A stretch of 64,000 bases of DNA from a virus. Shown piece after piece: positions 1 through 64,000 of this stretch. The notes beneath the pieces were generated by a model, which saw only the letters and a list, made by a program, of their open reading frames with translations, was not told the origin of the DNA and searched no databases. Where the stretch lies: IMG/VR virus record IMGVR_UViG_3300034102_001587, positions 1-64,000 of that record; one strand, 5' to 3'. The translations under genes and the position numbers were made by a program. Positions within the stretch are counted from its first letter, which is position 1. The number at the start of each line of letters is the position of its first letter.

Positions 1-2412
1 GGTGTAACCAAATCAAACTCGGAAAAAATATATTTTTCTCACATTACATTTGAAGATGTAAATGGTAATAAGTTTTCTACCATATCAAATGAAAACGCAG
101 AATACAAAATCAATCTAAAATCCGGTGTATATCAAATCAAAGCATCTTATGTTGGATATACTACTTACACAAATCAAATAAACCTAACATCAGATACTAC
201 ATTTGATATTGTATTTGCGGATGATGCAAAACAATTATCAGAAGTTGTTGTTAGAGCGGCACCTCAAAAAGTAACCGAAGTAGCGGTAGTAAGAACAATC
301 CGAAATAGTAATGTGGTATCGGATGGAGTATCAATAGAATTCATTAAAAAAACACCCGATAGAAATGTGGGTGATGCACTTAAAAGAGTAAGTGGTGTAA
401 CAATTCAAAACGATAAGTTTGTATTAGTAAGAGGATTGGCAGATAGATACAATTCAGCCATTCTAAACAAAACACTTCTACCATCAACCGAACCTGATAG
501 GAGAGCATTTTCATTTGATATAATTCCAACCGCATTAATTGATAACATTATAGTTTCTAAATCAGCATCCGCAAATCAGCCGGGAGATTGGAGTGGTGGA
601 TTGGTTCAGATTACAACAAAAGAAGTATCCGATAATTTCTTCAATATCTCATTGGGAAGTGGTTGGGGTTCGGTTTCAACTTCGAAAGGTTTCAAGTTAG
701 TTCAAGCTACCGAATTCCCTTCCACATTCCCATCCACTTACAAATATCGTATTAGTGGCAATGGTGATAAGAGATTATTTACAAAGCAATTCGGCAATCC
801 AACGGAAGAATCCTTTACATCTACTCCAAACTTAAATGGAGGTCTTTCGTTTGGTTATACAAAAGGAAAATTTAATTCCTTATTTAGTTCAACTGTAAGA
901 AACACATTTACTCTAAATAATATTGAAAGAAAGGATTATCAATCATCAACTGAATTAGCATACGATTATAAAGATATTTTATATACAAAAAGATTTTCTA
1001 CAAATGGTTTATTAAACTTAACTTATTTAGGTGAAAATCGATATAGCTGGAAAACATTAGTAAACTATCAGGCAGATGATACATACCTAACCCGTAGTGG
1101 TGATAACTTTGATAATGTTCAAAATGTTTTAAGTAATTCATCTAACCACATTAATAATATTGTAATCAATTCTCAATTAGATGGTAAACTTAAAGATTGG
1201 GATTTCAATTTAGGGTATAATTTTATATTCAGAGAACAGCCCGATTATAGAGTAAATCCAATTACAAAATCATTAGGTGTAAACGAACCTTATGCTACTG
1301 CATGGAGAGATACATATCGTTTTTGGAGTGTAATGGATGAGAATAGTTTTAATGGTAACATCAACAAATCGTTTGGTAACATTAAAGTTGGTGGTGGTTA
1401 TCTAAAAAAGATTAGAGGATTTAATGCAAGAATATTCAGATACCTTTCAACTGATATGTTAGATGAAATAACAAACAATACCGATAGATATACTGCTGAT
1501 TTTGATTTAGGTTCTCTTTATTCAATGTATGAAAACGAATGGGGTAAGTGGAAACTAAATACAGGTTTGAGAGGTGAGTATAATCTATTCAATGTTAATA
1601 CAGCAGATTTTAGTGGACAGAAAGTAAATGTGAATAGAGAGTATTTAGACCTTTTACCATCATTAAACCTTTCTTACAATTTAGAAAAAACAAAGTATAG
1701 ATTTTCATTAAGTAAAACATTGGCAAGACCTGAATTTAGAGAAGTAGCTAATTTTGCTTATTATGATTTTGTAAGAAACGCACAAATATTGGGTAATTCT
1801 AAATTAGAAAAATCTGACATATATAATGTAGATTTGAAATGGGAACTATATCCAAAAGCAGGAGAGAATATTTCAGTATCCGTATTTGGTAAACAATTCA
1901 TTAGACCGATAGAACAAATAGTAGCAGATGGTTCAGTTCCATCTAACTTATTATTAACTTATACAAATCCTGATAATGCACTTCTTTATGGTGTTGAATT
2001 GGAGTTTCGTAAAAAGGTAATGAGTTGGTTAGATGTATATACCAATACTTCGGTAATGAATTCTGAAGTAAATGTAAATGGAATAAAAAGACAATTACAA
2101 GGGCAATCAAACTATGTAATAAATGGTGGTGTTAATATTCACAAAAATAAAAACACACTTAACATAACTTACAATAGAGTAGGTGATAGAATATCAGCAG
2201 TAGGATTTCAGGGTTACCCAGACATATTTGAAAACAGCAGAGATGTATTGGATATAACTCTTTTACATAAACTCAAAAATGGGGAAATAAAATTGGCAGT
2301 AGGTGATGTATTTGGCCAATCATCAATCTATTATCAAAAGTTACAAAACCGAAATCTAATAAAAATAAACAACGAACAAACAATTTCATTAACATTAAAT
2401 TTAACATTATGA
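1..2412 (+). CDS. TonB-dependent outer-membrane receptor (5' truncated by window edge)
   Basis: The frame is open from base 1, so the gene starts left of the window; 803 residues are visible. The first ~80 residues look like a carboxypeptidase-regulatory-like beta-sandwich (motif GVYQIKASYVGYTTY) typical of Bacteroidetes receptors. A plug domain follows at about residues 85-205 (EVVVRA, GDALKRVSGVTIQ, VRGLADRYNSAILN), then a long barrel rich in alternating aromatic strands up to the last residue. Such receptors import siderophores, glycans or other ligands across the outer membrane using TonB energy. The stop overlaps the start of the next gene (ATGA), so receptor and lipoprotein are probably translated together. 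It is unexpected beside phage structural genes; it may be phage-carried or mark a host flank. Substrate cannot be told from sequence. Confidence 0.85.
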   Translation, partial: GVTKSNSEKIYFSHITFEDVNGNKFSTISNENAEYKINLKSGVYQIKASYVGYTTYTNQINLTSDTTFDIVFADDAKQLSEVVVRAAPQKVTEVAVVRTIRNSNVVSDGVSIEFIKKTPDRNVGDALKRVSGVTIQNDKFVLVRGLADRYNSAILNKTLLPSTEPDRRAFSFDIIPTALIDNIIVSKSASANQPGDWSGGLVQITTKEVSDNFFNISLGSGWGSVSTSKGFKLVQATEFPSTFPSTYKYRISGNGDKRLFTKQFGNPTEESFTSTPNLNGGLSFGYTKGKFNSLFSSTVRNTFTLNNIERKDYQSSTELAYDYKDILYTKRFSTNGLLNLTYLGENRYSWKTLVNYQADDTYLTRSGDNFDNVQNVLSNSSNHINNIVINSQLDGKLKDWDFNLGYNFIFREQPDYRVNPITKSLGVNEPYATAWRDTYRFWSVMDENSFNGNINKSFGNIKVGGGYLKKIRGFNARIFRYLSTDMLDEITNNTDRYTADFDLGSLYSMYENEWGKWKLNTGLRGEYNLFNVNTADFSGQKVNVNREYLDLLPSLNLSYNLEKTKYRFSLSKTLARPEFREVANFAYYDFVRNAQILGNSKLEKSDIYNVDLKWELYPKAGENISVSVFGKQFIRPIEQIVADGSVPSNLLLTYTNPDNALLYGVELEFRKKVMSWLDVYTNTSVMNSEVNVNGIKRQLQGQSNYVINGGVNIHKNKNTLNITYNRVGDRISAVGFQGYPDIFENSRDVLDITLLHKLKNGEIKLAVGDVFGQSSIYYQKLQNRNLIKINNEQTISLTLNLTL

Positions 2413-3605
2413 GAAAACTATTAGGAATTATTTTAATTTTGGGACTATTCAGTTGCCAAAAAGAATTGGGTGGAGATGATGCACCTATTAACATTCCATC
2501 ATCAACAACATTAACCGGAACTATTAACACAACAACAACTTTGACAGCAGACAAAGTGTGGACATTGAAAGGATATGTTTATGTAACCGATGGTGCTAAA
2601 CTTATCATTCAACCTGGCACTACAATCATTTCTGATATAAGTGAGAAGGGTGCATTGTGTATCGAAAGAGGTGCACAAATAATTGCGGAAGGAACTGTAA
2701 CAAAACCAATTGTATTTACATCAGGCAGACCTGCAGGTGAAAGAACTCCTGGTGATTGGGGTGGTATTGTAATATTGGGTAGAGCAAAAACCAATAGAAC
2801 ATCAGAACCAACTATCGAAGGTGGTATTGGTAGACCTTATGGTGGAACAAACGATTTAGATAATAGTGGTGTTCTAAAATATGTAAGAATTGAATACGCT
2901 GGAATTGCTTCAATGCCAAACTCTGAAATCAACGCATTAACATTAGGTGGTGTTGGTAGTGGAACAATAATTGATAATGTTCAAACTATCTATGCTAACG
3001 ATGATGCATTTGAATTCTTTGGTGGAACTGTAAATGCTAGAAACTTATATGCATTTGCAACTGCTGATGATGATTTTGATTTTGATTTTGGATACACCGG
3101 AACTATTACAAATGGTGTAGCAAAGAGAGACCCACAATTCGTAGATAACGGAGATGCTGGAAATGGCATTGAATGTGATAATGATGGCACGGGTTCAACT
3201 GCAACTCCATATACACATCCAAAACTATTCAATATGATTTTAGTTGGTCCTAATGTATCAACTGCATTGGCAAACCATAACTTAGGTTTAAGATTTAGGA
3301 GAGGGACTCAATTCACAATGAAGAATAGTGTAATTTGGGGATGGATGAAAGGTGGATTGAGTTTAGAAAGTAATGAAACTGCACAATTCGTAAAAGATGG
3401 TGTTTCTGTATTTGAAAACAATTCAGTAGGAACATTTAACCCTACGCTAAACTTTATCAGTAGAGCAACCACAATCCTAACAAATGACCAACTTAAAACT
3501 TTGGCATTAAGTAAGAGTAATAAAGAAATAGATGTTGTAATACCTGAATTAGATAAACCAATATGGGTGAATGGGTGGGCTAGATTCCCATCTAAAGGTA
3601 ATTAA
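2409..3605 (+). CDS. Putative outer-membrane lipoprotein with right-handed beta-helix-like repeats
   Basis: 398 residues. The N-terminus is a lipoprotein signal peptide with lipobox LFSC (Cys16), followed by an acidic stretch (GGDD). The body carries beta-helix-like turns: a TLTGTI/WTLKGYVYV opening, IIQPGTTI, IIAEGT, PIVFTSG, DWGGIVILG, then several Gly/Asn-rich turns (GGVGSGTIIDNVQ, DDAFEFFGGTVNA). Families of this appearance in Bacteroidetes are secreted or surface-exposed and often annotated only as hypothetical lipoproteins. The start overlaps the receptor stop by four bases, which suggests a receptor/surface-lipoprotein pair analogous in layout, but not in sequence, to SusC/SusD. A strong terminator follows directly. 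The beta-helix fold is inferred from repeat pattern only. Confidence 0.7.
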   Translation: MRKLLGIILILGLFSCQKELGGDDAPINIPSSTTLTGTINTTTTLTADKVWTLKGYVYVTDGAKLIIQPGTTIISDISEKGALCIERGAQIIAEGTVTKPIVFTSGRPAGERTPGDWGGIVILGRAKTNRTSEPTIEGGIGRPYGGTNDLDNSGVLKYVRIEYAGIASMPNSEINALTLGGVGSGTIIDNVQTIYANDDAFEFFGGTVNARNLYAFATADDDFDFDFGYTGTITNGVAKRDPQFVDNGDAGNGIECDNDGTGSTATPYTHPKLFNMILVGPNVSTALANHNLGLRFRRGTQFTMKNSVIWGWMKGGLSLESNETAQFVKDGVSVFENNSVGTFNPTLNFISRATTILTNDQLKTLALSKSNKEIDVVIPELDKPIWVNGWARFPSKGN

Positions 3606-3610
3606 AAAGA

Positions 3611-3636
3611 AAGGGAGTATTAAACTCCCTTTTTTT
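3611..3636 (+). terminator. Rho-independent terminator
   Basis: AAGGGAGT (3611-3618) pairs with ACTCCCTT (3624-3631) around a 5-base loop and runs into a T-tract. It closes the receptor/lipoprotein unit and abuts the next promoter motif. Confidence 0.85.
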
Positions 3637-3645
3637 ATATTTATA
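3637..3645 (+). promoter_or_regulatory. Phage late-promoter motif ATATTTATA
   Basis: Exact ATATTTATA, 20 bases before the ATG at 3666. The longer string ATATTTATAGGTAAC recurs identically at 60622 in front of the neck gene, tying this left region to the phage transcription programme. Confidence 0.55.
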
Positions 3646-3665
3646 GGTAACTAAATAATATACCT

Positions 3666-4505
3666 ATGAAAAACCTATTATTTTTATTGGCATTTGTGCC
3701 AACACTAGCTTTTTCACAAGTTAGTAATTGGAGAAGTAATCCTCCACAACCACAAAGAAGCACATCATCGGTACAACCATCAACTCCACAAAGAAACGAT
3801 GTAAGTAGTTGGAGAAATGAATCACCGAGAGAATTTAATAGACCACATCAAACGAAACCAGGCTCTAACATAATCATTAACAATAACCCTTGGTTATGGA
3901 ATGATTGGGGTTGGGGATGGGGTTTCAATAGATGGAATATGTGGGGAGCACCTGCATTTGGTTGGAACTTCTACACACCTTCATTTTATTGGAATGATTG
4001 GGGCTACCGCCAACCACAAAGAATTTACGTTTACGAAGATGGTAAGAGAGATACAATAAGAGGTAAGAAACCAATTATCAGTTTTGGTTTACACAAAACA
4101 ACTGATAGACAAATTGGTGGATTCTTCACAATTGGTAATAGAGGATATTTTGTAATGGATTTTAGTTCCACTTATGAAATAGACCGTTCAACTTTCTTTC
4201 CTTATGGAACACTAGATAGAGTTGATTTTCCACTTATAAATGATTTAGTTAAAAAAAGAAGTATGTATTTAGGAGCCGGTAAACGATTTAAGAGAACTGG
4301 TGTACATGCTATGATAGGTTTTGGAAATGAAAGAATATTATTCAGAGGTAAGGATATAGTAGGTGAAATTACTTTTCCTAAATCCAATTCTAAGTTTACA
4401 TCAATTAAACTTGGTGCTATCAGAGATTTCAAAAACTTTACTTTGAAATTTGATTCTGACCCAATTAGAGGTTATTCTCAATTCGGACTCGGATTAAATT
4501 TCTAA
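3666..4505 (+). CDS. Secreted protein with Trp/Asn-rich segment and probable beta-barrel C-terminus
   Basis: 279 residues. A clear signal peptide (MKNLLFLLAFVPTLAFSQ) is followed by a Pro/Gln/Ser-rich linker (about 20-75), then a striking Trp/Asn/Gly-rich block (about 76-115, with WNDWGWGWGFNRWNMWG). The C-terminal ~160 residues alternate hydrophobic and polar residues and end in FGLGLNF with a terminal Phe, as in outer-membrane beta-barrels. It starts 20 bases after a late-promoter motif, so late expression during infection is likely. No family is recognised; an envelope role such as lysis or exclusion is only a guess. Confidence 0.6.
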   Translation: MKNLLFLLAFVPTLAFSQVSNWRSNPPQPQRSTSSVQPSTPQRNDVSSWRNESPREFNRPHQTKPGSNIIINNNPWLWNDWGWGWGFNRWNMWGAPAFGWNFYTPSFYWNDWGYRQPQRIYVYEDGKRDTIRGKKPIISFGLHKTTDRQIGGFFTIGNRGYFVMDFSSTYEIDRSTFFPYGTLDRVDFPLINDLVKKRSMYLGAGKRFKRTGVHAMIGFGNERILFRGKDIVGEITFPKSNSKFTSIKLGAIRDFKNFTLKFDSDPIRGYSQFGLGLNF

Positions 4506-4514
4506 TAAATCGTT

Positions 4515-5873
4515 TTGAAAAAATTATTATCACTATTGACCATATTGGTATTTGTTTGTGTAAGCTGGAAAGCTGAAGGACAAACCTATACGCAAACCTA
4601 TAAAGATAAATGTACTGGTGAAATTAAAATAGCAACCACTACAATCACAAACGGATTTGCAACAGTATCTTTCTATAATCAAATAAGAGTATTCTCACCA
4701 CAGGAAGTAATGGCAGGTGCGGTTCAAGTTTGGATAACCGCAACTTATACAGCATATTCAACAATGGGATGTCCTACAAATCAAGTAGTTCAGCAAACAA
4801 TAACTCAAGCAGCTGCTCAAGCAGCATCACAAGCAGCATCACAAGCAGCATCACAGGCTGCAAGTAGTGCTGCAAGTTCGGCAGCTAGTTCATCGGCTTC
4901 TACCGCTGCAAGTAGTAGTGCAAGCGCAGCAGCTGCATCAACACCATCAACAACGGCACCACCTTCATCTGGTAGTAGTTCTTCATCGTCTTCATCGGGA
5001 AGTAGTTCATCTTCATCATCAAGTTCATCATCCGAAACCAAAACTGAAACTAAAACAGAGACTAAATCTGAAACAAAATCAGAGAGCAAATCAGAAAGCA
5101 AGTCAGAATCAAAAGAGGAATCCAAATCTGAAAGCAAATCGGAAGAAAAGAAAGAAGAATCCAAGTCAGAGGAGAAGAAGGAAGAAAAGAAAAAAGAAGA
5201 AAAAAAGAAATCCGTAGCAAACCCAATGATGTTAGCATCTGATTTGGCTGGTACGGAAGATATGGAAGGTAGATATGCTGTAATGATGAGTGTGGGAGTT
5301 TCTAAATCATCTCTTATGGGTGATAAATCATATTCAGCTACCGCACTTATTTGGAGTACCCTAAACCAATTCGCATTGAGTGCTGGGGTTACTAAGATGG
5401 ATTTTGATGAAGGTAAATTAAATGCGATACATTCATACGGAACTACATTTGCGTACCTTAAAGGAACTCTAATGAACCTTAATGGATATACCTACATCAA
5501 ACCACATCCTAAGTACGGAACATTTGGTTATAATGTGGGTGTAATTACCCTAATGATGCCTAGAATGGGTGAGGGTGGTTATGATGTATCCCTAAGTGCA
5601 TCTGCAGTTGGATTTTGGATGAAACCATTTCAATATAGTAGAAAGGTTACACTAACCCCTCAATTATTCCTAATGCAATCACCGATAGCATGGAATACAT
5701 TGACAGGAAATAGTTCAGTAACACGAAAACCTGGTGCTATAATTGGGTTAGGATATGATTATAAACTTAGTAAACGATTTGCTCTATCAACTTCGTATAG
5801 AGGAGCTATGACCTTTGAACCTAAATTTAATTTGATGAACAACTTCCAAATTGGTTCAAAGATGGTATTTTAA
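4515..5873 (+). CDS. Secreted protein with Ala/Ser and Ser/Glu/Lys repeat linker and probable C-terminal barrel
   Basis: 452 residues from a TTG start, chosen because it yields a perfect signal peptide (MKKLLSLLTILVFVCVSW) nine bases after the upstream stop. A small domain with two cysteines covers about 24-95. Then follow QAAS repeats, an A/S-rich run, an almost pure serine block, and charged ETK, SESK and EEKK repeats to about residue 235. The final ~215 residues look like an outer-membrane beta-barrel (GYDYKLSKRFALSTSYRG, ending in Phe). The layout, a small domain joined to a barrel by a long disordered linker, would suit a periplasm- or surface-exposed tether crossing the peptidoglycan layer. 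The serine block is also a possible glycosylation target. Function unknown. Confidence 0.65.
   Translation: MKKLLSLLTILVFVCVSWKAEGQTYTQTYKDKCTGEIKIATTTITNGFATVSFYNQIRVFSPQEVMAGAVQVWITATYTAYSTMGCPTNQVVQQTITQAAAQAASQAASQAASQAASSAASSAASSSASTAASSSASAAAASTPSTTAPPSSGSSSSSSSSGSSSSSSSSSSSETKTETKTETKSETKSESKSESKSESKEESKSESKSEEKKEESKSEEKKEEKKKEEKKKSVANPMMLASDLAGTEDMEGRYAVMMSVGVSKSSLMGDKSYSATALIWSTLNQFALSAGVTKMDFDEGKLNAIHSYGTTFAYLKGTLMNLNGYTYIKPHPKYGTFGYNVGVITLMMPRMGEGGYDVSLSASAVGFWMKPFQYSRKVTLTPQLFLMQSPIAWNTLTGNSSVTRKPGAIIGLGYDYKLSKRFALSTSYRGAMTFEPKFNLMNNFQIGSKMVF
4800..5215 (+). repeat. In-gene low-complexity repeats
   Basis: Three tandem 12-base copies of GCAGCATCACAA (4821-4832, 4833-4844, last one degenerate at 4845-4856) encode QAAS units. 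Ser codon runs follow to about 5034, then degenerate ETK/SESK/EEKK codon repeats to about 5215. Such tracts vary in length by slippage. Confidence 0.85.
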
Positions 5874-5882
5874 AACAAATTA

Positions 5883-5891
5883 ATATTTATA
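5883..5891 (+). promoter_or_regulatory. Phage late-promoter motif ATATTTATA
   Basis: Exact match in the 36-base gap after the preceding gene, 18 bases before the ATG at 5910. Confidence 0.55.
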
Positions 5892-5909
5892 CACATAAAA
5901 ACACGTCTT

Positions 5910-6566
5910 ATGAAAAAATTTGTTAATTTTAAAAACATTGCTATTGCAGCATTAATCATCTACATACTTTTACAATGGTTTAATCCAGGTGGAGTAATGC
6001 CAGGTGGAAGAACTATCAGAATTGATGGTAAAAAATATGAGGTTATTAAACATACAATTGATACTGTAGAAGTTGAAAAGATTAAAACAGTAACTAAAAA
6101 AGGTAAAGATATTGTACATGAAGTAATTGATGTAGATACCTTAGTTCTTAAAGAATTGGTAAATGTAGATAGTGCAGCTATTCTTAAAGATTACTTAGCT
6201 AAAATTATCTATAAAGATACATTAGTATTAGATGGTGGATTAGGAACTATTGCTCTTACCGATACTATCACAAAGAATAGAATTTTGGGTAGAACTTGGG
6301 ATGCTAAAGTAAAAGAAAGAACAATTAAAGAAGAACTTATTGTTAAAGAACCTGCAAAAGCACAACTTTATTATGGTTTGAATGCTGGGTTTAACAAAGA
6401 AGATTATGTATCTGCAGTTGGAGCTGGTCTAATATTAAAAACTAAAAAAGATAAAATTTATCAATTTGGTTTGGGTGTAAATAATAGAACTACCGATGGA
6501 ACTAATGGTTCATTCTCACCTTATGTTGGTTTTGGTACATATTGGAAAATTAAATTAAAGAAATAA
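5910..6566 (+). CDS. Membrane-anchored protein of unknown function
   Basis: 218 residues. A single hydrophobic segment at about residues 9-25 (NIAIAALIIYILLQWF) is probably an uncleaved signal anchor. A long polar, Val/Asp/Lys-rich stalk follows (about 30-150). The last ~65 residues (YYGLNAGFNKEDYVSAVGAGL, then FSPYVGFGTYW) have alternating beta character. It is followed with no gap by a series of small proteins and driven by a late motif. A membrane anchor with long stalk could suit envelope disruption at lysis (a spanin-like role), but no lipobox or second membrane segment supports a classical spanin, so I leave it unassigned. Confidence 0.5.
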   Translation: MKKFVNFKNIAIAALIIYILLQWFNPGGVMPGGRTIRIDGKKYEVIKHTIDTVEVEKIKTVTKKGKDIVHEVIDVDTLVLKELVNVDSAAILKDYLAKIIYKDTLVLDGGLGTIALTDTITKNRILGRTWDAKVKERTIKEELIVKEPAKAQLYYGLNAGFNKEDYVSAVGAGLILKTKKDKIYQFGLGVNNRTTDGTNGSFSPYVGFGTYWKIKLKK

Positions 6567-6567
6567 A

Positions 6568-6840
6568 ATGATAAAGCTTACTCAACTAAACGAAGCATCG
6601 GAAGTAAAATTCAAAGAATTAAAGCCTATTCAACAAAAACAGGTTGTAGCATTTCAAAAAGTAATTGGTGCAGACCATTCTCAAATTTTTGCTGGTATTC
6701 ACGGAATGGTGGTAGATATTCCAGCAAGAGGTAATTTTGGAACTGGTTATCGTTTTGGCGCCGATACTCTTAAAAAATTATTAGCATTAAAGATTCGTTG
6801 GGTTGAAGCAGATGGTGATGTAATTTCAATAGGATTTTAA
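6568..6840 (+). CDS. Small protein with candidate capsid-targeting N-terminus
   Basis: 90 residues, starting two bases after the upstream stop. It begins MIKLTQLNE, the signal shared by several proteins in this window, with a hydrophobic-x-Glu triplet (LNE, residues 7-9) like the T4 gp21 cleavage motif. The rest is a compact alpha/beta domain with no recognised family (GIHGMVVDIPARGNFGTGYR in the middle). Inference: an internal head protein processed by the prohead protease. Confidence 0.5.
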   Translation: MIKLTQLNEASEVKFKELKPIQQKQVVAFQKVIGADHSQIFAGIHGMVVDIPARGNFGTGYRFGADTLKKLLALKIRWVEADGDVISIGF

Positions 6841-6841
6841 T

Positions 6842-7189
6842 ATGATAAAGTTAAAAGATTTAATAACAGAAGCAAAATCAGATTATCAAGTATATCATAA
6901 AACATACTCAGCAGCAATAGCTACGGCTAAAGAATATGCGGAGAAAAAAGGATATGAAGTTGATGATGAAGATTCTTTTAGAAAAATAGGAATGGGCCCT
7001 AGAAAACCATCCGCTGGTAAGACAAATAGATTTTCAATTGAATTAACTAAAGGTGGAAAGCCACAAAAGAAAATGTTACATATTCAAGTCTATAATATGG
7101 GTACTTTCAAAAGAGATTCTGATGGTTCTTTAGTTAGAAGTATGTATGGTGGTCAAAATGAATACGAATTGAATTGCTATATTAACTAA
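6842..7189 (+). CDS. Small virion-type protein with candidate capsid-targeting N-terminus
   Basis: 115 residues. It begins MIKLKDLITEA with the triplet ITE at residues 8-10. The body has YHKTYSAAIATAKEYAEKKGY, GPRKPSAGKTNRFSIEL and a C-terminal LHIQVYNMG strand; I recall similar uncharacterised small proteins in marine T4-like phages. One base separates it from the previous gene and two from the next, so all three are co-transcribed. Function unknown; head packaging is inferred from the N-terminus. Confidence 0.55.
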   Translation: MIKLKDLITEAKSDYQVYHKTYSAAIATAKEYAEKKGYEVDDEDSFRKIGMGPRKPSAGKTNRFSIELTKGGKPQKKMLHIQVYNMGTFKRDSDGSLVRSMYGGQNEYELNCYIN

Positions 7190-7191
7190 TA

Positions 7192-7959
7192 ATGATTAGA
7201 CTTACTAACATATTATTAGAACATCGTCATCAGACTCCAAATGAAAGAATCTCTAAGTATAAAGAGAGAATTAAACATTTACAAGATAAAATATCTAAAG
7301 CAAAAGATAAAAGTTCTGAAACAGTAAAATTACAAAAAAATCAAATAAAAGTTATTCAACAAACAATGAATAACTTTAAACAATCACAAACAATAAAGAA
7401 GCATAAATCGGAAAGTAAATTATCTGAAATATTAAAAGAGGGTATATTACAAGATGCTTTAATATTCATTTTAGTTAATGGTGCTATTTGGGCAATTAAG
7501 CAAGCCATCCTTTCATTTAGAGGAAAATCGGTTAAAGAAAAAGAAATTGGTAAAGCATATATTAAGTGGTTGGATAGATTGGATAAAAATGATAAATTTA
7601 ATAAGTTTGTTTACTATACTTTAAAAAATGATAGTAAACTTAAATCATTACAATCAAAAGAAAAAAATGGTAAATTTGATTTTGAAAAGTTTACTTATGA
7701 AAAATCATTAGTTAGAAAATGGTTGACAAGCAAACCGGCAGAAAATGAATTGGAAAAAGTATTTAAAGAATTATATCCTGATAAGGATAAAAGTTCTAGA
7801 AATATACCAACCGATACTATGTTAAATGTAACATATTTTCAATGGAAATTACTAACACTAAATAAAGCAGTTGATGAATTTACTAGTGTTTTACAAAGTG
7901 GACAAGTAAAAGGTTTTATAAATCAATACGCAGAAAAGCAAGGATTGGAAAAGATATGA
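7192..7959 (+). CDS. Coiled-coil protein with candidate capsid-targeting N-terminus
   Basis: 255 residues. It begins MIRLTNILLE (triplet LLE at 8-10). Residues about 15-75 form a Lys/Gln/Glu-rich coiled coil. A second LSEILKE string sits near residue 80, followed by a hydrophobic segment (about 90-110, DALIFILVNGAIWAIKQAIL) that may be a membrane helix. The rest is basic and helical. Its stop overlaps the start of the next gene by four bases. No family recognised. A packaged protein with a membrane-active helix would fit ejection or early takeover, but this is speculation. Confidence 0.5.
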   Translation: MIRLTNILLEHRHQTPNERISKYKERIKHLQDKISKAKDKSSETVKLQKNQIKVIQQTMNNFKQSQTIKKHKSESKLSEILKEGILQDALIFILVNGAIWAIKQAILSFRGKSVKEKEIGKAYIKWLDRLDKNDKFNKFVYYTLKNDSKLKSLQSKEKNGKFDFEKFTYEKSLVRKWLTSKPAENELEKVFKELYPDKDKSSRNIPTDTMLNVTYFQWKLLTLNKAVDEFTSVLQSGQVKGFINQYAEKQGLEKI

Positions 7960-8768
7960 TAAACGAATGTATCATTGTATCCAAAGAAGTTGGTGATAAA
8001 TTTATATTAGCTAAAAATAGAGATAGAGCTTACAACCCATCTTTAGAAATTGTTCACACTATTATTGATGGTGTGGAAGTTGCATATCTGCATGATTTAA
8101 TCACAGATTGGAGTGAAGGACTAAATGAAAACGGAATTGGTGTTGTAAACTCAGCACTATTAGTTGGGCACGATGAAGCCGAACATAAGATTGTAAAGAA
8201 GGGTGGGAAGCCAGGTCCTGATGGTGATAAAATGAGAAACATCATTAAACAACCAACACTTAAACAGGCATTAAAAGCATCTATAACATATAAAGGTAAA
8301 AGTGGATTGGCTCTAAAAGGACATACATTTCTATCTTCTCCAAAACATATGATTAGTGTTGAGACCACATCAAAACATAAACCTGATATTAAACTACAAA
8401 ATTCAGAATCAGCAGTGGTTCGTACAAATCACGGACATTTGTTCACCGATGCTGGATATACGAATGGAGAAAAGTATTTAAGTTCTAAAATGAGAAAAAT
8501 ATCAGCTGAAAAATCGGTTGATAAAGTAGATGATTGGAAAGAAATAGCACAAGCTATGAGAAAGGAATACTTTCCAAAAAAACCTATGTTAAATATGAAA
8601 AGGGACACCAAAGAGATGTCTACATCATCACAAACGGTAATGAATCTAACAGACCGTATATTACAAATTACATATTTTAAAGATAAAGTAAAAGAATTTA
8701 AAGGTATAAACAATCAACTACCTAAAGATTACCAACCTAAGATAAAAATACAGGTAATCGAATTATAA
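7956..8768 (+). CDS. Ntn-hydrolase-like protein (C45/choloylglycine-hydrolase-like)
   Basis: 270 residues. The N-terminus MINECIIV places a cysteine at position 5, which would become the nucleophile once the first four residues are removed, as in N-terminal-nucleophile hydrolases. AKNRDR (about 19-24) and GLNENGIGVVNS (about 54-65) match the conserved RN/KN-x-D and NExGL motifs of acyltransferase- and bile-salt-hydrolase-like families. A later TNHGHLF string (about 151) is also typical. These enzymes cleave non-peptide amide bonds. The substrate here is unknown; N-acyl signals or lipid amides are possible. The gene overlaps its upstream neighbour and ends the unit before the baseplate operon. 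Confidence 0.6.
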   Translation: MINECIIVSKEVGDKFILAKNRDRAYNPSLEIVHTIIDGVEVAYLHDLITDWSEGLNENGIGVVNSALLVGHDEAEHKIVKKGGKPGPDGDKMRNIIKQPTLKQALKASITYKGKSGLALKGHTFLSSPKHMISVETTSKHKPDIKLQNSESAVVRTNHGHLFTDAGYTNGEKYLSSKMRKISAEKSVDKVDDWKEIAQAMRKEYFPKKPMLNMKRDTKEMSTSSQTVMNLTDRILQITYFKDKVKEFKGINNQLPKDYQPKIKIQVIEL

Positions 8769-8788
8769 CCCCACTTTTTTCATTATAC

Positions 8789-8797
8789 ATATTTATA
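8789..8797 (+). promoter_or_regulatory. Phage late-promoter motif ATATTTATA
   Basis: Exact match, 24 bases before the ATG at 8822; starts the tail/baseplate operon. Confidence 0.55.
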
Positions 8798-8821
8798 GAC
8801 ATACCTAAAATAGAAAAACGT

Positions 8822-9214
8822 ATGTCAACAGATTTCGAGTTATTTAAAGGAAAAAACCTAAGTTCTCTATTTGAGGACATTTATAACAACCAAACTTCAA
8901 AGAAACAAAGGATAAGTTCTTTAATAGAAGAACTTAAAAAAATGATTAAGCACGCTGGAGATGTGGCAAGTATAGGACCTATCCTATCTTCACTAATTGA
9001 TAGTTCTGTAAAGAACGATGACCAATTGGTTAAACTTGCAACAATTGCAACTAAAATTATAGCATCTGAAAAGAAAACCGAAGGACAAGATGGATTCCTA
9101 ACTGAATTTGAAAAAAATCAACTACTCAAAGAATTAGAAGAAACTAAGCAAGAGGTTGAGAGAGTAGATGATTTGGAGTTTGAGTTGGAAGAATTAAAAA
9201 AATCAATAAAATAA
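8822..9214 (+). CDS. Helical protein preceding the baseplate hub gene
   Basis: 130 residues, first gene of the tail/baseplate unit and one base from the gp5-like gene. It is almost wholly helical, with heptad-like Leu/Glu/Lys patterning in the last 40 residues (LKELEETKQEVERVDDLEFE). A small helical protein upstream of gp5 is common in marine T4-like phages, but I do not recognise a named family. It may be an assembly factor or hub component. Confidence 0.55.
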   Translation: MSTDFELFKGKNLSSLFEDIYNNQTSKKQRISSLIEELKKMIKHAGDVASIGPILSSLIDSSVKNDDQLVKLATIATKIIASEKKTEGQDGFLTEFEKNQLLKELEETKQEVERVDDLEFELEELKKSIK

Positions 9215-9215
9215 G

Positions 9216-10445
9216 ATGCCATTAGAAAATTCAAGAGTAACATCAGCAAGGTCATCACAAAACGCCGTAGGTTCTACTCCAAAAGGATTGGGCACTGTTT
9301 ATGCTATTATTTTGGATGAAACAAGTCCTGTTATTAAAAATAAAGATTTAGATGTAAGTTATGTAGGGGCTATTCAATTTAGATTTAGTGGACAGATGTC
9401 TTCTGATGAAGCAAAATTACCTGTTGCACTACCATTTGATAAAAATTTCAAATCATTACCTGTTAAAAATGAAATAGTTGAAATTATAGTAGCTGGAAAT
9501 GGACAACCTTATTATAAAAGAATTGGAAATGAAGCAAGTCCAAATGTTAATACACCAGAAACTACAATTTCAAAATTATTTTCACCTGAAAAGGATAATT
9601 CTCAAAGTGCACAAGATTATAATAAAGTACAATCAACGGGAATTCAAAGAACTAATGCAGATGAATCAACAAAGTATGATGGCTATGGTGATTATTTTAA
9701 ATTAGAAAATGGAATACACAAATTAAAACTTAATGAAGGTGATATGCTTATTGAAAGCCGATTTGGACAATCAATAAGATTTTCCGCTTACAATAACAAC
9801 GATAGAACGTTTTCACCAACAGTAATAATAAGAAATGGAGAGAGTTCAATTACAAGAAATAATGATAATGCAAATACAATAAATGAAGACGTTGCTAGAG
9901 ATGGTAGTATAATTACATTAAGCTCTAATCAGTATCAATTAAACTTTGCACCCGGTACTGTTGATGATAAAGGAACTTCTGATTTTGAAACAAAACCAAA
10001 TAGTTTTAAATCATATCCATCTACATTAAAAGGAGACCAAATTTTAATAAATTCGGGAAGAATTATATTATCTGCAAAAAATGCGGAAATGATTTTTTAT
10101 TCTAAAAAGAATTACGGATTTATTTCTGATGGTGGATTATCAATTGATAACAAATTAGGAATAGATATAAACGTTGGGGATAATACGAATGTAAAAACTA
10201 ACGATAGAGATGTAAACCTCAACACAGGTAATGGTAAAATAAATTTAGGTGATAAAGAGTTAGAACCTTTAGTAAAGGGTGATAAGTGGGTTTCTATTAT
10301 GGAAGAACTTATTGATGCAATAGTAGCCCAAAATTATTTAACACCATCTGGTCCATCAAAGGTAGGACCTGAAAACTTACCAACATTTAATTCAATAAAA
10401 AGTAAATTAAAAACTGCTTTGAGTAACTTAAACAAAACTTCATAA
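9216..10445 (+). CDS. gp5: Baseplate hub/tail-spike protein, gp5-like, without lysozyme domain
   Basis: 409 residues. Residues about 25-105 resemble the gp5 N-terminal OB-fold (AIILDETSP, GAIQFRF, LPVALPFDKNFKSLPVKNEIVEI). The C-terminal part has Gly/Asn/Asp-rich beta-helix turns (ISDGGLSIDNKLGIDINVGD, KTNDRDVNLNTGNGKINLGD) ending in a short helical tail, as in gp5/VgrG spikes. T4 gp5 (575 residues) has a lysozyme domain between these parts; here it is absent, and the next two genes supply cell-wall hydrolases instead. The stop is followed directly by the next start, so the three are co-expressed. Confidence 0.75.
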   Translation: MPLENSRVTSARSSQNAVGSTPKGLGTVYAIILDETSPVIKNKDLDVSYVGAIQFRFSGQMSSDEAKLPVALPFDKNFKSLPVKNEIVEIIVAGNGQPYYKRIGNEASPNVNTPETTISKLFSPEKDNSQSAQDYNKVQSTGIQRTNADESTKYDGYGDYFKLENGIHKLKLNEGDMLIESRFGQSIRFSAYNNNDRTFSPTVIIRNGESSITRNNDNANTINEDVARDGSIITLSSNQYQLNFAPGTVDDKGTSDFETKPNSFKSYPSTLKGDQILINSGRIILSAKNAEMIFYSKKNYGFISDGGLSIDNKLGIDINVGDNTNVKTNDRDVNLNTGNGKINLGDKELEPLVKGDKWVSIMEELIDAIVAQNYLTPSGPSKVGPENLPTFNSIKSKLKTALSNLNKTS

Positions 10446-11632
10446 TGTCTTGGGAGATATTCAAAAATAATATATTAAATGTTGCTAACAATCCAGACCA
10501 AATAAGAAGTATAGAACAGGTAGCTGAATTGTATGCTAGAGAATATGATGCTGCGATAAAAAGAGGTAAAGATACTGTACATGGTGTACCTTTACAAAAA
10601 GGTAATGTTGAAGCAATGAAACAACTTTTTGTAGTTGCTTTACAAAAAGGTTTAACATCAAAACAACCTTATGATTTGGTTGGTGAAATGGGAAAGGGTG
10701 TTTTAGCATATTGGACAAGTGGTACAATGTATAATACGCCAATTCCCATCATACCAGCTGTTGGTGCTGTTGTAAATGTTGCTGTAATTTCTAATTCAAT
10801 TAGTAATCCAGGCCAATGGCAACCACCACAAAGTTTAGGCGGACAACCAAACTTTGAAATGAGTGAAGAACAAAAACAAGGAGCAAAAGAAGATTTAGAA
10901 AGTGCCAAACAAGAACTTGCAGCAATAGAAAATGACCCAGAAGTTTCTGAAGATATAAAAGAAGCAGCAAAAGAACAAATATCTTATCAAGAAACTAGAT
11001 TAGCCACAAATGAAAACTATTCAGTAGATGATGAAGATGTTAGAACACCACCAATAAGAACTGAAATACCTTTAGATGGTGGTGTTACAAATCCAATTCA
11101 GGTCACAACTAATACACCATCAAGACCAGCAGATGAACCACAAGGACCACCACCAAATGTGGCTGAATCCGATATTGGAAAAAGAATTGTTGCTTATGCA
11201 AATATGGATGTTGGTAAATTAGAAAACCCACTCCCACCGGGCAAACCTGAAAATTGGGGACCTTATGTTTCTTCTGTTCTTGCTGGAGTTGGTCATAAAG
11301 CACCAGCCTTTTGGTGTGCAGCTGCTGTTTCAAGTTGGTTCAAATCAGCGGGAGCAAAATCACCAAATAGTGCAGGATGTGACCAATGGGTTAGTTGGGC
11401 AAAGAAAAATGGATTGTGGAGTACAACACCAGCAATAGGAGCAGCCATATTATATGGTACACCTGCTGATGCACATCATATAGGTATTGTAGAATCGGTT
11501 GATGGAAATATAGTTAAAACGATAGAAGGTAATACTTCTGGTGGTGGGTTTAGTAGAAATGGGGTTGGTGTATTTAAAAAGAAAACTACTACTGCAAAAG
11601 CATTAGGTTATGTACTACCTGTAAAAAAATAA
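10445..11632 (+). CDS. Tail-associated CHAP-type peptidoglycan hydrolase
   Basis: 395 residues. Residues 1-140 form a helical domain plus a hydrophobic stretch; about 140-235 is a charged, Pro-rich linker. The C-terminal domain (about 240-395) has the CHAP signature: nucleophile Cys291 in FWCAAAVSSWF, His344/345 in DAHHIGIVES, and the downstream EGNTSGG segment. CHAP domains cut peptide cross-links or amide bonds of peptidoglycan. Placement directly after the gp5-like hub, where T4 carries lysozyme inside gp5, suggests it sits on the tail tip and opens the wall during DNA entry rather than acting in late lysis. Confidence 0.75.
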   Translation: MSWEIFKNNILNVANNPDQIRSIEQVAELYAREYDAAIKRGKDTVHGVPLQKGNVEAMKQLFVVALQKGLTSKQPYDLVGEMGKGVLAYWTSGTMYNTPIPIIPAVGAVVNVAVISNSISNPGQWQPPQSLGGQPNFEMSEEQKQGAKEDLESAKQELAAIENDPEVSEDIKEAAKEQISYQETRLATNENYSVDDEDVRTPPIRTEIPLDGGVTNPIQVTTNTPSRPADEPQGPPPNVAESDIGKRIVAYANMDVGKLENPLPPGKPENWGPYVSSVLAGVGHKAPAFWCAAAVSSWFKSAGAKSPNSAGCDQWVSWAKKNGLWSTTPAIGAAILYGTPADAHHIGIVESVDGNIVKTIEGNTSGGGFSRNGVGVFKKKTTTAKALGYVLPVKK

Positions 11633-11635
11633 TAT

Positions 11636-12778
11636 ATGTCAGCAATTTCACCAACTAAAAATACAGGCTTAATAGTAGATGATTTTATAGCTTATGCTAC
11701 ACAACATCTTACAACAGTTGGTGGTACTATAAGTACAACTTCATTATATCCACCGACAGGAACTCCAGCACCAGGTATATTAACTTGGACAGGATACTTT
11801 GTTGACCCAGCAACTCCAAGTCAACCAACAGCTTCAGATATAAATGAAGTTCCAACTGAAGAAGAAGCAGAAGCTTTAGCAACTCAAAGAGAATTAGCAG
11901 AGGAAGATATAAAAGCGGTTCAAAGTGTAATTGAAGAAACCGATGATGAAGAAGTAAGACAAGTTGGTAAAAGATTTATAGACGAAACTGTAAATGAAAG
12001 GATACCTATTGGAGAAGCTGTGAAAACAAATAATGAAGTAAACGAAGAAGAAAAAAATAAAAGAAATAAAGAAACTGAAGAAGATGAAAGAAAAAATCCA
12101 CAAAAAAAAGATGCTGGCTCTGGTGGTAAAAAGTATAACAAAAATAAAAATTTAGATTTAATAGAAAGGGCATTAGCTAAAGTTGGTATTACTGATGAAG
12201 CAATAGTAAAAGCGGTAAAAGCAAATGCTTTAAAAGAATCTGGTGGACAACCTATTGTTGAATTTATGAATTATGGTGGTACATCAAATGAAAGAATTAG
12301 GTCTATATTTGGTAAACGAGCTTCAAAATATTCCGATGTAGAACTAAATGGAATTAAATCTAATCCACAAAGTATGGGAGATTTAATGTATGGTCCTGAT
12401 TCGGGTAATGTTGGTAAGTGGCTAGGAAATACATCATCTGGTGATGGCTTCCGATATAGAGGTAGAGGGTTTATCCAAATTACAGGAAAAGCTAATTATA
12501 CGGCAAATTCATTGGCAGTTTACAAAAATACTTCTTTAGTCACAAACCCAGAATTATTACAACAACCAGAACCAGCTGCAGATAGCTGTGCATGGTTTAT
12601 TAATAGAAGTCTTAAAACTTTTTCTAAAAAAATGGGTATTCCAACTCAAGGGGCTTCCCAATCGGATGCTAATTTATTAATTACAAGTATAATTGCTGGT
12701 AGTCCAATAAAGAGGGGTAGTGGTAGTTATTTAGCATCTTTAGTTACAAAAGTTGATGTATATTCTACACAAGTATAA
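11636..12778 (+). CDS. Tail-associated GH19 chitinase/lysozyme-like muramidase
   Basis: 380 residues. An N-terminal segment (about 1-65, with ILTWTGYFVDPATPSQP) resembles in layout the same region of the preceding CHAP protein. A long Glu/Lys-rich linker follows (about 70-165). The catalytic domain (about 170-380) has NALKESGG with candidate acid Glu201 and the GH19 hallmark RYRGRGFIQITGKANY (about 272-287). GH19 enzymes in phages cleave the glycan backbone of peptidoglycan. With the CHAP neighbour it gives the tail both peptide- and glycan-cutting activity. A late motif lies just downstream, so this gene ends or nearly ends the sub-unit. Confidence 0.75.
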   Translation: MSAISPTKNTGLIVDDFIAYATQHLTTVGGTISTTSLYPPTGTPAPGILTWTGYFVDPATPSQPTASDINEVPTEEEAEALATQRELAEEDIKAVQSVIEETDDEEVRQVGKRFIDETVNERIPIGEAVKTNNEVNEEEKNKRNKETEEDERKNPQKKDAGSGGKKYNKNKNLDLIERALAKVGITDEAIVKAVKANALKESGGQPIVEFMNYGGTSNERIRSIFGKRASKYSDVELNGIKSNPQSMGDLMYGPDSGNVGKWLGNTSSGDGFRYRGRGFIQITGKANYTANSLAVYKNTSLVTNPELLQQPEPAADSCAWFINRSLKTFSKKMGIPTQGASQSDANLLITSIIAGSPIKRGSGSYLASLVTKVDVYSTQV

Positions 12779-12804
12779 TAAAATCCCAAAAATATACCAT
12801 TCAA

Positions 12805-12813
12805 ATATTTATA
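12805..12813 (+). promoter_or_regulatory. Phage late-promoter motif ATATTTATA
   Basis: Exact match, 20 bases before the ATG at 12834; a promoter inside the tail region that would drive the gp25/gp6 genes. Confidence 0.55.
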
Positions 12814-12833
12814 AACATAACAAATAAAGACAT

Positions 12834-13310
12834 ATGAATACTGAGAAATTAGTACAAGCCATTCAAATCTTAGTTAAAGAGGAAATTAAACAACAACTTC
12901 CTACTCTTATTAAGGAAGCTGTAAGGTCTGAAATGAAGAAATTGTTGGCTGAACAAAAACAACCAAAAAATACTGGATTAAGTATGACTAAAGCTATTTT
13001 AGGTGAGGAAGTAATTAAAGTAGCAGATACAAAATCAAAAGAATTTAGTAAGAATCCAATGATTAATCAAATACTAAACGAAACAAAAGCAGCTGTTTCA
13101 AATGATGCTGGTGGTTTTAGAACTATGGCGTTTGGACAGGCTGATATGGGTTCAATAGTTGGTAGAACAGCAATGGCTGAAAAAATGGGTTATGGTGAAT
13201 TCGCTAATGGAACTCAAAAAACCGGATTGGGAGTTCAAACGGGCGTAGCTGAATTAGATAAAGCTTTTAATAGAGATTATTCTGAGCTTGTTAAAAGATT
13301 TAAGAAATAA
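12834..13310 (+). CDS. Conserved phage structural protein, unknown
   Basis: 158 residues. N-terminal helix rich in Lys/Glu (about 1-45), then a Gly/Ala/Met-rich segment (GGFRTMAFGQADMGSIVG, about 90-108) and a C-terminal helix. It overlaps the start of the gp25-like gene by one base, so it belongs to the baseplate-wedge operon. No named family recognised; an assembly or wedge-associated role is inferred from position. Confidence 0.55.
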   Translation: MNTEKLVQAIQILVKEEIKQQLPTLIKEAVRSEMKKLLAEQKQPKNTGLSMTKAILGEEVIKVADTKSKEFSKNPMINQILNETKAAVSNDAGGFRTMAFGQADMGSIVGRTAMAEKMGYGEFANGTQKTGLGVQTGVAELDKAFNRDYSELVKRFKK

Positions 13311-13738
13311 TGGCAATTGTATTAGGTAGTAAACTTGTTCAAGACGTAAAAAAATACGAAGATTATGCTATTGGTATAACACTACCTTTGCAGATGACAG
13401 GAAATTCATTTGCTCAGGCATATAAAACAGCAGAACAAGCAAAATCTAATATTAAAAATTTACTTCTCACAAAAAAAGGTGAGAGGCCAATGCAACCGGA
13501 ATTTGGAAGTAATTTGCAAAATCTAATTTTTGATTTTAATGATGACCAACTTCCGGGTAAAATAGAAGAAGCTATTGGAAGTGCCATACAAATTTGGTTA
13601 CCATATGTAAATGTAGAAGATATTTTAGTTGAAAACGGAAATTATGAAAGAGATAATAATTTAGTTAATATTACAATATCGTTTTCAGTTTTAAATAACC
13701 CAGAATTAAACAGTGTTACTTTTAATGTAGCAGCATAA
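13310..13738 (+). CDS. gp25: Baseplate wedge subunit, gp25-like
   Basis: 142 residues, near the usual length of T4 gp25 (132). The family hallmark is plain: AEQAKSNIKNLLLTKKGERP followed by MQPEFGSNLQNLIFD (about residues 43-78), then the EEAIGSAIQIWLPYVNVEDI helix. gp25 forms the core of the wedge with gp6 and gp53 and helps start sheath assembly. It is followed ten bases later by the gp6-like gene, the conserved T4-type order. Confidence 0.9.
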   Translation: MAIVLGSKLVQDVKKYEDYAIGITLPLQMTGNSFAQAYKTAEQAKSNIKNLLLTKKGERPMQPEFGSNLQNLIFDFNDDQLPGKIEEAIGSAIQIWLPYVNVEDILVENGNYERDNNLVNITISFSVLNNPELNSVTFNVAA

Positions 13739-13747
13739 TAAAAAAGT

Positions 13748-15787
13748 ATGGCATTAACTATTACAAATAAGAATTTTAAAAATAAAGGTAGAGATATAAA
13801 ATATCTTAATAAGGATTTTGTAAGTTTTAGAGAAAATCTTATTGAGTATGCTAAGACTTATTTTCCAAAAACGTATTCAGATTTTAATGAGGCTTCTCCT
13901 GGTATGATGTTTATAGAGATGGCATCTTATATTGGCGATTCTTTATCTTATTATGTTGATGATACATTAAAAGAATCTCTAATGGTGTATGCTGAAGATA
14001 TTCAAAATATTTTAGCATTATCTCAATATTTGGGATATAAACCAAAAGTAACTGCGCCAGCAATAACTACATTATCAATTTATCAATTAGTCCCATCAAT
14101 AGGAACTGGCGCTAATAACAAACCAGACCCAAAATATTATTTAAGAATAAGGGAAGGATTACGCACTACATCTAATACAAATGGAGTGGTTTTTAGAACT
14201 ACAAATGTTGTGGACTTTAATGATGAAACAGATAGAGAAATCACAGTATATCAAAGAGATGCAATAACAGGAGAACCAACATTCTATCTTATAAAAAAAT
14301 ATGTACAAGCTATATCAGCTGATGAAAAAACAATAACATTTGATTTTGGAACATACGAACCATTTCAGAGAATTAATTTAGATGATACAAATATAATAGA
14401 AATTTATGATGTAAGAGATTCTAATAATAACAAATATTATGAAGTACCTTATTTAGCACAAGAAATGGTTTTTGCTGATATGCCAAATACTGAAGCAAAC
14501 GATCCTGATTTATATCAATTCAAAACTACAGTACCATATGTTCTTAAAACCATTAGAACTCCAAAACGATTTGTTACTAAAGTAAATGCAGATAGTACAA
14601 TGACTATACAATTTGGAGCTGGTGACCCATCTGCGGCAGATGAACAATTGATTCCAAATCTTAAGAATGTAGGATTGGGATTACCAAATTCAATTAGTAG
14701 ATTGGAAGAATCATTCGACCCAACTAATTTTTTAAAAACAAAAACATATGGAACATCACCAGCCAACACAACAATAACAGTTAAGTATTTAATTGGTGGT
14801 GGTGTAAATTCAAATATTGGTGTAGGTGAATTGACAAGAATAAGTGCAGTTCAATATGAAGAAGATTTGAGTTTATTTTCAACACCAGAATTAGCAACGT
14901 ACAACACAGTTAAAAATTCCATAGCAATAGATAATGAAGTACCTGCAACTGGTGGTAGAAGTGGTGAGACTGTAGAAGAAATTAGACAGAATGCATTAGC
15001 AAATTTTGGTTCTCAAAATAGAGCAGTTACTGCAAAAGATTATCAAGTAAGAGCATTATCTATGCCTGCAAAATATGGTGGTATAGCAAAGGCATTTGCA
15101 ACAGCAGATGGTACGTTAGATAATAATTCACCATCATCAATATTAGCATCTCCAAATAATTTGCAAGAATTTACTGATTTGGTAATGAGCTTTGTAAATA
15201 AACCTGATAGTGAAGAACCTAATGTAGCAAGTGTTAAGCAAGATATACAAAAATTTTTAATTGGAAAAACTTCAAATACAAACGAAAAAAATAATCCATT
15301 TGCAATTAATCTTTATTTATTAGGATATAATTCTGATGGTAGGTTAAGTCAATTAAATAGAGGCGTAAAAGAAAACTTAAAAACTTATTTAAATGAATAC
15401 CGTATCTTAACTGATGGTGTAAATATATTAGATGGTTTTATTATAAATATTGGTATAAACTTTGAAATTATTGTTTACCAAAATTACAATAAATCTGAAG
15501 TATTGACTAAGTGTATAACTGAGTTAAAAGATTACTTCAATACTGAAAATTGGCAATTTAATCAAACTATAAATTTGAGTGAAGTTGAATTGTTAATAGC
15601 AAATGTTGAAGGAGTATCATCAGTACCTATGGTTGAAATTGTAAATAAATGTGGGGGTGGTAGATATACAAATAATTCTTATAACATTACTGCGGCAACA
15701 AAAGATAAGATTGTATATCCATCATTAGACCCATCAGTTTTTGAGGTGAAATATCCTGATTCAGACATAAAAGGTAGAGTAAGATAA
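13748..15787 (+). CDS. gp6: Baseplate wedge subunit, gp6-like
   Basis: 679 residues against about 660 in T4 gp6. The N-terminal FRENLIEYAKTYFPKTYSD and NEASPGMMFIEMASYIGDSL strings are typical of gp6 and baseplate J-like proteins. The GGRSGETVEEIRQNALANFG and VTAKDYQVRALSMP strings mark the conserved central J-like domain (about 395-440). gp6 dimers form the inner ring of the baseplate. Order gp25-gp6 and the one-base overlap with the next gene support a wedge operon. Confidence 0.88.
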   Translation: MALTITNKNFKNKGRDIKYLNKDFVSFRENLIEYAKTYFPKTYSDFNEASPGMMFIEMASYIGDSLSYYVDDTLKESLMVYAEDIQNILALSQYLGYKPKVTAPAITTLSIYQLVPSIGTGANNKPDPKYYLRIREGLRTTSNTNGVVFRTTNVVDFNDETDREITVYQRDAITGEPTFYLIKKYVQAISADEKTITFDFGTYEPFQRINLDDTNIIEIYDVRDSNNNKYYEVPYLAQEMVFADMPNTEANDPDLYQFKTTVPYVLKTIRTPKRFVTKVNADSTMTIQFGAGDPSAADEQLIPNLKNVGLGLPNSISRLEESFDPTNFLKTKTYGTSPANTTITVKYLIGGGVNSNIGVGELTRISAVQYEEDLSLFSTPELATYNTVKNSIAIDNEVPATGGRSGETVEEIRQNALANFGSQNRAVTAKDYQVRALSMPAKYGGIAKAFATADGTLDNNSPSSILASPNNLQEFTDLVMSFVNKPDSEEPNVASVKQDIQKFLIGKTSNTNEKNNPFAINLYLLGYNSDGRLSQLNRGVKENLKTYLNEYRILTDGVNILDGFIINIGINFEIIVYQNYNKSEVLTKCITELKDYFNTENWQFNQTINLSEVELLIANVEGVSSVPMVEIVNKCGGGRYTNNSYNITAATKDKIVYPSLDPSVFEVKYPDSDIKGRVR

Positions 15788-16857
15788 TGGCATACTATTT
15801 TATAACAGCATCAAAAGATGCAACGGTTTATCTACAACAACCAAACCAAAATACTGGATTGGATGAAGTATTAGAAGTGACTAAAGTTTATTATGGAACA
15901 ATAAAAGATGTTTCAAGAGCTTTATTAAAATTTGATATAAGTCACTTATCATCATCCATTTCAAATGGTAGTATGAATTTAGGAGAAGCAACTTTAGTTT
16001 TGAGAGAAACTGAAAGTGAAGAAATTCCTTTAGAATATACAATATACGCACATCCAATTTCTGGAAGTTGGCAAATGGGTAAAGGAACTAGATTCGATGA
16101 TATTACAACAGAAGGTGTGACTTGGAATTATAGAGAAGGTGATTCAAAAGATAGATGGTTACCTAATAATGTATATGCTTTGGGTTCTACTGGAAGTTAT
16201 AATGGATTGGGTGGTGTGTATTACACCACTTCAGAATCATCTCAGTATTTTAATTACCAAACAGCAGATATTCAAATGGATGTTAAATCTATGATTAGAG
16301 CATGGATAAGTGGTTCTATTCCAAATGATGGTATTATATTAAAACACTCAAACTCTGTAGAAACTGATACGGAAGATTATGGTATTGTAAAATTATTTAG
16401 TAAAGAAACGCATACTATATATCAACCAAAATTAAGAATTGGTTGGAACGACCAAGCTTTTTCAACTGGCTCATTATCGGCAATTACTTCAACAAATTTA
16501 AAAGTTGTAGCAAGAAATTTCAAAAAAGAATATAAAGTAAATACAACACCTAAAATAGAAGTTTTAGGTAGAGAACTTTATCCTGTAAAAACTTTTAGTA
16601 ATACATTCACATACAACGATATTAAATATCTACCAACATCGTCATATTATCAAATTAAAGACTTCGCATCAGATGATGTAATTGTACCATTTGGTGACTA
16701 TTCAAAAATAAGTTGTAATAGTAGTGGAAATTATTTTAAATTAAATCTTTCCAATTGGGAAATAGGAAGAGTCTATAAGATGGAATTTAAAGTTGATTTT
16801 GGAGAAGGAGATATTCAGTATTTTGATGATGATTTAACTTTTGAAGTAATTAATTAA
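15787..16857 (+). CDS. Baseplate/tail protein with DNRLRE-like beta-sandwich
   Basis: 356 residues. Residues about 5-210 match the pattern of DNRLRE-type beta-sandwich domains: ITASKDATVY near the start, ALLKFDIS, LVLRETES, then DVKSMIRAWISGSIPNDGIIL. In other proteins these domains bind carbohydrate or support surface structures. The C-terminal ~140 residues are a second beta-rich domain ending FEVIN. Directly downstream of gp6, it may take the place of wedge proteins gp7/gp8, which I do not otherwise see. Function inferred from position and fold only. Confidence 0.55.
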   Translation: MAYYFITASKDATVYLQQPNQNTGLDEVLEVTKVYYGTIKDVSRALLKFDISHLSSSISNGSMNLGEATLVLRETESEEIPLEYTIYAHPISGSWQMGKGTRFDDITTEGVTWNYREGDSKDRWLPNNVYALGSTGSYNGLGGVYYTTSESSQYFNYQTADIQMDVKSMIRAWISGSIPNDGIILKHSNSVETDTEDYGIVKLFSKETHTIYQPKLRIGWNDQAFSTGSLSAITSTNLKVVARNFKKEYKVNTTPKIEVLGRELYPVKTFSNTFTYNDIKYLPTSSYYQIKDFASDDVIVPFGDYSKISCNSSGNYFKLNLSNWEIGRVYKMEFKVDFGEGDIQYFDDDLTFEVIN

Positions 16858-16859
16858 AA

Positions 16860-17873
16860 ATGGTAAAAGCAGGACTTAAAAACGAAGTTAAAGTTCAAGA
16901 CATAATTGTATCCGGTTCGTTGAGTATTAAATCTAAAAACGAATACGGCGTACATATTTTTAGTGCTTCAAATGATGATGATGGTATTATATTTGGTAAA
17001 CTAACTAAACCAAAATATAATAAAGTAGAATTAATTAAATCAATAGATACAAATATTGTAGAATTAATTCCAATAGAAGCACCACCACTACCTGATACAG
17101 TATTAAGAAGTATATATAATCCAGTAACACAATCTGTAATTGATTTAACAGCAGAAGTTGAACGATTAAATGGAAATATTTTAGATTTAACTGGTAAAGT
17201 AAAAGAATTAGAAATAATTTCTCAGAGTTTACGAGTAGATTTGGATGCAAAAGATTTAGTAGTTGCATCTTCTCAAAATCAATCGTTTCAATCTACAAAT
17301 AAAGTTCAATCTTCTGTAGTTGATTTACAAAATGCAATACAAAAAGCAACAGCTGAAGCAATACAAAGAGTTTCACTTACTGCTTTAACTAGAGCATTAG
17401 AATCTGAAAACGCAACATTAAGAGAACAATTATTTGGTAAGCAAGCATCAAAAGACGAAGGGGCAAAAGTAACAGATGATTTTGCAGTTAAAGTTGTAAA
17501 TAAAGCAGAAGCACAATATGCGGATTTAACATTTAGAGCTAGAGCAAAGGATAATGGCAGAGGAACTTGGATTAATGGTCCTGAAATTAATATTAAAAAT
17601 TTCACAAAAGATAGCGTTACTATTACGTTTGCACAAGATGGTGAAATATCTGGTATATTTAATTCTATACCATCCTTAACATTAGCATCAAATGAAGAAA
17701 AAAATATAACTCTTAAAACTATTGATGGTAAAATTAAAGATTATGCTCCTAAAAATGGATTTGGATTTATTGGAGATAAAGAATATAAGGGTAATATAAT
17801 TGTTAAATCATCAAAGGGAACAGTTAACATTCCAGTTGCATTACAAAAAATGCGTGGAGATAAATGGGGATAA
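16860..17873 (+). CDS. Tail/baseplate protein with central coiled coil
   Basis: 337 residues. A beta-rich N-terminus (VQDIIVSGSLSIKSK, about 12-60), a coiled coil at about 90-200 (LTAEVERLNGNILDLTGKVKELE and later ALESENATLREQLFG), and a C-terminal immunoglobulin-like beta domain (about 225-337). This resembles a short trimeric fibre or whisker component, but no family is recognised. It lies two bases after the preceding gene and six before the next, in the same operon. Confidence 0.5.
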   Translation: MVKAGLKNEVKVQDIIVSGSLSIKSKNEYGVHIFSASNDDDGIIFGKLTKPKYNKVELIKSIDTNIVELIPIEAPPLPDTVLRSIYNPVTQSVIDLTAEVERLNGNILDLTGKVKELEIISQSLRVDLDAKDLVVASSQNQSFQSTNKVQSSVVDLQNAIQKATAEAIQRVSLTALTRALESENATLREQLFGKQASKDEGAKVTDDFAVKVVNKAEAQYADLTFRARAKDNGRGTWINGPEINIKNFTKDSVTITFAQDGEISGIFNSIPSLTLASNEEKNITLKTIDGKIKDYAPKNGFGFIGDKEYKGNIIVKSSKGTVNIPVALQKMRGDKWG

Positions 17874-17879
17874 TAAAAT

Positions 17880-19121
17880 ATGGCATTGAGAAACTTTAAA
17901 GATATTATTGATAATAAAGCTTACTTTATAAATTCAAAAGATAGAAAAATTTTTGAAGAAGGTGATTATGCTTCATTCTTTGGATTTGGTGAAGGTGATA
18001 TGATTGAATTTATTGTTTATGATGCTAATGATAATCAATTAGAACAAGCTAATATTGGATTAGTTAGATATATTCAACTAAACAATCAAAATATAAGAGA
18101 TTATATTTTATTACCAGATGGTACACAATTTCAAGCTCTTAATTTTCCAAAAGAATATTTTGTAGATATAGAAAGATTACTTAATGAAGGCGGGTTTGAT
18201 AATGGTATTTTTAAAACTCAAATTAATCTAATAAACAGAAGGGTTGGTGGATTTGAAAGAGATAATAAAATGTGGATTTCAGAAATATCGCCATCAAGAA
18301 CTGAATTAAGATTATTTCCTTTAAAAAAACCAACAAATCAAAGTTATCAATTGGATGAAAGATTTAAACTATTTGTTTCAGATGAGGAATTTAGAGATGA
18401 TACAATACAATCAGCTTTATCATTTTTGGAAAAAATTAATCCATCTGTAATTGATACATTTTTAACAAACAAATATTCAGATGCATGGACTCAAAAAATG
18501 CAAAGTGATTATAGAATTACAAATATAGATGAATTTTGTAATAGAGTTTATAGTAAATTTTTAGAATCAGCAATTTTTGAATTTACAAATAGATATTCCG
18601 ATATTAATTCATTATTGTATGGAAAATTAAAACCAAACCCATCACCTTTAAAATTATCAAAATCCGAAATAAATAATAAATGTACTCAATTATTAATAAC
18701 TTCTATAAACTTTTATTTAATAATTCCTGATATTAACAATAAGTCTGATTTCGAAATAGCAACTGAAGAAAGTATGGATTTGGTATCTGATGTTTTACAA
18801 ACAAAAACAGCTGATACGATGTTTGAAACAAAAGAACCATTGGTAGTTAAAGCAGAATTGCAAAAACCAATTGAAAAGCAAGAAACATTAGAATTAAAAA
18901 AACAAATAAAAAAGGAAATTCCAATTATAATAGATAATCCCCCACCAATTAAAGAACCGGTTATAGAAACACCAATTGAAACACCAATTGAAACACCACG
19001 TGGAGGCGGCGGTGGCGGATTCGGCGGCGGTGGTGGATTTATTGAAAGAGATTTTGGAACAGGTTATGGTAGAGAACAGGTTTTTGTAAGAGAAAGTAGT
19101 CAAAGAGAAAATATACAATAA
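17880..19121 (+). CDS. Tail/baseplate protein with Gly-rich C-terminus
   Basis: 413 residues. An N-terminal mixed alpha/beta region (FKDIIDNKAYFINSKDRKIF, then GFGEGDMIEFIVYD) leads to a helical middle (about 170-290). The last ~70 residues are Pro/Glu repeats (three IETP units) and a poly-Gly tract (RGGGGGGFGGGGGFIERDFG). The next protein also starts with a Gly-rich string soon after its N-terminus. Probably a baseplate-periphery protein of the wedge operon; not matched to a T4 counterpart. Confidence 0.5.
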   Translation: MALRNFKDIIDNKAYFINSKDRKIFEEGDYASFFGFGEGDMIEFIVYDANDNQLEQANIGLVRYIQLNNQNIRDYILLPDGTQFQALNFPKEYFVDIERLLNEGGFDNGIFKTQINLINRRVGGFERDNKMWISEISPSRTELRLFPLKKPTNQSYQLDERFKLFVSDEEFRDDTIQSALSFLEKINPSVIDTFLTNKYSDAWTQKMQSDYRITNIDEFCNRVYSKFLESAIFEFTNRYSDINSLLYGKLKPNPSPLKLSKSEINNKCTQLLITSINFYLIIPDINNKSDFEIATEESMDLVSDVLQTKTADTMFETKEPLVVKAELQKPIEKQETLELKKQIKKEIPIIIDNPPPIKEPVIETPIETPIETPRGGGGGGFGGGGGFIERDFGTGYGREQVFVRESSQRENIQ

Positions 19122-19137
19122 AAGTATTTATTAAAAG

Positions 19138-22100
19138 ATGGCAGTGTTTTCAGAAAATACAATTGATTTAACATTAACCGGTACTATTGAAGGTGGCGGT
19201 GGTGGCAGTGTCATTTATGATGCTAATACAGATATATCAACTAAACCAACATTTGGTATGCCAGTGGGTGTGAAGTCTGGTATAGAAACGCCAGTAGAAC
19301 CTACAATACCAAAAGATATAAATCTACCAAATTACGGAACTGCAGTTGACAATATAAACTACATAATTTATGTAAAATCAAATATTGAATCTGCAAATAT
19401 ATTAATTGATGGTGAAAATACTTTTAGAATTACACCAGACGCAATCAATATAGATGTTAATTCAATATTAAAAAGCCCTACGGGATATAAAACGATTACA
19501 ATATCCAAAGATGGATTTAAAACAACTCAAAAATATGTATTTTCTGTAATTCAAAATCCATATTTTAATTCTTATTTTGAAAAGAGTACTATTAATATTG
19601 ATTTAGGTTTAGGTTCTTCGCTATATGGATATTCAAATTATTATGATTTACAAAAAATAGCAGCTCCATTTCAAAACGTTTATTCTAATGAAAAATTTTA
19701 TAGGATAAAAATTGAATATTATGTTGATGATATTATTCAAAGTTTTCCATATGAATTATCTGACCAAACTCAAAATATAACATTTGAATTAGTACCTTCT
19801 GTAATTGTTCGAGAACCATTACCAATAAGTCAGTTACCTATAACTTTAGATGGTCCTGATAATTCGGTAGAAATTATAAAAAATAATATTGATACTATAT
19901 CTCTTAAAAATGGTAGTAACGTTTTAGAATTTTACGCCGGCGATACAATATCAATTCAAACAGCAGATACATTATCATTTAGAGTTACAAATATAAACAT
20001 AGCATCCACAACTACCAGAATTGCACCTTTAGAAGCAGGGCAAGATGAGAGTTTAAAAACTTCTATTAAATTGGATGGTGACTATTCTATTGATATAAAA
20101 TCAATAGAAATAAATAAAGGATTTGTAGCATCGCCTTTAATTAATGTAACAAATAATGAAGCAAGAGAATATAATATAAACTCAAATTCTGGAGTTCCAG
20201 TTTATATTGAAATTATTAGAAATGTATCATATGTAACTGCATATGTTGGTACTAACTCATATAAGTTTGAAATACTAGAAAGCGAAAAAACAGCTGTTAT
20301 TGTAATACCATCAGCTGCTTTTGAACGAGTTGGAAATTATAGAGTAGTAATTGTGCCATCAAATATTGCTGGTGATGGTGATTCAAAAGATGTAACTGTA
20401 AAAGTAATTGATGCGGTTTATGTTGGTGTACCGGATATTAGAAATATTGTATATCCATCTATAATAAAAGGTGCGGATAATGTTGGCACAAATGTAGATT
20501 TTCAAATAAGTTGGGAAAGTATTAATACTGATTATGTAAGAATTTTTAATGGTGAGAACGGATTATATACACAAGTTAATAAAGTAGGTAAAGTAAATCT
20601 TAATTTTCAACAATTATTAAACTTAGCAAATGAAAATATAAGTTCAACTCAATCTAAAAATACAAATGAAAATATAATATCACTTACCCTTAAATTAATA
20701 CCATATAATTCAAGTGGTAATGAAGTAGTTGAGGGAAAAGCTGAATTTATAACAATAAAATTAGAAACTGGTAAAACAATATTACCAAGAAATTTAGTTT
20801 TAAATAGAATTTTAGAAGGATTTACTTCTCAATTTGATGATACTGTATTTGAACAAGAAACATCAAAGTATTTAACGCATCTTTTACATTTAGGAGATGG
20901 TGATAATAAAGTTATTACAACTTGGACAGGTAGTTTAGATTCTTTAATTGTAAAATTATATGAACCAATACCAACAGCAATCCAACCAAATCAGCAAGTT
21001 TGGATTTCAAAAATTCAATCAAATCCAATAATTGAAACAGTAACAATTGTTGGAAAAGAAAGTGCATATTGCCCACCATTAAAAGGGCCTAATTTTAATT
21101 TACTTCCTGATAATGGAATTGGATTTAAAGTATTTGATGAGTTGGTAGCTAGTGGTTCTGCCACATCAAACGATTTAGTATTACGATATGCAGCATCAAA
21201 TAATATTGATACCACAAATTTAAATATTCAATACACAAGTGGTTCAGTTTATTCCTTTGAAAACTTTTCACATTTTGGTTCTGCAGAAGAAAGATTTAAA
21301 AACTTCTTCTACAAAGTTCAATTGATAGAAACTTATGAATCAAAGTATAATGAATTATCTTCTGGTAGTGCATGGACATCATCTATTAACGTAGTAAACG
21401 AAGCAAATAAAGTTCAACAAAAAGTATCTGAAGTTAAAAGAGGATTTGATGGACTTGAAAACTTTTTATATACAGACGTTTCATCATCGTTATCATATCC
21501 AAAAGTAAATGGAATATTACTATCATCAACAAATCCAACAGTAGAAAATTGGTATGACACAGCAATTGATTTATCCGCAGAATATGATAAGTACAATGTA
21601 AACTATTTAGTAAATAATTTACCAGAACATATTAGAGAAGATTATAACAATGAAGATTTTATTCTTTTCTTAGATATGATTGGTCAGCACTTTGATGTTA
21701 TTTGGTCTTATATAAATGGTATAAATAAAACAAAGTTAGTTGAAAATAAACAATTTGATGGTGTAGCTAATAATATGGTTTATCATCTTTTACAATCTTT
21801 AGGTTGGGAAGGTAAACGAGCTTTTGATTCACAATTCCTTTGGGAGTATGTATTTGGACAATATAAAGATGGTACTAAAAAATATGATAGACCTTTAGAA
21901 GATGCTAATAATGAAGTTTGGAGAAGAATATTAAATAACTTACCTTATCTATTAAAGCATAAGGGAACTGGTAGAGCTATGAAAGCTATTATGGCTTGTT
22001 ATGGCGTACCTCAATCTATGTTGACAATAATGGAGTTTGGTGGACCTCAAGACCCAACTAAGGGTGGTTCTACTAAATTTACATTTGATGATAGGACTGC

Positions 22101-24174
22101 GGCAATACAAATGAAGTCTGGTTCTTTAGTTCAAATACCTTGGAAAGTTATACCTTCAACAATTCATTATCCTGACGCTGTAGAATTTAGAATAAAACCT
22201 GATGTTGTAAAAAATACTACATTAGCTACGTTTGGAGAATGTTCAATTACTTTAGAACAAACAACGGGCTCATTTGTAAAACTTGGATTTAGTGTAGGTA
22301 GTAGTGTAACGGCTCAACCATACTTTACAGCATCTTATTATAATGACCCAACATATACAATATATGTTTTACCGCCAGAAACTGGAACGGGAAGTTTGGA
22401 TTTCCCATTATCAACAGAGCACTACAGTAATATTTTAGTAAATAGACATCAATATGGTGGTGGGAGTTTATATGAAGTATTATTTGCAACTTCAAATGGT
22501 ACAAGAATTACAACATATGTAAGTATGTCACTTCTTTCTGAGCCTGGTCCTTGGGAGAGTGGGTCTGTACTTACAATAGGAAATGATTATACTGGAGCAT
22601 TGGATGAAGTTAGATTATGGAAAGTACCATTACAAACTTCAAAGTTTGAAAACCACACATTATTTCCAGATGCAACAAATGGTAATTCATACACAGCATC
22701 TACATCAGATTTAATGTTCCGTTTAGATTTTGAATATCCAAAAGATAGAACCGCTGATAATAGTATTAAAAATGTATCAATTAGTACATTATACGCAGAA
22801 AATTACGCAACGGCAAGTAAATTCTATTCAGCATCTTCATATCCTTATCAATATATTCCATATGATAGAACAGTAACAGCTACTGTTCCTTCAACAGGAT
22901 TAAGTTATTCAAATAAAATTAGATTTGAATCTGCTTCTTTAGTTACTGACCTTTCATATAAAGTAAGAGCAACTAAAAAATCATTTGACCAAGCTCCAAT
23001 AGATTCCAATAGATTGGGATTATTCTTCTCTCCTATGAAAGAGTTGAATATGGATATTCTTAAAACATTTGGAGATTTTAATATTGATAATTACATAGGT
23101 AATCCTGCGGATGAATATAAAGATTCTTATAAAGAATTGGAAACTCTTAGAAATTACTATTTTGAAAGATTGGATAGAAACATTTATGAATATATTCAAT
23201 TGGTAAAGTATGTTGATAAATCTTTGTTTGATGTTTTAGCAGATTTGGCACCGGCTAGAGCTAAAATTTCAAAAGGTTTACTTATTGAACCTCACTTTTT
23301 AGAAAGAAGTAAAGTAAGATGGGATAAGCCAACTTCTGTTAGAGGTGATTACGATACAATTATAAACATAGATGAAAACAATGAAATAGAATCAACTTAT
23401 AATGTTGAAGAAATGAACATTGTTACAAATGATACTACAAATTTAGTTGGAGAATTACCAAACTATGATGCATTAATTGAAAATGAAAATTTATGTGTAT
23501 TAGATGTAACCAATCCAAATTACGATACACTTATTGAATATGATACAACAGAAATAATAGAAGCAACTGCTCCTTTTTATGATGTTGAAATAGAAGCACC
23601 AAATGGAGCAACACTTACAGGTCAAGCCGATTCTTTTAAATCTGTTCAAATTGGTATGGAAAAGGATTCTTTGGCAAATTCTGGATTTGGTTTATATGCA
23701 AAAGATGGTAATGCATTGGTAAGACCTTTTGATGGGGTATTTGGGAACTTTCAATTGACTGGAAGTAGACAAAGTGTATTCTTAGTTAAAGAAAGTTATG
23801 TAGAAAATGTTTCAACTCAAGTTGCCGGATGGCCTGTAAATGGAGCTCAATTGGGTGACCAAGTAGTTTACCAAAACGTTTCAGTTACAAAATATAAATA
23901 TAGAATTTCTCAACTTCCTTTTAGTGGAAGTATTGCGGTAGGAAATAATGTAGTACAAGTAACAGCTTTAAATGGATATTTCCCAACACACTATCGTTAT
24001 ACAAATAATTTATCAGAGGGAATGCAACGTACTTATTGGAAAGGTTCTCAACAAACTGCAACAACTACACCTGATGGGTTATCTCCGGTAGAAACATTTA
24101 CAACTAATCCTAACATTCTTAGAGTTGCTAAGACTGGTAGAGGTAGTGGTGAACCAATATTGGAAGTTGATTAG
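19138..24174 (+). CDS. Giant baseplate/tail protein with tail-protein-I-like and LamG-like domains
   Basis: 1678 residues. The N-terminal ~550 residues are beta-rich, immunoglobulin-like segments. A helical region at about 800-960 (LPEHIREDYNNEDFILFLDM, GVANNMVYHLLQSLGWEG, NLPYLLKHKGTGRAMKAIM) resembles tail protein I-type baseplate proteins. A concanavalin/LamG-like module follows (about 1000-1190, with DAVEFRIKPDVV and YTGALDEVRLWKVPL). Near the C-terminus, three short repeats (PNYDALIE, PNYDTLIE, PFYDVEIE) precede a final beta domain. It probably spans the functions of several T4 baseplate-edge proteins (gp7-gp10) and carries a glycan-binding module for host contact. Confidence 0.65.
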   Translation: MAVFSENTIDLTLTGTIEGGGGGSVIYDANTDISTKPTFGMPVGVKSGIETPVEPTIPKDINLPNYGTAVDNINYIIYVKSNIESANILIDGENTFRITPDAINIDVNSILKSPTGYKTITISKDGFKTTQKYVFSVIQNPYFNSYFEKSTINIDLGLGSSLYGYSNYYDLQKIAAPFQNVYSNEKFYRIKIEYYVDDIIQSFPYELSDQTQNITFELVPSVIVREPLPISQLPITLDGPDNSVEIIKNNIDTISLKNGSNVLEFYAGDTISIQTADTLSFRVTNINIASTTTRIAPLEAGQDESLKTSIKLDGDYSIDIKSIEINKGFVASPLINVTNNEAREYNINSNSGVPVYIEIIRNVSYVTAYVGTNSYKFEILESEKTAVIVIPSAAFERVGNYRVVIVPSNIAGDGDSKDVTVKVIDAVYVGVPDIRNIVYPSIIKGADNVGTNVDFQISWESINTDYVRIFNGENGLYTQVNKVGKVNLNFQQLLNLANENISSTQSKNTNENIISLTLKLIPYNSSGNEVVEGKAEFITIKLETGKTILPRNLVLNRILEGFTSQFDDTVFEQETSKYLTHLLHLGDGDNKVITTWTGSLDSLIVKLYEPIPTAIQPNQQVWISKIQSNPIIETVTIVGKESAYCPPLKGPNFNLLPDNGIGFKVFDELVASGSATSNDLVLRYAASNNIDTTNLNIQYTSGSVYSFENFSHFGSAEERFKNFFYKVQLIETYESKYNELSSGSAWTSSINVVNEANKVQQKVSEVKRGFDGLENFLYTDVSSSLSYPKVNGILLSSTNPTVENWYDTAIDLSAEYDKYNVNYLVNNLPEHIREDYNNEDFILFLDMIGQHFDVIWSYINGINKTKLVENKQFDGVANNMVYHLLQSLGWEGKRAFDSQFLWEYVFGQYKDGTKKYDRPLEDANNEVWRRILNNLPYLLKHKGTGRAMKAIMACYGVPQSMLTIMEFGGPQDPTKGGSTKFTFDDRTAAIQMKSGSLVQIPWKVIPSTIHYPDAVEFRIKPDVVKNTTLATFGECSITLEQTTGSFVKLGFSVGSSVTAQPYFTASYYNDPTYTIYVLPPETGTGSLDFPLSTEHYSNILVNRHQYGGGSLYEVLFATSNGTRITTYVSMSLLSEPGPWESGSVLTIGNDYTGALDEVRLWKVPLQTSKFENHTLFPDATNGNSYTASTSDLMFRLDFEYPKDRTADNSIKNVSISTLYAENYATASKFYSASSYPYQYIPYDRTVTATVPSTGLSYSNKIRFESASLVTDLSYKVRATKKSFDQAPIDSNRLGLFFSPMKELNMDILKTFGDFNIDNYIGNPADEYKDSYKELETLRNYYFERLDRNIYEYIQLVKYVDKSLFDVLADLAPARAKISKGLLIEPHFLERSKVRWDKPTSVRGDYDTIINIDENNEIESTYNVEEMNIVTNDTTNLVGELPNYDALIENENLCVLDVTNPNYDTLIEYDTTEIIEATAPFYDVEIEAPNGATLTGQADSFKSVQIGMEKDSLANSGFGLYAKDGNALVRPFDGVFGNFQLTGSRQSVFLVKESYVENVSTQVAGWPVNGAQLGDQVVYQNVSVTKYKYRISQLPFSGSIAVGNNVVQVTALNGYFPTHYRYTNNLSEGMQRTYWKGSQQTATTTPDGLSPVETFTTNPNILRVAKTGRGSGEPILEVD

Positions 24175-24195
24175 AATTGAAAATACTAAATGGTT

Positions 24196-24204
24196 ATATT
24201 TATT
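24196..24204 (+). promoter_or_regulatory. Late-promoter motif variant ATATTTATT
   Basis: One mismatch at the last base, 29 bases before the ATG at 24234, in a 59-base gap between genes. Confidence 0.5.
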
Positions 24205-24233
24205 TTAGATAAAAAGCATAAAAACAATATCAA

Positions 24234-24857
24234 ATGGCATATTTAGATAATACCGAAATTACTGTAGATGCGGTTCTTACCAAAAAAGGTAGAGAAAAAT
24301 TAGCATCCGGTCAATCTCTTAACATCACAAAATTCGCATTGGGTGATGATGAAATTGATTACACACTTTATGAGCCGGCACACCCAAAGGGTTCGGCTTA
24401 TTATGATTCAGCAATTAGAAACATTCCTGTTACGGAAGCATCACCTGATGAAACTCAAGTATTGAGATATAAATTAGTAACACTTCCTAAAGGAACAACT
24501 CAAATCCCAACTGTAAGATTGGGTGTACCTTCAATCGCTGTAAACCAAACTGAAGGTGGGGTGGCACTTTCACCAACAACATCTCCTGCTGGAAATACAA
24601 ACGCAGGTTATACTGTGGTGTTAGCAGACCAAAGAGCAGGTACTCTTACTGTAACAAGAGGAGCAACATCAACTGGAACTGTTCCGGTATTTTTGGGTGA
24701 AGAAATTACAACAACTGCACAAGTTGTTAGTGGTTTAGAATTTAGATTTACTCCAAATCCAAATTTAACAATTGATATTGCAACAACTCTTACTGTGTAT
24801 GGTAATGAAACTGGAGGTTCTCAAACTATACCTGTAACCGTAACTTATAAAGCATAA
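24234..24857 (+). CDS. Tail-collar/fibre-like structural protein
   Basis: 207 residues. The N-terminus (TVDAVLTKKGREKLASGQSL, then NITKFALGDDEIDY) resembles the start of phage tail-collar fibre proteins, which attach fibres to the baseplate. The rest is Thr/Pro/Gly-rich beta, with a repeat-like GYTVVLADQRAGTLTVTRG segment and a strand-rich end typical of an immunoglobulin-like fold. First gene of a short unit with its own late motif. Confidence 0.5.
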   Translation: MAYLDNTEITVDAVLTKKGREKLASGQSLNITKFALGDDEIDYTLYEPAHPKGSAYYDSAIRNIPVTEASPDETQVLRYKLVTLPKGTTQIPTVRLGVPSIAVNQTEGGVALSPTTSPAGNTNAGYTVVLADQRAGTLTVTRGATSTGTVPVFLGEEITTTAQVVSGLEFRFTPNPNLTIDIATTLTVYGNETGGSQTIPVTVTYKA

Positions 24858-24870
24858 AAAGACATAGAAA

Positions 24871-26112
24871 ATGGCACTAATTAATGACCCTAATATAACC
24901 GCCCAAATTAGAGATTTAGCTAATACGGGCACAATTGATTCGAATCAACTCGTTTCAATTTTAAATTCTGTTTTACCAGCAGGTCAACAAATTGCTGTTG
25001 GTTCTGGCGTAACAACTGGTATCTATAAAAGATTTGGCGATTTTGACAAGGTAAACGCAAAAGTAGAAGTTGTAACAACTGGATTGTGGACTAATGATTC
25101 GGGTTCTTTAATTTCATTCTTCACTTCATCTACGCAAGTAGCAGCTACAAGCGGACAATATTATTATAATGTTTATAGTACAAGTCCAACAACGGATTCA
25201 TCAGCAGAAATACAGTATGCAGTTGCATACGGACATGTTGATGGAAGTGGTTCGGTAGATTTAGCAACTGATGATAATGCATTATTATCTTCAAAAGCAA
25301 CATATGCACAATATCGTTCTATGTTGTTAGACCCAACGGATACCAAATTTTCATTTGAAAATTCATCTGGTATTTCAACAGATTGTAATGGAATCTATGC
25401 AATTAATGTAGCTAGAGGACGTTATAGAGAAAAAATGGATGCTGGTAACTGGTCATTAAAACTATCTGGTTCTAATGGTTTATTTACTTTCATTGATAAT
25501 AGTGGAAAGAAATTTGGTGATGATTTAGGATTAAGTGGTAGAGAATTTAAAGTAGTTTCTGGTTCACTTAATTTAGGAACACAATCAGACGCAACCATTA
25601 AAAACGAAGCAGATACAGCTACTGATTTAGCAGTAGGTAAACCAGCAACCAATGAAGGATATGGTACTTTCTATCCTGATAGAGGTATTATTGTTCTTAA
25701 CGCTAAAGCGATTGGTTCTGTTGTTGGTAACGTATGGACTGAAACATTTGATAATGTTGGAAATGCTAGTGGTAGTATTTCAACTGCAGCTGAGCAATAC
25801 AATCATAAAAGAATCTATTACGCAATAAAGAATGGTAAAGATTTTGAAGCAAGAAGAACTGAAAATGTATCAACACAACATTTCTTCGTAAGAGCAACAA
25901 ATAGAGAGTTTAACTATTCTAACAACCCAACTTATGTTGATGCAGATGGTTTCTTTGTAGAAGGTACATTTGAATCGGACCCTCAAACTTACATTACAAC
26001 TGTAGGTTTATTAAACGATGCAAACGAATTGATTGCAGTTGCAAAAACTTCTCAACCAATTCCAAAATCATTTGATAAAGAAGTACTAATTAAAGTTAAA
26101 TTATCATTCTAA
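24871..26112 (+). CDS. Structural protein, paralogue of the 26193-27134 product
   Basis: 413 residues, beta-rich and Ser/Thr/Gly-rich. The final ~100 residues (FFVRATNREFNYSNNPTYVD, YITTVGLLNDANELIAVAKT, QPIPKSFDKEVLIKVKLSF) align by eye with the end of the product of 26193-27134. The pair therefore shares a C-terminal domain. A strong terminator follows its stop. Probably a tail or whisker component; exact role unknown. Confidence 0.6.
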   Translation: MALINDPNITAQIRDLANTGTIDSNQLVSILNSVLPAGQQIAVGSGVTTGIYKRFGDFDKVNAKVEVVTTGLWTNDSGSLISFFTSSTQVAATSGQYYYNVYSTSPTTDSSAEIQYAVAYGHVDGSGSVDLATDDNALLSSKATYAQYRSMLLDPTDTKFSFENSSGISTDCNGIYAINVARGRYREKMDAGNWSLKLSGSNGLFTFIDNSGKKFGDDLGLSGREFKVVSGSLNLGTQSDATIKNEADTATDLAVGKPATNEGYGTFYPDRGIIVLNAKAIGSVVGNVWTETFDNVGNASGSISTAAEQYNHKRIYYAIKNGKDFEARRTENVSTQHFFVRATNREFNYSNNPTYVDADGFFVEGTFESDPQTYITTVGLLNDANELIAVAKTSQPIPKSFDKEVLIKVKLSF

Positions 26113-26135
26113 TAAAATTTAAACTCAAATAGGAG

Positions 26136-26156
26136 AACCCCCGAAAGGGGGTTTTT
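26136..26156 (+). terminator. Rho-independent terminator with GAAA tetraloop
   Basis: AACCCCC (26136-26142) and GGGGGTT (26147-26153) flank a GAAA loop, followed by Ts. A late motif starts 11 bases later. Confidence 0.9.
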
Positions 26157-26166
26157 CATTTAAGAA

Positions 26167-26175
26167 ATATTTATA
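26167..26175 (+). promoter_or_regulatory. Phage late-promoter motif ATATTTATA
   Basis: Exact match, 17 bases before the ATG at 26193, directly after a terminator. Confidence 0.6.
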
Positions 26176-26192
26176 TAAAATTGGAAAATTAA

Positions 26193-27134
26193 ATGATTAA
26201 GGAAATTCCAAAATCCGATGTGGTTGTTAGACCTATAAAGGTCTATAAAGAATGGAGATTAGATGAAAATGATATTTCTCCTATATTTGCTATGAGTTCT
26301 TCTTTGGGCGCATTTGATGATGAAAATGACCCTAAGAGTCAAGGAATTTCAAAACTAAGTCTATATAATTCTGTAAGAGCACAATTCTACACAAATTCAG
26401 CAACCGCTTCGGTTCTTACTGAAGTTGGTAGGAGAAAATCTTATGCATCAACTTATGAAAGAGTTTTAGAAGATGAATTTGCAGTATTTTCAATTCCTCA
26501 AATTTATTATGGTGAAGGAATTAAACCACAAACTGTAACATTAAGAGATGATACAATAGGTAGAACTTACACAGATGATGGGTATTCAAATTTAATAGAT
26601 TCTGCAAGTAATGTTAAAGGAAATATATTTTATGATAGAGGACTTGTCGTGATAACAAAGGATATTAATAGTGGTTCTGTTTTGGGAAACTTTACTTTAG
26701 ATTTCCGTTCAACAAAAACTATATTTGAAAATGAAATCTTTATTTCAGTATTAGAAAATGAATTTAATTTTTCACAAAATCCAACAGCTGTTTATGAAGA
26801 TGGTGGTACAAAAATTTCAACTATTATTAATAGACCGGGTAATACAAAGATAAATGATTTAGTTACATCATCGTTTTATGATCCTGGTATCAAATGGGTA
26901 AGAAATTCAAAATACCCAATTCAATCAAAATTGATTCCATCAAAATATGGTAGTTTTGATGATTATGAGTTTAGTAGCTCAATAGACCCAACAGGCTCCT
27001 ATTTAGCTCCTTATATCACAACAATAGGTTTATATGATAACGAATTAAATATGGTTGCAGTGGCAAAGTTACCACAACCAATCAAATCTTTACCGGATTA
27101 TCCAATAAACTTCATTATCCGTTTTGATACATAA
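26193..27134 (+). CDS. Structural protein, paralogue of the 24871-26112 product
   Basis: 313 residues. The C-terminal half carries ENEFNFSQNPTAVYEDGG, YITTIGLYDNELNMVAVAKL and PQPIKSLPDYPINFIIRF, matching the upstream paralogue motif for motif, while the N-terminal half differs. It has its own late motif after a terminator, so the two copies can be expressed separately. Such paired proteins sharing a domain are often neighbouring ring or fibre subunits. No T4 counterpart recognised. Confidence 0.6.
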   Translation: MIKEIPKSDVVVRPIKVYKEWRLDENDISPIFAMSSSLGAFDDENDPKSQGISKLSLYNSVRAQFYTNSATASVLTEVGRRKSYASTYERVLEDEFAVFSIPQIYYGEGIKPQTVTLRDDTIGRTYTDDGYSNLIDSASNVKGNIFYDRGLVVITKDINSGSVLGNFTLDFRSTKTIFENEIFISVLENEFNFSQNPTAVYEDGGTKISTIINRPGNTKINDLVTSSFYDPGIKWVRNSKYPIQSKLIPSKYGSFDDYEFSSSIDPTGSYLAPYITTIGLYDNELNMVAVAKLPQPIKSLPDYPINFIIRFDT

Positions 27135-27138
27135 GGTT

Positions 27139-27147
27139 ATATTTATA
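27139..27147 (+). promoter_or_regulatory. Phage late-promoter motif ATATTTATA
   Basis: Exact match five bases after the preceding stop, 21 bases before the ATG at 27169; shares ATATTTATATAAA with the site at 26167. Confidence 0.55.
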
Positions 27148-27168
27148 TAAAGATAAAACAAATAAAAA

Positions 27169-27357
27169 ATGGCTAGTATTATAGATATTTACGAAAAAAC
27201 TCCACCAAAGACTGGTAAAATTGACTCTAAAGGTAAAGATAAAACTCCAATAGAAGCAGATGGTGGCTTAGACTTAGCTAAAAATGAACCTAGACTTAAA
27301 AAAGCTAGAGGTGGAGATTTGAAAATTACCAAATACTCCGATACAGTTAAAAAGTAA
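27169..27357 (+). CDS. Small basic protein, unknown
   Basis: 62 residues, Lys/Asp-rich and probably disordered (PKTGKIDSKGKDKTP, then PRLKKARGGDLKITKYSD). It has its own late motif and is followed two bases later by the GIY-YIG-like gene. Reported because spacing and promoter support it; no function can be assigned. Confidence 0.5.
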   Translation: MASIIDIYEKTPPKTGKIDSKGKDKTPIEADGGLDLAKNEPRLKKARGGDLKITKYSDTVKK

Positions 27358-27359
27358 AA

Positions 27360-27767
27360 ATGTCTTGGAAATTTAATGGAAATTTGGTTACAGAAGAAAA
27401 CACCCCAGAGGGTGCGGTTGGTTTTGTCTATAAAATTATACACAAACCAACTGGTAAATTCTATATTGGTAAAAAATCACTTACATCAACCCGCCGTTTA
27501 AAACCGCTAAAAGGAAAGGTTCGTAAGAGAGTAGTTCGTAAGGCTTCTGATTGGGAAAAATACTACTCATCAAATGAATGGATTAAATCTGAAGTAAAAG
27601 AAGGTAGAGGTGGGAATTTTGAAAGAGAAATCATTCAATTCTGTTTTAGTAAAAAATCACTTACATATTGGGAAGTTTGGTGGCAGTTCAAATTAGATGT
27701 ACTGTCAGACCCACAATCAATAAATGAAAACCTTATGGGAAAATTCTTTCGTAAGGATATATATTAA
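27360..27767 (+). CDS. SegE-like GIY-YIG nuclease-family protein
   Basis: 135 residues. The GIY-YIG-like core is GFVYKIIHKPTGKFYIGKK (about residues 21-39), followed by an Arg-rich stretch, DWEKYYSS, and a candidate catalytic Glu in LTYWEVWWQFK (about 98-109) with Asn in INENL. This matches the SegE-like GIY-YIG family found in T4-like phages. Members can be free-standing homing nucleases or DNA-processing factors. It stands between structural genes and the replication genes. Activity is not certain, since the first GIY is degenerate (VYK). Confidence 0.65.
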   Translation: MSWKFNGNLVTEENTPEGAVGFVYKIIHKPTGKFYIGKKSLTSTRRLKPLKGKVRKRVVRKASDWEKYYSSNEWIKSEVKEGRGGNFEREIIQFCFSKKSLTYWEVWWQFKLDVLSDPQSINENLMGKFFRKDIY

Positions 27768-27779
27768 TAAACACACGTT

Positions 27780-27983
27780 ATGACAATTACTGAAATTTGT
27801 AAAAAATATGGCATTTCAGATGCATATTTAAACTCAAAAGATGATGCGCATTCAGTAGCAGCTGCATCCTTATTAGACCTTAAAAATATGGTTCTTCAAA
27901 ATCAACCAAGAGAAGAAGTAGCCAATAAACTCCAATTTTTAGCCGATTTTCTTATTGATATTAAAAATTCTTATGGCGGTTAA
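27780..27983 (+). CDS. Small helical protein, unknown
   Basis: 67 residues, predicted all-helical; the N-terminus ITEICKKYGISDAYLNSK could be a short helix-turn-helix-like segment, followed by a longer amphipathic helix (LLDLKNMVLQNQPREEVANK). It lies just upstream of the host-type promoter for the primase. No family recognised. Confidence 0.45.
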   Translation: MTITEICKKYGISDAYLNSKDDAHSVAAASLLDLKNMVLQNQPREEVANKLQFLADFLIDIKNSYGG

Positions 27984-27988
27984 TTAAA

Positions 27989-28020
27989 TTTGGATATATC
28001 CCAAAAATGTTGTATATTTG
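27989..28020 (+). promoter_or_regulatory. Bacteroidetes-type promoter with palindromic element (primase/Mre11-Rad50)
   Basis: TTTG (27989-27992), exactly 20 bases, then TATATTTG (28013-28020): the canonical Bacteroidetes -33/-7 form (TTTG / TAnnTTTG). Between the boxes lies the palindrome GGATATATCC (27992-28001), extended as TTTGG...CC(C)AAA to 28005. Transcription would start about 4 bases past the -7 box, giving a leader of about 26 bases. The same arrangement occurs at 40787-40818. Confidence 0.8.
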
Positions 28021-28049
28021 TATAAGTTTTTGTGGATATAACCTAAATT

Positions 28050-28985
28050 ATGCTATCGGGTAAGAACAAATTAAAAATAATCAATATATTAGACTCCGCA
28101 TTAGGAGTAGGTTCATCCTTAAAGGGAAATGAACAGGCGCATCATTGTCCTTTTTGTAATCACCACAAAAAGAAACTTCAAATAAATTTAGATACACAAA
28201 GATGGCATTGTTGGGTATGTGATTCTAAAGGTAGAAGTATATCATCACTCCTTCGTAAACTGAATGTAGACCTTAGGGATATATCGGTTGTAAAGGATGT
28301 ATATGGTGATGAACCAGAATATGATTCCAAAGAAGAATATGTAGCTAAGTTACAACTACCAAAAGAATTCAAACAATTATACTTCAAACCAAAAGGAATA
28401 AATCCAGTTTATAATCAAGCTTTACACTATTTAAATAAAAGAGGTATCACTCAAGCTGACATCGTAAAGTATAACATCGGATATTGTGAAGATGGTTTAT
28501 ATGGTGGAAGGGTTATTATACCTTCTTACGATGATAATGGTGACCTTAATTACTTTGTAGCTCGTTCTTTCTATGAAGATGAGAAAATGAAGTATAAGAA
28601 CCCACCAATTAGTAGAGATGTGATTGTATTTGATAATATGATTAATTGGGATGAGCCAATCACATTAGTTGAGGGAGTATTTGATTCTTTCTCAGTCAAA
28701 AGAAATGTAATTCCCCTATTGGGTAAATTCTTACTCAGCAAACTCAAAAATAAAATTATGGAAAAGGGTGTTAAGGATGTAACGATTATGTTAGATTCTG
28801 ATGCCGTAGATGATTCTACAAAACATACTGAATGGTTTCAAAAAAATGGAATCAAAGTAAGAAATATTATCCCAACCGATAAGGATGCTGGTGAAATGGG
28901 ATTTCAAAAAGTAAACGAAATATTAAAATCTGCCAAAGAAACTACATGGGATGATTTGGTGATGGCAAAGTTAAATAATATATGA
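28050..28985 (+). CDS. DNA primase (CHC2-type zinc finger plus TOPRIM)
   Basis: 311 residues, slightly shorter than T4 gp61 (about 340). Zinc ligands Cys33/Cys36 (HHCPFCNHH) and Cys54/Cys57 (RWHCWVCDSKG) form the template-recognition domain. The TOPRIM domain has Glu in LVEGVFDS (about residue 207) and the DxD-type IMLDSDAVD (about 246-254). It makes RNA primers for lagging-strand synthesis; a helicase gene is not in the window. First gene behind a host-type promoter, so probably early. Its stop overlaps the start of the Mre11-Rad50 gene by four bases. Confidence 0.85.
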   Translation: MLSGKNKLKIINILDSALGVGSSLKGNEQAHHCPFCNHHKKKLQINLDTQRWHCWVCDSKGRSISSLLRKLNVDLRDISVVKDVYGDEPEYDSKEEYVAKLQLPKEFKQLYFKPKGINPVYNQALHYLNKRGITQADIVKYNIGYCEDGLYGGRVIIPSYDDNGDLNYFVARSFYEDEKMKYKNPPISRDVIVFDNMINWDEPITLVEGVFDSFSVKRNVIPLLGKFLLSKLKNKIMEKGVKDVTIMLDSDAVDDSTKHTEWFQKNGIKVRNIIPTDKDAGEMGFQKVNEILKSAKETTWDDLVMAKLNNI

Positions 28986-31900
28986 GTAAATTAAAAAGGA
29001 TTTATCATATTGCGGATATTCATATTCGTAATGTAAAGAGGCATAAAGAGTTCAGACAAGTATTTGAAAAAATGTTTGAGGAAATCCGTCAAAGAGGAAC
29101 GGAAAACTCACTAATTTATTTAGCAGGTGATATTGCACATGCTAAATTGGAAATGTCACCTGAATTGGTGAAAGAGATTAGTTGGCTATTTACCGAATGT
29201 ACAAAACATTGTCCAACAATTCTTATTGCTGGTAATCACGATTGTAATATGAATAACTCTGACCGTTTGGATGTATTAACTCCAATCGTAGAGGCTTTGA
29301 ATTTAGAAAACTTTTGGTATTTAAAAGATACACAAATTTGGAAATATAGACAATGTGAATTCGCAGTGTTTAGTATTTTTGATAATAAAGATAATTGGCC
29401 ACAATCATACAGTTTAACGGCTGAAACAAAAATTGCACTATTCCACGGACCTGTGGACCATTCTGAAACTGATATAGGTTATGTAGTATCATCTCGACAT
29501 TTCACAACTGATATGTTTGATGGTTACGATTTAGCCCTTTTAGGTGACATCCACAAAAGACAAGAACTCAAATCGCCAAGAGGTTGTAGGTGTGTTTACG
29601 CAGGTTCGTTGGTGCAGCAAAACTTTGGAGAAACTTTGGACAAGCATGGTTTCTTAGTTTGGGATTTAGATACATTAACATATGAAGAAGTTGATATACA
29701 AAACGATTATGGTTATTACACCATGGATATTATCGCAGGAGTTGTTCCTGACGTTACTGATTTACCTACTCATCCTAGGCTTAGGGTAAGATTTTCTGAT
29801 ACTGATGCGGTAGATACTAAAAAAGCAATCACCGAAATTAAGGTGAAGTATGGTGTAGAAGATTTTACAACAATTAGGACTGATTCGTTGGCAAAGAAAA
29901 AGACTGGTGATAGGGATAATCAATTGGAGTTGGAAGATATTACGGATGTGACTTATCAAAACTCCTTAATTACGGATTATATACAAAGAATGATGCCATT
30001 CGCAACTGCGGATGATATAGCAGGAATACAATCGCTAAATAAGGACATCAATAATAGAATAGAGATGGATGAACTTACTAGAAACGTACAATGGAAGCCG
30101 GTAAGATTTGAATTCTCTAATATGTTCAGTTATGGTGAGGATAATGTAATCAATTTTGATAAAGTAAATGGACTGATGGGATTATTCGCACCCAATGCAA
30201 GCGGAAAATCATCTCTATTTGATGCAATCTCATTTTGCTTGTTTGACAAATGTAGCAGAGCATTTAAGGCAGCTAATATTATGAACAATAGGAAATCAGA
30301 CTTCCATTGCCAACTACATTTTCAGGTTGAAGGTATAGATTATCACATAAGGAGAGAAGCCCGAACAATTAATAAAGGAAGAAATGTTAAAGTAGATGTT
30401 CAATTCTGGAGAACCAATGGTGGGGAAAAGGAATCCCTTAATGGGACAGAGAGAAGGGATACTAACTCCGTTATAGAACAATACGTTGGAAGATATGAGG
30501 ATTTCGTAATGACTGCTCTATCACTACAAGGTAACAATGCACTATTCATTGATAAATCACAATCGGAAAGGAAAGACCTTCTTGCGCAGTTTATGGGCTT
30601 GGATATATTTGATAAGCTGTACGCAACTGCTAGTGAAGACATTAAGGAAGTGGCGGCACTAATCAGAAATTTCAAAAGGACAGATTTTACGACTGAATTA
30701 GCCCAAAAGGAAACCGACTTAACCGAAACTCAAAAAGAATTAGACAGTTTACAATCTGAATATAAACAATTAGAAAAACTTAAAGAAGAAAACCAAAACG
30801 CAATTTCTGATTTAAAGGAATCCCTAACACCAATTGATTCTAAGTTAGACCTTATACAATTGGAAAAATCTAAAAAGAAGATTGATAGTGATATTGAGAA
30901 TAATGAATCACTTATAGAAACTAAAAAGAATAATATTGAAAGTTATTTTGAAGTTCTTACCGAAGCATCGCAATCAATATCACAATACGATACAGTAAAT
31001 GGTTTACCTATTAATGAAGCTAAGAAAGAATGGGATTTGGCAAAAGGTAAATTAGCAGATGTTCAACAACAAATAGATAAGTTGGAAGGACAATACGAAT
31101 CTAATTTGGAAAAACTTAAACATTTGGAACAACATGAGTATGACCCAAATTGTAAGTTTTGCATGAATAATGTATTCGTTAAAGATGCTATCGCAACAAA
31201 AGAAATTGTTAAAACACAAGAAAGACAATTGGAAACTTTGAATATAGCACATCATGCTTTAATCAAAGCAACTGAACCATTTTCTGAAGTAGAATATGTT
31301 TGGGAAAAATTAGTTGAACTACGAAACAAATATCAAAAGGGCGAAATCCTTAAACAAAAAGGAGAAGCCGAATTGAGTGGATTGAAAACCGCTCATCAAC
31401 TTTTAGAAAATCAATTAGATGGAGTTAAAACTGATATAGAACGATACCATGCAAACGAAGCAACAATTCGTAAGAACAATGAATTGAATGAAGAAATTAA
31501 AGGATTGGAAATTCGTAAGAAAAACATAGATAAGGAACTTTCAGATATTAATAGACAGATTCTTCAAAAAACTGGCGCAATTGGTTCTATACAATCATTT
31601 ATAGACTCCACTAAAGCTAAGATGGATGAAGTAAAACAATTGGAAAATAAGAATACTCTTTACACTTACTATTTAGATGCTGTTAAGAAAGATGGTGTAC
31701 CATATGAACTTATTTCCAAAGCAATGCCTGTAATTGAATCCGAAGTGAATAACATATTAGCACAGGTTGTTGATTTCTCACTTTCAATGGATACTGATGG
31801 TAAGAACATTAACGCTAAAATCGTTTACGAAGACCAGGAGTGGGCTCTGGAGATGTGTAGTGGTATGGAGAAGTTCATATCGGGATTAGCGATTAGAGTG

Positions 31901-32128
31901 GCTCTAATTAACATATGCGGCCTTCCTAGACCTAACTTCTTAGTTATTGATGAAGGGTTTGGAACTTTGGATGCGGATAACCTATCTTCACTCTTTATGA
32001 TGATGCAATATCTGAAAACCCAATTCGATTTTATTTGGATGATTTCTCACTTAGAACAAATGAGAGATATTGTTGATGGACTAATTGAAATTAAGAAAGA
32101 TAATGGGTTCTCTAAGATTAACTTTTAG
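28982..32128 (+). CDS. Single-chain Mre11-Rad50 (gp47-gp46/SbcD-SbcC) fusion nuclease-ATPase
   Basis: 1048 residues. Residues 1-~340 are an Mre11/SbcD/gp47-type metallophosphoesterase: Asp12/His14 (IADIHIR), Asp50 (LAGDIAHAK), GNHD at 84-87, FHGPVDH and LGDIHKRQ near 158-198. The Rad50/SbcC/gp46 part begins near 370, with Walker A APNASGKSS (403-411), a long coiled coil with zinc hook C724-x-x-C727 (PNCKFCMNN), signature CSGMEKFISGLAIRVAL (about 958) and Walker B LVIDEGFGTLDADN (about 986-1000). T4 encodes two genes; here one unbroken frame covers both. The first Walker A glycine is alanine, which is unusual. The role is DNA-end resection for recombination-dependent replication. Confidence 0.9.
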   Translation: MSKLKRIYHIADIHIRNVKRHKEFRQVFEKMFEEIRQRGTENSLIYLAGDIAHAKLEMSPELVKEISWLFTECTKHCPTILIAGNHDCNMNNSDRLDVLTPIVEALNLENFWYLKDTQIWKYRQCEFAVFSIFDNKDNWPQSYSLTAETKIALFHGPVDHSETDIGYVVSSRHFTTDMFDGYDLALLGDIHKRQELKSPRGCRCVYAGSLVQQNFGETLDKHGFLVWDLDTLTYEEVDIQNDYGYYTMDIIAGVVPDVTDLPTHPRLRVRFSDTDAVDTKKAITEIKVKYGVEDFTTIRTDSLAKKKTGDRDNQLELEDITDVTYQNSLITDYIQRMMPFATADDIAGIQSLNKDINNRIEMDELTRNVQWKPVRFEFSNMFSYGEDNVINFDKVNGLMGLFAPNASGKSSLFDAISFCLFDKCSRAFKAANIMNNRKSDFHCQLHFQVEGIDYHIRREARTINKGRNVKVDVQFWRTNGGEKESLNGTERRDTNSVIEQYVGRYEDFVMTALSLQGNNALFIDKSQSERKDLLAQFMGLDIFDKLYATASEDIKEVAALIRNFKRTDFTTELAQKETDLTETQKELDSLQSEYKQLEKLKEENQNAISDLKESLTPIDSKLDLIQLEKSKKKIDSDIENNESLIETKKNNIESYFEVLTEASQSISQYDTVNGLPINEAKKEWDLAKGKLADVQQQIDKLEGQYESNLEKLKHLEQHEYDPNCKFCMNNVFVKDAIATKEIVKTQERQLETLNIAHHALIKATEPFSEVEYVWEKLVELRNKYQKGEILKQKGEAELSGLKTAHQLLENQLDGVKTDIERYHANEATIRKNNELNEEIKGLEIRKKNIDKELSDINRQILQKTGAIGSIQSFIDSTKAKMDEVKQLENKNTLYTYYLDAVKKDGVPYELISKAMPVIESEVNNILAQVVDFSLSMDTDGKNINAKIVYEDQEWALEMCSGMEKFISGLAIRVALINICGLPRPNFLVIDEGFGTLDADNLSSLFMMMQYLKTQFDFIWMISHLEQMRDIVDGLIEIKKDNGFSKINF

Positions 32129-32294
32129 AATTAACAGGTAATATATTTTTAGGTGGGGTCTTTTTAACAGATTCCACCTTTTCTTTTATAAGAGATTCCA
32201 CCAATCCATTAATTTTGTAACCTTTCTCTTTACAAAAATCCTTCAGTACTTGATGAATTTCGGCATCAATTTGAATCATTGCGTATTTTTTCAT
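32118..32294 (-). CDS. Small ribbon-helix-helix-like DNA-binding protein
   Basis: 58 residues read on the minus strand from ATG at 32294 to TAA at 32118. It begins MKKYAMIQIDAEIHQVLKDF, continues CKEKGYKINGLVESLIKEKV and ends in a basic tail. One beta strand (YAMIQID) followed by two helices is the Arc/MetJ/CopG-type ribbon-helix-helix pattern. It is the only minus-strand gene I support, and its 3' end overlaps the stop of the Mre11-Rad50 gene by 11 bases. Upstream of its start are two copies of TTCTTTAG on the + strand (32299-32306, 32309-32316), a possible self-operator. It could be the repressor acting on the palindromes at 27992 and 40788, but that is inference. Confidence 0.6.
   Translation of the reverse strand: MKKYAMIQIDAEIHQVLKDFCKEKGYKINGLVESLIKEKVESVKKTPPKNILPVNSKS
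32151..32190 (+). terminator. Possible weak terminator after Mre11-Rad50
   Basis: AGGTGG (32151-32156) can pair with CCACCT (32174-32179) across a 17-base loop, followed by TTTCTTTT. It lies inside the minus-strand gene. The long loop makes this a weak call. Confidence 0.25.
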
Positions 32295-32355
32295 AAACTT
32301 CTTTAGTTTTCTTTAGAATTCTATATATATAATTATAGGAATAAAAAATAATCGA

Positions 32356-32364
32356 ATATTTATT
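32356..32364 (+). promoter_or_regulatory. Late-promoter motif variant ATATTTATT
   Basis: 21 bases before the fibre ATG at 32386; last base differs from the main form. Confidence 0.5.
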
Positions 32365-32385
32365 TTTGTAATTAACAAACTCTAA

Positions 32386-35300
32386 ATGGCGAGAATAAAA
32401 AAATACGCAGAAGTTTTAACTCAACCATTAACATCTTTTCAAACTTTTTTAGTTGATACGAATCCAAATTCAACTTATTTTAGAATAACTGAGTTTAAGG
32501 ATACGTTTACTGGTGGTAAAAATGGATTCCTAATAGAAGGGTCTCAACACCTTAAAGAATCAACTGAAATAAAGATTCAAATATTAGATGTAAATGGTGA
32601 CCCGATTTATTATGAGCCTGGCAATGGTGTGCCCGAATATTATGAAGGTGTATCAAAACTTGTAGCCGTTTATGTTTACGAAGATACTCCTATTGGTGAA
32701 GCAAAAATAACTGTTTTAGGGGAGTTAAAAACTTATTTAGATGAGGGTGGTGTAGTAAGGGATGTTCCTGATGAGTGGAAAAGTGTATATAATGTAAAAT
32801 GGGAAAAAACTTTTAAAGTTAATAAATTAATTTCTAATGAAGATAAGGTAAGATTTTATAGAAGACCGGAAGTAACAATAAATGAAATAGTTAAACCAAT
32901 ATTTTCAAACATCGTTAGGCAGGTCACCCAAACGGGTTTTATAAATGGTATTCCACAAATCCCAGCGGAAGGTGAAAGTGTGTCTGGTTATACATTACCA
33001 ACATCATATCTTTTAACAACCCTAAATGATTCATTTTGGACAGGTTCTGTTACAAACAATTATATCACACTCACAAATAAGGGTGTAAGTTTATTAGCGG
33101 ATGATGTTGTTAGTGATAGAGATTTAACAGTATCAACTCCATATAATGAAAATGGTATTGTAAAAACATTAATAGCAGAACCTTATTCTGTAACATTTAA
33201 TTACATTGAAGGTAATGATAATTTAAAAACAGCATTAACTGGTTCATTCGCTAAAATTAATATAACCGATTTAACAACATTTGTAGGAGATTGTGCAAGA
33301 GTAAAAATATATAGAAGGTCACAATCAGATTTATCGGATTATCAATTTGTACAAGAAATACAATTAGAATCAAATGAATTACTTAAAGATTTAGAATCAA
33401 ATTCAAAAAATGAAGAATATTACGGTAGTTTTGACCAATTTAATTATAAAAATTATTGGATAACTTCTTCAAATAATTTAGTAACATCATTTAATCAAAA
33501 TTTCTTATATAACTCTGTTAAGTTAAACAGTTTAATTTCTGGAGAAAGGTTTGCAACAACAAAATCTTTAGATGTAAGAGAAAATACTGAATATACTCTT
33601 ACTTTTAATACTAGAAAAGATGCGGTAGGAAGTGCTAACCATTATATAAAAGCATATTTGAGCGGTTCTAGACTAAGTACATACAATAACGTAACTAGTA
33701 CAATTCAAATTGAGCAGCCAATCGTAACGATAACTTCTGATAGTAGTGTGTTACAAAAATCAAATGTAGTAGCTAACTTTAAAGCAGAAGATATTAATAA
33801 TACTAGATTATATTTTGAAACTGAGGGTAGTGATTGGTATATATCCGATGTTAGTTTAAGAGCATCTCAAGAAACATCTTTTAGTCCTGATGAAATAACA
33901 TTCATACAACCAATACCAAGGACTTTACCTAGAGAAACATTTGATTTTAGGTTTCAATTTTACGATATAAATAACAATTATATCCCTGTTTTGGTAGAAG
34001 AAACAAAAACATTTGATGGCGGTAATTTAAATGTAATTAATAAAGATTTACAATTAGTACCATCATCGCTTTATTTTCAATTTGATTCTGGTTCTGGTAA
34101 TGGCAACCCGTTACCACCAACAACAGTTTATATTGATGTAATTAAAAACTATCTAACGGGTTCGGTAAATTTTACATCACGTTCTTTTGATTTTGCAAAT
34201 AACGAATTGTTCAATACCGATTATGTTGGAGTTGGTTCACAATATCCAGGTTTATTATTGGATAGGAATTTGGATACAGTAAGATTAACCGTAGAAAACT
34301 TTACAGGTTCCAGAGCAGATAAATTAGTTCAATATATAGAATTTACTGGTGAATGTGAAGGTGTAACTGATTCAATTATTATTACAAGAGTTTTAGATGG
34401 TAAGGGTGGAGTTAATCATTTCATTAGACCTTATAGAGGAACTCAAATTAGAAATAGTAGTACTGCATCTTTAGAAATTCAAGCGGTAAGAATTGATGGT
34501 ATTAATGAAATTAATCTTTATAGTGGTGCTCAAGATGGTTGGGGAAATATACAACTACACGTTTTATCAGCATCTCTTAATCCAGCAACTGAACCTGAAA
34601 AATTTATTCCTTTATCATTGGCATCATCAAGCAAATATATCAGAGGAATAATAACTGGTTCGTTGGGTTCTAAAGAAATTAACTATAATGCAGTATTTGA
34701 TAGAGATTCAATAGATTTTAGGAGAATTATTTATTTAATGCCATCATCATCTGCAGCAGCTTCACCGGCATATGCAGTATCTGGTTCGGTTTTAGCATCT
34801 ATTATTTTAGAAGATTTGCAAGATGGTTTGGATACACCAAGTATAGTATTTAATGCTGATACATTTGCTATAAATCCAAGAAATGAAATAAATTTTAGAC
34901 CATCATTTGCATTTGCTACGGCTTCATTTTTTGAAAGAGGAACAACCAACGCAATAACAGCATCGTTTAGGGTATTCCCTTCGATGTCAATTAATAAAGA
35001 TTATGTTCCTGAATATTGGTTTTATTATACAACACAAAGTGCAGATAAAACTATTTCCGTAATAGCAAGAGATGAAAATAAAAATGTAATTGATTCATTA
35101 CCACTAAATTCATATATAGGGCAATCTAATAAGCAAAGTAAAAATTTAACAATTACATTTACATATACTGAACCTTGGACTTCTGCATCTATAAGTTTAG
35201 ATAAAACATTCACTATTATACCAGAAGGTAAGCCGGGAGATGAAACAATTATTTTTGAAGTAACTCCTGCATTGGTATCTCTTAATGCAACAGCAGAAGG

Positions 35301-38300
35301 TTTTGTAAATAGTTATTCATCATCAGTAACACAAATAAGATTAAAACAAGGCTCTAGGTATCTTAATTTTACAGCAAGTAAAGGTGAAGGAACTTTCTTT
35401 ATTGTTTCAGGCAGTATAACTGGTTCTAATATTATACCTGGTAAAATTATAAACCCAATACCACCGGGCTTTAATGCAAATTACACAGGTTCTTTGTTTA
35501 TAGGCGCAGCTAGTGGTATGAACAATTTAAGTGGTAGTGTTACATATAATCTTGAAATACAACCATTTTATACATCATCAATTTATACGGGAAGTGTAGT
35601 TCAACAATTTACAAAAATATTAGATGGTACACCACAATTAGAAGTATCATTAACACCCGAATCCGTTGTTTTAAATGCTGATGAAAACGGAGTTGTATCA
35701 AATTATGCATCATCTAATACTACATTACGAATTAAAGAAGGAAATAAATATTTACTTTATAATTCTTGGTCTTATCAACCTGGTACATTCTATGTTGATA
35801 ATTTTGAACAAACTAATGTATTTACGGCATCATTAACAGCATCATTTAATGGTGATAGGGCATTAATAAGATTTCACAATTTTAATCAAGGACCAAGAAC
35901 AGGTAGTGTAACATATAATATAATTGCATATCCATATTCACTAGGACCTGGTCATCAATATACTTCATCGGTAATAAATAAAGTTCAAAACTTTACTAAA
36001 CTATTAGATGGCGCGGATTCAAGAGGAGTAACATTATCAGCAACTTCAAATTTTGTAAGTTTTGATAGTGATGGTGTTGTAGTATCACCAGCGGGAGATA
36101 TAGAATTAACGGCAACAGTTACCAACTTTACCGGTTCAGCTTATTATCAATTTTTAAAAGATAATGTAGCATATACACCAATACAAGCATCAAACATAGC
36201 AACAATAGCTTCTGGTGACTCTGTTGCACCAGGCGAAACCGCACTATGGGTAGTACAAGTTAGAGATGGTAACATAAGTTCAACACAACCAATTACAGCA
36301 CAAGCATCATTAACACTTACAGGTTTACAACAAGGTGTTCCATCATATAACGCAACTTTAACTAATGATAACGTTTCTATTATTTATAGAGTTTCTGGTG
36401 AAGTTGAATTGGGTGGAACTGGAACAACTATAAATGCAACAAAAGGAATAACACAATTAACTCATGCTAACCCATTTGGTCCACAAACTTTAGATATATT
36501 TTCAAATGAAATTGGTTCGTTGGGAGAATATCAAGTAACTATACATTCAAAATCAGCTTATTTAGGATTAGCTGGTGGGTTGGTATCTCAAAGTGTTTTA
36601 CCAATTGTTGCTGGTAGAGCTGTAATTGGTGATTTGGTATCTTGGACAACCGCTGATTCAAATCCAATTGGGTCTGTTGTTTATAGAATTGATTTTGAAA
36701 ATGGAAAGGGAGTAGCATTTAAAACCCAATCATTCTCTGTTCAATTTGAAGGTGAAACTGGACCTGGTATTGTAATGAGAGGTCAATATAGTGAATATGA
36801 AGATTATATTGGTTCGTATGAAACAGTAAATTATCGTAGAGATGCAATTATTTGGCCTGACCCATCTGGTAGTAATAATACAACTCACTATTTTGCAGCA
36901 CTAAGTGGAAGTGGGCCTACAACTTATGTAAACCCAACAACATCTGATTATTATGTTGGAGCAACACCACCGGGTGGATATGTATTAATTGGACATCAAT
37001 ACCCACCTGCTGTTGGTAATAGTAACGATTATTGGCAGTATTTGGGTGAGCAAGATTTCTTTGTAGCAGCTAAAATTGCTATATTTGAAGAATCTTATGT
37101 TAAGAATTCAATTAACGTAGGTACTTATAACAATACTTCTAAATTTGCTAATATAGTAATAGCAGGTGGTAGACCTGACCCATATATTTCAATTGGTCAG
37201 CATGGTACTGTAGGTACTGCGGGCACATCTGGTACAACATATAACCCATCAACTTCCGGCGCATCTGGTACATCTGGAACTGGTATTATTGGATTTAATA
37301 GACCTGGTATATTTTTAGGAATGTACGAAGATGGTGTCAATGGTACAACAGGAAGATTTTCAATTAAAGAATATGGTGGTAGTGGTAAGGGATTATTTTG
37401 GGATGGTGGTACTTTGACTATTGTTGGTTCAATAAAACAATCATCCCCTGGCGTAAACGAAGGACGTTTAATGGGAGCTTGGGCTGATGCAACTGTTTAC
37501 TACACAAACGATATTGTTACATATGGTGGAAATACATGGACAGCAAACTCTAACCACACATCTACAAATAATACAAATGTAGGAACAGGTTATCCTGGTT
37601 CCGGTCCTTGGACTATTGCACCAATAGCAGCTAAGTTACTTAGATTAGAAGCATCTGCTCAAGTATTTGTTGAAACAAAGAGTGGTTCGCTTTCTCCAAA
37701 TTATATTGAATTAACTTCAAACAAACAAAATATTTCCGCAACAACGAATTGGACTACAACACCATCCGTAACATTATTTGATTCTGCAACGGGTGGAAGT
37801 ACAACAACAAGCGGAAATATTGTTTATTTAAGAACGGGTTCTTTTGGTACAAATACTTTGGTTGAAATTAGTGCAACAGCGGATTCAATAACTGATACTG
37901 TTTCAATAGCAAGGGTTAAAGAAGGAAGTGATGCATTAACCGTAATAGTAACAAATGAATCTCATACTTTACCAGCAGCAAATGATGGAACTGTTTCATC
38001 TTATGCTGGAAGTGGTACTGATATATACATTTATGAAGGTGCAACTCAATTGGATTATGATGGGGTTGGTACTTCACCGGGTAAATGGGCAGTATCCTCA
38101 TCTGTTACCAATATTACAGCCGGATCTGTAACCGATGGTGGTAACTATGCAGTAGTTGGTAATCATTCCAATATGACAGCTGATTTGGCAAGTATTAATT
38201 ATACATTATCCGGTAAGAAAATAAATGGAGATTTGTTTTCTTTAAGTAGAGTTCAATCTTTTTCAAAATCCAAACAAGGAGCAGCGGGAGCAGCTGGTGA

Positions 38301-40500
38301 TACTGGACCTGGTGTGGTTTATAGGGGTGAATATAATGCAGCAACTGCATACATTTTTTCAGCAGGTGTTCGTAGAGATATTGTAAAATATAATAACGCA
38401 TATTATTTAACAAAACAAAATACAACGGGTAATCTTCCAACTAATACAACATATTGGGAATCTTTTGGTGCACAATTTAGTTCAGTAGCAACTGATATTT
38501 TACTTGCTCAAGACGCAACTATTACGAGAGCTTTAGTTATGGGTGTTGAGACAAGTGGAACGGGTAGTGGAATTATACGTTCTGCTACAGCAGCAACGTT
38601 TAATAGTGGTTCTGGATTTTATATGGATAGTAGTGGTAGAGTAAGATTTGGTAATCCAATTGGTAGCCAAATTAAATTTGAAGAAAATAATTTCTCTATT
38701 ACAGGTTCTATTTCAGCTACCGATGGTAGAATTGGAAATTGGATTATTGAATCACAAGCATTGGGTGGAAACTTACGAGATTCCGGTTCAAAACTTATTT
38801 TAAACCCTACTGTACCTGAACTTGGATTTTATTTAGCGGGTGAAAAAAAATTAAACATATCTCCTGTAAACTATTTGACAAATGTTGGTGGTTCAAACGT
38901 AAGTGTAAGTGATATACCAAATGGAAATGGTTCACCATATCCGGATTGGACAACACCAGCTGATGTATCGGCATTTGGAACATTTGCTACGCAATATGGG
39001 CCGTATTCATATGCAGATGTTTCTAATTTTGAAACTGCAACAAATTATTCAATACCTGCTGCAGGTACTTATGCACTAACTAATCTTTATACATTTAGTG
39101 TTTTACAAATTGATAATTTATCATCACAAACCATTTATGCAAACGCAAATAATCCAAATAATCCTGGAACGTATCCTGGGGAAAGTCAAAATGGATATGC
39201 AAGTCCTAAGTTTGTTGGCGCTGATGTGTATTTAGAAGGTGTCAACCAATCTACGGGTCAAATAGCTAGAGTTTGGATACAAAATGTATCATCTTATAGC
39301 GCAACCAGTGTTGATAATTGGGAGTGGAATGGTTCAAGTTGGATTTATAGTAATTATACAACACCGGGCGTTCATACCGGATACACAACCGGCGGATTTA
39401 CAGCAATTACTGATAGATTTATTACTTTCCCTTCTGCTGGAAATTACAAATTTAGATATTCAATTCAAATATCCGCAAGAGCTGGAAGTTCAGTATCTGT
39501 AGATAGTTTTGGTACAGAGTTACCTGAAGTATTTTATGGACATACTTCTGGTATTAATACTGCTGTAACTGATAATGGAATTGGTTATAATTCTAATAGT
39601 TTTACTATTATAATACCAACAAACATAGTAGAAGTTACAACTGGAGGTATTCAGATAGCAAATGATACATCAACGTTTGTTCAAATTCCACGTCTTTCTA
39701 CATCAGTTGGTTCGAGTGATATAATTTTTGAAGCAAAAGGAGCTCAATCTAAATTTTGGGCATTTGGTGCCGCTGGTGGTGCATTTTCGAACTATGCAAT
39801 AGATTCACGTGGAAGCCTTTATTTAGCAGGAAATATATTCATTTCTGGAAATGATGCAAGTCCGGGCTATGGAAGATTGGATTTAGCGTATAGACCAAAA
39901 TACGGAAGTATATATCAAGCGCATTTTATAGATGATGTACACCCCGCCGATACACGCTGGGGAACTGCTGGTGGACCACATAATGGAACTCAAGATATGG
40001 GTAGTAACTCGGGTACTGGAGTTTTTTGGGATGAAATATATGCCGATAATTTTAATAATTTATCTGATTTAAAATTAAAAGAAAATATTTACACTTCCGA
40101 TTTAGGTTTGGATTTTATTAAACAATTAAGACCGGTAAAATATAATTTCATATCAAGTACTAAAAAAAGACCGAGATATGGATTTATTGCACAAGAGGTA
40201 TTAACTGCTTTAGAATCGCTTGGAAAAACATCTGATGATTTTAAAGGATTGAATACGGGTTCTTCTTTTATCAAATCATTAGAAAGAGAATATAAAAGAC
40301 CTATTGAAGAAATTATAGCAAGTGGTTCTATAACAGGTTCTGATGGTACTCTTTACAATCAACAATGGTATGATGAAGAACAACAAAATGCTGGATGGTC
40401 TGTTACATACAATGAATTTATATCACCTATGGTAAAAGCAATACAAGAACTTTCACAAAAAGTTTCTAGTTTAGAAGCATTTATAAGTGGTTCTTTATAA
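32386..40500 (+). CDS. Giant tail fibre with carbohydrate-binding-like modules and S74 chaperone
   Basis: 2704 residues. The N-terminal ~200 residues probably attach to the baseplate. The middle carries repeated immunoglobulin-like modules, each closing with strings such as TRVLDGKGG, TKILDGTPQ, TKLLDGADS and SKSKQGAAG. Three segments of the form Y-x-x-x-D-I-V-x-Y (near residues 1470, 1700 and 1980) resemble chitin-binding-type modules. A GTSG-rich collagen-like stretch lies at about 1607-1634. The end (from about 2558) is an intramolecular chaperone of family S74: LSDLKLKENI with the Ser/Lys dyad, YGFIAQEV, and a terminal helical segment. It trimerises the fibre and then cleaves itself off. 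The glycosylation cassette follows directly, so the fibre is a likely substrate. Confidence 0.85.
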   Translation: MARIKKYAEVLTQPLTSFQTFLVDTNPNSTYFRITEFKDTFTGGKNGFLIEGSQHLKESTEIKIQILDVNGDPIYYEPGNGVPEYYEGVSKLVAVYVYEDTPIGEAKITVLGELKTYLDEGGVVRDVPDEWKSVYNVKWEKTFKVNKLISNEDKVRFYRRPEVTINEIVKPIFSNIVRQVTQTGFINGIPQIPAEGESVSGYTLPTSYLLTTLNDSFWTGSVTNNYITLTNKGVSLLADDVVSDRDLTVSTPYNENGIVKTLIAEPYSVTFNYIEGNDNLKTALTGSFAKINITDLTTFVGDCARVKIYRRSQSDLSDYQFVQEIQLESNELLKDLESNSKNEEYYGSFDQFNYKNYWITSSNNLVTSFNQNFLYNSVKLNSLISGERFATTKSLDVRENTEYTLTFNTRKDAVGSANHYIKAYLSGSRLSTYNNVTSTIQIEQPIVTITSDSSVLQKSNVVANFKAEDINNTRLYFETEGSDWYISDVSLRASQETSFSPDEITFIQPIPRTLPRETFDFRFQFYDINNNYIPVLVEETKTFDGGNLNVINKDLQLVPSSLYFQFDSGSGNGNPLPPTTVYIDVIKNYLTGSVNFTSRSFDFANNELFNTDYVGVGSQYPGLLLDRNLDTVRLTVENFTGSRADKLVQYIEFTGECEGVTDSIIITRVLDGKGGVNHFIRPYRGTQIRNSSTASLEIQAVRIDGINEINLYSGAQDGWGNIQLHVLSASLNPATEPEKFIPLSLASSSKYIRGIITGSLGSKEINYNAVFDRDSIDFRRIIYLMPSSSAAASPAYAVSGSVLASIILEDLQDGLDTPSIVFNADTFAINPRNEINFRPSFAFATASFFERGTTNAITASFRVFPSMSINKDYVPEYWFYYTTQSADKTISVIARDENKNVIDSLPLNSYIGQSNKQSKNLTITFTYTEPWTSASISLDKTFTIIPEGKPGDETIIFEVTPALVSLNATAEGFVNSYSSSVTQIRLKQGSRYLNFTASKGEGTFFIVSGSITGSNIIPGKIINPIPPGFNANYTGSLFIGAASGMNNLSGSVTYNLEIQPFYTSSIYTGSVVQQFTKILDGTPQLEVSLTPESVVLNADENGVVSNYASSNTTLRIKEGNKYLLYNSWSYQPGTFYVDNFEQTNVFTASLTASFNGDRALIRFHNFNQGPRTGSVTYNIIAYPYSLGPGHQYTSSVINKVQNFTKLLDGADSRGVTLSATSNFVSFDSDGVVVSPAGDIELTATVTNFTGSAYYQFLKDNVAYTPIQASNIATIASGDSVAPGETALWVVQVRDGNISSTQPITAQASLTLTGLQQGVPSYNATLTNDNVSIIYRVSGEVELGGTGTTINATKGITQLTHANPFGPQTLDIFSNEIGSLGEYQVTIHSKSAYLGLAGGLVSQSVLPIVAGRAVIGDLVSWTTADSNPIGSVVYRIDFENGKGVAFKTQSFSVQFEGETGPGIVMRGQYSEYEDYIGSYETVNYRRDAIIWPDPSGSNNTTHYFAALSGSGPTTYVNPTTSDYYVGATPPGGYVLIGHQYPPAVGNSNDYWQYLGEQDFFVAAKIAIFEESYVKNSINVGTYNNTSKFANIVIAGGRPDPYISIGQHGTVGTAGTSGTTYNPSTSGASGTSGTGIIGFNRPGIFLGMYEDGVNGTTGRFSIKEYGGSGKGLFWDGGTLTIVGSIKQSSPGVNEGRLMGAWADATVYYTNDIVTYGGNTWTANSNHTSTNNTNVGTGYPGSGPWTIAPIAAKLLRLEASAQVFVETKSGSLSPNYIELTSNKQNISATTNWTTTPSVTLFDSATGGSTTTSGNIVYLRTGSFGTNTLVEISATADSITDTVSIARVKEGSDALTVIVTNESHTLPAANDGTVSSYAGSGTDIYIYEGATQLDYDGVGTSPGKWAVSSSVTNITAGSVTDGGNYAVVGNHSNMTADLASINYTLSGKKINGDLFSLSRVQSFSKSKQGAAGAAGDTGPGVVYRGEYNAATAYIFSAGVRRDIVKYNNAYYLTKQNTTGNLPTNTTYWESFGAQFSSVATDILLAQDATITRALVMGVETSGTGSGIIRSATAATFNSGSGFYMDSSGRVRFGNPIGSQIKFEENNFSITGSISATDGRIGNWIIESQALGGNLRDSGSKLILNPTVPELGFYLAGEKKLNISPVNYLTNVGGSNVSVSDIPNGNGSPYPDWTTPADVSAFGTFATQYGPYSYADVSNFETATNYSIPAAGTYALTNLYTFSVLQIDNLSSQTIYANANNPNNPGTYPGESQNGYASPKFVGADVYLEGVNQSTGQIARVWIQNVSSYSATSVDNWEWNGSSWIYSNYTTPGVHTGYTTGGFTAITDRFITFPSAGNYKFRYSIQISARAGSSVSVDSFGTELPEVFYGHTSGINTAVTDNGIGYNSNSFTIIIPTNIVEVTTGGIQIANDTSTFVQIPRLSTSVGSSDIIFEAKGAQSKFWAFGAAGGAFSNYAIDSRGSLYLAGNIFISGNDASPGYGRLDLAYRPKYGSIYQAHFIDDVHPADTRWGTAGGPHNGTQDMGSNSGTGVFWDEIYADNFNNLSDLKLKENIYTSDLGLDFIKQLRPVKYNFISSTKKRPRYGFIAQEVLTALESLGKTSDDFKGLNTGSSFIKSLEREYKRPIEEIIASGSITGSDGTLYNQQWYDEEQQNAGWSVTYNEFISPMVKAIQELSQKVSSLEAFISGSL

Positions 40501-40509
40501 ATTTAAAAT

Positions 40510-40518
40510 ATATTTAAA
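40510..40518 (+). promoter_or_regulatory. Degenerate late-promoter-like motif ATATTTAAA
   Basis: Two mismatches and only 10 bases before the ATG at 40529; weak. Confidence 0.2.
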
Positions 40519-40528
40519 ATAAAAACAT

Positions 40529-40786
40529 ATGGAGTTACAAACTGAAAAATTAGAAGAATATCAACTAATTAACTTAAAAAACCTTTCAACCAAAAAAACC
40601 GAACTTATATATAATATAGGGGAGTTGTATTTAGAATTATCAGAGCTTAAAAAAATCATATTGGGAGCGGAAACTGAATATAAGCAAGTTTCCGTTGAAT
40701 TGGATACTTTATTAAATGATTTGAATCAAAAATATCCAAATGGAGAAATAGACCTGAATGAAGGTAGTGTAACGTTTCAAAAATAA
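40529..40786 (+). CDS. Small coiled-coil protein, paralogue of the 44581-44985 product
   Basis: 85 residues of continuous coiled coil (LINLKNLSTKKTELIYNIGE, LYLELSELKKIILGAETEYK) ending NDLNQKYPNGEIDLNEGSVT. The ending matches DDLDDRYPGGRLNLMEGTI in the product of 44581-44985: YP-G/N-G-x-L/I-N/D-L-x-E-G. The two copies bracket the glycosylation genes. Function unknown; it may be a virion or chaperone component. Confidence 0.6.
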   Translation: MELQTEKLEEYQLINLKNLSTKKTELIYNIGELYLELSELKKIILGAETEYKQVSVELDTLLNDLNQKYPNGEIDLNEGSVTFQK

Positions 40787-40818
40787 TTTGGAAATTCCAA
40801 AAAAAAATCGTATATTTG
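40787..40818 (+). promoter_or_regulatory. Bacteroidetes-type promoter with palindromic element (glycosylation cassette)
   Basis: TTTG (40787-40790), 20 bases, TATATTTG (40811-40818). The palindrome TTTGGAA-A-TTCCAAA (40787-40801) sits between the boxes, as in the primase promoter. The ATG at 40829 lies 10 bases after the -7 box, so the transcript would have a leader of only about 7 bases. Confidence 0.8.
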
Positions 40819-40828
40819 TAAATAAGTT

Positions 40829-43009
40829 ATGAAAAATAGAAAAAAGTTACTTTATGTATGTCCACACCTTTCAACAGGCGGACAACCACAATATACATAT
40901 AAGCAAGTAAAGCATTTTTTAAATGATTTTAATATTGAAGTTGTTGAAATAAACAATAGTGGTGGTGATGCGTTTGTAGTTCAAAAAAATAGAATTAAAT
41001 CTTTAGCTATTGTACATACTTTAGGTGAGGATAAATCTAAAATACTTGATATAATTAAAGACTACAAACCTGATATAATTCATTTTCAAGAAATCCCACA
41101 ATTTGATTTATCAAATGAAATATTAGATAAAATATTTGATAACAAAAGAAAATATTTTATCGTAGCAACAACACATGGTTCATTTACAAATCCATTAGAT
41201 ATTACACATCATCCAGATAGATATGTTTTGGTATCTGAGTGGAGTAAACAAAAATTTGATGATGCTAATTTAGGAGTTGAAACTCAACTTTGGGAATATC
41301 CCATTGAAGAATATAATTTTGATAAAGAAGAAGCGCAAAAAAAATTAGGATTTGACCCAACTTGGAAGCATATTTTAAATGTTGGATTATTTTCACCGGG
41401 CAAAAATCAAAAAGAAATATTTTCAGTAGCAAGGCAATTGGAAAAATATAAAATTAAATTTCATTTTGTTGGAAACCAAGCTATGAACTTTGAAAATTAC
41501 TGGTTGCCACTAATGAAACATAAACCTGATAATTGTGTTATATGGGGAGAGCGAAATGATGTTGATACATTTTATGCAGCATCTGATTTGTTTTATTTTT
41601 CATCAATATTAGAGTTAAATCCATTATCGGTAAAGGAAGCTCTTTCTTACAAGCTCCCATGCTTATTTAGAAGATTGCATACTTTTTTGGATACATATGA
41701 TAACAATAATTTAGTAACATATATTGATGATGATACTAAAAAAACAAAACAATTATTACTTCAAAAATTAAAACCTGAATTTTACGAAATACCTGGTTGG
41801 TTTTCATATGAAAATTTATATGATAGAATGGTAGAAACTGCACCTTTTAATTCTACATTTGTTGAGGTTGGTTCTTGGTTTGGAAAATCTACAAATTATT
41901 TAGCAAAAAAAATTAGAGATTCTAAAAAGAATATTTCATTTACAACAATAGATACATTTAAAGGAACTGGAGATGAAGAATTACACATAGATATTGTAGG
42001 GTCTTTCAATGGAGATATATTTTATGAATTCGTTGATAACACAGTTATTTCAAATAATTATGAAGCGTTTAATACTATAAAAGATACATCAGAAAATGCT
42101 TCTAAACTATTTCAAAATAATTCTATTGATTATATAATGATTGATGGTGGGCATAGTAGAGATTTTGTATTAGGTGAGTTAGATAGATGGTATCATAAAG
42201 TAAAACCTGGTGGAATTATTAGTGGAGATGATTTTGGAGTTTTTAGTGGAGTAACAGATGCAGCTAATCACTTTTTTTATGGACAGATTCAAAAAGATTT
42301 TTTATCTTTTGTTCGTAAAAAACCACGTATTCAAATAAAACATATGTTGACAAGACCGGATGATATGCGTGAAAGAGTATCTATTCAATCTTTAAAACAA
42401 TTACGTCAATATGGAATTGATTATCAACCAATTGTTAATAAGGTTTATGAAGGGTTACCGCCGGCAGAACATTGTAGAAGACCTGAGCATTTAAGTAAAG
42501 ATAATAAACCTGGTGAATTATATCCTGGTGCTGGTTTGGGTTGGATAACTGGTAGACATTATGGTTGTTATTTAGCACATAGAAACGCTATAGAAACAAT
42601 AGATGATACGAATTACGATTATACTTTAATATTTGAAGCCGATGCATTTATTTACACAGGGTTAGAAGAATTTGTAAACATAGTTCATAAAGCCTGTTTT
42701 ATTTCAGAAAGAGATGATGTATATTTTATAGGATTGGCAGATAACCCATCACGAGAAAAATATAGAATTGATGATTTGTTTACAAAAACAGGACACAATC
42801 AAGACCTTGCACACGCTTATTTAATTCCAAATAGAAACAAAAGCTGGTGGATGGATAGAATAAAAGATTGTGAATGGGATGTGGGCGACCTTTGGTTTAA
42901 TCATATATTTTATCACCATCCAAAACCTAGATATACTACTAATAAAATGTACTCCAAACAAGCAGAAGGATATTCTTTATTGGATGAAACTATAAAAACT
43001 TGGGATTAA
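40829..43009 (+). CDS. Trifunctional GT4-like / methyltransferase / GT25-like glycan enzyme
   Basis: 726 residues. Residues 1-~325 resemble a GT4/GT-B glycosyltransferase: LYVCPHLSTGGQPQYTYK at the start, ILNVGLFSPGKNQKE (about 184), and SSILELNPLSVKEALSYKLP (about 258). Residues ~330-480 form a class I SAM-dependent methyltransferase (STFVEVGSWFGKSTNYLAKK, then DYIMIDGGHSRDFVLGELDR and PGGIISGDDFG). Residues ~500-726 resemble a GT25-type transferase (GWITGRHYGCYLAHRNAIE, YTLIFEADAFIYTGLEEF, with EAD where EDD is usual). All in one frame, driven by a host-type promoter. It probably builds and methylates a sugar decoration of virion proteins; acceptor and sugars are unknown. Confidence 0.75.
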   Translation: MKNRKKLLYVCPHLSTGGQPQYTYKQVKHFLNDFNIEVVEINNSGGDAFVVQKNRIKSLAIVHTLGEDKSKILDIIKDYKPDIIHFQEIPQFDLSNEILDKIFDNKRKYFIVATTHGSFTNPLDITHHPDRYVLVSEWSKQKFDDANLGVETQLWEYPIEEYNFDKEEAQKKLGFDPTWKHILNVGLFSPGKNQKEIFSVARQLEKYKIKFHFVGNQAMNFENYWLPLMKHKPDNCVIWGERNDVDTFYAASDLFYFSSILELNPLSVKEALSYKLPCLFRRLHTFLDTYDNNNLVTYIDDDTKKTKQLLLQKLKPEFYEIPGWFSYENLYDRMVETAPFNSTFVEVGSWFGKSTNYLAKKIRDSKKNISFTTIDTFKGTGDEELHIDIVGSFNGDIFYEFVDNTVISNNYEAFNTIKDTSENASKLFQNNSIDYIMIDGGHSRDFVLGELDRWYHKVKPGGIISGDDFGVFSGVTDAANHFFYGQIQKDFLSFVRKKPRIQIKHMLTRPDDMRERVSIQSLKQLRQYGIDYQPIVNKVYEGLPPAEHCRRPEHLSKDNKPGELYPGAGLGWITGRHYGCYLAHRNAIETIDDTNYDYTLIFEADAFIYTGLEEFVNIVHKACFISERDDVYFIGLADNPSREKYRIDDLFTKTGHNQDLAHAYLIPNRNKSWWMDRIKDCEWDVGDLWFNHIFYHHPKPRYTTNKMYSKQAEGYSLLDETIKTWD

Positions 43010-44157
43010 TGATTTACGATAATTTAAAAAAGAATCACAATAATATTGTTGAAATAAAAAACAAAGTATTAATTCATTTTGTTAAAGGACCTTTTGTTGA
43101 AATAAAAGGACCAAAAAAAGCAAAATATAAAATTAATTTTATTGATAATAATTCTGATAAAATTGTATTTTCTTCTGAAATAGAAAACAATATGTGGTCT
43201 AGATGTAGTATAGAATATTTTATTGATTGGCGTATAGAAATATATGAAAACGATAATCATTTCCATACACATTATTTTAATGCAGAAGAAAAAAGAGTTT
43301 ATATAGCATTAGATTCAAAAGCTCTTGGGGATTCTTTAGCTTGGTTTGCTTATGTAGAGGAATTCAGAAAAAAACATAAATGTAAAGTTGTTGTTTCAAC
43401 TTTTATGAATGATATGTTTGAAAATGGGTATCCACATATTGAATTCGTACAGCCGGGTACAAATGTTGAAAATTTATACGCTATGTATTGTGTTGGGTTA
43501 TTTTATAATGAAGATAATTCACATAACATTTTTAAAAATCCAAATGACCCAAAAAGTTCAACTTTACAAAAAATGTGTTCTGATATATTAGGATTAGAAT
43601 ATGAAGAAATTAAACCTAAAATAAAAGAAAGATACATAACAAAAGATTATAATTTAAAACAAGTTTGTATTGGTATGTTTGGTACTGCACAATCTAAGTT
43701 TTGGAATAATCCAACAGGTTGGCAAGAAGTTGTTGATTGGTTAAACGAAAGAGGGTATGTTGTTAGAATTATATCCAAAGAAGGTGATGATTATATGGGA
43801 AATAAAATTCCAAATGGAGTTATCAAACACCCCGATGGTCCAATTGAATTAGTTATGGATGAATTATTAAAATCAAAAGCATTTATTGGAATTGGTAGTG
43901 GGTTAAGTTGGTTAAGTTGGGCATTAGATGTACCTACAGTCTTAATTAGTGGTTTTTCTTATAAATGGGCAGAAATGAAAGATTGTGTTAGAATAGGTTC
44001 TCCGGAAGGGAAATGTGAAGGATGTTTCAATAGAATACGTTTAGATGCTGGTGATTGGAATTGGTGCCCAGACCACAAAGGTACTGAAAGACAATTTGAA
44101 TGTACTAAATTAATTACATCTGATATGGTAATTAAAGAATTAGAGAAATTCTTATAA
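43009..44157 (+). CDS. BAHT/TibC-like protein O-heptosyltransferase
   Basis: 382 residues from ATG at 43009, overlapping the upstream TAA by one base; a TTG nine bases earlier is possible. After a ~90-residue beta N-terminus comes YIALDSKALGDSLAWFAYVE, the start of the GT-B domain, then QVCIGMFGTAQSKFWNNPTG, VVDWLNERGYVVRIISKEGD and FIGIGSGLSWLSWALDVPTV, typical of GT9-like heptosyltransferases. Near the end, Cys336-x2-Cys339-x13-Cys353-x11-Cys365 forms the four-cysteine metal finger known from autotransporter heptosyltransferases (TibC/AAH family, iron-binding). These attach heptose from ADP-heptose to Ser in beta-helical proteins. The next gene can supply the sugar nucleotide. Confidence 0.75.
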   Translation: MIYDNLKKNHNNIVEIKNKVLIHFVKGPFVEIKGPKKAKYKINFIDNNSDKIVFSSEIENNMWSRCSIEYFIDWRIEIYENDNHFHTHYFNAEEKRVYIALDSKALGDSLAWFAYVEEFRKKHKCKVVVSTFMNDMFENGYPHIEFVQPGTNVENLYAMYCVGLFYNEDNSHNIFKNPNDPKSSTLQKMCSDILGLEYEEIKPKIKERYITKDYNLKQVCIGMFGTAQSKFWNNPTGWQEVVDWLNERGYVVRIISKEGDDYMGNKIPNGVIKHPDGPIELVMDELLKSKAFIGIGSGLSWLSWALDVPTVLISGFSYKWAEMKDCVRIGSPEGKCEGCFNRIRLDAGDWNWCPDHKGTERQFECTKLITSDMVIKELEKFL

Positions 44158-44546
44158 TGAAAAAAATTTGGATAAATGGAACTTTTGATGTTTTGCACAT
44201 TGGCCACATCAGACTTATGTTACATGGTGCATCATTGGGCACCTTACGAATGGGGATTGATACGGATGAAAGAGTTCGTTCAAAAAAAGGAGTGGGAAGG
44301 CCGTTCAATACGTTGGCTGACCGTATGGAGTTTCTATCCGCTATCAATGGTGTTGACTCTGTGGTCTCTTTTGATTCTGATGATGAATTAATCGAAAGAA
44401 TAAAAGAATGGGGACCTGATATTATGGTAATTGGAAACGATTATAGTTATGAACAAATAATAGGCGCAGAATTTGTACCAAAAATTGAATATTTCAACAA
44501 AATACCAGGCTTTAGTACATCTAAGATTTTAAAAAATAAAAAGTAA
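44157..44546 (+). CDS. HldE/RfaE2-like sugar-phosphate nucleotidyltransferase
   Basis: 129 residues. The HxGH motif lies in NGTFDVLHIGHIRLM (His14, His17). RPFNTLADRMEFLSAINGVD, PDIMVIGNDYSYEQIIGAEF and GFSTSKIL follow, all closer to the adenylyltransferase domain of HldE than to glycerol-3-phosphate cytidylyltransferase. HldE makes ADP-heptose from heptose-1-phosphate; the kinase domain is absent, so the phage would depend on host heptose phosphate. One-base overlap with the heptosyltransferase gene supports a joint function. Confidence 0.78.
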   Translation: MKKIWINGTFDVLHIGHIRLMLHGASLGTLRMGIDTDERVRSKKGVGRPFNTLADRMEFLSAINGVDSVVSFDSDDELIERIKEWGPDIMVIGNDYSYEQIIGAEFVPKIEYFNKIPGFSTSKILKNKK

Positions 44547-44547
44547 T

Positions 44548-44556
44548 ATACTTATA
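44548..44556 (+). promoter_or_regulatory. Late-promoter variant ATACTTATA
   Basis: Lies in ATATACTTATATATAC, repeated almost unchanged at 47392-47408; 24 bases before the ATG at 44581. Confidence 0.45.
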
Positions 44557-44580
44557 TATACAAACAAAAAAACATAAATT

Positions 44581-44985
44581 ATGTCATTAGATAACATTCC
44601 TACAAAAACAACAATTGAAATCGAAACAGTAAAACTTGATGAAGAAACTTTAAATTCAGTTAAAAACCTTAACACTATGTTGGGTAATTATGTAACTGAT
44701 TTTGGAAATCTTTATTTAAGAAGAAAAGATTTAATGGAAGAATCGAGAAAACTTGATGAAACTGTTATAAGAATTGAAGAAGAATTCAAACAAAAAAATG
44801 ATGAATTCAAAAAAATGATGGATGATTTGGATGATAGGTATCCTGGAGGACGTTTGAACCTTATGGAAGGAACTATCCAATATCAACCTGGAACTCTTTC
44901 AAGAAAACAAATTGCAGAAATGCAAAAACAACAATTAGCTCCACAAGCACCATCTGAAGGTGAAGTAAAAATTGATGGAAATTAA
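44581..44985 (+). CDS. Coiled-coil protein, paralogue of the 40529-40786 product
   Basis: 134 residues. A coiled coil spans about 15-85, then DDLDDRYPGGRLNLMEGTIQ, matching the end of the 40529-40786 product, and a Gln/Pro-rich tail not present in that copy. It has its own late-type motif. Located just past the glycosylation genes. Function unknown. Confidence 0.6.
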   Translation: MSLDNIPTKTTIEIETVKLDEETLNSVKNLNTMLGNYVTDFGNLYLRRKDLMEESRKLDETVIRIEEEFKQKNDEFKKMMDDLDDRYPGGRLNLMEGTIQYQPGTLSRKQIAEMQKQQLAPQAPSEGEVKIDGN

Positions 44986-45001
44986 TAAATGTTAATCTTC
45001 A

Positions 45002-45010
45002 ATATTTATA
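45002..45010 (+). promoter_or_regulatory. Phage late-promoter motif ATATTTATA
   Basis: Exact match, 15 bases before the ATG at 45026. Confidence 0.55.
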
Positions 45011-45025
45011 TAGTATAATAACTAT

Positions 45026-47374
45026 ATGAACAGATTAGCACAATTTTTAATAGAAAGCATATTAGGTGAAGCGGCTCAGATAGACAAAACAATAGTTGTC
45101 TATTCGGGCCGCTTTCAACCTTTTCATAAGGGTCACTACGCAACGTATGACCATTTGGTTAAGAAGTTTGGAAGGGATAATGTTTATGTAGGAACTTCCG
45201 ATGTAACCGATTCAAAGAAATCTCCATTCGGGTTTAAGGAAAAGAAAGTAATAATGACAAAGATGTTTGGTATTCCATCAAACAAAATAGTCAGTATTAA
45301 AAACCCATACGCTCCACAAGAAATACTCAATAAATTTGATTCAGATACTACTGCATTTATAACAGCAGTTGGTGAAAAAGATTCTTCACGTCTAAGTGGT
45401 AAATACTTCAAACCATATAAAGGTAAAGTAGATACTGGATATTTGGATAGGGGGTACGTTTATATAGCACCTGCTCAATCAAATCCTATAAGTGGAACTG
45501 ATGTTCGTTATTGGTTAAGTGCTGGTAGTGAAGCGGATAGAAAGAAAGGTTTTATGAAAGCATATCCAAAGTTTGATGAGCAAATATTCAAAATGATTAC
45601 TCTCAAACTTAAATCTCTTAAAGAATATATTAACGAAGAAATTAAATTAAATGTTAAGATTGGTGACCAAATCTTAATGGGTAAATTTAAAAACAAAAAA
45701 GTTTTTGTTAAATCTATCGGAAAAGATGAATGGGGAATGCCAACAATCAATGGTAAGAAAGCCGTAACATTTAGAATTCCTAAGAAAGATATTAAAGAAG
45801 GACTAGGTGGTGGTGCTGGTGTTGGATTATCTTTGACTGGTGGATATATTAATGGAGCACCAAATCCAAAAGATGTTAAGAAATTAAAATCTAAATTGGA
45901 TAAAGATGGTAGTGAGGAATACACTAAAGTAAAAGAAGATAAAATACCAGGTGGAAAAGCCGAAGGTATGACACTATCGGATATAGCTAAACACCATAAA
46001 GTTAGTCAGCAGACTTTAAAGAACGAATTTATAAAAGGATATGCAGTAGAAAGAGAGCATACAACCGATGTAAATGTTGCAAAAGAAATAGCATTAGACC
46101 ATTTATACGAAGACCCAAATTATTATAGTAAATTATCAAAGATTGAAACCCCACTAAGTGAAGGTTTACTTTTAGAAGGTGGAGCATATGGACATATGAA
46201 TCACCCATTTGACATTCAGATGAATCTTACATTTGGTGACCTTAAAAATATTGTAACTAAAGCTCTTAATGGTGATTTGGAATTAGCAAGAGAAAAAACT
46301 GATGGACAGGCATTGGCAATTAGTTGGGTAAATGGTAGATTGGTTGCCGCAAGAAATAAATCTCATACAAAAAATAAAGGTGAAGGTGCAATGACTATAG
46401 GGCAGGTTGCAAAACAATTTGCTGGTAGAGGTGCTCTTACAGATGCTTATACATTTGCTATGAATGACCTTTCAAAAGCAATAGCAGGATTAACTGAACC
46501 ACAACGTAAGAAGATATTTAAAGATGGTGCATGTTTTATGAATTTGGAAGTAATATATCCAAAGAATTCAAACGTAATACCATATGGACAAAACATTTTA
46601 GTATTTCACGGAACTTTTGAATATAATAAAGAAGGTGAAGTAATCGGAGAGAACCAACAGGCGGCATCTATCTTAGCTGGTATGATTAAGCAAGTTAATA
46701 AGCATGTACAAAATACATACACAATTCAGGGACCCCCAATACAATCATTACCAAAATCTCAAGAACTTTCTAAATTACAAGGAAAGTATATATCAATGGT
46801 TAATAAATTGCAAAACGAATTTAAACTTTCTGATTCAGCTGGAGTAGCAGATTACCATCAGGCTTGGTGGCAAAATTATGTTGAAAAGAATGCAAAAAAA
46901 TTAGACATAAATTCAAAAATAGGGTTGGTTAAAAGATGGGCTTTTGGTGATAAATCAATGCGTATAAATCAAATACAAGACCAGAAGATAAAAGCATGGG
47001 CGGATAAAACTGATAAGCAAGACCAGCAAAAGATTATGAAAGAAAACATAATGAAGTTTGAACAAATCTTTTTAGGTGTTGGTGCTGATGTATTATCATT
47101 TATGGAATCTGTACTTACCGCCAATCCTTCGGATGCAACCAAACAATTAAGAAAAGAATTGGGAACTGCAATTAAGCAAATAAAAGCTTCTGGAAATCCA
47201 CAACAAATTGATAAATTAAAAATTGAATTAAGCCGCTTAAATTCTTTAGGTGGATTTGATAAAATTGTTCCAAATGAGGGTATTGTTTTCGTTTATGGGG
47301 GAAATACCTATAAATTGACTGGAGCATTTGCACCATTAAATCAAATATTGGGTATCTTTAAGTACGGAAGATAA
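45026..47374 (+). CDS. Multidomain protein: NMNAT-like nucleotidyltransferase, DUF5661-like and ligase-like KxDG domain
   Basis: 782 residues. It begins MNRLAQFLIESILGE, a candidate capsid-targeting signal with LIE and LGE cleavage triplets. Residues ~22-190 are an NMN-adenylyltransferase-like domain (GRFQPFHKGH at 28-37, NPISGTDVRYW near 157). About 325-375 has VEREHTTDVNVAKEIALDHL then YEDPNYYSKL, like DUF5661. From ~395, LAREKTDGQALAISW (about 418-432) has the KxDG nucleotidyl-lysine motif of ATP-dependent ligases and capping enzymes, with FMNLEVIYP, VFHG and a C-terminal EGIVFVYGG...YKLTG as motifs III-V. It may act on NAD, RNA or nucleotides in early infection if packaged. Substrate unproven. 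Confidence 0.65.
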   Translation: MNRLAQFLIESILGEAAQIDKTIVVYSGRFQPFHKGHYATYDHLVKKFGRDNVYVGTSDVTDSKKSPFGFKEKKVIMTKMFGIPSNKIVSIKNPYAPQEILNKFDSDTTAFITAVGEKDSSRLSGKYFKPYKGKVDTGYLDRGYVYIAPAQSNPISGTDVRYWLSAGSEADRKKGFMKAYPKFDEQIFKMITLKLKSLKEYINEEIKLNVKIGDQILMGKFKNKKVFVKSIGKDEWGMPTINGKKAVTFRIPKKDIKEGLGGGAGVGLSLTGGYINGAPNPKDVKKLKSKLDKDGSEEYTKVKEDKIPGGKAEGMTLSDIAKHHKVSQQTLKNEFIKGYAVEREHTTDVNVAKEIALDHLYEDPNYYSKLSKIETPLSEGLLLEGGAYGHMNHPFDIQMNLTFGDLKNIVTKALNGDLELAREKTDGQALAISWVNGRLVAARNKSHTKNKGEGAMTIGQVAKQFAGRGALTDAYTFAMNDLSKAIAGLTEPQRKKIFKDGACFMNLEVIYPKNSNVIPYGQNILVFHGTFEYNKEGEVIGENQQAASILAGMIKQVNKHVQNTYTIQGPPIQSLPKSQELSKLQGKYISMVNKLQNEFKLSDSAGVADYHQAWWQNYVEKNAKKLDINSKIGLVKRWAFGDKSMRINQIQDQKIKAWADKTDKQDQQKIMKENIMKFEQIFLGVGADVLSFMESVLTANPSDATKQLRKELGTAIKQIKASGNPQQIDKLKIELSRLNSLGGFDKIVPNEGIVFVYGGNTYKLTGAFAPLNQILGIFKYGR

Positions 47375-47394
47375 TCGTTTTATTTAATTTTGAT

Positions 47395-47403
47395 ATACTT
47401 ATA
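47395..47403 (+). promoter_or_regulatory. Late-promoter variant ATACTTATA
   Basis: Same variant as at 44548, inside ATATACTTATATATAC; 23 bases before the ATG at 47427. Confidence 0.45.
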
Positions 47404-47426
47404 TATACGAATATATCAAAACTAAT

Positions 47427-48110
47427 ATGGCAAAGGAATTTCAAAAAAAGTACATGCATCCAACCCGCCGAAAGTTGGTAAATATGGTTTTAACAGGCGG
47501 TGATTATGAAAAAAATACACAAATATCATTCGCCGGGGCAGATAAACAAAATGTAAAACGTGAGGTTGGTGAAAGATGGACTGATGAAAACGGAAAGTCT
47601 TGGGAGCAACATGCTGCTGGTAAAGTAGAAGTATCCGAATTGGGTGATATAATGGCTGAGACACGAGCTTACCTAGCTGCATTAAATAGTTGCAAGGGTG
47701 ATGCTTGTAATACAATTAAATTAAGTAGAGCTGATAAAAAACTCATCTCAAAAACTGGATATTGTGCAACTTGTTTAGCAAAAAAAGAATTAACAATTAA
47801 ATTAGATGGGTTGTGGGAAGCATATGAAGATTATAAAATATACAATAATATGATTTCGTATGGTAAAGATGTAGTATCACAATTTCAACAAGCGTACAAT
47901 GATGCTAAGCAAGATTATGAAGTTGTGCAAGAAGATGGTACGCTTGAAAAGTGGAGTATGGAAAGAGATGTAAATGAATTAAAGGCAGAAATACTTGCTG
48001 ATATTACACGATTTGAAGAAGAAATACAACAGGCAAAAAAACTAAGAAATGAGGCTTGGGAAAAACTTAAAGATAAAAATTACGATTTAGTTAAACCACC
48101 AATTGATTAA
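47427..48110 (+). CDS. Four-cysteine protein upstream of terminase (candidate small terminase or packaging factor)
   Basis: 227 residues. Four cysteines at 89, 94, 113 and 116 (NSCKGDACN, GYCATCLAK) suggest a zinc site. The C-terminal half is a long helical/coiled-coil region (ERDVNELKAEILADITRFEE). Its stop overlaps the terminase start by one base. In T4 the small terminase gp16 precedes gp17, so position suggests a packaging role, but the sequence does not resemble gp16 clearly. Treat the assignment as inference. Confidence 0.5.
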   Translation: MAKEFQKKYMHPTRRKLVNMVLTGGDYEKNTQISFAGADKQNVKREVGERWTDENGKSWEQHAAGKVEVSELGDIMAETRAYLAALNSCKGDACNTIKLSRADKKLISKTGYCATCLAKKELTIKLDGLWEAYEDYKIYNNMISYGKDVVSQFQQAYNDAKQDYEVVQEDGTLEKWSMERDVNELKAEILADITRFEEEIQQAKKLRNEAWEKLKDKNYDLVKPPID

Positions 48111-49711
48111 TGGCTCAAAATTTAGGTATAACACAAAAGAAATCTTTAAAAGAGATTATTGCAGAAGAATACAAAAAGTGTGCTAGTGACCCTATACACT
48201 TTATGAAAAAATATTGTATGATTCAGCATCCGGTGAGAGGTAAAATACCTTTTCACCTTTTCCCATTTCAGGAAAAAACATTAACTCAATTTGCAAATAA
48301 TCGTTTTAATATAGTATTGAAATCACGTCAAACTGGTATCTCAACGCTATCAGCTGGTTATGCACTTTGGAAAATGTTATTCAATTCGGATTTCAATGTA
48401 TTGGTTATTGCAACAAAGCAAGATGTAGCAAAAAACTTAGTAACTAAAGTAAGGGTGATGCATGAATTACTTCCTTCTTGGTTGAAGGGTGGTTCTTTGG
48501 AAGATAATAAACTTTCCCTTCGTTTACACAATGGTTCTCAAATTAAGGCTATTGCTAGTTCTCCGGATGCAGGACGTTCCGAAGCCCTATCACTTCTTAT
48601 ATTTGATGAGGCTGCTTTTATTGATGATATTGATGAGATTTGGGTGGCAGCTCAATCTACCTTATCAACGGGTGGTAGTTGTATTGCACTTTCTACTCCT
48701 AATGGTGTGGGTAACTGGTTTCACAAAACTTGGTTAGGTGCAGAGGAAGGACAAAATCCATTCAATACAATTAGATTGCATTGGACAGTTCATCCTGAAA
48801 GAGGACAACAATGGAGAGATGAACAAGAAAAACTATTAGGACAAAAGAAAGCAGCTCAAGAATGTGATTGTGATTTCGTATCTTCTGGTGATACTGTTAT
48901 TGATCCTGAACTATTGATGTTTTACAAAGAAACATTTTGCCAAGACCCAATTGAAAAGACTGGATTTGATGGAAACCTTTGGAGATGGGAATATCCAATG
49001 GCAAATGGTTCATATATGGTGATAGCCGATGTGGCGAGAGGAGATGGAAGTGACTATTCAGCCGCACATGTTATGGATATTACAACTTGTACACAAGTTG
49101 CTGAATATAAAGGAAAAATTGATACAAAAGACTTTGGAAACTTCTTAGTCAATCTCTCAACAGAATATAATGATGCATTATTAGTAATAGAAAATGCAAA
49201 TATTGGATGGGCTTGTATTCAACAATGTATAGATAGACAATATAAAAACTTATTCTATATGAGTAAGGATTTAAAGTATGTAGATGTTGAACACCAAATG
49301 AGAAACAAATATAGAGCTGACGAAAAACAAATGGTTGCTGGATTCTCAACAACTTCTAAAACTAGACCTTTGATTGTATCTAAATTAGATGAATACTTTA
49401 GGGAAAAAGCAGTAACAGTTCGTTCAAATCGTTTGATAGATGAATTGTTTACTTTCATATTCATTAATGGTAGAGCAGAGGCTATGAAAAGTTATAATGA
49501 TGATTTGGTGATGGCATTTTGTATTGGGTTGTGGGTAAGAGATACGGCACTTAGATTAAGACAAGAAGGAATAGACCTTACAAAAAGAACTTTGGGTGGT
49601 ATTTCATCAAATCAACAATACGAAGGTGTTTATGGACCATCCGATAGGGATGATAACCCTTGGAAAATGAGAATTGGTGATAATTTTGAGGACTTAACAC
49701 AGTGGTTGTAA
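48110..49711 (+). CDS. gp17: Terminase large subunit, gp17-like
   Basis: 533 residues (T4 gp17 is 610). The ATPase has Walker A-type SRQTGIST (about 72-79), like T4 SRQLGKTT but with Lys missing at the usual position (TGIS), and Walker B LLIFDEAAF (about 161-169). The nuclease domain has Asp in VIADVARGDGSDYS (about 302-314), LVIENANIGWACI, and Asp in NDDLVMAF (about 463). It drives DNA into the prohead through the portal and cuts concatemers. The Walker A change suggests the lysine is supplied by a variant (deviant) P-loop. Confidence 0.92.
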   Translation: MAQNLGITQKKSLKEIIAEEYKKCASDPIHFMKKYCMIQHPVRGKIPFHLFPFQEKTLTQFANNRFNIVLKSRQTGISTLSAGYALWKMLFNSDFNVLVIATKQDVAKNLVTKVRVMHELLPSWLKGGSLEDNKLSLRLHNGSQIKAIASSPDAGRSEALSLLIFDEAAFIDDIDEIWVAAQSTLSTGGSCIALSTPNGVGNWFHKTWLGAEEGQNPFNTIRLHWTVHPERGQQWRDEQEKLLGQKKAAQECDCDFVSSGDTVIDPELLMFYKETFCQDPIEKTGFDGNLWRWEYPMANGSYMVIADVARGDGSDYSAAHVMDITTCTQVAEYKGKIDTKDFGNFLVNLSTEYNDALLVIENANIGWACIQQCIDRQYKNLFYMSKDLKYVDVEHQMRNKYRADEKQMVAGFSTTSKTRPLIVSKLDEYFREKAVTVRSNRLIDELFTFIFINGRAEAMKSYNDDLVMAFCIGLWVRDTALRLRQEGIDLTKRTLGGISSNQQYEGVYGPSDRDDNPWKMRIGDNFEDLTQWL

Positions 49712-49735
49712 ATTATAGTGTTTTGATATTTTCCG

Positions 49736-49744
49736 ATATTTATG
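49736..49744 (+). promoter_or_regulatory. Late-promoter variant ATATTTATG
   Basis: 28 bases before the ATG at 49773. The gene also has a strong ribosome-binding sequence AAAGGAG nine to fifteen bases upstream, which is uncommon in this window. Confidence 0.45.
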
Positions 49745-49772
49745 GTATATGTCAAAATAAAAGGAGACTAAA

Positions 49773-50210
49773 ATGATTAAATTAACAAATATCCTAAAAG
49801 AAGATGAATATGTAAATAAAGCATATTCTAAGGGAGACCAACCAGCCGATAACCCAATTGATGATTATGATGAATTGGATGTTGAGCAAGAAGATATGGA
49901 TGATTTTATAAATTATCTTAAATCTTACTCACAATCGTTAGATGAAGCTAATTGTAATTGTGTTTACGAGGCAGAATATCAGGGTAGAGAAGTAAAGTTA
50001 GGTAAACCAATGCAAGGTGATGTTAAAAAGTTTAAAGTTTATGTTAAGAATCCTAAAACAGGTAAAGTAGTTAAGGTAAACTTTGGAGATAAAACAATGA
50101 GAATTAAGAAGTCTAATCCTGATAGAAGAAAATCCTTCAGAGCAAGACACAATTGTGATAATCCTGGTCCAAGAACAAAAGCAAGATATTGGTCTTGTAG
50201 AAAATGGTAA
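49773..50210 (+). CDS. Small head-type protein with candidate capsid-targeting N-terminus
   Basis: 145 residues. It begins MIKLTNILKEDEY (triplet LKE at 8-10). An acidic segment follows, then a basic C-terminus with RRKSFRARHNCDNPGPRTKA and YWSCRKW, a Cys/His-containing motif I recall from uncharacterised small proteins beside portal genes of T4-like phages. It lies eight bases upstream of the portal gene. Probably a structural or packaged head protein. Confidence 0.55.
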   Translation: MIKLTNILKEDEYVNKAYSKGDQPADNPIDDYDELDVEQEDMDDFINYLKSYSQSLDEANCNCVYEAEYQGREVKLGKPMQGDVKKFKVYVKNPKTGKVVKVNFGDKTMRIKKSNPDRRKSFRARHNCDNPGPRTKARYWSCRKW

Positions 50211-50218
50211 AATAAATT

Positions 50219-52003
50219 ATGGCAGAACAATTCCAAGACGATAGGAGTTTCTTTGGGAGACTTAAAAAACTATTCTCAACTAATGCAATCGTAACCGTTG
50301 ATAAAGAAGGTAAACGTAGAGTAGTTGACGTTGAAGATAGACAGCTGAATACAAACTTTGTAAACCTAAGAGATAGGTACACAAAACTTCAAAGGTCTTA
50401 CTTCGAAACACATCAAGGTGCTCAATCAATGGCATATCACCAAGTTCGTAGAGAACTTTTTAGAGATTATGATGCTATGGATATGGACCCGATTATAGGT
50501 TCAGCATTAGACATATATGCAGATGAATCCACAACCAAGAATGAATATGGTGATGTTCTTCAAATTAAATCAACGAATGAGAACGTAAGAGAAATGCTTC
50601 ACAATCTATTCTATGATATAATGAATGTGGAATTTAACTTATGGCCTTGGATTAGAAACTTAGTAAAATATGGTGATGCTTTCTTAGCATTAGAAATTAT
50701 GCCTGGTAAAGGTATTATCAACGTAGCACCACACTCAACTTATAACGTAGAGAGATTAGAAGGTACTGACCCAAATAATCCTGATTATGTTAAGTATAAG
50801 GTGGAATTGGACAGATTTGGTAAAAAGGAATATGAGCAATACGAAATGGCTCACTTCAGAATGCTATCAGACACTAACTTTTTACCTTATGGCAAATCAA
50901 TGGTTGAAGGTGCAAGAAGAATTTGGAAACAATTATCTCTTATGGAAGATGCGATGTTAATTCATCGTATTATGAGAGCACCTGAAAAGAGAGTATTCAA
51001 AATTGATATTGGTAACATTCCACCGCAAGAGGTAGATAACTATATGCAAAAGATTATTAACAAAATGAAGAAAACTCCATTTGTTGATAAAAATACTGGC
51101 GATTATAACTTAAAATACAATATCCAAAACCTTACTGAAGATTTTTTCCTACCTGTTCGTGGTAGTGATAGTGGTACAACTATTGATAATCTGCAAGGTT
51201 TAGAATATGCAGCAATTGAAGATATTGATTACTTAAAGAATAAATTATTTGCAGCTCTAAGAGTACCAAAGGCTTACTTATCTTATGATGAAAATGTTAA
51301 TGGTAAAGCTACATTGGCTGCAGAAGATGTTCGTTTTGCAAGAACTATTGAAAGAATCCAACGTACAGTTGTTAGTGAATTGGCAAAAATTGCAGTAGTT
51401 CACTTAGCAGCAAATGGTATTGATGATTCAGAAATGACAAATTTTGAATTAACACTCACAAACGCTTCTACAATCTATGAGCAAGAAAAGGTTAATTTAT
51501 GGTCTGAAAAAGTAAGATTAGCATCTGATGCAAAAGCACTTAATATGTTATCATCTGATTGGTCTTATCATAATATATTTGGGTTATCGCAAGATGAAAT
51601 AGATATTGAAAGAGCAAAAGTAATCTTAGACCTAAAAGATAGATTCAGACATACATCAATAGAACAACAAGGACAAGACCCAGCAAACCCACCACAACAA
51701 CAAAATGTGGAAGAAGAAATCAGTAAATTAAAAACTGAAATTGAATTAAATAGGGGAGTTGGTAGACCTAAAGAAGGAAACACTTATGGTAAAGATAAGC
51801 ACCCATATGGTAGAGACCCATTGGGAGATAAGGAAAATCATAAGGAACGAAAGAGAGATGATAGAACATTAAACACAAACGCTAAAAAGCTTGCACGTGA
51901 ATATATAAACGGAATTTCATCAAAAAAGAAGGTTTTAAACGAAAAATCCCAAAAATCGGGTATGTTAGATGAAAAAAACCTGTTAGATGAAACTAAAATT
52001 TAA
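50219..52003 (+). CDS. gp20: Portal protein, gp20-like
   Basis: 594 residues (T4 gp20 is 524). Conserved strings are YRELF-type RRELFRDYDAMDMDPIIGSA, LDIYADESTT, NLVKYGDAFLALEI, MEDAMLIHRIMRAPEKRVFK and KNKLFAALRVPKAYLSYDEN. The stem and crown helices follow. The last ~90 residues are Gln/Lys-rich and probably disordered, accounting for the extra length. Twelve copies form the DNA entry ring and nucleate prohead assembly. Confidence 0.93.
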   Translation: MAEQFQDDRSFFGRLKKLFSTNAIVTVDKEGKRRVVDVEDRQLNTNFVNLRDRYTKLQRSYFETHQGAQSMAYHQVRRELFRDYDAMDMDPIIGSALDIYADESTTKNEYGDVLQIKSTNENVREMLHNLFYDIMNVEFNLWPWIRNLVKYGDAFLALEIMPGKGIINVAPHSTYNVERLEGTDPNNPDYVKYKVELDRFGKKEYEQYEMAHFRMLSDTNFLPYGKSMVEGARRIWKQLSLMEDAMLIHRIMRAPEKRVFKIDIGNIPPQEVDNYMQKIINKMKKTPFVDKNTGDYNLKYNIQNLTEDFFLPVRGSDSGTTIDNLQGLEYAAIEDIDYLKNKLFAALRVPKAYLSYDENVNGKATLAAEDVRFARTIERIQRTVVSELAKIAVVHLAANGIDDSEMTNFELTLTNASTIYEQEKVNLWSEKVRLASDAKALNMLSSDWSYHNIFGLSQDEIDIERAKVILDLKDRFRHTSIEQQGQDPANPPQQQNVEEEISKLKTEIELNRGVGRPKEGNTYGKDKHPYGRDPLGDKENHKERKRDDRTLNTNAKKLAREYINGISSKKKVLNEKSQKSGMLDEKNLLDETKI

Positions 52004-52020
52004 TAAAGAAAAATTTGTTT

Positions 52021-52029
52021 ATATTTATA
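52021..52029 (+). promoter_or_regulatory. Phage late-promoter motif ATATTTATA
   Basis: Exact match, 40 bases before the ATG at 52070. Confidence 0.5.
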
Positions 52030-52069
52030 TGTGTTAGTTTATAGGGTAGAATAAATATAGGGTAAGTAA

Positions 52070-52939
52070 ATGAAAAAAATTAAACACTCAAAGTTTAAGA
52101 ATACTGGAGTGTTATTTGAGCTTTTAGTAAGACAAATAACGCTTGAAATTCTTAATGGCGATAAATCTGAAAACGCAAAAAGAATTGTAGCAGAGTTCTT
52201 TGCTCCAAATACGGAATTAAACAAAGAATTACGTCTATATGACATATTGTTAAAGGAAAAATATAATTCCGAAACAAAAGCAGATAGATTGGTAGAAACA
52301 GTATGTGATGCACACGCTAAATTAAATCAATCGATACTTTCTAAAGAGAAATTTAACCTTATTAAAGAAATTTCAGCAAAATTTGAAATTGAACAATTTT
52401 TATCATCCCCTATTTCTAACTATAAAGTTCTAGCATCTATATATAAAGTATTTGAATCTAAGAGAGCAGATGTATATGATATTAAAGATATTTTTAATTC
52501 TAAGATTACCCTAATCGAAAACATTACATCAAAGCCCGCTCAACAAATCCAACCAGCTGAAGATAAAAAGTTGATTGAATCCTATAAACAACAAGACAAA
52601 GACCTTAGATTACTTACTTATAAGATTTTAGTAGAAACTTTCAACAAAAAATATACAAATTTAGATGATTCTCAAAAGAATTTGTTGAAAGAATATATAA
52701 ACAATATCACTAATACTACGAAATTTAAAGATTACGTTGGACAAGAATTGCCAAATATTATTTCTGAATTAAATGGTATTAAATCAAAATTAAAAGATAA
52801 AGTTACGCAAATCAAACTATCAGAAACTATTTCCGTTTTAGAAAAAATGAAAATTGGAAAGACTGTATCTGATTCTCAAGTTTCATCAATTATGCTTTCT
52901 TATGAGCTAATTAAGGAACTTAAATCTAAAGTAAAATAA
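52070..52939 (+). CDS. Conserved helical protein between portal and prohead protease
   Basis: 289 residues, helical and Lys/Glu/Ile-rich. It opens MKKIKHSKFKNTGVLFELLV and RQITLEILNGD; later strings include FEIEQFLSSPISNYKVLASI and FNKKYTNLDDSQKNLLKEYI. Similar proteins of unknown role sit in this place in marine T4-like phages. The stop overlaps the next start by one base. Likely a head-assembly factor or core protein. Confidence 0.6.
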   Translation: MKKIKHSKFKNTGVLFELLVRQITLEILNGDKSENAKRIVAEFFAPNTELNKELRLYDILLKEKYNSETKADRLVETVCDAHAKLNQSILSKEKFNLIKEISAKFEIEQFLSSPISNYKVLASIYKVFESKRADVYDIKDIFNSKITLIENITSKPAQQIQPAEDKKLIESYKQQDKDLRLLTYKILVETFNKKYTNLDDSQKNLLKEYINNITNTTKFKDYVGQELPNIISELNGIKSKLKDKVTQIKLSETISVLEKMKIGKTVSDSQVSSIMLSYELIKELKSKVK

Positions 52940-53604
52940 TGGAAGCAAGATTAAAAGAGGCTATTCGTAAATACGTTAGAGAAAGAAACATTCAAAAAAC
53001 TTTGGATGAAATGTCAGTAACAGGTAATGTGGCTGGATATAATACCCCAGCGGCATTTTCAAAGCCTGGTCAAACTGCAAAGAAAAATAAAAGATTAGCT
53101 GCAATTGCAGGTGGTACTGTTGTTGATGATTTGGAAGAAGGTTTGACAAGTAGTGCTGGTGCACCATTTTCAAAACCATCTGAAGTTGCTGGTAAAAACG
53201 CAAAATTAGCTAAATTATCCGGAGCTACTATTGTTGGTGAAGGTGAAAAAGATTGGGCATTAGGTGATGTGCCGGCTAGTAAAGATGAAGCACTTCCAAT
53301 GAAACCAACAGCTGCAAAAGAAGTTGATAAAGCTAAAGTTGCAGATATTAGCGGTATGATTGTTGCGGAAAATAGATGGTTAGAATTAAAAAGAGAAGAA
53401 TCTTCACCAAAATCAAAAGTTGGTAGAGGTGTTTCTAATATACACAAACAACTTTCTGAAATAGAGAAGTTTGTTAATTGGTATTCTAAAATTAAGACTG
53501 AAAATGGACTTAAGAAAGAAGATTACTGGAAAAGAACAAACGCATCTCTTTATAAAATCAGAGAAAGGTTAATGGGAATAACTGAAAAATTAAGAACTTT
53601 ATAA
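52939..53604 (+). CDS. Head-region protein with three ~28-residue repeats
   Basis: 221 residues. Three repeats are visible: about 38-67 (AAFSKPGQTAKKNKRLAAIA GGTVV), 76-103 (APFSKPSEVAGKNAKLAKLS GATIV) and 118-145 (ALPMKPTAAKEVDKAKVADI SGMIV). Consensus: F-S-K-P-x3-A-x-K-N-x-K-L-A-x2-x-G-x-T-x-V. A basic helical C-terminus follows (about 160-221). It may be a core protein binding several copies of a partner or cut by the prohead protease. Not a recognised family. Confidence 0.55.
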   Translation: MEARLKEAIRKYVRERNIQKTLDEMSVTGNVAGYNTPAAFSKPGQTAKKNKRLAAIAGGTVVDDLEEGLTSSAGAPFSKPSEVAGKNAKLAKLSGATIVGEGEKDWALGDVPASKDEALPMKPTAAKEVDKAKVADISGMIVAENRWLELKREESSPKSKVGRGVSNIHKQLSEIEKFVNWYSKIKTENGLKKEDYWKRTNASLYKIRERLMGITEKLRTL

Positions 53605-53605
53605 T

Positions 53606-53974
53606 ATGCCAGCACAATCTAAAGCACAACAACGATTTATGGGTATGGTACATGCAGTACAAAAAGGAGACATGGAAGCACCATCTAAAGAAGTTGAAAA
53701 AGCAGCAGACTCAATGAGTAAAAAATCTGCTAAAGATTTTGCTTCAACATCACATAAAGGATTACCTAATAAAAAAGAAAATATGAAAATCTCAAAAAGT
53801 AGATTAAAAGAAATAGTTAAAGAAGTTTTAAAGGAAGAATCTGAATATCAAGCTTTCTTTAAAAAAGCATTAGAAAAAGCTGGCAAATCTATCACCTCAA
53901 TGAGTGATGATGAGAAAAAAGCATTCTTCAACAAAATTGATACAGCTTGGAATTCAAAAGGAGAAAAAAAGTAA
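53606..53974 (+). CDS. DUF3008-like small protein
   Basis: 122 residues. The start MPAQSKAQQRFMGMVHAVQK is the hallmark of the DUF3008 family found in phages and bacteria. A Ser/Lys-rich middle is followed by SKSRLKEIVKEVLKEESEYQ, which resembles the candidate capsid-targeting helices seen elsewhere here, and a helical end. Between a head protein and the protease gene, so probably a prohead core component. Confidence 0.6.
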   Translation: MPAQSKAQQRFMGMVHAVQKGDMEAPSKEVEKAADSMSKKSAKDFASTSHKGLPNKKENMKISKSRLKEIVKEVLKEESEYQAFFKKALEKAGKSITSMSDDEKKAFFNKIDTAWNSKGEKK

Positions 53975-53975
53975 T

Positions 53976-54569
53976 ATGAAAGCACTTTTAATAGAAACAC
54001 ATTTATTTGAAGGTAAAGTAAAAGAAGATGAGGGGGGTAGAACCTTAGTAAAAGGTGTCTTACAAAGAGCTGGTGCGGAAAATCAAAATGGCAGAATATA
54101 TCCGAAACCAATCTTAGAAAGAGAAGCTAAGAAATATTTAACATTTATTAAAGAGCGTAGAGCTTTAGGTGAATTAGACCATCCAGATTCAACTGTTATC
54201 AATTTAAAAAATGTTTCTCACAATATCAAAGAAATTTGGTGGGAAGGTGATGACTTATGTGGAACGGTTGAGATTCTATCAACACCATCCGGTAACATTC
54301 TTAAAGAGTTACTAAAAGCTGGTATTCTATTGGGTATTTCATCAAGAGGAATGGGTTCAACTAGACCTATGAGTGGAAACAAAGTAGAAGTACAAGAAGA
54401 TTTTGAATTGATTGGTTGGGATTTTGTATCCAATCCATCTACACATGGTGCATTTATGGTCCCAATGAATGAGTCCGTAAATCCACTAAAACAAATTGGT
54501 ACTGATGTGTGTGGTGAATACTGCAAGGCACAGGATTTAATGAGAGAAATAATAACTGAAATAGCATAA
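53976..54569 (+). CDS. gp21: Prohead core protease, gp21-like
   Basis: 197 residues from ATG at 53976 (T4 gp21 is 212). An upstream in-frame ATG at 53904 is rejected because this one has AAGGAG at 53958 and starts directly after the preceding stop. Herpes-assemblin-type catalytic residues are His69 (GELDHPDS) and Ser122 or Ser123 (LGISSRGMGS). FELIGWDFVSNPSTHGAFM is a family hallmark. It cleaves scaffold, capsid and internal proteins after L/I-x-E motifs during maturation; its own N-terminus has LIE and LFE, possible self-processing sites. Confidence 0.9.
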   Translation: MKALLIETHLFEGKVKEDEGGRTLVKGVLQRAGAENQNGRIYPKPILEREAKKYLTFIKERRALGELDHPDSTVINLKNVSHNIKEIWWEGDDLCGTVEILSTPSGNILKELLKAGILLGISSRGMGSTRPMSGNKVEVQEDFELIGWDFVSNPSTHGAFMVPMNESVNPLKQIGTDVCGEYCKAQDLMREIITEIA

Positions 54570-54570
54570 A

Positions 54571-55128
54571 ATGAGCAAGAATTTTGATATATACAGCTAC
54601 GTTCACAACAACAAATTCAAATTGAAAGTTGAAGAACCAAAGCACGTAACTAAAGTAGCTAAAGGATACAACGATATTCGTAAAACTGCTTTAACTGAAG
54701 TAAAGATTAAGGATGGTAAATTTTCTATTAAAGAGAATTTGGAATCACCTGATAGAAAACTTTCTTTAGAAGTAAAAAAGCACTTCTTAGAAATTATCTC
54801 TACTTACAATACTTTCCAAGACCAAATGAAACGTAACTCAGATATGACTGAAGTTTCTGAAACATTGGGTGCTATTGTAGAGGCTGCAAAAGAATTATCA
54901 TTAAGAGAAGCTAACGATTGGTTCGATGCTCAAACTGTAAAAAGAAATATGAGTGAGTTGGATAAATTGGGTAAGCAATTTGATAAATTCTCAGTAGAAG
55001 CAAAAGCAATGGATGAAAGATTACATGCTTTATATGAAGATATGGGTCACATCCTAAATCGTTACTATGAAATCTCTGACATCCCAACTGATGTAATGAG
55101 AGAAAGACTTGCAATGAAAAAGAAATAA
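54571..55128 (+). CDS. Conserved helical head-region protein
   Basis: 185 residues, wholly helical and charged (KKHFLEIISTYNTFQDQMKR, AIVEAAKELSLREANDWFDA, LHALYEDMGHILNRYYEISD). One base after the protease and two before the next gene, so in the same operon. I recall similar unnamed proteins near gp21 of marine T4-like phages. Possibly a core or scaffold accessory. Confidence 0.55.
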   Translation: MSKNFDIYSYVHNNKFKLKVEEPKHVTKVAKGYNDIRKTALTEVKIKDGKFSIKENLESPDRKLSLEVKKHFLEIISTYNTFQDQMKRNSDMTEVSETLGAIVEAAKELSLREANDWFDAQTVKRNMSELDKLGKQFDKFSVEAKAMDERLHALYEDMGHILNRYYEISDIPTDVMRERLAMKKK

Positions 55129-55130
55129 GA

Positions 55131-55970
55131 ATGATTCGTTTAACTGATTTAGCTGGAAATGGTTCTTTCACTATGGGTGGTAAGAAATTTGAATATGGAA
55201 AGGTTTATTCTAATCCATTTGCATCTGCATTTAAACCTGTAAATGAAGGGGAAGAATCAGAAGACCACGAAGTTTCTATGGCACAAAATCAGTTAGGTTC
55301 TATTATCAAACATGCAACTGAATTAAAACAAAAAATGGGTGAAGAAGAAAAGCAAATTCCTGCTTGGATTCAAGACCACATCACTAATTCTGAAAACTAT
55401 ATTTCTCAAGCTGCTTCTAATTACCACGAATATGGTGATTCAAATGAAAGTGTAGTAACTGAAGCAAGTGATATGGATTTAGTTAAAAATATGGAAAAAA
55501 CCATTAAAGATTTAATGGCTAGATTGAATGTAACAAAAGATTCAAAACAAAGAGAAGCAATTAAAAAAGGTATTGCGGTTAATATGGGTATTCTTAATTT
55601 TTGGAAAGGTAGAATGGTGGGTGATAAAATAAGAGAAGTAAATGAAGCATCACCTTGTTGGAAAGGATATAAGCAAGTTGGAATGAAAAACAAAAATGGT
55701 AAAGAAGTTCCAAATTGTGTACCCGAATCGGTAATGAGCGAAGCAAGAAGTGTAGGAGCTATACAAAAAGATTTTACAAAAGTAATTGCAGCAATTGCAT
55801 CTGAATTAGAAAAATACAAATCAGTAAAAGGTACACCAAAAGCAAAACAATACGTTGTTAATCTTAAAAAACTTAACGCAGCAAAAGAAAAATTAGAATC
55901 AGAAATGGACTATGTAGTTAGTAACATTTACGCTGATGCTGAATTAGAAGAAGGCTGTGGTTGTAAATAA
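55131..55970 (+). CDS. Conserved head-region protein with Cys-rich end
   Basis: 279 residues. Begins MIRLTDLAGNGSF, similar to the capsid-targeting group but without the x-Glu triplet at 8-10. PAWIQDHITNSENYISQAAS (about 82-101) and ASPCWKGYKQVGMKNKNGKE followed by VPNCVPE (about 175-200) are strings I have seen in uncharacterised T4-like phage proteins. Ends in GCGCK. It closes the portal-protease operon; the promoter for scaffold and capsid follows. Confidence 0.55.
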   Translation: MIRLTDLAGNGSFTMGGKKFEYGKVYSNPFASAFKPVNEGEESEDHEVSMAQNQLGSIIKHATELKQKMGEEEKQIPAWIQDHITNSENYISQAASNYHEYGDSNESVVTEASDMDLVKNMEKTIKDLMARLNVTKDSKQREAIKKGIAVNMGILNFWKGRMVGDKIREVNEASPCWKGYKQVGMKNKNGKEVPNCVPESVMSEARSVGAIQKDFTKVIAAIASELEKYKSVKGTPKAKQYVVNLKKLNAAKEKLESEMDYVVSNIYADAELEEGCGCK

Positions 55971-56015
55971 TTTCTAAAAATTTCTTTAGAAAATTACGTT
56001 TTCATTAAATTTTAT

Positions 56016-56024
56016 ATATTTATT
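56016..56024 (+). promoter_or_regulatory. Late-promoter variant ATATTTATT ahead of the scaffold/capsid operon
   Basis: Sits 143 bases before the scaffold ATG, by far the longest leader of any late motif here. Confidence 0.5.
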
Positions 56025-56032
56025 CTTACAAT

Positions 56033-56143
56033 AACGCATTTCTATATGCGTTTTTTATTGGTAAATGAATACTCTCGTTTTATGAGTAGTGACCAAAACG
56101 CCAATCAAACAATTCTATTTAAGCTTCAATTCTAATAGCTTAA
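56033..56143 (+). promoter_or_regulatory. Structured 5' leader of the scaffold/capsid transcript
   Basis: AACGCAT (56033-56039) pairs with ATGCGTT (56046-56052) around a 6-base loop and runs into Ts to 56056; it would lie at or near the 5' end of the transcript. A second inverted repeat, TTAAGCT (56119-56125) and AGCTTAA (56137-56143), sits 25 bases before the scaffold ATG. The first could stabilise the RNA 5' end or act as an attenuator. Confidence 0.5.
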
Positions 56144-56167
56144 GAAATCCTAATAATAAGGAAAATA

Positions 56168-57322
56168 ATGGCAAGTTCAAAACTTTTGAAAGAAGCTATC
56201 GCTGATGCTAAAGCTGTGCGTGAAACTGCTATTGCTAATGCTAAAATCGCTCTAGAAGAAGCATTTACTCCAAGATTACAATCTATCCTTTCTAAGAAAC
56301 TTCAGGCAGAAATGGCTGATGAAGAAGAAGTGGAAGATAAAGTTGAAGAGAATAATGATGTATCTAGCGAAATTGGTGGTGGTGATAACAAACAACCAGC
56401 AGCAAAAGCTAACGATGCTGACACCGACCTTAGTGGAATCGCTAAGCAATCAGGTGAAGTTGGCTCTGAAGTTGAAGACTACGATAAGGTAAAAGGCCTT
56501 AACGAAGAAGAGTCTGATGACGAAGAAAAAGCTGACATGAAAGAAGCTGAAGGTGAAGATGAAAAAGAAGAAGAACCAATAAAAGAAGAAGATGAAATGG
56601 ATATGGATGACATGTCTGATGATTCTGATGAAGATGAATTGGATCTTGAAGCTATCATCAAAGAACTAGAAGCACAAATCGCTGAAGAAGGCGAAGAAGA
56701 AATGGCACATGAAGATGAGCCAGTAGCAGCAGAAGGTGAAGAAGCACCGGTTGAAGAACCAGTAGCAGCTGAACCAGTAGCTGAACCTGCAGTTGAAGCT
56801 GAAGAAGTTCCAACTGAAGAACCAGCTCACGATGATGAGGAAATCGACTTAGATGAAATCTTACGTGAAATGGGATATGGTGATGACGAAGAAGAAGTTA
56901 AAGAAGCTGAAGAACCAGCTCATGACGAAGAAAAAGAGAAAATGGCTGAAGAATTAAAAGAAGCTTATTCTACTATCAAATCTTTGAAAGGCACTATCAA
57001 CGAAGTAAATTTGTTAAATGCAAAATTACTTTACGCAAACAAATTGTTCCGTTCTTACAATTTAACTAACGAACAAAAAGTTAAAGTTGTTGAGAATTTG
57101 GACAGAACTTCTTCTGTAAGAGAAGTTAAATTGGTTTACGCAACTTTAGCAGAAAGCATGAAGTTTACTGGTACTGAAAGAAAAGTAGCAGCTAAGAAGA
57201 CAATGACCGAAGGGTTTGCTTCTAAGCCACAAGCTACAACAGCTCCAGCAAAAGAAATCATCGCTGAAAGCTCAAACGAATTAGCTAACCGCTTTAAGCA
57301 ATTAGCTGGTATCGTAAAATAA
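56168..57322 (+). CDS. gp22: Prohead scaffold/core protein, gp22-like
   Basis: 384 residues (T4 gp22 is 269). Extremely acidic, Glu/Asp/Ala-rich middle (about 50-260), with degenerate EEPVAAE-type repeats, between a helical N-terminus (LLKEAIADAKAVRETAIANA) and a helical C-terminus (NLTNEQKVKVVENLDRTSSV, ending FKQLAGIVK). Composition, position between protease and capsid, and helical ends match the T4 core protein, which templates the capsid and is degraded by gp21. Similarity to gp22 is by context more than sequence. Confidence 0.8.
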   Translation: MASSKLLKEAIADAKAVRETAIANAKIALEEAFTPRLQSILSKKLQAEMADEEEVEDKVEENNDVSSEIGGGDNKQPAAKANDADTDLSGIAKQSGEVGSEVEDYDKVKGLNEEESDDEEKADMKEAEGEDEKEEEPIKEEDEMDMDDMSDDSDEDELDLEAIIKELEAQIAEEGEEEMAHEDEPVAAEGEEAPVEEPVAAEPVAEPAVEAEEVPTEEPAHDDEEIDLDEILREMGYGDDEEEVKEAEEPAHDEEKEKMAEELKEAYSTIKSLKGTINEVNLLNAKLLYANKLFRSYNLTNEQKVKVVENLDRTSSVREVKLVYATLAESMKFTGTERKVAAKKTMTEGFASKPQATTAPAKEIIAESSNELANRFKQLAGIVK

Positions 57323-57346
57323 CAATCCATAAAAAAATAAAATAAA

Positions 57347-59032
57347 ATGGCAAATTTTGATTTAGGAAAACTTATGGAAGGCAAAAACCCACAAGCAGTA
57401 ATGCTTGCTGAAACTCGTCAATTGAGAAACAAATGGGAAAAAACTGGTCTTCTTGAAGGTTTAAAAGAAAGAGAGCAACACTCTATGGCAGTGTTGTTAG
57501 AGAACCAAGCTAAGCAATTGCTTGACGAGGCTACTCAAACTGGTACTTCAGCAGGTTCTGAAGAATGGTCTGGTGTTGCATTACCATTAGTAAGAAGAAT
57601 CTTTGGTGAAATCGCTGCGAAAGAATTCGTTAGTGTTCAACCAATGAACCTTCCTTCTGGTCTTGTATTCTTCTTAGACTTCAAATATGGTTCTGCACAA
57701 GGTTCTGAAGCACAATTCGGTGGTAAATCACTTTTTGGTGGTACTAACGCTACTGGTTCTGCAGCTAACTTTGGTAGAACTAACGCAGCTCAAAACGGTC
57801 TTTATGGTGAAGCTCGTTATGGATATTCTGTAAACGATGCAGTATCTTCTGCAATCACTGGTAGATTAACTGCTACATCTGTTAATGCTGGATTTACATC
57901 AGCATCTGCAACATGGGCTGATCTTGGGTTTGATGCAGCACTTTCTGCATCTGCAGCAGCTGGACAAATTATTAAATTAACCACTAACAAAGCTAGTATT
58001 TCTTCAACTGCAGATTTAGAAGCAGTACGTTCTTTTGTTGTTGCTGGAAACGCAGCTGTTTACTCTAACGTTCATCAGTTCAACTTTGTATCTGGTGATA
58101 ACGTAACTTTATTCGTATCTGCATCTGCAGCTACAGATTTCTTTACAACTGCTGGTGAAACAGTAACTGTAAGATATTCTGAGCAACCAGTTGCTTACGA
58201 TAGAGGTGATTTCGAAGATGCAACTGCAAATAGCGCTGGTAACACAACTACTGCATTGGATATTCCTGAAATTGACTTAGAATTAAAGAGTGAAGCAATC
58301 GTTGCTAAAACTCGTAAATTAAAGGCTGTGTGGACTCCAGAGTTAGCACAAGACCTTAACGCTTACCACTCAATAGATGCTGAAGCTGAATTAACTTCTA
58401 TGTTATCTGATTATATCTCTTTAGAGATTGATTTAGAAATCTTAGATATGTTAAAATCAAACGCTTTAACAACTGAGTACTGGTCAGCAACAATTGGTGA
58501 AGAATATTTGAACAACGGTGCAACTGGACAAGCTGCATGGGGTTCTTCAGTACCTTCTGGTGCAAACACTTACTATACTAAGAATTCTTGGTATCAGACT
58601 TTAGGTGTTAAGTTGAACAAAGTTTCTAACAAAATTCATCAATTAACACTTCGTGGTGGTGCTAACTTTGTAGTAGCATCTCCTGATGTATGTACTATCT
58701 TAGAATCAATTCCTGGATTCACAGTTAACGCTGATAAAGATGCAATGCAATTTGCAGCTGGTGTAACTGCAGTAGGTTCTATGAGTAACAGATTCACTGT
58801 GTACAAAAACCCATATATGACTTCTAACGAAATCTTAATGGGCTTCAGAGGAAATAACTTCCTTGAGACTGGTGCTGTTTACGCTCCATATGTACCATTG
58901 ATTATGACTCCATTAGTGTACGACCCACAAAACTTCACTCCACGTAGAGGAGTTATGACTCGTTACGCTAAGAAGATGGTAAGACCAGAATTCTATGGTA
59001 AGATCTTGATTAAAGATTTAGCTAATATCTAA
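57347..59032 (+). CDS. gp23: Major capsid protein, gp23-like
   Basis: 561 residues (T4 gp23 is 521). Hallmarks are VALPLVRRIFGEIAAKEFVS followed by VQPMNLPSGLVFFLDFKYGS (about 77-115), KTRKLKAVWTPELAQDLNAY and the C-terminal FTPRRGVMTRYAKKMVRPEF. An L-x-E processing triplet occurs at 59-61 (QLLDEATQ), close to the gp21 cleavage point after residue 65 in T4, so the mature protein probably starts near residue 62. Codon choice is cleaner than neighbours (more AAC, GGT, CGT), as expected for a highly expressed gene. A terminator follows. Confidence 0.95.
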   Translation: MANFDLGKLMEGKNPQAVMLAETRQLRNKWEKTGLLEGLKEREQHSMAVLLENQAKQLLDEATQTGTSAGSEEWSGVALPLVRRIFGEIAAKEFVSVQPMNLPSGLVFFLDFKYGSAQGSEAQFGGKSLFGGTNATGSAANFGRTNAAQNGLYGEARYGYSVNDAVSSAITGRLTATSVNAGFTSASATWADLGFDAALSASAAAGQIIKLTTNKASISSTADLEAVRSFVVAGNAAVYSNVHQFNFVSGDNVTLFVSASAATDFFTTAGETVTVRYSEQPVAYDRGDFEDATANSAGNTTTALDIPEIDLELKSEAIVAKTRKLKAVWTPELAQDLNAYHSIDAEAELTSMLSDYISLEIDLEILDMLKSNALTTEYWSATIGEEYLNNGATGQAAWGSSVPSGANTYYTKNSWYQTLGVKLNKVSNKIHQLTLRGGANFVVASPDVCTILESIPGFTVNADKDAMQFAAGVTAVGSMSNRFTVYKNPYMTSNEILMGFRGNNFLETGAVYAPYVPLIMTPLVYDPQNFTPRRGVMTRYAKKMVRPEFYGKILIKDLANI

Positions 59033-59065
59033 TCTTTATCGAATCTAACGTAATGATTCAATAAT

Positions 59066-59096
59066 AAAAAGGGGGTGAGAAATCACTCCCTTTTTT
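59066..59096 (+). terminator. Rho-independent terminator after major capsid gene
   Basis: GGGGGTGA (59071-59078) pairs with TCACTCCC (59083-59090), with one G-T, around a GAAA loop, followed by TTTTTT. Confidence 0.9.
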
Positions 59097-59104
59097 ATTT
59101 GATA

Positions 59105-59113
59105 ATATTTATA
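59105..59113 (+). promoter_or_regulatory. Phage late-promoter motif ATATTTATA
   Basis: Exact match nine bases after the capsid terminator, 40 bases before the ATG at 59154. Confidence 0.55.
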
Positions 59114-59153
59114 AGAGAATTGTTACATTTTAAATTATAAAAATAAAATTAAA

Positions 59154-59474
59154 ATGGGACAAGTAAAGGGGACACCAACTTACACAGCTCAACAACAAGC
59201 TTACATTGACAAATACGGAGCATCAAATCCATTTGGAAGAAATCCTGGTTCAAAACCTGTAATGATTGCAGGAGATACAAATTTAAATACAGTTGTAGAT
59301 GCAACATTTGCTACTGATGAAGATAAAAATACTACAAACGCAAAATTAAATGCATTATCACCATTTGCATCAATAACAGGAAGTTGTGCAAATGATGGAG
59401 CAGCTGCAAGTGCTGGTGTACCTGTTGGTGGTTTATATCATACAAGCGGAACTATTAAAGTAAGATTAGTTTAA
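59154..59474 (+). CDS. Small head-region protein, unknown
   Basis: 106 residues. N-terminal QQAYIDKYGASNPFGRNPGS, then a Thr/Asn/Ala-rich stretch and a beta-like end (VGGLYHTSGTIKVRL). Its place just past the capsid gene, with its own promoter motif, suits a capsid decoration or vertex protein, but no family is recognised. Confidence 0.5.
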   Translation: MGQVKGTPTYTAQQQAYIDKYGASNPFGRNPGSKPVMIAGDTNLNTVVDATFATDEDKNTTNAKLNALSPFASITGSCANDGAAASAGVPVGGLYHTSGTIKVRLV

Positions 59475-59493
59475 TTATTAAATGAATTAAGAT

Positions 59494-59724
59494 ATGGCAT
59501 TATTTTATAATAATGATGGTACAATATCAGAAATTGAAATAAAAGCAATGATTTTTGGTAAAGTTACATCATCATTGGTAACAGCACCAACTATACAACA
59601 AGCATTTCAAGCATCAGCATCTAAAGCAATTTATATGAGCGCTATGAATGCTGGTTCATCTTCAAATAAAGCATACGAATTAGCATATCCAAGCGGTTCT
59701 CTAAATAGAAATGCTAGAAACTAA
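59494..59724 (+). CDS. Small head-region protein, unknown
   Basis: 76 residues, Ala/Ser-rich with helical character (TIQQAFQASASKAIYMSAMN). Nineteen bases after the previous gene and just before a terminator, so these two form a short unit. Possibly a decoration protein; not recognised. Confidence 0.45.
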   Translation: MALFYNNDGTISEIEIKAMIFGKVTSSLVTAPTIQQAFQASASKAIYMSAMNAGSSSNKAYELAYPSGSLNRNARN

Positions 59725-59736
59725 AAAATGATTAAA

Positions 59737-59758
59737 GGGAGAATTATCTCCTTTTTTT
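59737..59758 (+). terminator. Rho-independent terminator
   Basis: GGGAGA (59737-59742), loop ATTA, TCTCCT (59747-59752), then a T run. Confidence 0.8.
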
Positions 59759-59783
59759 ATTTTTATCCCTTTCACCATTCATT

Positions 59784-59792
59784 ATATTTATA
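59784..59792 (+). promoter_or_regulatory. Phage late-promoter motif ATATTTATA
   Basis: Exact match, 20 bases before the ATG at 59813, after a terminator. Confidence 0.55.
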
Positions 59793-59812
59793 GTGGTAAA
59801 CACACTAAATAT

Positions 59813-60190
59813 ATGGCAGCAGGTAAATATTCTTTTATTATAGAACAAGGTGCAACTACTAATTTTCAAATAAATTGGGCAGATGAAAGTGGCTCGGCAG
59901 TTAATCTATCGGGCTACAATGCAAGAATGCAGTTAAGAACTGATTATAATTCAGCACCGCTAATTTCATTATCATCATCCCTAAAAGCGGATGGTACTGG
60001 TATTAATTTAAGTGGCTCTAATGGAACAACACCATTATCTTCTGGTTCAATAGCAGTGTATATATCTGCAGTATCTTCATCGCTTTTAGATTTTGGTGAA
60101 GCACTTTACGATTTGGAAATGGTAAAAGGAAATGAAGTTACGAGATTATTAGAAGGTAAAGTTAAGTTATCTAAAAACGTAACTAAGTAA
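59813..60190 (+). CDS. Beta-sandwich virion protein
   Basis: 125 residues. FIIEQGATTNFQINWADESG, AVNLSGYNARMQLR and ALYDLEMVKGNEVTRLLEGK fit a widespread phage beta-sandwich found in baseplate and head-fibre proteins (the E-Q-G-A ... L-T-G-Y-x-A-x-M-Q-x-R pattern). Three bases before the next gene, whose product is fibre-like. Probably a head-fibre base or adaptor. Confidence 0.55.
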   Translation: MAAGKYSFIIEQGATTNFQINWADESGSAVNLSGYNARMQLRTDYNSAPLISLSSSLKADGTGINLSGSNGTTPLSSGSIAVYISAVSSSLLDFGEALYDLEMVKGNEVTRLLEGKVKLSKNVTK

Positions 60191-60193
60191 GAA

Positions 60194-60589
60194 ATGTCCG
60201 TAGAAATAAAAAAAGATATAACAACTGTCCAAGTTGAAGTCCCAAAGACTAATGTAGCGGTAGAAAATGCTATAACTAATATTAATGTCCAAATTTCTCA
60301 ACCACAATTAACAATATCACAAGCGGGAGTTAGTGGTAGAGATGGAACATCTGGTACTTCTGGGTTTTCAATAGATAGTTCTTCGTTTACAACAACTGGT
60401 TCAAATCAATTTAATGGAAATCAAACTATAACAGGTTCGTTAAATATTAGTGGTAGTAACTCAATTGTAGTATTACCAAATCACTCAACTGCACCAACTT
60501 CACCAACGTCTGGAGCACTTTATTTTAATACTACCGATTTTCATTTCTACGGATGGAATGGTGGACAGTGGACACAATTGGATAATTAA
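60194..60589 (+). CDS. Short fibre-like protein with GTSGTSG segment
   Basis: 131 residues. After a beta N-terminus come the collagen-like GRDGTSGTSG (about 47-56) and repeated NQTITGSLNISGSNS strands, then a small C-terminal domain (ALYFNTTDFHFYGWNGGQWT) of the type found at the tips of phage fibres. The GTSG motif also occurs in the giant tail fibre. Likely a head or neck fibre; possible glycosylation target. Confidence 0.6.
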   Translation: MSVEIKKDITTVQVEVPKTNVAVENAITNINVQISQPQLTISQAGVSGRDGTSGTSGFSIDSSSFTTTGSNQFNGNQTITGSLNISGSNSIVVLPNHSTAPTSPTSGALYFNTTDFHFYGWNGGQWTQLDN

Positions 60590-60621
60590 TCCTCATTAAA
60601 TTACTAATCTTACTATTTCTA

Positions 60622-60630
60622 ATATTTATA
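60622..60630 (+). promoter_or_regulatory. Phage late-promoter motif ATATTTATA
   Basis: Exact match, 26 bases before the ATG at 60657; shares ATATTTATAGGTAAC with the site at 3637. Confidence 0.6.
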
Positions 60631-60656
60631 GGTAACGTTTAAAATAAGTACTTATA

Positions 60657-61823
60657 ATGGCATTAGAAACATTAATATATCCTGGTTCATCTTCGTTTTT
60701 CCCAGGGCAAACCCCCTTTGGAATATATGATAACGATTATGAGTTTCAAGAGGAAGCCCCAAAAGTGGCACTTTGGTGCGCTAGAAGATTGGGTTATCCT
60801 ATTCAAAACATAGAATTAATTGATGAAAATTTTTATGCGTGTCTTGAAGAATCGGTATCTGAATACGGAGCACAAGTAAATCAATTTAACATTCGTAATA
60901 ATTTAGATACTCTTAGAGGAAAATCTAAATCTACAAATTTATCAAGTAAATTAGTACAAGGTTCAAATTTACCAACACTAATAGGTATTTCCGATGCGTA
61001 TGGTACATTAGCCGGAGTTGGTGGTAATACTGATATTAAGAAAGGATTTGTTGAATTAGTTCCTGGTCAACAAGAATATGATTTAGATACATTGTGGGCA
61101 GCGGTTTCTGAAAGTGGAAAACGTATAGAAATTGTAAAAGTATTTCACGAACCAGTACCAGCAATTAATAGATTCTTTGACCCTTATTCGGTAAGTGGAC
61201 AAGGTACTTTAAATTTGATTGATGAATTTGGATTTGGTTCATATTCACCGGCAGCACAATTTATATTGATGCCGATATTTGAAGATATGTTAAGAATACA
61301 AGCTATTGAATTTAATGACCAATTCAGAAAATCGGCATTTACATTTAATATTGTTAATGGTAAAATTAGAGTATTTCCAAGACCAACCTCGCAACATGTA
61401 AATCTTTATGGAAAATTATATTTTGATTATTTTGTAAGAGATGAATTTGTAGCTAATTCAACTAACATTACTCCAAACGTAATTTCTGATTATTCTGATA
61501 TACCTTATGATTTTATGGAATATGGTGGTATTAATGATGTGGGTAAACAATGGATTAGAAAATATTGTTTAGCATTGGTAAAAGAATTGCTAGGAGCTGT
61601 TAGAGAAAAATACTCTAATATTCCTATACCTGGTTCCGAAGTTAGTTTGGATGGAGCTGCATTGAGAGCTGAAGCACAAACTGAAAAAGAATCCTTAATG
61701 ACTCAGCTTAGAGAAACACTAGAAGAATTAAGTAGAACAAAGCAGTTTGAAAATCGAAATACCGAAACGAATGCTCATCAAGAAATGTTACGAAAAGTTC
61801 CACTTCCAATCTATATAGGATAA
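60657..61823 (+). CDS. gp13: Neck protein, gp13-like
   Basis: 388 residues (T4 gp13 is 309). WCARRLGYPIQNIELIDENF with YACLEESVSEYGAQVNQF (about 40-78) and GGINDVGKQWIRKYCLALVK with ELLGAVREKYSNIPIPG (about 285-320) are typical of neck/head-completion proteins in T4-like phages. Followed by gp14- and gp15-like genes in the T4 order. Acts with gp14 to close the DNA-filled head and join the tail. Confidence 0.75.
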   Translation: MALETLIYPGSSSFFPGQTPFGIYDNDYEFQEEAPKVALWCARRLGYPIQNIELIDENFYACLEESVSEYGAQVNQFNIRNNLDTLRGKSKSTNLSSKLVQGSNLPTLIGISDAYGTLAGVGGNTDIKKGFVELVPGQQEYDLDTLWAAVSESGKRIEIVKVFHEPVPAINRFFDPYSVSGQGTLNLIDEFGFGSYSPAAQFILMPIFEDMLRIQAIEFNDQFRKSAFTFNIVNGKIRVFPRPTSQHVNLYGKLYFDYFVRDEFVANSTNITPNVISDYSDIPYDFMEYGGINDVGKQWIRKYCLALVKELLGAVREKYSNIPIPGSEVSLDGAALRAEAQTEKESLMTQLRETLEELSRTKQFENRNTETNAHQEMLRKVPLPIYIG

Positions 61824-61827
61824 TATT

Positions 61828-62295
61828 ATGGCAAGGTTTGCATTAGCGAGAGATATAAAATTTTTTGAGGGAATTTCTAGAGAGTTAGTAGATGCGGTAA
61901 TTGAAACTGCGGTAGTTCTCTATAAACTTGTTATTGAAGATAGCAAGACAAATCTTTATGGAGAATCCCTAAATAAAACATATTATCAAGGTGTAGAGTG
62001 CACAGCAATTATTCAAAGAGATGATACAACAGCAAACTACGAAGGATTTGGTGTTGATGCTAATCAAAATGTAGAATTTCGTTTTAATAGATTTACATTA
62101 AAAGATAAGGGATTCTATCCGGAAGTTGGTGATATTATTTTTCATAATGAGGCGTATTTTGAAATTGATAATGTAACTGAAGATTTTTTAATTGGTGGTA
62201 GGGTTGAAACAGGAGATGGTGAAAAGTTCTCTATCACATGTTCTACATTTATGACTAGAAGAAGTAGTATTCAAACTGAAATGAGAGTGGTATAA
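61828..62295 (+). CDS. gp14: Neck protein, gp14-like
   Basis: 155 residues, shorter than T4 gp14 (256). ISRELVDAVIETAVVLYKLV, TNLYGESLNKTYYQGVECTA and the beta-rich FYPEVGDIIFHNEAYFEIDN region match neck proteins of this type. One-base overlap with the next gene. Assignment rests on motif resemblance and on order gp13-gp14-gp15. Confidence 0.7.
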   Translation: MARFALARDIKFFEGISRELVDAVIETAVVLYKLVIEDSKTNLYGESLNKTYYQGVECTAIIQRDDTTANYEGFGVDANQNVEFRFNRFTLKDKGFYPEVGDIIFHNEAYFEIDNVTEDFLIGGRVETGDGEKFSITCSTFMTRRSSIQTEMRVV

Positions 62296-63356
62296 TGGAT
62301 AAAAAACAAACAAATAGAGCCAAACAACTACCAATACAAAAGGAGTTCATAAAAGGTGTAAAACTTATTGATGTTGATACTGCTATTGCCGAATATATGG
62401 GGGATGTGGTAATACCTGATTTGGAAGAAAATGAAAAGGTTGTAAGAGTTCCTCTTGTGTATGGTAATGCTGAACGATGGGCAGGTGCTAGAAAAGAAGG
62501 ATACTTAAGAGACCAAAGAGGTAAAATACAAATTCCTTTGGTAATGTTCAAAAGAAATTCAATTGAAAGAAATGAGTCTCTTGCAAACTTTAGAGAAGTA
62601 AATACAATTGGTACTTATAAAAAATATTCTCCAAAAAATAGATACGAAAGATTTAGTTTACAAAATGGAGTAACACCTGCTTATGAATTGTATAGTATAA
62701 CTGTACCTGATTATGTAACAATTACATATGAAGTAATGATTTGGACTTCTTTTACCGAACATATGAATAAAATAGTTGAAGCATTCCAATTTGCAACAGG
62801 AAGATATTGGGGTAAAGAAGATGGATTCAAATTTAAAGCACAAATTGATTCATTTGAAAATCAGCAAGAAGTTGGACAGGGTTCTGAAAGAGTAATTCGT
62901 ACAACGTTTACTATGGTTGTAAACGCTTACTTATTGCCTGAAAGATATAATGAAAAACCTACAATTAAAAAATCATATAGTCCAAAAAGAGTTGTGTTTG
63001 GTGTTGAAACTGATTTAACAGGAAACTTATTTACACAACCATCTCTTTATAATGAATATGCAGATATAATTGATTTTGTTGCAATCAGAGGTTCTCAATT
63101 AGCAGAATTTGTAACAGCAAATACTGCTAGATTAACAAATGTTAGAATACCAATTCTACCACCTGTTTTAGCAGAATCTTTTGATGTTTTAAATTGGTTT
63201 AGAATTTATATAAATGGAGATTTTATTTCTCCTGATAAATACACATATACTTTTGATGGAGTAGCTAATCAATTATTATTTACTTTTACTGGATTAGCAT
63301 TTGTATTAGATGATAATGATGAAATTGCAATAACAGGAAAATTCCAACAATTATAA
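62295..63356 (+). CDS. gp15: Tail sheath stabiliser/completion protein, gp15-like
   Basis: 353 residues (T4 gp15 is 272). VVRVPLVYGNAERW (about 50-63) parallels IRVPITYAS of T4 gp15; ITYEVMIWTSFTEHMNKIVE parallels the YELSIFTRYEDDMFQIVEQI helix; and VIRTTFTMVVNAYLLPE parallels the C-terminal strand. The extra ~80 C-terminal residues form an added beta domain (INGDFISPDKYTYTFDG). It caps the tail and contacts the neck. Confidence 0.78.
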   Translation: MDKKQTNRAKQLPIQKEFIKGVKLIDVDTAIAEYMGDVVIPDLEENEKVVRVPLVYGNAERWAGARKEGYLRDQRGKIQIPLVMFKRNSIERNESLANFREVNTIGTYKKYSPKNRYERFSLQNGVTPAYELYSITVPDYVTITYEVMIWTSFTEHMNKIVEAFQFATGRYWGKEDGFKFKAQIDSFENQQEVGQGSERVIRTTFTMVVNAYLLPERYNEKPTIKKSYSPKRVVFGVETDLTGNLFTQPSLYNEYADIIDFVAIRGSQLAEFVTANTARLTNVRIPILPPVLAESFDVLNWFRIYINGDFISPDKYTYTFDGVANQLLFTFTGLAFVLDDNDEIAITGKFQQL

Positions 63357-63357
63357 T

Positions 63358-63726
63358 ATGAATATAAGACAATTAAAAAATATTATGAAAGAGGTTAATG
63401 CACCAAATGAGTTCGTTGCAGAACCATTTGATTTGCAACATCCTAATTTTTGGATTTTCAAAATAGAAAATGTAAGAATAAAAACTTTATTTTCAAAATT
63501 AGAAGAATTTAGAAAACCAATTGCAAGATTTGATGTATTTGTAAATGGATTATTTATAAGAGAAGAAGATTATTATTTTCAAAATATAAATAATGATTTT
63601 TATATAAAATTTAAGAGAGAAAAATTTCCTGAATTTGACCGTTTTGGAAACCCATATATAATTGATGAAACCGATGAGGTTAAAATAAATGGAGATGTTG
63701 AAAATATAGATAATACTGATTTATGA
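63358..63726 (+). CDS. Small tail/neck-region protein, unknown
   Basis: 122 residues. N-terminal helix (MNIRQLKNIMKEVNAPNEF), then a beta domain with FDVFVNGLFIREEDYYFQNI, which resembles the added C-terminal domain of the preceding gp15-like protein (FRIYINGDFISPDKYTYTFD). The two may share a structural module. Overlaps the next gene by four bases. Confidence 0.5.
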   Translation: MNIRQLKNIMKEVNAPNEFVAEPFDLQHPNFWIFKIENVRIKTLFSKLEEFRKPIARFDVFVNGLFIREEDYYFQNINNDFYIKFKREKFPEFDRFGNPYIIDETDEVKINGDVENIDNTDL

Positions 63727-64000
63727 ATAGAACAACACCAAATATAGAATTAGGAACTACTCTTAAAAAAAGAGATAGAATGGATTTTAAATCATTTGTA
63801 ACTGGTGTAGTTACTGATACATTTATTTATCAATTTAATCCAAATGCAATTAGTTTAGATGAAACTGGAGAATTATTTACACTTTCTTTATTTAATAAGA
63901 GATTTATAGTAGATAATTTACAAGTAGATAAAGTGAAGGATTATATTGATGTATATTTATTTGGAGTTAAACAGCCACAAAACCGATATGATGTCAGTTT
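63723..64000 (+). CDS. Structural protein, 3' end beyond window
   Basis: Starts with ATG at 63723, overlapping the previous stop (ATGA), and stays open for 92 codons to the edge. The visible part (TPNIELGTTLKKRDRMDFKS, TDTFIYQFNPNAISLDETGE, FIVDNLQVDKVKDYIDVYLF) is beta-rich; no family can be called. Continues the neck/tail operon; sheath and tube genes would be expected further right. Confidence 0.6.
   Translation, partial: MNRTTPNIELGTTLKKRDRMDFKSFVTGVVTDTFIYQFNPNAISLDETGELFTLSLFNKRFIVDNLQVDKVKDYIDVYLFGVKQPQNRYDVS

Follow-up and report, generated by a model that had tools for sequence, protein, structure and literature searches.

The first base of the window analysed here (64,000 nucleotides) is also the first base of a 136,291-bp virus record, and thus the leading gene, a TonB-dependent receptor gene (ORF1), is truncated and begins off the contig. 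A lipoprotein gene (ORF2) follows in the same direction (Table 1). An overlapping contig from a different sample, L006, encodes the identical receptor as a complete gene of 825 codons (L006:9935-12412). The off-contig part is 22 codons including the signal peptide, and the full-length receptor starts MKRFFFILLLLPIFSFAQ.

Table 1. Features of the receptor-lipoprotein locus (window coordinates)
Feature	Position	Strand	Remarks
TonB-dependent receptor gene ORF1	1..2412	+	5' end open; 803 of 825 codons
CarboxypepD_reg-like domain, receptor N-terminus	58..252	+	Pfam
TonB-box-like segment LSEVVV	235..252	+	Alignment consensus
Plug domain	319..585	+	Pfam
C-terminal beta-barrel OMP_b-brl_3	1369..2400	+	Pfam; strands in AF2 model
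ATGA stop/start overlap, receptor/lipoprotein	2409..2412	+	ORF2 start within receptor stop codon
Surface-lipoprotein gene ORF2	2409..3605	+	Predicted right-handed beta-helix; relative of Flavobacterium low-phosphate lipoprotein FII
Lipoprotein signal peptide and lipobox cysteine C16	2409..2456	+	Sequence, homolog alignment
Intrinsic terminator closing the cassette	3606..3636	+	Hairpin
Phage late-type promoter ATATTTATA	3637..3645	+	Belongs to next unit; marks cassette boundary

Receptor and lipoprotein genes

Pfam searches matched the receptor to CarboxypepD_reg_2 (E 4e-9), Plug (3e-7), and OMP_b-brl_3 (3e-26), while its match to TIGR01782 falls below the family cut-off. The AF2 model (pLDDT 87.2) retrieved TonB-dependent transporters in Foldseek (E 7e-24). 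With a signal peptide, a plug, and a large barrel of the TonB-receptor type, the protein has the make-up of a TonB-dependent transporter. The LSEVVV segment precedes the plug and may contact TonB; its LxEVVV form is kept in both the bacterial and the phage consensus. Many phage relatives align only past the N-terminal CarboxypepD_reg-like domain, from query residue 60 to 77.

The lipobox of ORF2 is MRKLLGIILILGLFSC-QKE, and C16 is unchanged across 59 homologs. No Pfam match was found for the lipoprotein, PHROGs and NCBIfam likewise yielded no name, and sequence searches of the PDB returned nothing. It was modelled as a beta-helix (pLDDT 91.6, pTM 0.89; alignments for the structure models were built without the megaphage row). 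Foldseek gave no match below E 0.001 with this model. In VIA-align, several beta-helix epimerases, lyases, and tailspikes were tied at a Z of about 24, and therefore no function was read off from the fold. Seven acidic residues are invariant (D198, D199, D220, D221, D224, E255, and D257). The genes do not form a SusC/SusD pair, as the partner has no Pfam (SusD-family) match and is modelled as a beta-helix.

The original prediction of a receptor with regulatory domain, plug, and barrel overlapping a lipoprotein gene agrees with the Pfam domains, the lipobox, and the ATGA overlap. Every one of the 73 distinct phage pairs has this overlap; in the bacterial counterparts the lipoprotein ORF mostly starts 12 to 369 bp past the receptor stop. 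The phage-type promoter expected to follow without a gap is there as well, directly after the terminator, and a terminator-like hairpin lies downstream of 48 of 70 phage pairs. The window holds 13 copies of ATATTTATA, mostly ahead of genes, against 5.2 expected (13 copies were reached in 0 of 100 shuffles). Both ORFs share one direction and, as had been proposed from base composition, the pair lies inside the range of the phage genes in GC (0.325 vs. 0.319) and also in codon usage. The dN/dS of the cassette genes is about 0.12-0.13 (receptor median 0.13), indicating purifying selection. Codon usage and dN/dS are those of resident, selected genes.

Distribution among phage genomes

Since the contig starts within the receptor, the left end of the window could be host DNA, either through contamination or, as the original prediction had allowed, at a prophage border or in a chimera. 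Upstream of the same receptor, however, L006, which comes from a different sample, continues for 10 kb with phage-type genes, and 114 or more distinct virus contigs, up to 326 kb long, have relatives of the pair; thus there is no host junction. Among 49 contigs tested, 22 have a T4-type portal and 25 have terminase-family matches. On contigs of 100 to 326 kb the pair lies well in the interior with phage genes on both sides, and the genes flanking it in phage contigs belong to 33 families upstream and 33 families downstream. Moreover, phage copies of the lipoprotein reach 96-100% identity, while its best bacterial match is at 65%. The chance that the pair is host DNA is practically nil. It is phage-encoded, and its phage copies form a single clade.

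Two fecal records labelled as phages, MT838075 (5.7 kb) and MT837092 (7.7 kb), also carry the pair. Both are unverified fragments and MT838075 clusters with Parabacteroides in the tree, and therefore neither was counted as phage evidence. A surplus of contig ends within the cassette was considered and dropped, as a rough estimate was not clearly over expectation.

Median identity between phages is 76% for the lipoprotein, the better conserved gene, and 69% for the receptor, versus 41% for the portal, and the divergence of the pair is uncorrelated with that of the portal. With its own promoter element (of predicted activity), a terminator, and varied, unrelated phage neighbours, the pair resembles a moron-type cassette. 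Being host-derived, under selection, and located in bona fide phage genomes, it is also a candidate auxiliary metabolic gene set for phosphorus.

Bacterial relatives and promoter region

In both gene trees the phage copies group together as a single clade (SH-aLRT 100) that falls within or next to the Chitinophagaceae homologs, and the phage pair shares its origin with a Chitinophagaceae-type bacterial operon. The bacterial genes are ordered receptor then lipoprotein, and in the phage pair, too, the receptor is directly followed by a lipobox-bearing beta-helix lipoprotein, the arrangement of the low-phosphate TBDT/FII-lipoprotein operon. At 7 of the 10 nearest bacterial loci the neighbours include PhoR/PhoB, PiT, PhoU-like, or OprP-like genes. 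By hand count, 8 of 50 genomes have PiT within 10 kb of the pair, against an expectation of 0.31.

A PHO box is made up of a pair of 11-nt direct repeats (PMC4415409). Ahead of the phage pair lies a promoter region of its own, with TAAYA repeats phased at 11 bp: two units, 11 bp apart, are located about 55 nt ahead of the receptor ATG, and TARTTATTG lies 3' of this box, about 28 nt ahead of the ATG. In bacterial upstreams the distance between repeats shows maxima at 11, 22, and 33 bp. In phage upstreams the maximum is at 11 bp, with 13 repeat pairs, and other spacings have at most 3 (controls: 3 in 268 upstreams). A matrix trained on bacterial upstreams only separated phage receptor upstreams from those of other phage genes (AUC 0.873, p 1.7e-10) at spacing 11 only, and 12 of 26 non-redundant phage upstreams exceeded the 99th percentile of the controls. 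TARTTATTG was found in 17 of 26 phage receptor upstreams and in 1 of 268 controls; the late promoter precedes none of the 26 but 70 of the 268 controls. At the level of the family the repeats are thus of the Pho type, and PhoB is predicted from the sequence to bind the phage box. A strict scan of the window found no repeat box, since this element is located beyond the left end of the contig; in L006 it reads CTTCATAATTTGATAATATTGA, 55 nt 5' of the ATG, and is a weak copy (score 9.4).

Several observations argue against phosphate control of the phage pair. The other 14 of the 26 phage upstreams are under the 99th percentile, as noted the box of this phage is weak, and the megaphage pair is without a strong box (score 3.2). 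The neighbourhood of the phage pair yielded no phoB, pst, or phosphatase gene. Furthermore, predicted Pho boxes of cyanophages are often unbound by PhoB (PMC10976474).

Among the closest described systems is Fjoh_0545/Fjoh_0546 of F. johnsoniae, a low-Pi TBDT and lipoprotein FII (PUSIV, phoBR operon) with log2FC of 8.0 and 9.9 upon Pi depletion (PMC8115612). Gene order, receptor domains (Plug, CarbopepD_reg_2, and OMP_b-brl_3), and the beta-helix class of the surface lipoprotein (IPR011050) are alike. The phage copies, however, overlap by ATGA, lack adjacent phoBR, are mobile among phages, and form a separate clade closer to Chitinophagaceae. Homology to the Fjoh pair was drawn only through the phoR-phoB-TBDT-lipoprotein locus of F. 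micromati (L218), a relative of the phage pair at 28.6% and 48.4% identity. ElpS of Caulobacter crescentus (PMC2996285), a homolog of the FI/FII/FIII lipoproteins (PMC8115612), is likened here by description only: it is also a surface lipoprotein produced under phosphate starvation, but its release into the medium needs a type II secretion system. In cyanophages, PhoB control of phage genes is documented, with P-SSM2 pstS and S-PM2d genes under host PhoBR (PMC10976474). They share with the present case T4-like phage genes tied to phosphate and Pho boxes for a host regulator (whose binding is predicted here), while they differ in host (Bacteroidota here), in box sequence, and in encoding periplasmic PstS instead of an outer-membrane TonB receptor and a surface lipoprotein.

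The Bacteroides complexes BtuB1-BtuG1 (8blw), XusA-XusB (9gbc), and SusCD also pair a receptor with a surface lipoprotein, and BtuB1 and XusA are among the structural matches of the receptor model. Their lipoproteins belong to other families and their substrates are cobalamin, siderophores, or glycans. Both proteins are also adjacent in the 634,780-bp record LR745206 (28% and 38% identity), with the order reversed, lipoprotein first. This pair is on another tree branch, indicating a separate acquisition, and no strong repeat box was found for it.

Possible role in phosphorus acquisition

We consider it likely that the pair is a mobile phosphorus-acquisition cassette of T4-related Bacteroidota phages, switched by host PhoB. 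The results suggest that large Bacteroidota viruses carry the two phosphate-starvation outer-membrane proteins of their hosts as a switchable unit and thereby sustain host phosphorus import during infection. Since the phage repeat box resembles that of the ancestral bacterial operon, phosphorylated host PhoB would activate the cassette promoter during infection at low phosphate. The lipoprotein, probably at the cell surface, would capture or process a phosphorus-containing substrate, and the receptor, energised by TonB, would then move it across the outer membrane. Host periplasmic phosphatases and PiT or Pst transporters might complete the uptake, and the phage may benefit from the imported phosphorus in its DNA synthesis.

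The pair might import other cargo, such as an iron chelate, a glycan, or a vitamin, with the phosphate neighbourhood of its relatives being incidental. Only 12 of 50 bacterial loci (of at least 15 kb) have any phosphate gene within 10 kb, and by fold the lipoprotein is nearest to polysaccharide epimerases and lyases. However, the 11-bp phased repeats of the bacterial upstreams are far over background and also precede OprP-like and phosphoesterase genes, and thus this explanation is rather unlikely.

TonB-dependent receptors are well-known phage receptors. The phage receptor might therefore replace or mask the receptor of competitor phages (superinfection exclusion) or act as a decoy, with uptake irrelevant, and its greater variability among phages agrees with this. 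Such a role is quite unlikely, since the lipoprotein is always co-encoded and better conserved, the plug and the TonB-box-like segment are retained, and a Pho-type promoter has no obvious role in exclusion. Between the functions originally proposed, the lipoprotein partner, the phosphate-gene context, and the Pho-box-like promoter favour remodelling of host uptake, here of phosphorus, over providing or masking a receptor or blocking superinfection. It is very unlikely that the lipoprotein is mainly a depolymerase-like enzyme modifying the host envelope or capsule, with the receptor as its carrier: the beta-helix is common to tailspikes, lyases, and epimerases and the acidic residues are invariant, but fold likeness proves no activity, Foldseek gave no significant match, and the homologous bacterial family has documented low-Pi induction.

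A more general reading of the phosphorus cassette, which we regard as unlikely, is a phosphate-sensing takeover of the cell surface, in which a PhoB-activated phage importer both feeds the infection and excludes rival phages. Phosphorus would be scavenged extracellularly, with DNA or phospholipid released by lysed neighbours as possible sources, and rivals would be shut out by crowding or replacement of surface receptors. The cassette would be transferred as a single unit between lytic phages with virion genes that share only about 40% identity.

To our knowledge, none of the known phage phosphorus genes (pstS, phoA, phoH, and phoU) acts at the outer membrane. Open-access full texts yielded no description of a TonB receptor for phosphorus encoded by a phage, and since the literature was limited to these, this absence is weak evidence. 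If the phosphorus reading is true, many T4-like phages of non-photosynthetic Bacteroidota encode an outer-membrane importer with a surface lipoprotein, and a lytic phage wires one transcription unit to the phosphate sensor of its host. For the FI/FII/ElpS lipoprotein family the cassette offers a target on which function can be tested, and it could tie virus infection to organic-phosphorus turnover.

Residency of the pair in phage genomes

The window spans bases 1-64,000 of a virus record 136,291 bp long. Relatives of the TonB-dependent receptor gene, the beta-helix lipoprotein gene, or both (the pair) were found, by hand count, on at least 114 distinct virus contigs in scans of the virus collection (best 80 matches per scan). 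A T4-type portal gene was present in 22 of 49 contigs tested and a T4-type terminase family match in 25 (23/50 and 26/50 when the record LR745206 is counted); since the terminase family also matches in bacterial control genomes, the portal is the cleaner phage marker. The pair is ~17 kb from the portal gene in a 326-kb contig. The receptor gene is full-length (825 codons including the signal peptide) in L006, which overlaps the left edge of the window and is one end of a 160-kb virus contig. This receptor is identical to that of the window across all 803 residues, and phage-type genes fill the 10 kb upstream of it. Rightward in the window are genes for a T4-type terminase, portal, baseplate wedge, and endolysin. 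The original prediction had likened the base composition of the pair to that of phage genes, and its GC content and codon usage are indeed those of the other phage genes. Median pairwise dN/dS against relatives was 0.13 and 0.12 for the window's two genes.

The AF2 model of the receptor (pLDDT 87.2) is a TonB-dependent transporter. Its structural matches include BtuB1 and XusA, the receptors of the Bacteroides receptor-lipoprotein complexes BtuB1-BtuG1 and XusA-XusB. The lipoprotein model (pLDDT 91.6) is a right-handed beta-helix, for which VIA-align placed epimerases, lyases, and tailspikes nearby, tied at Z about 24. Invariant residues of the lipoprotein include C16 and the acidic D198, D199, D220, D221, D224, E255, and D257.

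The window also contains 13 copies of the late-promoter-like motif ATATTTATA, an analogue of the T4 late promoter (5.2 expected). An N-terminus common to unrelated-looking phage proteins is possibly a targeting or processing signal.

Features of the window and of the overlapping virus contig L006
Feature	Position	Strand	Remarks
ORF1, receptor	1..2412	+	5' side open at contig edge; CarboxypepD_reg_2, Plug, OMP_b-brl_3 domains
ORF2, lipoprotein	2409..3605	+	398 aa; no Pfam match
Terminator-like hairpin	3606-3636		after the pair
Secreted protein gene	4515-5873		long Ser/Ala/Lys/Glu low-complexity stretch, then C-terminal domain
ATATTTATA before phage transcription units	3637, 5883, 8789, 12805, 26167, 45002, 52021, 59105, 59784, 60622		
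N-terminus M-I-(K/R)-L-(T/K/S)-x-(L/I)	6568, 6842, 7192, 49773; L006:9056		
Single ORF	40829-43009		N-terminal glycosyltransferase family match, DNA-methyltransferase family match further along

Bacterial origin and cassette form

The bacterial relatives come from 84,980 scanned species genomes. Among the matches listed, the receptor gene is almost always directly upstream of the lipoprotein gene, whose ORF mostly starts 12 to 369 bp past the receptor stop. The two genes are adjacent with an ATGA overlap in 73/73 distinct phage pairs. In the lipoprotein tree, 21/21 phage rows formed one clade (SH-aLRT 100) within mostly Chitinophagaceae rows, L166-L175 (support 96), and in the receptor tree the 20 phage rows formed one clade (100) with L166 alongside (91). 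LR745206.1, a 634,780-bp record, encodes both proteins (L005:13581-17421) in reversed order and is on a different branch of the lipoprotein tree from the other phage copies. Therefore, its pair is probably a second, independent acquisition. In one published set of huge phages, the genomes larger than 634 kb were all predicted to replicate in Bacteroidetes (PMC7162821).

The upstream neighbors of the pair belonged to 33 families (65 informative loci) and the downstream neighbors also to 33 (69 informative loci), and the most widespread flanking family was found at no more than seven loci. A terminator-like hairpin was found 3' of 48/70 pairs. Over 19 contigs, median identity was 41% for the portal, 76% for the lipoprotein, and 69% for the receptor, and portal identity was not correlated with pair identity (rho 0.03 and 0.07). 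The simplest reading is a unit exchanged between diverged T4-like phages, although a more strongly conserved pair would also account for part of the difference.

Many relatives have a secreted-protein gene within a few genes 3' of the cassette (cluster 3, 45 loci), as the window does. A small predicted membrane protein is often directly downstream (cluster 15, 33 loci); in locus L102 it is a 137-aa hydrophobic ORF (L102:7030-7443) with no match in a Pfam search.

Upstream repeats and the link to phosphate

A PHO box, by definition, consists of two direct repeats of 11 nt (PMC4415409). In 66 bacterial upstream regions, 69 NTAAYA pairs were 11 bp apart, 32 were 22 bp apart, and 28 were 33 bp apart (each other spacing at most 8). 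Spacing 11 occurred 13 times in 26 non-redundant phage receptor upstreams (each other spacing at most 3) and only 3 times in 268 control upstreams of other phage genes. At spacing 11, a scoring matrix trained on bacterial upstreams alone separated phage receptor upstreams from these controls with an AUC of 0.873 (p 1.7e-10), and 12/26 surpassed the controls' 99th percentile. With other spacings the AUC was 0.54-0.68. The box of the window's own phage, CTTCATAATTTGATAATATTGA, 55 nt before the ATG, is a weak copy. TARTTATTG was found in 17/26 receptor upstreams, usually 25-31 nt before the ATG, versus 1/268 controls, while the late promoter was found in 0/26 versus 70/268. In bacteria, the top non-receptor genes by matrix score of their upstreams include OprP-like porins and a calcineurin-type phosphoesterase. 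Such a phosphoesterase gene is near the bacterial operon at L173:5513-6340, with relatives in L167, L218, and L235, and since it has an 11-bp repeat box, it may be in the same phosphate regulon.

Among the matches listed, PhoR/PhoB, PiT, PhoU-like, or OprP-like genes are beside the pair in 7 of the 10 nearest bacterial loci. In 8/50 genomes, counted by hand, PiT lies no more than 10 kb from the pair (0.31 expected). The gene order in Flavobacterium micromati is phoR, phoB, receptor, lipoprotein, corresponding to the published F. johnsoniae phoBR operon, which holds Fjoh_0545 and Fjoh_0546, the lipoprotein FII (PMC8115612). Fjoh_0545 has the same three Pfam domains as the window receptor, and phosphate depletion raised expression, with log2 fold changes of 8.0 for Fjoh_0545 and 9.9 for Fjoh_0546 (PMC8115612). 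FI, FII, and FIII were reported to be homologous to a Caulobacter low-phosphate lipoprotein (PMC8115612); the Caulobacter protein is anchored at the cell surface and has been linked to phosphatase activity (PMC2996285).

Predicted role of the pair

The gene content of the pair, its presence in phage genomes, its shared ancestry with the bacterial operon, its upstream repeats, and its cassette form were all obtained by computation. That the pair carries another substrate, or that it serves in surface exclusion, are weaker readings beside phosphorus acquisition. In open-access full-text literature we found no report of a phage gene of this kind, and since this rests on text searches, the phage-encoded pair is called new with caution. 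Cyanophage genes can be driven by host PhoB, and predicted boxes there require a binding test (PMC10976474). Host PhoB would bind the box and switch on the pair, a probable phosphorus-acquisition unit whose products would be located at the cell surface and whose induction would be of gain to the phage.

Follow-up and report, generated by a model that had tools for sequence, protein, structure and literature searches.

Organization of the locus

The window, which is the whole 64,000-nucleotide stretch that was analyzed, corresponds to positions 1-64,000 of a viral contig 136 kb in length (IMG/VR record IMGVR_UViG_3300034102_001587) with a G+C content of 32% and A-rich starts in many late genes. 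The contig derives from a T4-like phage; the identity of its terminase is 57% to the enzyme of Flavobacterium phage immuto and 54% to the enzyme of Microcystis phage Mel-JY01. In the window, the head genes, the leader-bearing genes and gene 7956 described below all lie on the plus strand. One cluster encodes a Gp23-type capsid protein, an S77 protease and a scaffold-like protein. The initial annotation had proposed a gp21-like protease, and the gene at 53976-54569 bears this out with matches to Pfam Peptidase_S77 (E 3e-28) and the PHROG head maturation protease (E 3e-50); its product, a type of prohead protease that also occurs in T4-like relatives, is the presumed cleaving enzyme. The gene at 56168-57322 encodes a scaffold or prohead core protein that is gp22-like by position and composition, and in which [LI]xE sites are dense: there are 3.1 per 100 amino acids in the scaffold and 4.1 in the protease, with a contig mean of 0.98. 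The major capsid protein Gp23 (57347-59032) is predicted to lose a propeptide by cleavage after E61 (LLDE/A), and E61-A62 is invariant in an alignment of three phages. The [LI]xE-rich scaffold and protease and the conserved capsid site are consistent, at the sequence level, with a T4-type mechanism. The head cluster also includes a DUF3008 protein (53606-53974) whose first 59 amino acids are 78% identical to a protein of cyanophage S-SCSM1 labelled 'virion protein'.

Several further features were observed on the contig. A TonB-dependent receptor-like outer-membrane protein (Plug, OMP_b-brl_3) is encoded at 313-2412 and is adjoined by signal-peptide-like genes up to 5873, which is unusual beside phage baseplate genes. 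A SPCWKGYKQVGMKNKNGKEVPNCVPE module is present at 55131-55970 (about residues 170-200) and recurs in leader proteins of relatives (loci L049, L065, L074 and L418). Three giant fibre-like genes that specify proteins of 3058, 4539 and 4716 amino acids occupy contig positions 64109-104167.

Genes with a shared N-terminal leader

Five genes in the window specify candidate cargo proteins with similar N-termini. The first three are adjacent and encode proteins of 90 (6568-6840; leader MIKLTQLNE), 115 (6842-7189; MIKLKDLITE, codons 6842-6871) and 255 amino acids (7192-7959; MIRLTNILLE, 7192-7221). The fourth (45026-47374; MNRLAQFLIE) encodes a 782-amino acid protein that combines an NMNAT/cytidylyltransferase, DUF5661 and a C-terminal KTDG ligase-like domain. 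The fifth (49773-50210; MIKLTNILKE) is located between the terminase and portal genes and encodes a 145-amino acid protein with a phrog_7595 body. The translations agree with the N-termini given in the initial annotation, as well as with its placement of the triplets ITE, LLE, LIE and LKE exactly at residues 8-10 and of LNE at residues 7-9 in the product of gene 6568. Thus, the processing residues, a hydrophobic residue 8 and Glu-10, are in exact register in four of the five leaders, and gene 6568 is one residue off. Residue 4 is leucine in all five. At residue 7 the leaders have L, L, I, F and I, respectively, mostly aliphatic side chains in place of the aromatic residues (Tyr or Phe) of the T4 leader; this position is aromatic in cyanophages. 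The claim that the proteins are otherwise unrelated also held, as the bodies showed no credible similarity to one another (blastp E >= 0.03). Synonymous codons differ between the leader regions and the upstream DNA is unrelated; therefore, the likeness of the leaders resides at the protein level.

Relatives of these genes illustrate the modularity of the leader. Close relatives of gene 6568 keep [LI]NE/A, and the products of 6568 and 6842 contain no [LI]xE other than that of the leader. The body of 6842 recurs behind many different middle domains, with a leader that is mostly of the MIxLKxILxE type, and the body of 49773 occurs behind many different leaders. Gene 7192 is a fusion gene, the two parts of which are encoded separately in relatives, each with a leader (MLKLKDILPE.. 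in locus L297 and MIKLKSLLKE.. in L273), and a relic internal leader, KLSEILKE, persists at the fusion joint (7417-7440). Gene 45026 and the virion protein gp154 of cyanophage S-CREM2 belong to one family, phrog_395. In some relatives of 45026 the leader is shortened to MNLLNE or MNSLLE with the triplet kept, and its KTDG domain carries its own leader where it is encoded as a separate gene (L034 and L035). In 45026 this domain (46154-47371) displays KTDG, EGIVF and KLTG motifs, which are conserved as KxDG (KTDG or KLDG), EG[IL]xF and KxTG. Matches with Foldseek and VIA were led in part by RNA/tRNA ligases, none of which was significant, and a match with eS6 ribosomal proteins in a PDB profile search (E 1e-4) was rejected as the spurious result of a low-complexity-like stretch.

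A sixth gene, at 128331-132563 of the contig (L006:8331-12563) and so outside the window, encodes a 1410-amino acid protein with the N-terminus MNMNLSELINE. Its leader, MNMNLSELINEILSE, precedes WAYR, matching MSVVDKIVIE before WAFR in immuto, and on this sequence evidence the product is likely a further cargo protein. The initial annotation did not include this gene, the relic leader in 7192 or the short-leader gene 7956 described below.

Occurrence of the leader pattern in T4, relatives and control phages

The pattern M..[LIVMFYW]..[LIVMFYW][LIVM].E was used for counting. Its positions were taken from T4 and its residue classes were picked after viewing the window; independent tests are those on the clade, the control set and the virion proteins. 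In the T4 genome the pattern matches three proteins only, ipII, ipIII and gp24, all of which are known gp21 substrates. The proteins ipI and Alt are not matched, the known leader of the latter being shorter. On the contig, four of 91 genes match (6842, 7192, 45026 and 49773), with 0.13 expected from the internal rate (Poisson p about 1e-5). In the clade set, the pattern with E10 is present in 57 of 990 non-redundant proteins against 2.1 expected, and neighboring registers gave 2-15. The clade loci were fetched by homology to the terminase, 45026, 49773 and 7956, and the count is inflated because leader-bearing genes were among these queries, so that the spread of the matches over 23 unrelated body families is the safer number. 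A crAss-like control set produced one match among 485 proteins, which is chance level. When genes were selected by the start MI[KR]L, with no requirement for E10, 101 of the 137 unique N-termini had E10 (background 7%) and 135 had I or L at residue 7; both counts include many orthologues.

Matches among virion proteins of cyanophages

Mass spectrometry identified 52 virion proteins in cyanophage S-CREM2 (PMC10665884). The pattern occurs in four of these 52, whereas all 124 undetected proteins with a length of about 60 amino acids or more lack it (p 0.007). The matches, all virion proteins, are the SAM hydrolase gp6, gp13, the kinase gp14 and the cytidylyltransferase gp154. The virion NMNAT of S-SCSM1 begins MKSFLQFLKE. 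In that phage, in which the virion labels are those of the GenBank record annotation, the strict pattern is found in one of 48 virion proteins and two of 202 undetected proteins, which is not significant alone; one of the two undetected matches is recombinase-like and likely due to chance. Pooling of the two phages gave p 0.009.

A putative N-terminal nucleophile hydrolase, gene 7956

Downstream of the three adjacent leader genes, gene 7956 (7956-8768) encodes an Ntn-hydrolase-like, PF03417-like protein in which the N-terminus MINE directly precedes a conserved cysteine. The family has [LI]xE/C in all 24 sequences compared, namely 23 aligned sequences plus a jumbo-phage homologue of 43% identity (MTSANNNEFLNE/C): glutamate always precedes the invariant Cys-5, I or L stands two residues before the glutamate, and the residue between them is variable. 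The match to the PF03417 profile is weak, with E 0.15 for 7956 and values of 0.0039 and 1.2e-4, just under the cut-off, for homologues. An AlphaFold model based on 23 close homologues was unusable (pLDDT 48), and a PDB profile search with 7956 gave no match. Cleavage after [LI]xE by the head protease would expose the putative catalytic N-terminal cysteine, a plausible proposal on the sequence pattern that is about evenly poised between right and wrong; autocleavage is the rival explanation.

Distribution in metagenomic contigs and linkage to S77 proteases

At the DNA level, a pattern specifying MIKLxx[IL][LI]xE was found in at least 119 stretches of viral contigs compared with 17 for the reversed pattern. 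Among the matches listed, 141 of 143 are open reading frames of at least 50 amino acids in about 80 body families, which by eye and from motifs alone include P-loop kinase-like, Nudix-like, HAD-like and exonuclease-like proteins. An S77 protease is encoded on 18 of the 40 leader contigs of at least 20 kb among the matches listed versus none of 10 reversed-pattern contigs. It was not found in the other 22 of these 40, which are mostly fragments, nor in 11 crAss records, and the HK97-type S78 protease was found on none of the same 40 contigs. Neither S77 nor Gp23 was found on a 125-kb contig with three leaders, and RaK2, an S77 phage, has a cytidyltransferase without a leader.

Leader families were also noted in the relatives immuto and Mel-JY01. 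In immuto, an isolated phage of host LMO8, repeated families MKKSQLRxIIKEEL, MENFDLKKFLVENRLT and MKKQILSEQF occur in a block of genes at 102-119 kb (L007:2295-18932), upstream of the terminase. Genes 24569, 103366 and 116531 of immuto, along with others in this block, are predicted to encode cargo. Mel-JY01 has three tandem paralogues that start MIKLxSLxxExISDRVWH (L012:11276-13718). Separately, at the scaffold C-terminus in the window (57203-57322), RFKQLAGIVK is similar to RMQxLAGIITES within two immuto leaders (L010:25061 and L007:11676). Scaffold C-termini end R[FWM]xxLAGI[IV]K and RMQxLAGI occurs in these two leaders; on these few cases, cargo leaders may possibly mimic the scaffold C-terminus.

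Discussion

In the T4 capsid-targeting sequence (CTS), residues 4 and 7 are responsible for targeting and residues 8 and 10 for cleavage, and ten residues are sufficient (PMC9026906). The leaders described here share with T4 IPI-III a length of ten residues, hydrophobic positions 4, 7 and 8, Glu-10 and unrelated mature bodies, and in both systems an S77 protease (gp21 in T4) is encoded with the head genes. This modular pattern with its fixed register shows links with phages that encode S77 and with proteins already known from virions. The initial reading of the set as head cargo is well supported by the T4 CTS positions, by the many unrelated bodies in S77 phages and by the matches in T4 and S-CREM2, and the shared N-terminus is very probably a T4-type capsid-targeting sequence that marks a cargo set in a new lineage. 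Nevertheless, the leader consensus is MI[KR]Lxx[IL]LxE and not the T4 leader, and the cargo differs from the T4 internal proteins in being mostly unrelated to them, in including a large multidomain enzyme and in comprising many families in relatives.

An unlikely alternative is that the leader is an amphipathic peptide that targets proteins to the membrane, a replication site or a chaperone, with E10 as a helix cap instead of a cut site. It would accommodate the 22 of 40 listed leader contigs in which S77 was not found, and cleavage in the phage itself is extrapolated from T4. However, the leaders agree with the mapped T4 CTS in register and at positions 4, 7, 8 and 10, the pattern selects gp21 substrates in T4 and virion proteins in S-CREM2, and the short-leader relatives of 45026 lose the rest of the leader yet keep [LI]xE. 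It is still less likely that the genes are diverged paralogues or share duplicated 5′ DNA (a start region or promoter), such that the common N-terminus reflects history and not a signal: the adjacency of three genes (6568-7959) and clear paralogy within some families of relatives, for example at 60276-62718 in Mel-JY01, favor this view, but the bodies are unrelated, the leaders differ in synonymous codons and in the DNA upstream, and the 23 to 80 body families are alike in the first ten residues only. Most improbable is that composition or translation-start bias of A+T-rich phages generates M-I-K-L and E by chance, as the low G+C content and A-rich starts might allow, since the peak is sharp and solely at residue 10, is absent from the crAss-like control, and the reversed DNA pattern is rare. 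Overall, chance, paralogy and start-codon bias were each tested and disfavored by the clade and control counts, the reversed pattern and the comparison of bodies and DNA.

If the leader is a capsid-targeting sequence, residues 2-7, with hydrophobic positions 4 and 7, would bind the prohead core during assembly as in T4, and leader-bearing proteins would thereby co-assemble within the prohead. Cleavage by the S77 protease after Glu-10 (Glu-9 in 6568, and after shorter leaders in some relatives) would then remove the leader, and the head would retain the mature proteins, which would enter the host together with the DNA. By analogy with T4, the proposed cargo set of 6568, 6842, 7192, 45026 and 49773, together with 128331 outside the window, is expected to be in the head of its own phage, cut after E10 (or E9), and injected. 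The leader is very probably a portable module that has been acquired and carried along by different genes.

The short [LI]xE leaders of relatives (MNLLNE, MKSLKE) are akin to that of T4 Alt, and gene 7956 has one that is shorter still; in contrast to Alt, no ADP-ribosyltransferase was identified among the window genes. Alt is also cut at its C-terminus. The N-terminal cut in Alt, which has a short leader, is at ITE-6 (PMC5694885). Virion-associated NMNAT/cytidylyltransferases are known in cyanophages S-CREM2, S-SCSM1, S-CBWM1 and S-SZBM1 (PMC10665884; PMC9602691), and a targeting sequence is unmentioned in either report. These proteins resemble 45026 in phrog_395 membership, as established for gp154, and in CTS-type leaders (MKNFSSFLTE in S-CREM2 and MKSFLQFLKE in S-SCSM1), whereas 45026 adds DUF5661 and the KTDG ligase-like domain. 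The inner-body proteins of phiKZ and SPN3US similarly have propeptides that are stripped by a head protease, but there the protease is S80, the propeptides are long and the motif is S/A-x-E.

The leader reaches wider than described in the literature searched, and a text search for leader strings returned no paper. More tentatively, effector delivery directed by a portable leader that can be read from sequence might be widespread among T4-like phages that infect Bacteroidota or other environmental hosts, spanning dozens of families, with the head protease activating at least one zymogen (7956) inside the particle, a broader proposal that leans toward the doubtful side. The non-DNA content that phages inject is mostly unknown because head cargo has been found solely by virion proteomics. 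All matches of the T4-derived ten-residue pattern are head-protease substrates in T4 and virion proteins in S-CREM2, whereas in S-SCSM1 the pattern gave no separation. If the pattern holds, head cargo would be predictable from sequence in uncultured T4-like phages, the presence of NMNAT-like proteins and kinases in cyanophage virions would be explained, and the leader would provide a short tag with which proteins could be loaded into the heads of Bacteroidota phages.

Follow-up and report, generated by a model that had tools for sequence, protein, structure and literature searches.

The locus analyzed here raises the question of whether one viral gene codes for both Mre11 and Rad50 and, if so, whether the join between them is genuine, how unusual it is, and what the joined protein may do. 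The window (the whole stretch of DNA that was analyzed, 64,000 nucleotides) is part of a 136,291-base virus record, IMGVR_UViG_3300034102_001587, which is probably a fragment. It contains an uninterrupted ATG frame of 1048 amino acids (aa) with zero internal stops, along which both families could be identified: with Pfam, Metallophos (PF00149) at residues 6-192 (E 3.4e-11) and AAA_23 at residues 379-611 (E 2.8e-16), and with PHROG, family 100 (SbcD-like) over residues 5-335 (E 1.4e-29) and family 77 (SbcC-like) over residues 311-1047 (E 1.8e-62). Solved Rad50, SbcC, and Mre11 chains were also matched by sequence, each to the corresponding half. The original prediction of Mre11 and Rad50 in one unbroken frame is thus borne out and, with both domains matched in that frame, the gene can be identified as a natural Mre11-Rad50 fusion. 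Its parts are the following.

28982..32128, plus strand: fused Mre11-Rad50 (SbcD-SbcC) gene, 1048 aa, a single frame with Pfam and PHROG matches on both halves
28982..29701, plus strand: Mre11 phosphoesterase core, residues ~1-240 (Metallophos PF00149, conserved ligands)
29543..29554, plus strand: metal motif G188-D189-I190-H191, GHxH changed to GDxH (Asp in 122/122 aligned sequences; same change reported for Mimivirus R555)
29948..30058, plus strand: helix-loop-helix, residues 323-359, likely the Rad50-binding module of Mre11 (model helices 323-337 and 343-359)
30059..30088, plus strand: linker, residues 360-369 (from the model; 10 residues in 115/122)
30089..30601, plus strand: Rad50 N-lobe, residues 370-540 (AAA_23 at 379-611, SbcC head structural match)
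30188..30211, plus strand: Walker A APNASGKS, residues 403-410 (G408 and K409 invariant, n = 122)
30602..31129, plus strand: coiled-coil arm 1, residues 541-716 (from the model)
31151..31162, plus strand: zinc hook C724-K-F-C727 (C724 in 113/122, C727 in 122/122)
31172..31684, plus strand: coiled-coil arm 2, residues 731-901 (from the model)
31697..32125, plus strand: Rad50 C-lobe, residues 906-1048, with the signature CSGMEKF at 959-965, Walker B at 986-991, and H1023 (from the alignment and the model)

The motifs first read from the sequence are all in place (D12/H14, D50, G84-N-H-D87, C724/C727, the signature at 959-965, and Walker B at 986-991). In the Mre11 half, the metal motifs DxH, GD, GNHD/E, and H are present, and D12, H14, D50, N85, H86, H155, and H191 are conserved in the alignment (n = 122), while GHxH is replaced by GDxH in all 122 aligned sequences, a detail that the first reading had overlooked. 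The Rad50 half shows what is expected of a Rad50/SbcC protein, with Walker A, an ABC signature, Walker B, and a CxxC hook between coiled coils; the signature reads CSGME instead of LSGGE. The alanine that had been noted in place of the first Walker A glycine is indeed there (A403), but as a peculiarity it was ruled out, being the norm in the family (A in 104/122, G in 18/122). The general P-loop pattern (PROSITE PS00017) permits either A or G at this position.

We modeled the fusion as a monomer with AlphaFold2 from 33 aligned sequences (mean pLDDT 81, whole-model pTM only 0.47). The N-terminal part of the model consists of a phosphoesterase core, a capping-like part reaching to about residue 300, and a low-confidence stretch at 301-316, after which come two helices (323-337 and 343-359), the linker (360-369), and the Rad50 N-lobe from residue 370. 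Farther along come two coiled-coil arms (541-716; 731-901) that flank the CxxC hook, and the C-lobe starts at 906. The linker had been proposed to lie at about 340-370, which the model does not support, as residues 343-359 form the second helix of the likely Rad50-binding module and only about 360-369 would be true linker. The Rad50 head of the model aligned with E. coli SbcC (Z 32.8, 348 residues, rmsd 3.1), and T. maritima Mre11 was found among its Foldseek matches (E 9.6e-11). Since the structural comparison with VIA-align spanned mainly residues 370-1048, the Mre11 half rests on the sequence profiles together with one Foldseek match. Against a library of structures predicted for viruses, long giant-virus proteins matched best (e.g., from Tupanvirus, Harvfovirus, and Catovirus), and those of Tenacibaculum phages came next.

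A scan of viral contigs recovered 431 relatives. The best 80 of the 431 (66-85% identical) are all single frames across the Mre11-Rad50 join, 3 being truncated solely where their contigs end, and the distance from the last Mre11 helix to the first Rad50 strand hardly varies (10 residues in 115 of the 122 aligned sequences, 11 in 6, and 9 in 1). A sequencing or assembly artefact, in which loss of a stop codon or an indel would make two ordinary neighboring genes look like one, has a precedent in Listeria phage LMTA-57, where the region is one base shorter than in the sister phages, mostly annotated as two genes. For the window, such a merger is extremely improbable, as it is opposed by the single frame in all 80 best independent contigs, by a linker of 9-11 residues in every aligned sequence, and by separate isolated phages that carry the fusion as one CDS. 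Because the frame runs on through the join in those 80 relatives, all from other viral contigs, sequence comparison indicates that the join in the window is genuine and not a sequencing artefact. The LMTA-57 gene itself (L006:2417-5446), annotated as a single recombination exonuclease, was set aside as a further fusion for its missing base; it is probably the product of an indel or a sequencing error and no true fusion.

The fusion had been presented as unusual, a claim that does not stand, as such proteins have been documented since 2011 (PMC3175470) and several isolated phages have one annotated CDS. Yoshida, Claverie and Ogata (2011) described thirteen Mre11/Rad50 fusions, including those of Mimivirus (R555), a Bacillus phage, plasmids, and eukaryotes, and reported many homologues of R555 in the viral fractions of aquatic metagenomes, some of them near phage primases (PMC3175470). 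They also described the His-to-Asp change in the metal motif of R555 and a linker length compatible with a connection in cis, for which they estimated 9-12 residues (PMC3175470). The window protein fits their description: the Mre11/SbcD domain precedes the Rad50/SbcC domain, the order by which Yoshida et al. (2011) recognize a fusion, and the chain has a region for the capping domain, the helix-loop-helix at 323-359, and a linker within the estimated range (n = 122). It is one more example of a documented type, and aquatic phages and giant viruses commonly carry the Mre11-Rad50 fusion.

R555 and its metagenomic homologues resemble the window fusion in having an N-terminal Mre11 and a C-terminal Rad50 in one chain and Asp in the metal motif, although R555 is longer (1351 aa versus 1048 aa). 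Giant-virus homologues, the full-length proteins that headed the viral structure matches, are ~17-24% identical to the window fusion in structural alignments (R555 itself is not among them). Much closer is the protein of Microcystis phage Mel-JY01 (WWT39521.1), 40% identical over its full length and encoded by one CDS that is preceded, as in the window, by GIY-YIG and primase genes; it differs in a small extra ORF between primase and fusion and is annotated merely as an AAA domain protein. Both domains are likewise found in one CDS in Tenacibaculum phages PTm1 and pT24, Sphingomonas phage PAU, Chryseobacterium phage MA9V-1, Rhizobium phage RHph_Y65, and Xanthomonas phage XacN1. No close relative was confirmed in bacterial genome contigs, and the plasmids gave only weak matches, with no clear fusion among the matches listed. 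T4 gp47 and gp46 have both enzyme halves in the same gene order, but as two chains (gp47 of 339 aa, gp46 of 560 aa) whose genes are separated by 46.1 and 46.2. Nor is the 1:1 stoichiometry credited to the fusion a novelty, as the two-chain Mre11-Rad50 complex is M2R2 and hence already 1:1 without fusion. With the fusion known since 2011 and common, its value is practical and evolutionary: a naturally joined Mre11-Rad50 from a large family of compact proteins (~1050 aa) is a handy single-chain object for structural and single-molecule work.

The metal motif bears on whether the Mre11 half cuts DNA. The exchanged position, D189, corresponds to the first His of GHxH, a metal ligand, and Asp is able to bind Mn or Mg. 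The strict conservation of this Asp suggests a metal site that still functions, possibly in altered form, and the change from GHxH to GDxH could alter the nuclease. An unlikely extension of this idea is that the protein serves as a DNA tether or clamp of the Rad50 type, with an Mre11 half that does not cut, or cuts differently, since its metal ligand changed from His to Asp. The fixation of D189 and the SGME-type signature common in the clade of the window would be in line with a tether, as would the finding that most cellular organisms with a fusion also keep a normal two-chain copy, so that its role there may differ (PMC3175470). However, all other metal ligands are kept, the same GDxH is common to separately encoded phage proteins (T5-like, Vibrio D252), and strict conservation argues for catalysis.

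Regarding the origin of the fusion, we built a quick tree of 24 fused and 12 split proteins, with several long branches. A supported branch (SH-aLRT 99) sets 22 fused proteins, including that of the window, apart from the rest, so most of the fused proteins sampled belong to one large clade. The fused protein of XacN1 groups with split genes of the RaK2/121Q type, and that of RHph_Y65 falls outside the clade of the window on a very long branch, its position unsure. The joins in XacN1 and RHph_Y65 therefore look separate from that of the window's clade, and phages would need at least two changes between the split and fused states, a lower bound that holds under this quick tree only.

Some relatives appear in two pieces again. 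In four loci (L116:2483-5723, on the same contig as L135; L136:1822-5074; L137:1822-5074; L141:1796-5077), the fused gene is broken inside Mre11, just past the GDIHK motif and away from the old Mre11-Rad50 join. What remains is an N-chain, its frame 224-228 aa long, which carries a short conserved acidic tail, and a neighboring C-chain of ~860 aa with the rest of Mre11 and Rad50; in the close kin of these contigs, L138-L140, the gene is unbroken. At the same Mre11 break point, a 484-kb phage (LR756508.1) has a 305-aa ORF (L003:3174-4088) with start and stop overlaps, CxxC pairs, and a match to a TnsA-like nuclease (PF08722, E 5.8e-6), and Rfam detected no intron in this interrupted relative. 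The inserted ORF is a putative homing endonuclease that may have split the gene. The arrangement recalls phage Aeh1, in which nrdA is split by mobE, and T4, in which gene 60 is split by mobA (PMC2988022). We tentatively propose, at somewhat less than even likelihood, that the clade of the window is an old, separate Mre11-Rad50 lineage with a catalytic signature of its own (GDxH, SGME-type), shared with the giant-virus R555 proteins, and that in some of its members a homing endonuclease broke the gene once more, within Mre11, which gave rise to a new enzyme of two chains. If true, the lineage would record the fusion and then a different fission of one machine. Elsewhere, the XacN1-like fusion of Stenotrophomonas phage RAS14 (L131:944-4307) is continuous at the join and has its frame broken inside Mre11 near HYIGNTFP, and CM1 was likewise matched in two pieces.

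The genes upstream of the fusion in the window include the following.

28050..28985, plus strand: DnaG-type primase gene, its stop overlapping the fusion start (ATGA) (PHROG 47 primase, E 7.7e-49)
27360-27767: SegE-like GIY-YIG endonuclease gene, two genes upstream of the primase-fusion pair (PF19835, E 5.9e-26)

A primase-like ORF is present at 120 related loci, in many of them directly upstream of the fusion, and the 136 kb record carries a RecA match at its very end. These surroundings would fit recombination-dependent replication. We consider it very probable that the gene, from a tailed phage, codes for a single-chain Mre11-Rad50 (SbcD-SbcC, T4 gp47-gp46) complex, which would pair with a second copy into M2R2 for ATP-gated DNA-end processing. 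Counting for the single-chain complex are the match of both families over nearly the whole chain, the conserved motifs, the fused frame of the 80 best relatives, and the structural matches to SbcC (head) and T. maritima Mre11; the helix-loop-helix and 10-residue linker, which fit the cis estimate of Yoshida et al.; and the primase overlap together with RecA in the record. Counting against it are the low pTM of the whole model and the GDxH change with its possible effect on the nuclease; moreover, none of PF00476 and PF00136 (DNA polymerase A/B) or PF03796 (DnaB-type helicase) was detected in the 136 kb record, itself a fragment.

From these data we infer how the single-chain complex may work. 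Two fused chains would build the standard M2R2 assembly, in which ATP bound by way of Walker A, the signature, and Walker B would bring the Rad50 heads together as a dimer and the CxxC zinc hook would link the coiled coils. Each Mre11 half would dock its helix-loop-helix on the coiled-coil root and be held to the Rad50 heads in cis, the linker leading the chain into the N-lobe. ATP hydrolysis would then gate the access of the nuclease to DNA ends. Its likely role would be DNA-end processing for recombination-dependent replication and repair, with host DNA breakdown, as for T4 gp46/47, as a possible additional one.

Downstream of the fusion, the window codes for a tail-fiber-like protein of 2704 aa. 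Farther on, two long proteins (40829-43009 and 45026-47374) are only partly covered by PHROG matches of the transferase type (glycosyltransferase and DNA methyltransferase; cytidyltransferase), the remainder being unmatched.

Follow-up and report, generated by a model that had tools for sequence, protein, structure and literature searches.

The window, by which we mean the whole stretch of viral DNA that was analysed (64,000 nt), contains in its ORF listing three consecutive genes on the + strand, at 40829–43009, 43000/43009–44157 and 44157–44546. The three overlapping or abutting genes claimed in the initial annotation therefore exist, and we refer to them as ORF1, ORF2 and ORF3 of the cassette. 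The cassette sits among structural genes, between fibre and terminase/portal genes, and two further fibres lie elsewhere in the same 136-kb record. The features are as follows:

32386–40500, + strand: 2704-aa fibre with an S74 chaperone, directly 5' of the cassette (Peptidase_S74, E 7e-11; PHROG tail fibre, E 2e-8)
37204–37284 (about), + strand: GTSG-type island of this upstream fibre, GTVGTAGTSGTTYNPSTSGASGTSGTG (aa 1607–1633)
40529–40786, + strand: 85-aa small protein, upstream border of the cassette, paralogue of the 134-aa protein
40787–40818, + strand: Bacteroidota-type promoter of the cassette, TTTG-N20-TATATTTG, sequence TTTGGAAATTCCAAAAAAAAATCGTATATTTG
40829–43009, + strand: ORF1, 726-aa fusion (GT4-type, about aa 1–300; Methyltransf_24/sugar O-methyltransferase-like, about 330–500; GT25-like, about 530–726)
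43009–44157, + strand: ORF2, TibC-like, predicted protein O-heptosyltransferase, 382 aa counted from ATG 43009
44157–44546, + strand: ORF3, HldE domain-II-like nucleotidyltransferase (heptose-1-phosphate adenylyltransferase-like), 129 aa
44581–44985, + strand: 134-aa small protein, downstream border of the cassette (ORF listing, conserved gene order)
74294–87913 (record coordinates, outside the window): giant tail fibre, 4,539 aa
90014–104167 (record coordinates, outside the window): giant tail fibre, 4,717 aa

Both the ORF1/ORF2 and the ORF2/ORF3 junctions read TAATG, a one-base overlap of stop and start. Because this junction occurs twice and several ORF2 relatives start at a Met equivalent to ATG 43009, this codon is most likely the start of ORF2, and TTG 43000 a mechanical ORF start. 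Of 72 distinct loci, 55 have the full promoter motif 5' of their ORF1 homologue and 66 have its -7 box there. The full motif was never found 5' of the homologues of ORF2, ORF3, the terminase, the portal, the 134-aa protein or a kinase present in relatives, and it preceded only 2 of 66 homologues of the gene at 47427. Given the TAATG overlaps and the conserved promoter, the three genes form one operon. The cassette gene order is kept in about 80 viral contigs, which excludes chance or artefact as the source of the cluster. The 85-aa and 134-aa families that border it cross-match at about 22–34% identity across loci.

ORF1 had been described as a GT4/methyltransferase/GT25-like fusion. Its first two domains exceed the Pfam cut-offs (Glycos_transf_1, E 8e-13, 48.7 bits against 26.4; Methyltransf_24, E 1e-15, 58.8 bits against 26.3), while the GT25 match (PF01755) of the window copy stays below threshold (E 0.016, 15.5 bits, cut-off 24). 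Relatives score better here: 26 of 33 match PF01755, with a best E of 5.5e-5. The AlphaFold model of ORF1 (pLDDT 85.9) retrieved BshA (5d01, E 4e-11) and MeT1 (6g80, E 2e-8) by Foldseek.

The second gene product scores 291.7 bits against TIGR04414 (hepto_Aah_TibC; curated cut-off 200) and E 5e-53 against the PDB entry of TibC, with a weak Pfam TibC_1st match below cut-off. Its AlphaFold model, from an alignment built without rows from annotated records, has a pLDDT of 91 and a Foldseek TM of 0.85 to TibC (4rap). Alignment of the cysteine finger to the TibC fold had been set beforehand as a test; the finger aligns, C339, C342, C356 and C368 (numbered, like all ORF2 residues here, from TTG 43000) falling on TibC C339, C342, C358 and C370, and the C-x2-C-x13-C-x11-C spacing given in the initial annotation is exact. 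D111, T229, K233 and W304 correspond to TibC D110, T226, K230 and W305 and are invariant in the 123 viral copies; the roles of these residues, as catalytic base or in contacting the donor, are those described for TibC (PMC4358343). All four finger cysteines, together with the catalytic Asp, Lys and Trp, are invariant in 203 homologues (123 viral and 80 cellular). ORF2 is thus a predicted TibC-type protein heptosyltransferase with an iron-finger-like Cys4 motif. It shares with TibC of enterotoxigenic Escherichia coli and with AAH, the BAHT enzymes of TIGR04414 (eLife 2014, PMC4358343), the fold, the catalytic Asp, the beta-phosphate Thr/Lys, the Trp, the Cys4 finger and an N-terminal beta-barrel. 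It differs in being phage-borne, in belonging to a separate clade, in having Val in place of Arg286 and Gly at the Pro300/Ser294 position, in its linkage to Gly-Ser/Thr-Ser repeats, in the lack of an autotransporter partner and in its operon with GT4/methyltransferase/GT25 and HldE-like genes. BAHT-type enzymes are further characterised by a dodecameric assembly and by moving heptose from ADP-heptose onto Ser.

The Arg286 substitution bears on the donor sugar. In TibC this residue contacts adenine and its Ala mutant is inactive (PMC4358343); the equivalent V285 of ORF2 is Val in 117 of the 123 viral copies, whereas Arg is present in 71 of the 80 cellular ones. As the adenine-contacting Arg is lost in the viral clade, the donor of ORF2 is unproven.

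ORF3 bears on the same point. Its best family is the adenylyltransferase half of HldE, in agreement with the HldE-like nucleotidyltransferase predicted earlier, although the score (rfaE_dom_II, TIGR02199, 90.4 bits) is below the equivalog cut-off of 181.5. It also matches PHROG 7878 'HldE' (E 1e-32) and carries the GTFDVLHIGH motif of HldE (RfaE) domain II and HldC-type adenylyltransferases, from which it departs as a stand-alone 129-aa protein of a phage without the kinase. A TagD-type glycerol-phosphate cytidylyltransferase was rejected, since that family scores 51.5 bits, 39 below rfaE_dom_II. Of 125 viral loci with ORF2, 68 also have ORF3; in 51 of these 68 it is followed by an HldE domain-I-like kinase (best family TIGR02198, 87 bits), which never occurs without it. 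No such kinase gene was found in the genome of the window phage. About half of the viral loci lack ORF3, so that either they can do without this gene or they obtain the sugar nucleotide from their host.

The three genes together had also been proposed to make ADP-heptose. They cannot do so alone, as the 136-kb record yielded neither GmhA nor a PfkB kinase nor HldD; a complete phage pathway was rejected and host steps would be needed. TibC uses a D,D-heptose donor, and the lack of HldD fits the same kind of donor here. The sugar is probably heptose and its donor most likely ADP-D-glycero-D-manno-heptose. A different sugar nucleotide, with a virion protein still as acceptor, would explain both the Val at the Arg286 position and the below-cut-off score of ORF3, but ORF2 retains the equivalents of T226, K230 and W305, and the nearest families of ORF3 and of the relatives' kinase are the two halves of HldE; we consider this donor change somewhat unlikely.

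Protein O-heptosylation has been described for bacterial autotransporter adhesins, in which BAHTs act on beta-helix loops, and the initial annotation had extended this analogy to the acceptor of ORF2. The data point elsewhere. No autotransporter partner gene is found near ORF2, whose neighbours are fibre and packaging genes, and its clade is separated from the autotransporter-type BAHTs by a 100/100 split. Of 10 cellular genes in the ORF2 clade, 9 have G[TS][SA] arrays nearby, against 0 of 70 autotransporter-type genes. Given the missing partner and the tie to GTSG-type repeats, we describe ORF2 as working like a BAHT and do not class it as an autotransporter heptosyltransferase. A recent pick-up of ORF2 from autotransporter-type BAHTs was ruled out, because the two types are well separated; seven methanotroph-family genomes carry the autotransporter type and have no repeats.

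All eight methanotroph genomes with the ORF2-type enzyme, two of which had suggested the repeat idea, have a neighbouring gene for a secreted Ser/Thr-rich repeat protein. In six of them no more than about 1 kb separates the repeats from the enzyme gene, and the last two neighbours (G032 and G100) also encode GTSG-type or Ser-rich secreted proteins. Across 237 methanotroph-family genomes, the genome-wide repeat pattern is found in 7 of 8 with this enzyme type and in 6 of 229 others (p 1.8e-9, an optimistic value as the sequences are related). The number of enzyme-bearing viral stretches is at least 577. Selecting viral stretches for GTSG DNA alone gave 8 of 120 with the enzyme, against 0 of 231 when GAT or GPx repeats were the criterion (p 1.6e-4). 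Of the long viral records, 16 of the 27 that carry the enzyme contain arrays, against 0 of the 21 that lack it (p 6e-6); kinship makes both p values optimistic. The other 11 of the 27, many of them fragments, have no array by the strict pattern. Arrays were also seen in one blindly picked control record, which was later found to carry the enzyme. The ORF2 clade is genetically linked to Gly-(Ser/Thr)-Ser repeats in phages and bacteria.

Other phage-borne glycosyltransferases alter the host cell surface (LPS or capsule) during infection, for instance to block superinfection, and GT4, GT25 and methyltransferase domains do occur in LPS/capsule synthesis according to their family descriptions. Such a role for the cassette appears very unlikely: ORF2 belongs to a protein-modifying family, its clade is linked to repeat proteins, and the cassette is located between fibre and terminase/portal genes.

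The two giant fibres match a tail-fibre PHROG and Pfam Collagen, and their collagen-like G-S/T-S arrays, about 30–60 kb from the cassette, contain 524 and 362 Ser/Thr (886 in total). From hundreds of compared genomes, viral and bacterial, these fibres emerge as the suggested targets of the enzyme. To our knowledge, collagen-like repeats are not among the known BAHT substrates, and we know of no role previously assigned to the glycine-serine/threonine repeats of phage fibres.

The initial annotation had instead emphasized the fibre directly upstream and its Ser/Thr-rich GTSG loops. The fibre is present, but it contains a single short island of about 27 aa, and the long arrays sit in the other fibres. 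The same enzymes acting mainly on the Ser/Thr loops of a beta-structured shaft in this 2704-aa protein would account for the fibre homologue found upstream in most viral loci that are long enough, and for the GTSG-type islands of many of these homologues; against it, the fibres of L009, L037 and L047 score low for such triplets, and no NCBIfam family of autotransporter strand-loop-strand repeats matches the upstream fibre at E <= 1, by which an autotransporter-type acceptor in it was rejected. We regard the upstream fibre as an unlikely main acceptor and a possible secondary one.

The reading of the locus as a virion O-glycosylation cassette still best accommodates an operon of a TibC-like enzyme, an HldE-half-like protein and a GT4/methyltransferase/GT25-like fusion. 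We think it fairly probable that the phage, which is T4-like and probably infects Bacteroidota, uses this operon to O-glycosylate the Gly-(Ser/Thr)-Ser arrays of its own tail fibres through ORF2. From the computed gene identities, operon and linkage we infer the sugar, the acceptor residues, the extension and the physiological role as follows. Host enzymes, in relatives partly a phage kinase, would make heptose-1-phosphate, and ORF3 would activate it, most likely to ADP-D-glycero-D-manno-heptose. In the cytoplasm, ORF2 would then attach the activated sugar to Ser, and perhaps to Thr, in the proline-free collagen-like arrays of the two giant fibres and perhaps also in the single GTSG island of the fibre upstream. 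ORF1 may extend the sugar by its GT4 and GT25-like domains and O-methylate it. Such glycans probably make the repeat shafts more stable or stiffer and protect the virion as a shield.

BclA of Bacillus and mimivirus collagen carry O-glycans on the Gly-X-Y repeats of a surface structure (review PMC8968730), and glycosylation of threonine is known to make collagen more stable (Bann 2000, cited in PMC3368898). The phage cassette differs from BclA and mimivirus collagen in its TibC-type enzyme, its proline-free G-S/T-S triplets, its location on tail fibres and its likely use of heptose. A broader proposal, to which we give an even chance, is that O-heptosylation of proline-free collagen-like Gly-(Ser/Thr)-Ser repeats is the dedicated task of this distinct TibC-type clade, common to large and T4-like phages and some methanotrophs; each fibre would then bear sugars by the hundred, which would turn the repeat shafts into stable, stiff glycoprotein rods.

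If these proposals are true, viruses too perform protein O-heptosylation, with an acceptor wholly unlike the autotransporters; the long GTSG/GSSG repeats seen in many uncharacterised phage fibres gain a role; and a way of stabilising a collagen-like shaft that lacks proline becomes apparent. E. coli BL21, in which TibC-type enzymes already work, would also allow a direct test of phage-virion glycosylation. In the mostly open-access journal literature that was covered, we found no report of TibC-like enzymes in phages, of GTSG repeats as acceptors or of such a system. Phage-encoded glycosyltransferases have been suggested to modify virion proteins in mycobacteriophages (PMC11256854), where the capsid is concerned and not the fibre, and where phages and hosts are different.

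The three genes of the cassette are present, as the initial annotation had claimed, on one strand between the 2704-aa S74 fibre gene and the terminase gene. At both of their junctions the stop and start codons share one base (TAATG), which most likely places the start of ORF2 at ATG 43009 and not at TTG 43000.

40787-40818, immediately 5' of ORF1: motif TTTG-N20-TATATTTG
40829-43009, ORF1: GT4/methyltransferase/GT25-like fusion
43009-44157, ORF2: TibC-like protein O-heptosyltransferase
44157-44546, ORF3: HldE domain-II-like protein

The TTTG-N20-TATATTTG motif is presumably a Bacteroidota-type promoter. Of 72 distinct loci, 55 keep it in full 5' of their ORF1 homologue; none of the ORF2, ORF3, kinase, 134-aa protein, terminase and portal homologues in the same survey is preceded by the full motif. 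By this distribution the cassette is a separate transcription unit. Paralogous small-protein genes (window 40529-40786 and 44581-44985) lie on either side of the cassette in nearly all relatives, as if it had been placed between copies of a duplicated gene. The 782-aa product of window 45026-47374 carries DUF5661 and, at its N-terminus, a nucleotidylyltransferase domain; its homologues vary widely in length among relatives (about 660-1150 aa).

The viral record holding the window (136,291 bases) belongs to a T4-like phage, with matches to portal gp20 (E 4e-69) and capsid gp23 (E 2e-76). The host is probably a member of the Bacteroidota, since Shine-Dalgarno-like motifs are at background level (5 of the 48 window genes; background 9%), upstream regions are A-rich, promoters are of the Bacteroidota type and the closest cultured relative by terminase is a Flavobacterium phage (57%).

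Analysis of ORF2 indicated that it is a member of TIGR04414 (291.7 bits against a cut-off of 200) whose predicted structure has the TibC fold (pLDDT 91, TM 0.85, E 1e-35). The functional residues of TibC (PMC4358343) were compared across 203 homologues, in all of which the catalytic Asp, Lys, Trp and four finger cysteines are invariant; the equivalent of the TibC Thr is invariant among viral copies. At the position of R286, an adenine contact in TibC (PMC4358343), 117 of 123 viral copies have Val and 71 of 80 cellular copies have Arg; the viral enzyme has Gly at the stereoselectivity position (Pro300/Ser294). With these substitutions the viral enzyme is TibC-like yet non-standard. ORF1 combines a GT4 part (BshA-like fold), a methyltransferase (MeT1-like fold) and a GT25-like portion, and the nearest family of ORF3 is HldE domain II (90 bits, under the equivalog cut-off). 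The enzyme identities first assigned to the three genes were right.

Of the 68 viral loci with ORF3, 51 have after it an extra gene of about 248 aa that is best matched by HldE domain I (87 bits), and no viral locus surveyed had this kinase-like gene without ORF3.

L006:6202-6948, L010:3817-4569 and 26 more first-set viral loci: HldE domain-I-like kinase, directly 3' of the ORF3 homologue

That two separate genes each match one half of HldE is our best evidence for heptose as the sugar. A search of the whole record for the GmhA, PfkB and HldD families gave no hit, so the host would have to supply the earlier steps.

The idea of the acceptor came from the genes adjacent to the enzyme in its closest bacterial relatives: a secreted GTSG/GTAG-repeat protein adjoins the enzyme gene in Methylobacter luteus and a Methylomicrobium. 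Four tests followed. Nine of 10 cellular loci in the phage-type clade have G[TS][SA] arrays nearby, versus 0 of 70 autotransporter-type loci. Among 237 genomes of the methanotroph family, eight have the phage-type enzyme and seven the autotransporter type; in a genome-wide search the repeat pattern occurs in 7/8 of the former (5/6 without the two genomes behind the idea) versus 6/229 others, and in none of the seven autotransporter-type genomes. In six of the seven phage-type genomes with the pattern, repeat and enzyme are about 1 kb or less apart, and the two remaining enzyme neighbours (genomes G032 and G100) are secreted proteins, GTSG-type or Ser-rich. In the reverse test, the enzyme was encoded in 8 of 120 viral stretches chosen solely for GTSG-repeat DNA and in 0 of 231 chosen for GAT or GPx repeats. 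Arrays were present in 16 of 27 long viral records with the enzyme versus 0 of 21 without it; one record chosen as a control had arrays and was later found to encode the enzyme. The p-values (1.8e-9 for the genomes, 1.6e-4 for the reverse test and 6e-6 for the long records) are optimistic because related sequences are not independent, and the association of the enzyme clade with the repeats is argued from the consistent outcome of four tests of different design.

In this phage, such arrays are found in two genes of the source record outside the window:

74294-87913: giant fibre gene 1, 4539 aa; 849 residues in Gly-X-Y arrays, including 524 Ser/Thr
90014-104167: giant fibre gene 2, 4717 aa; 594 residues in Gly-X-Y arrays, including 362 Ser/Thr

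Both match tail-fibre PHROGs and Pfam Collagen (stretches L630-L632). The window fibre, which the initial annotation took as a logical substrate, has a single short island of this type, and the giant fibres are better candidate acceptors. Of that interpretation the enzymes stand, the proposed acceptor is moved to the giant array-bearing fibres and the exact sugar stays uncertain.

We propose that heptose phosphate supplied by the host would be turned into ADP-heptose by ORF3, that ORF2 would move heptose onto Ser in the repeats, and that ORF1 would then lengthen and methylate the sugar. TibC modification is on Ser, not Thr. Collagen is known to be stabilised by glycosylated threonine (PMC3368898), and BclA, a bacterial collagen-like protein, is a glycoprotein (PMC8968730). 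Stabilising glycans are proposed since a G-S-S shaft that lacks proline would depend on support of this kind; the glycans could also shield the virion. A second glycan cluster (record 118201-125926, L632/L633), with GT25 (E 2e-14), a NodU-type carbamoyltransferase (E 4e-60), two DUF6734 proteins and a 2OG-Fe(II) oxygenase, may complete the glycan.

Other repeat proteins were observed in relatives. At locus L022:3896-7525, (PAPTP)n tail-region proteins adjoin a prolyl-hydroxylase-like 2OG-Fe(II) oxygenase, and several relatives have this combination 5' of the cassette. At locus L032:4287-7669 a mucin-like (TTTTEAP)n protein and, after it, a 665-aa protein with radical SAM and SPASM domains are encoded upstream of the cassette.

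Relatives are encoded in at least 577 viral stretches and in only four GenBank phage records, including Microcystis phage Mel-JY01, where the relative is fused within a 1226-aa gene labelled 'methyltransferase FkbM'. In the tree, the phage, two huge-phage and methanotroph enzymes form a group (100/100 support) separate from the autotransporter-type enzymes; the placement of the long branches L087 and L097 within it is unsure. In the uncultured 735-kb phage LR756501.1 (W02, L086), which has a TibC-like gene, the G-S/T-S array pattern gives 1277 matches. Baseplate- and fibre-like genes adjoin the enzyme gene in contig CAIWBA010000291.1 (L092), labelled a Bacteroidetes MAG; this contig is apparently of phage origin and was assigned to a bacterial MAG in binning.
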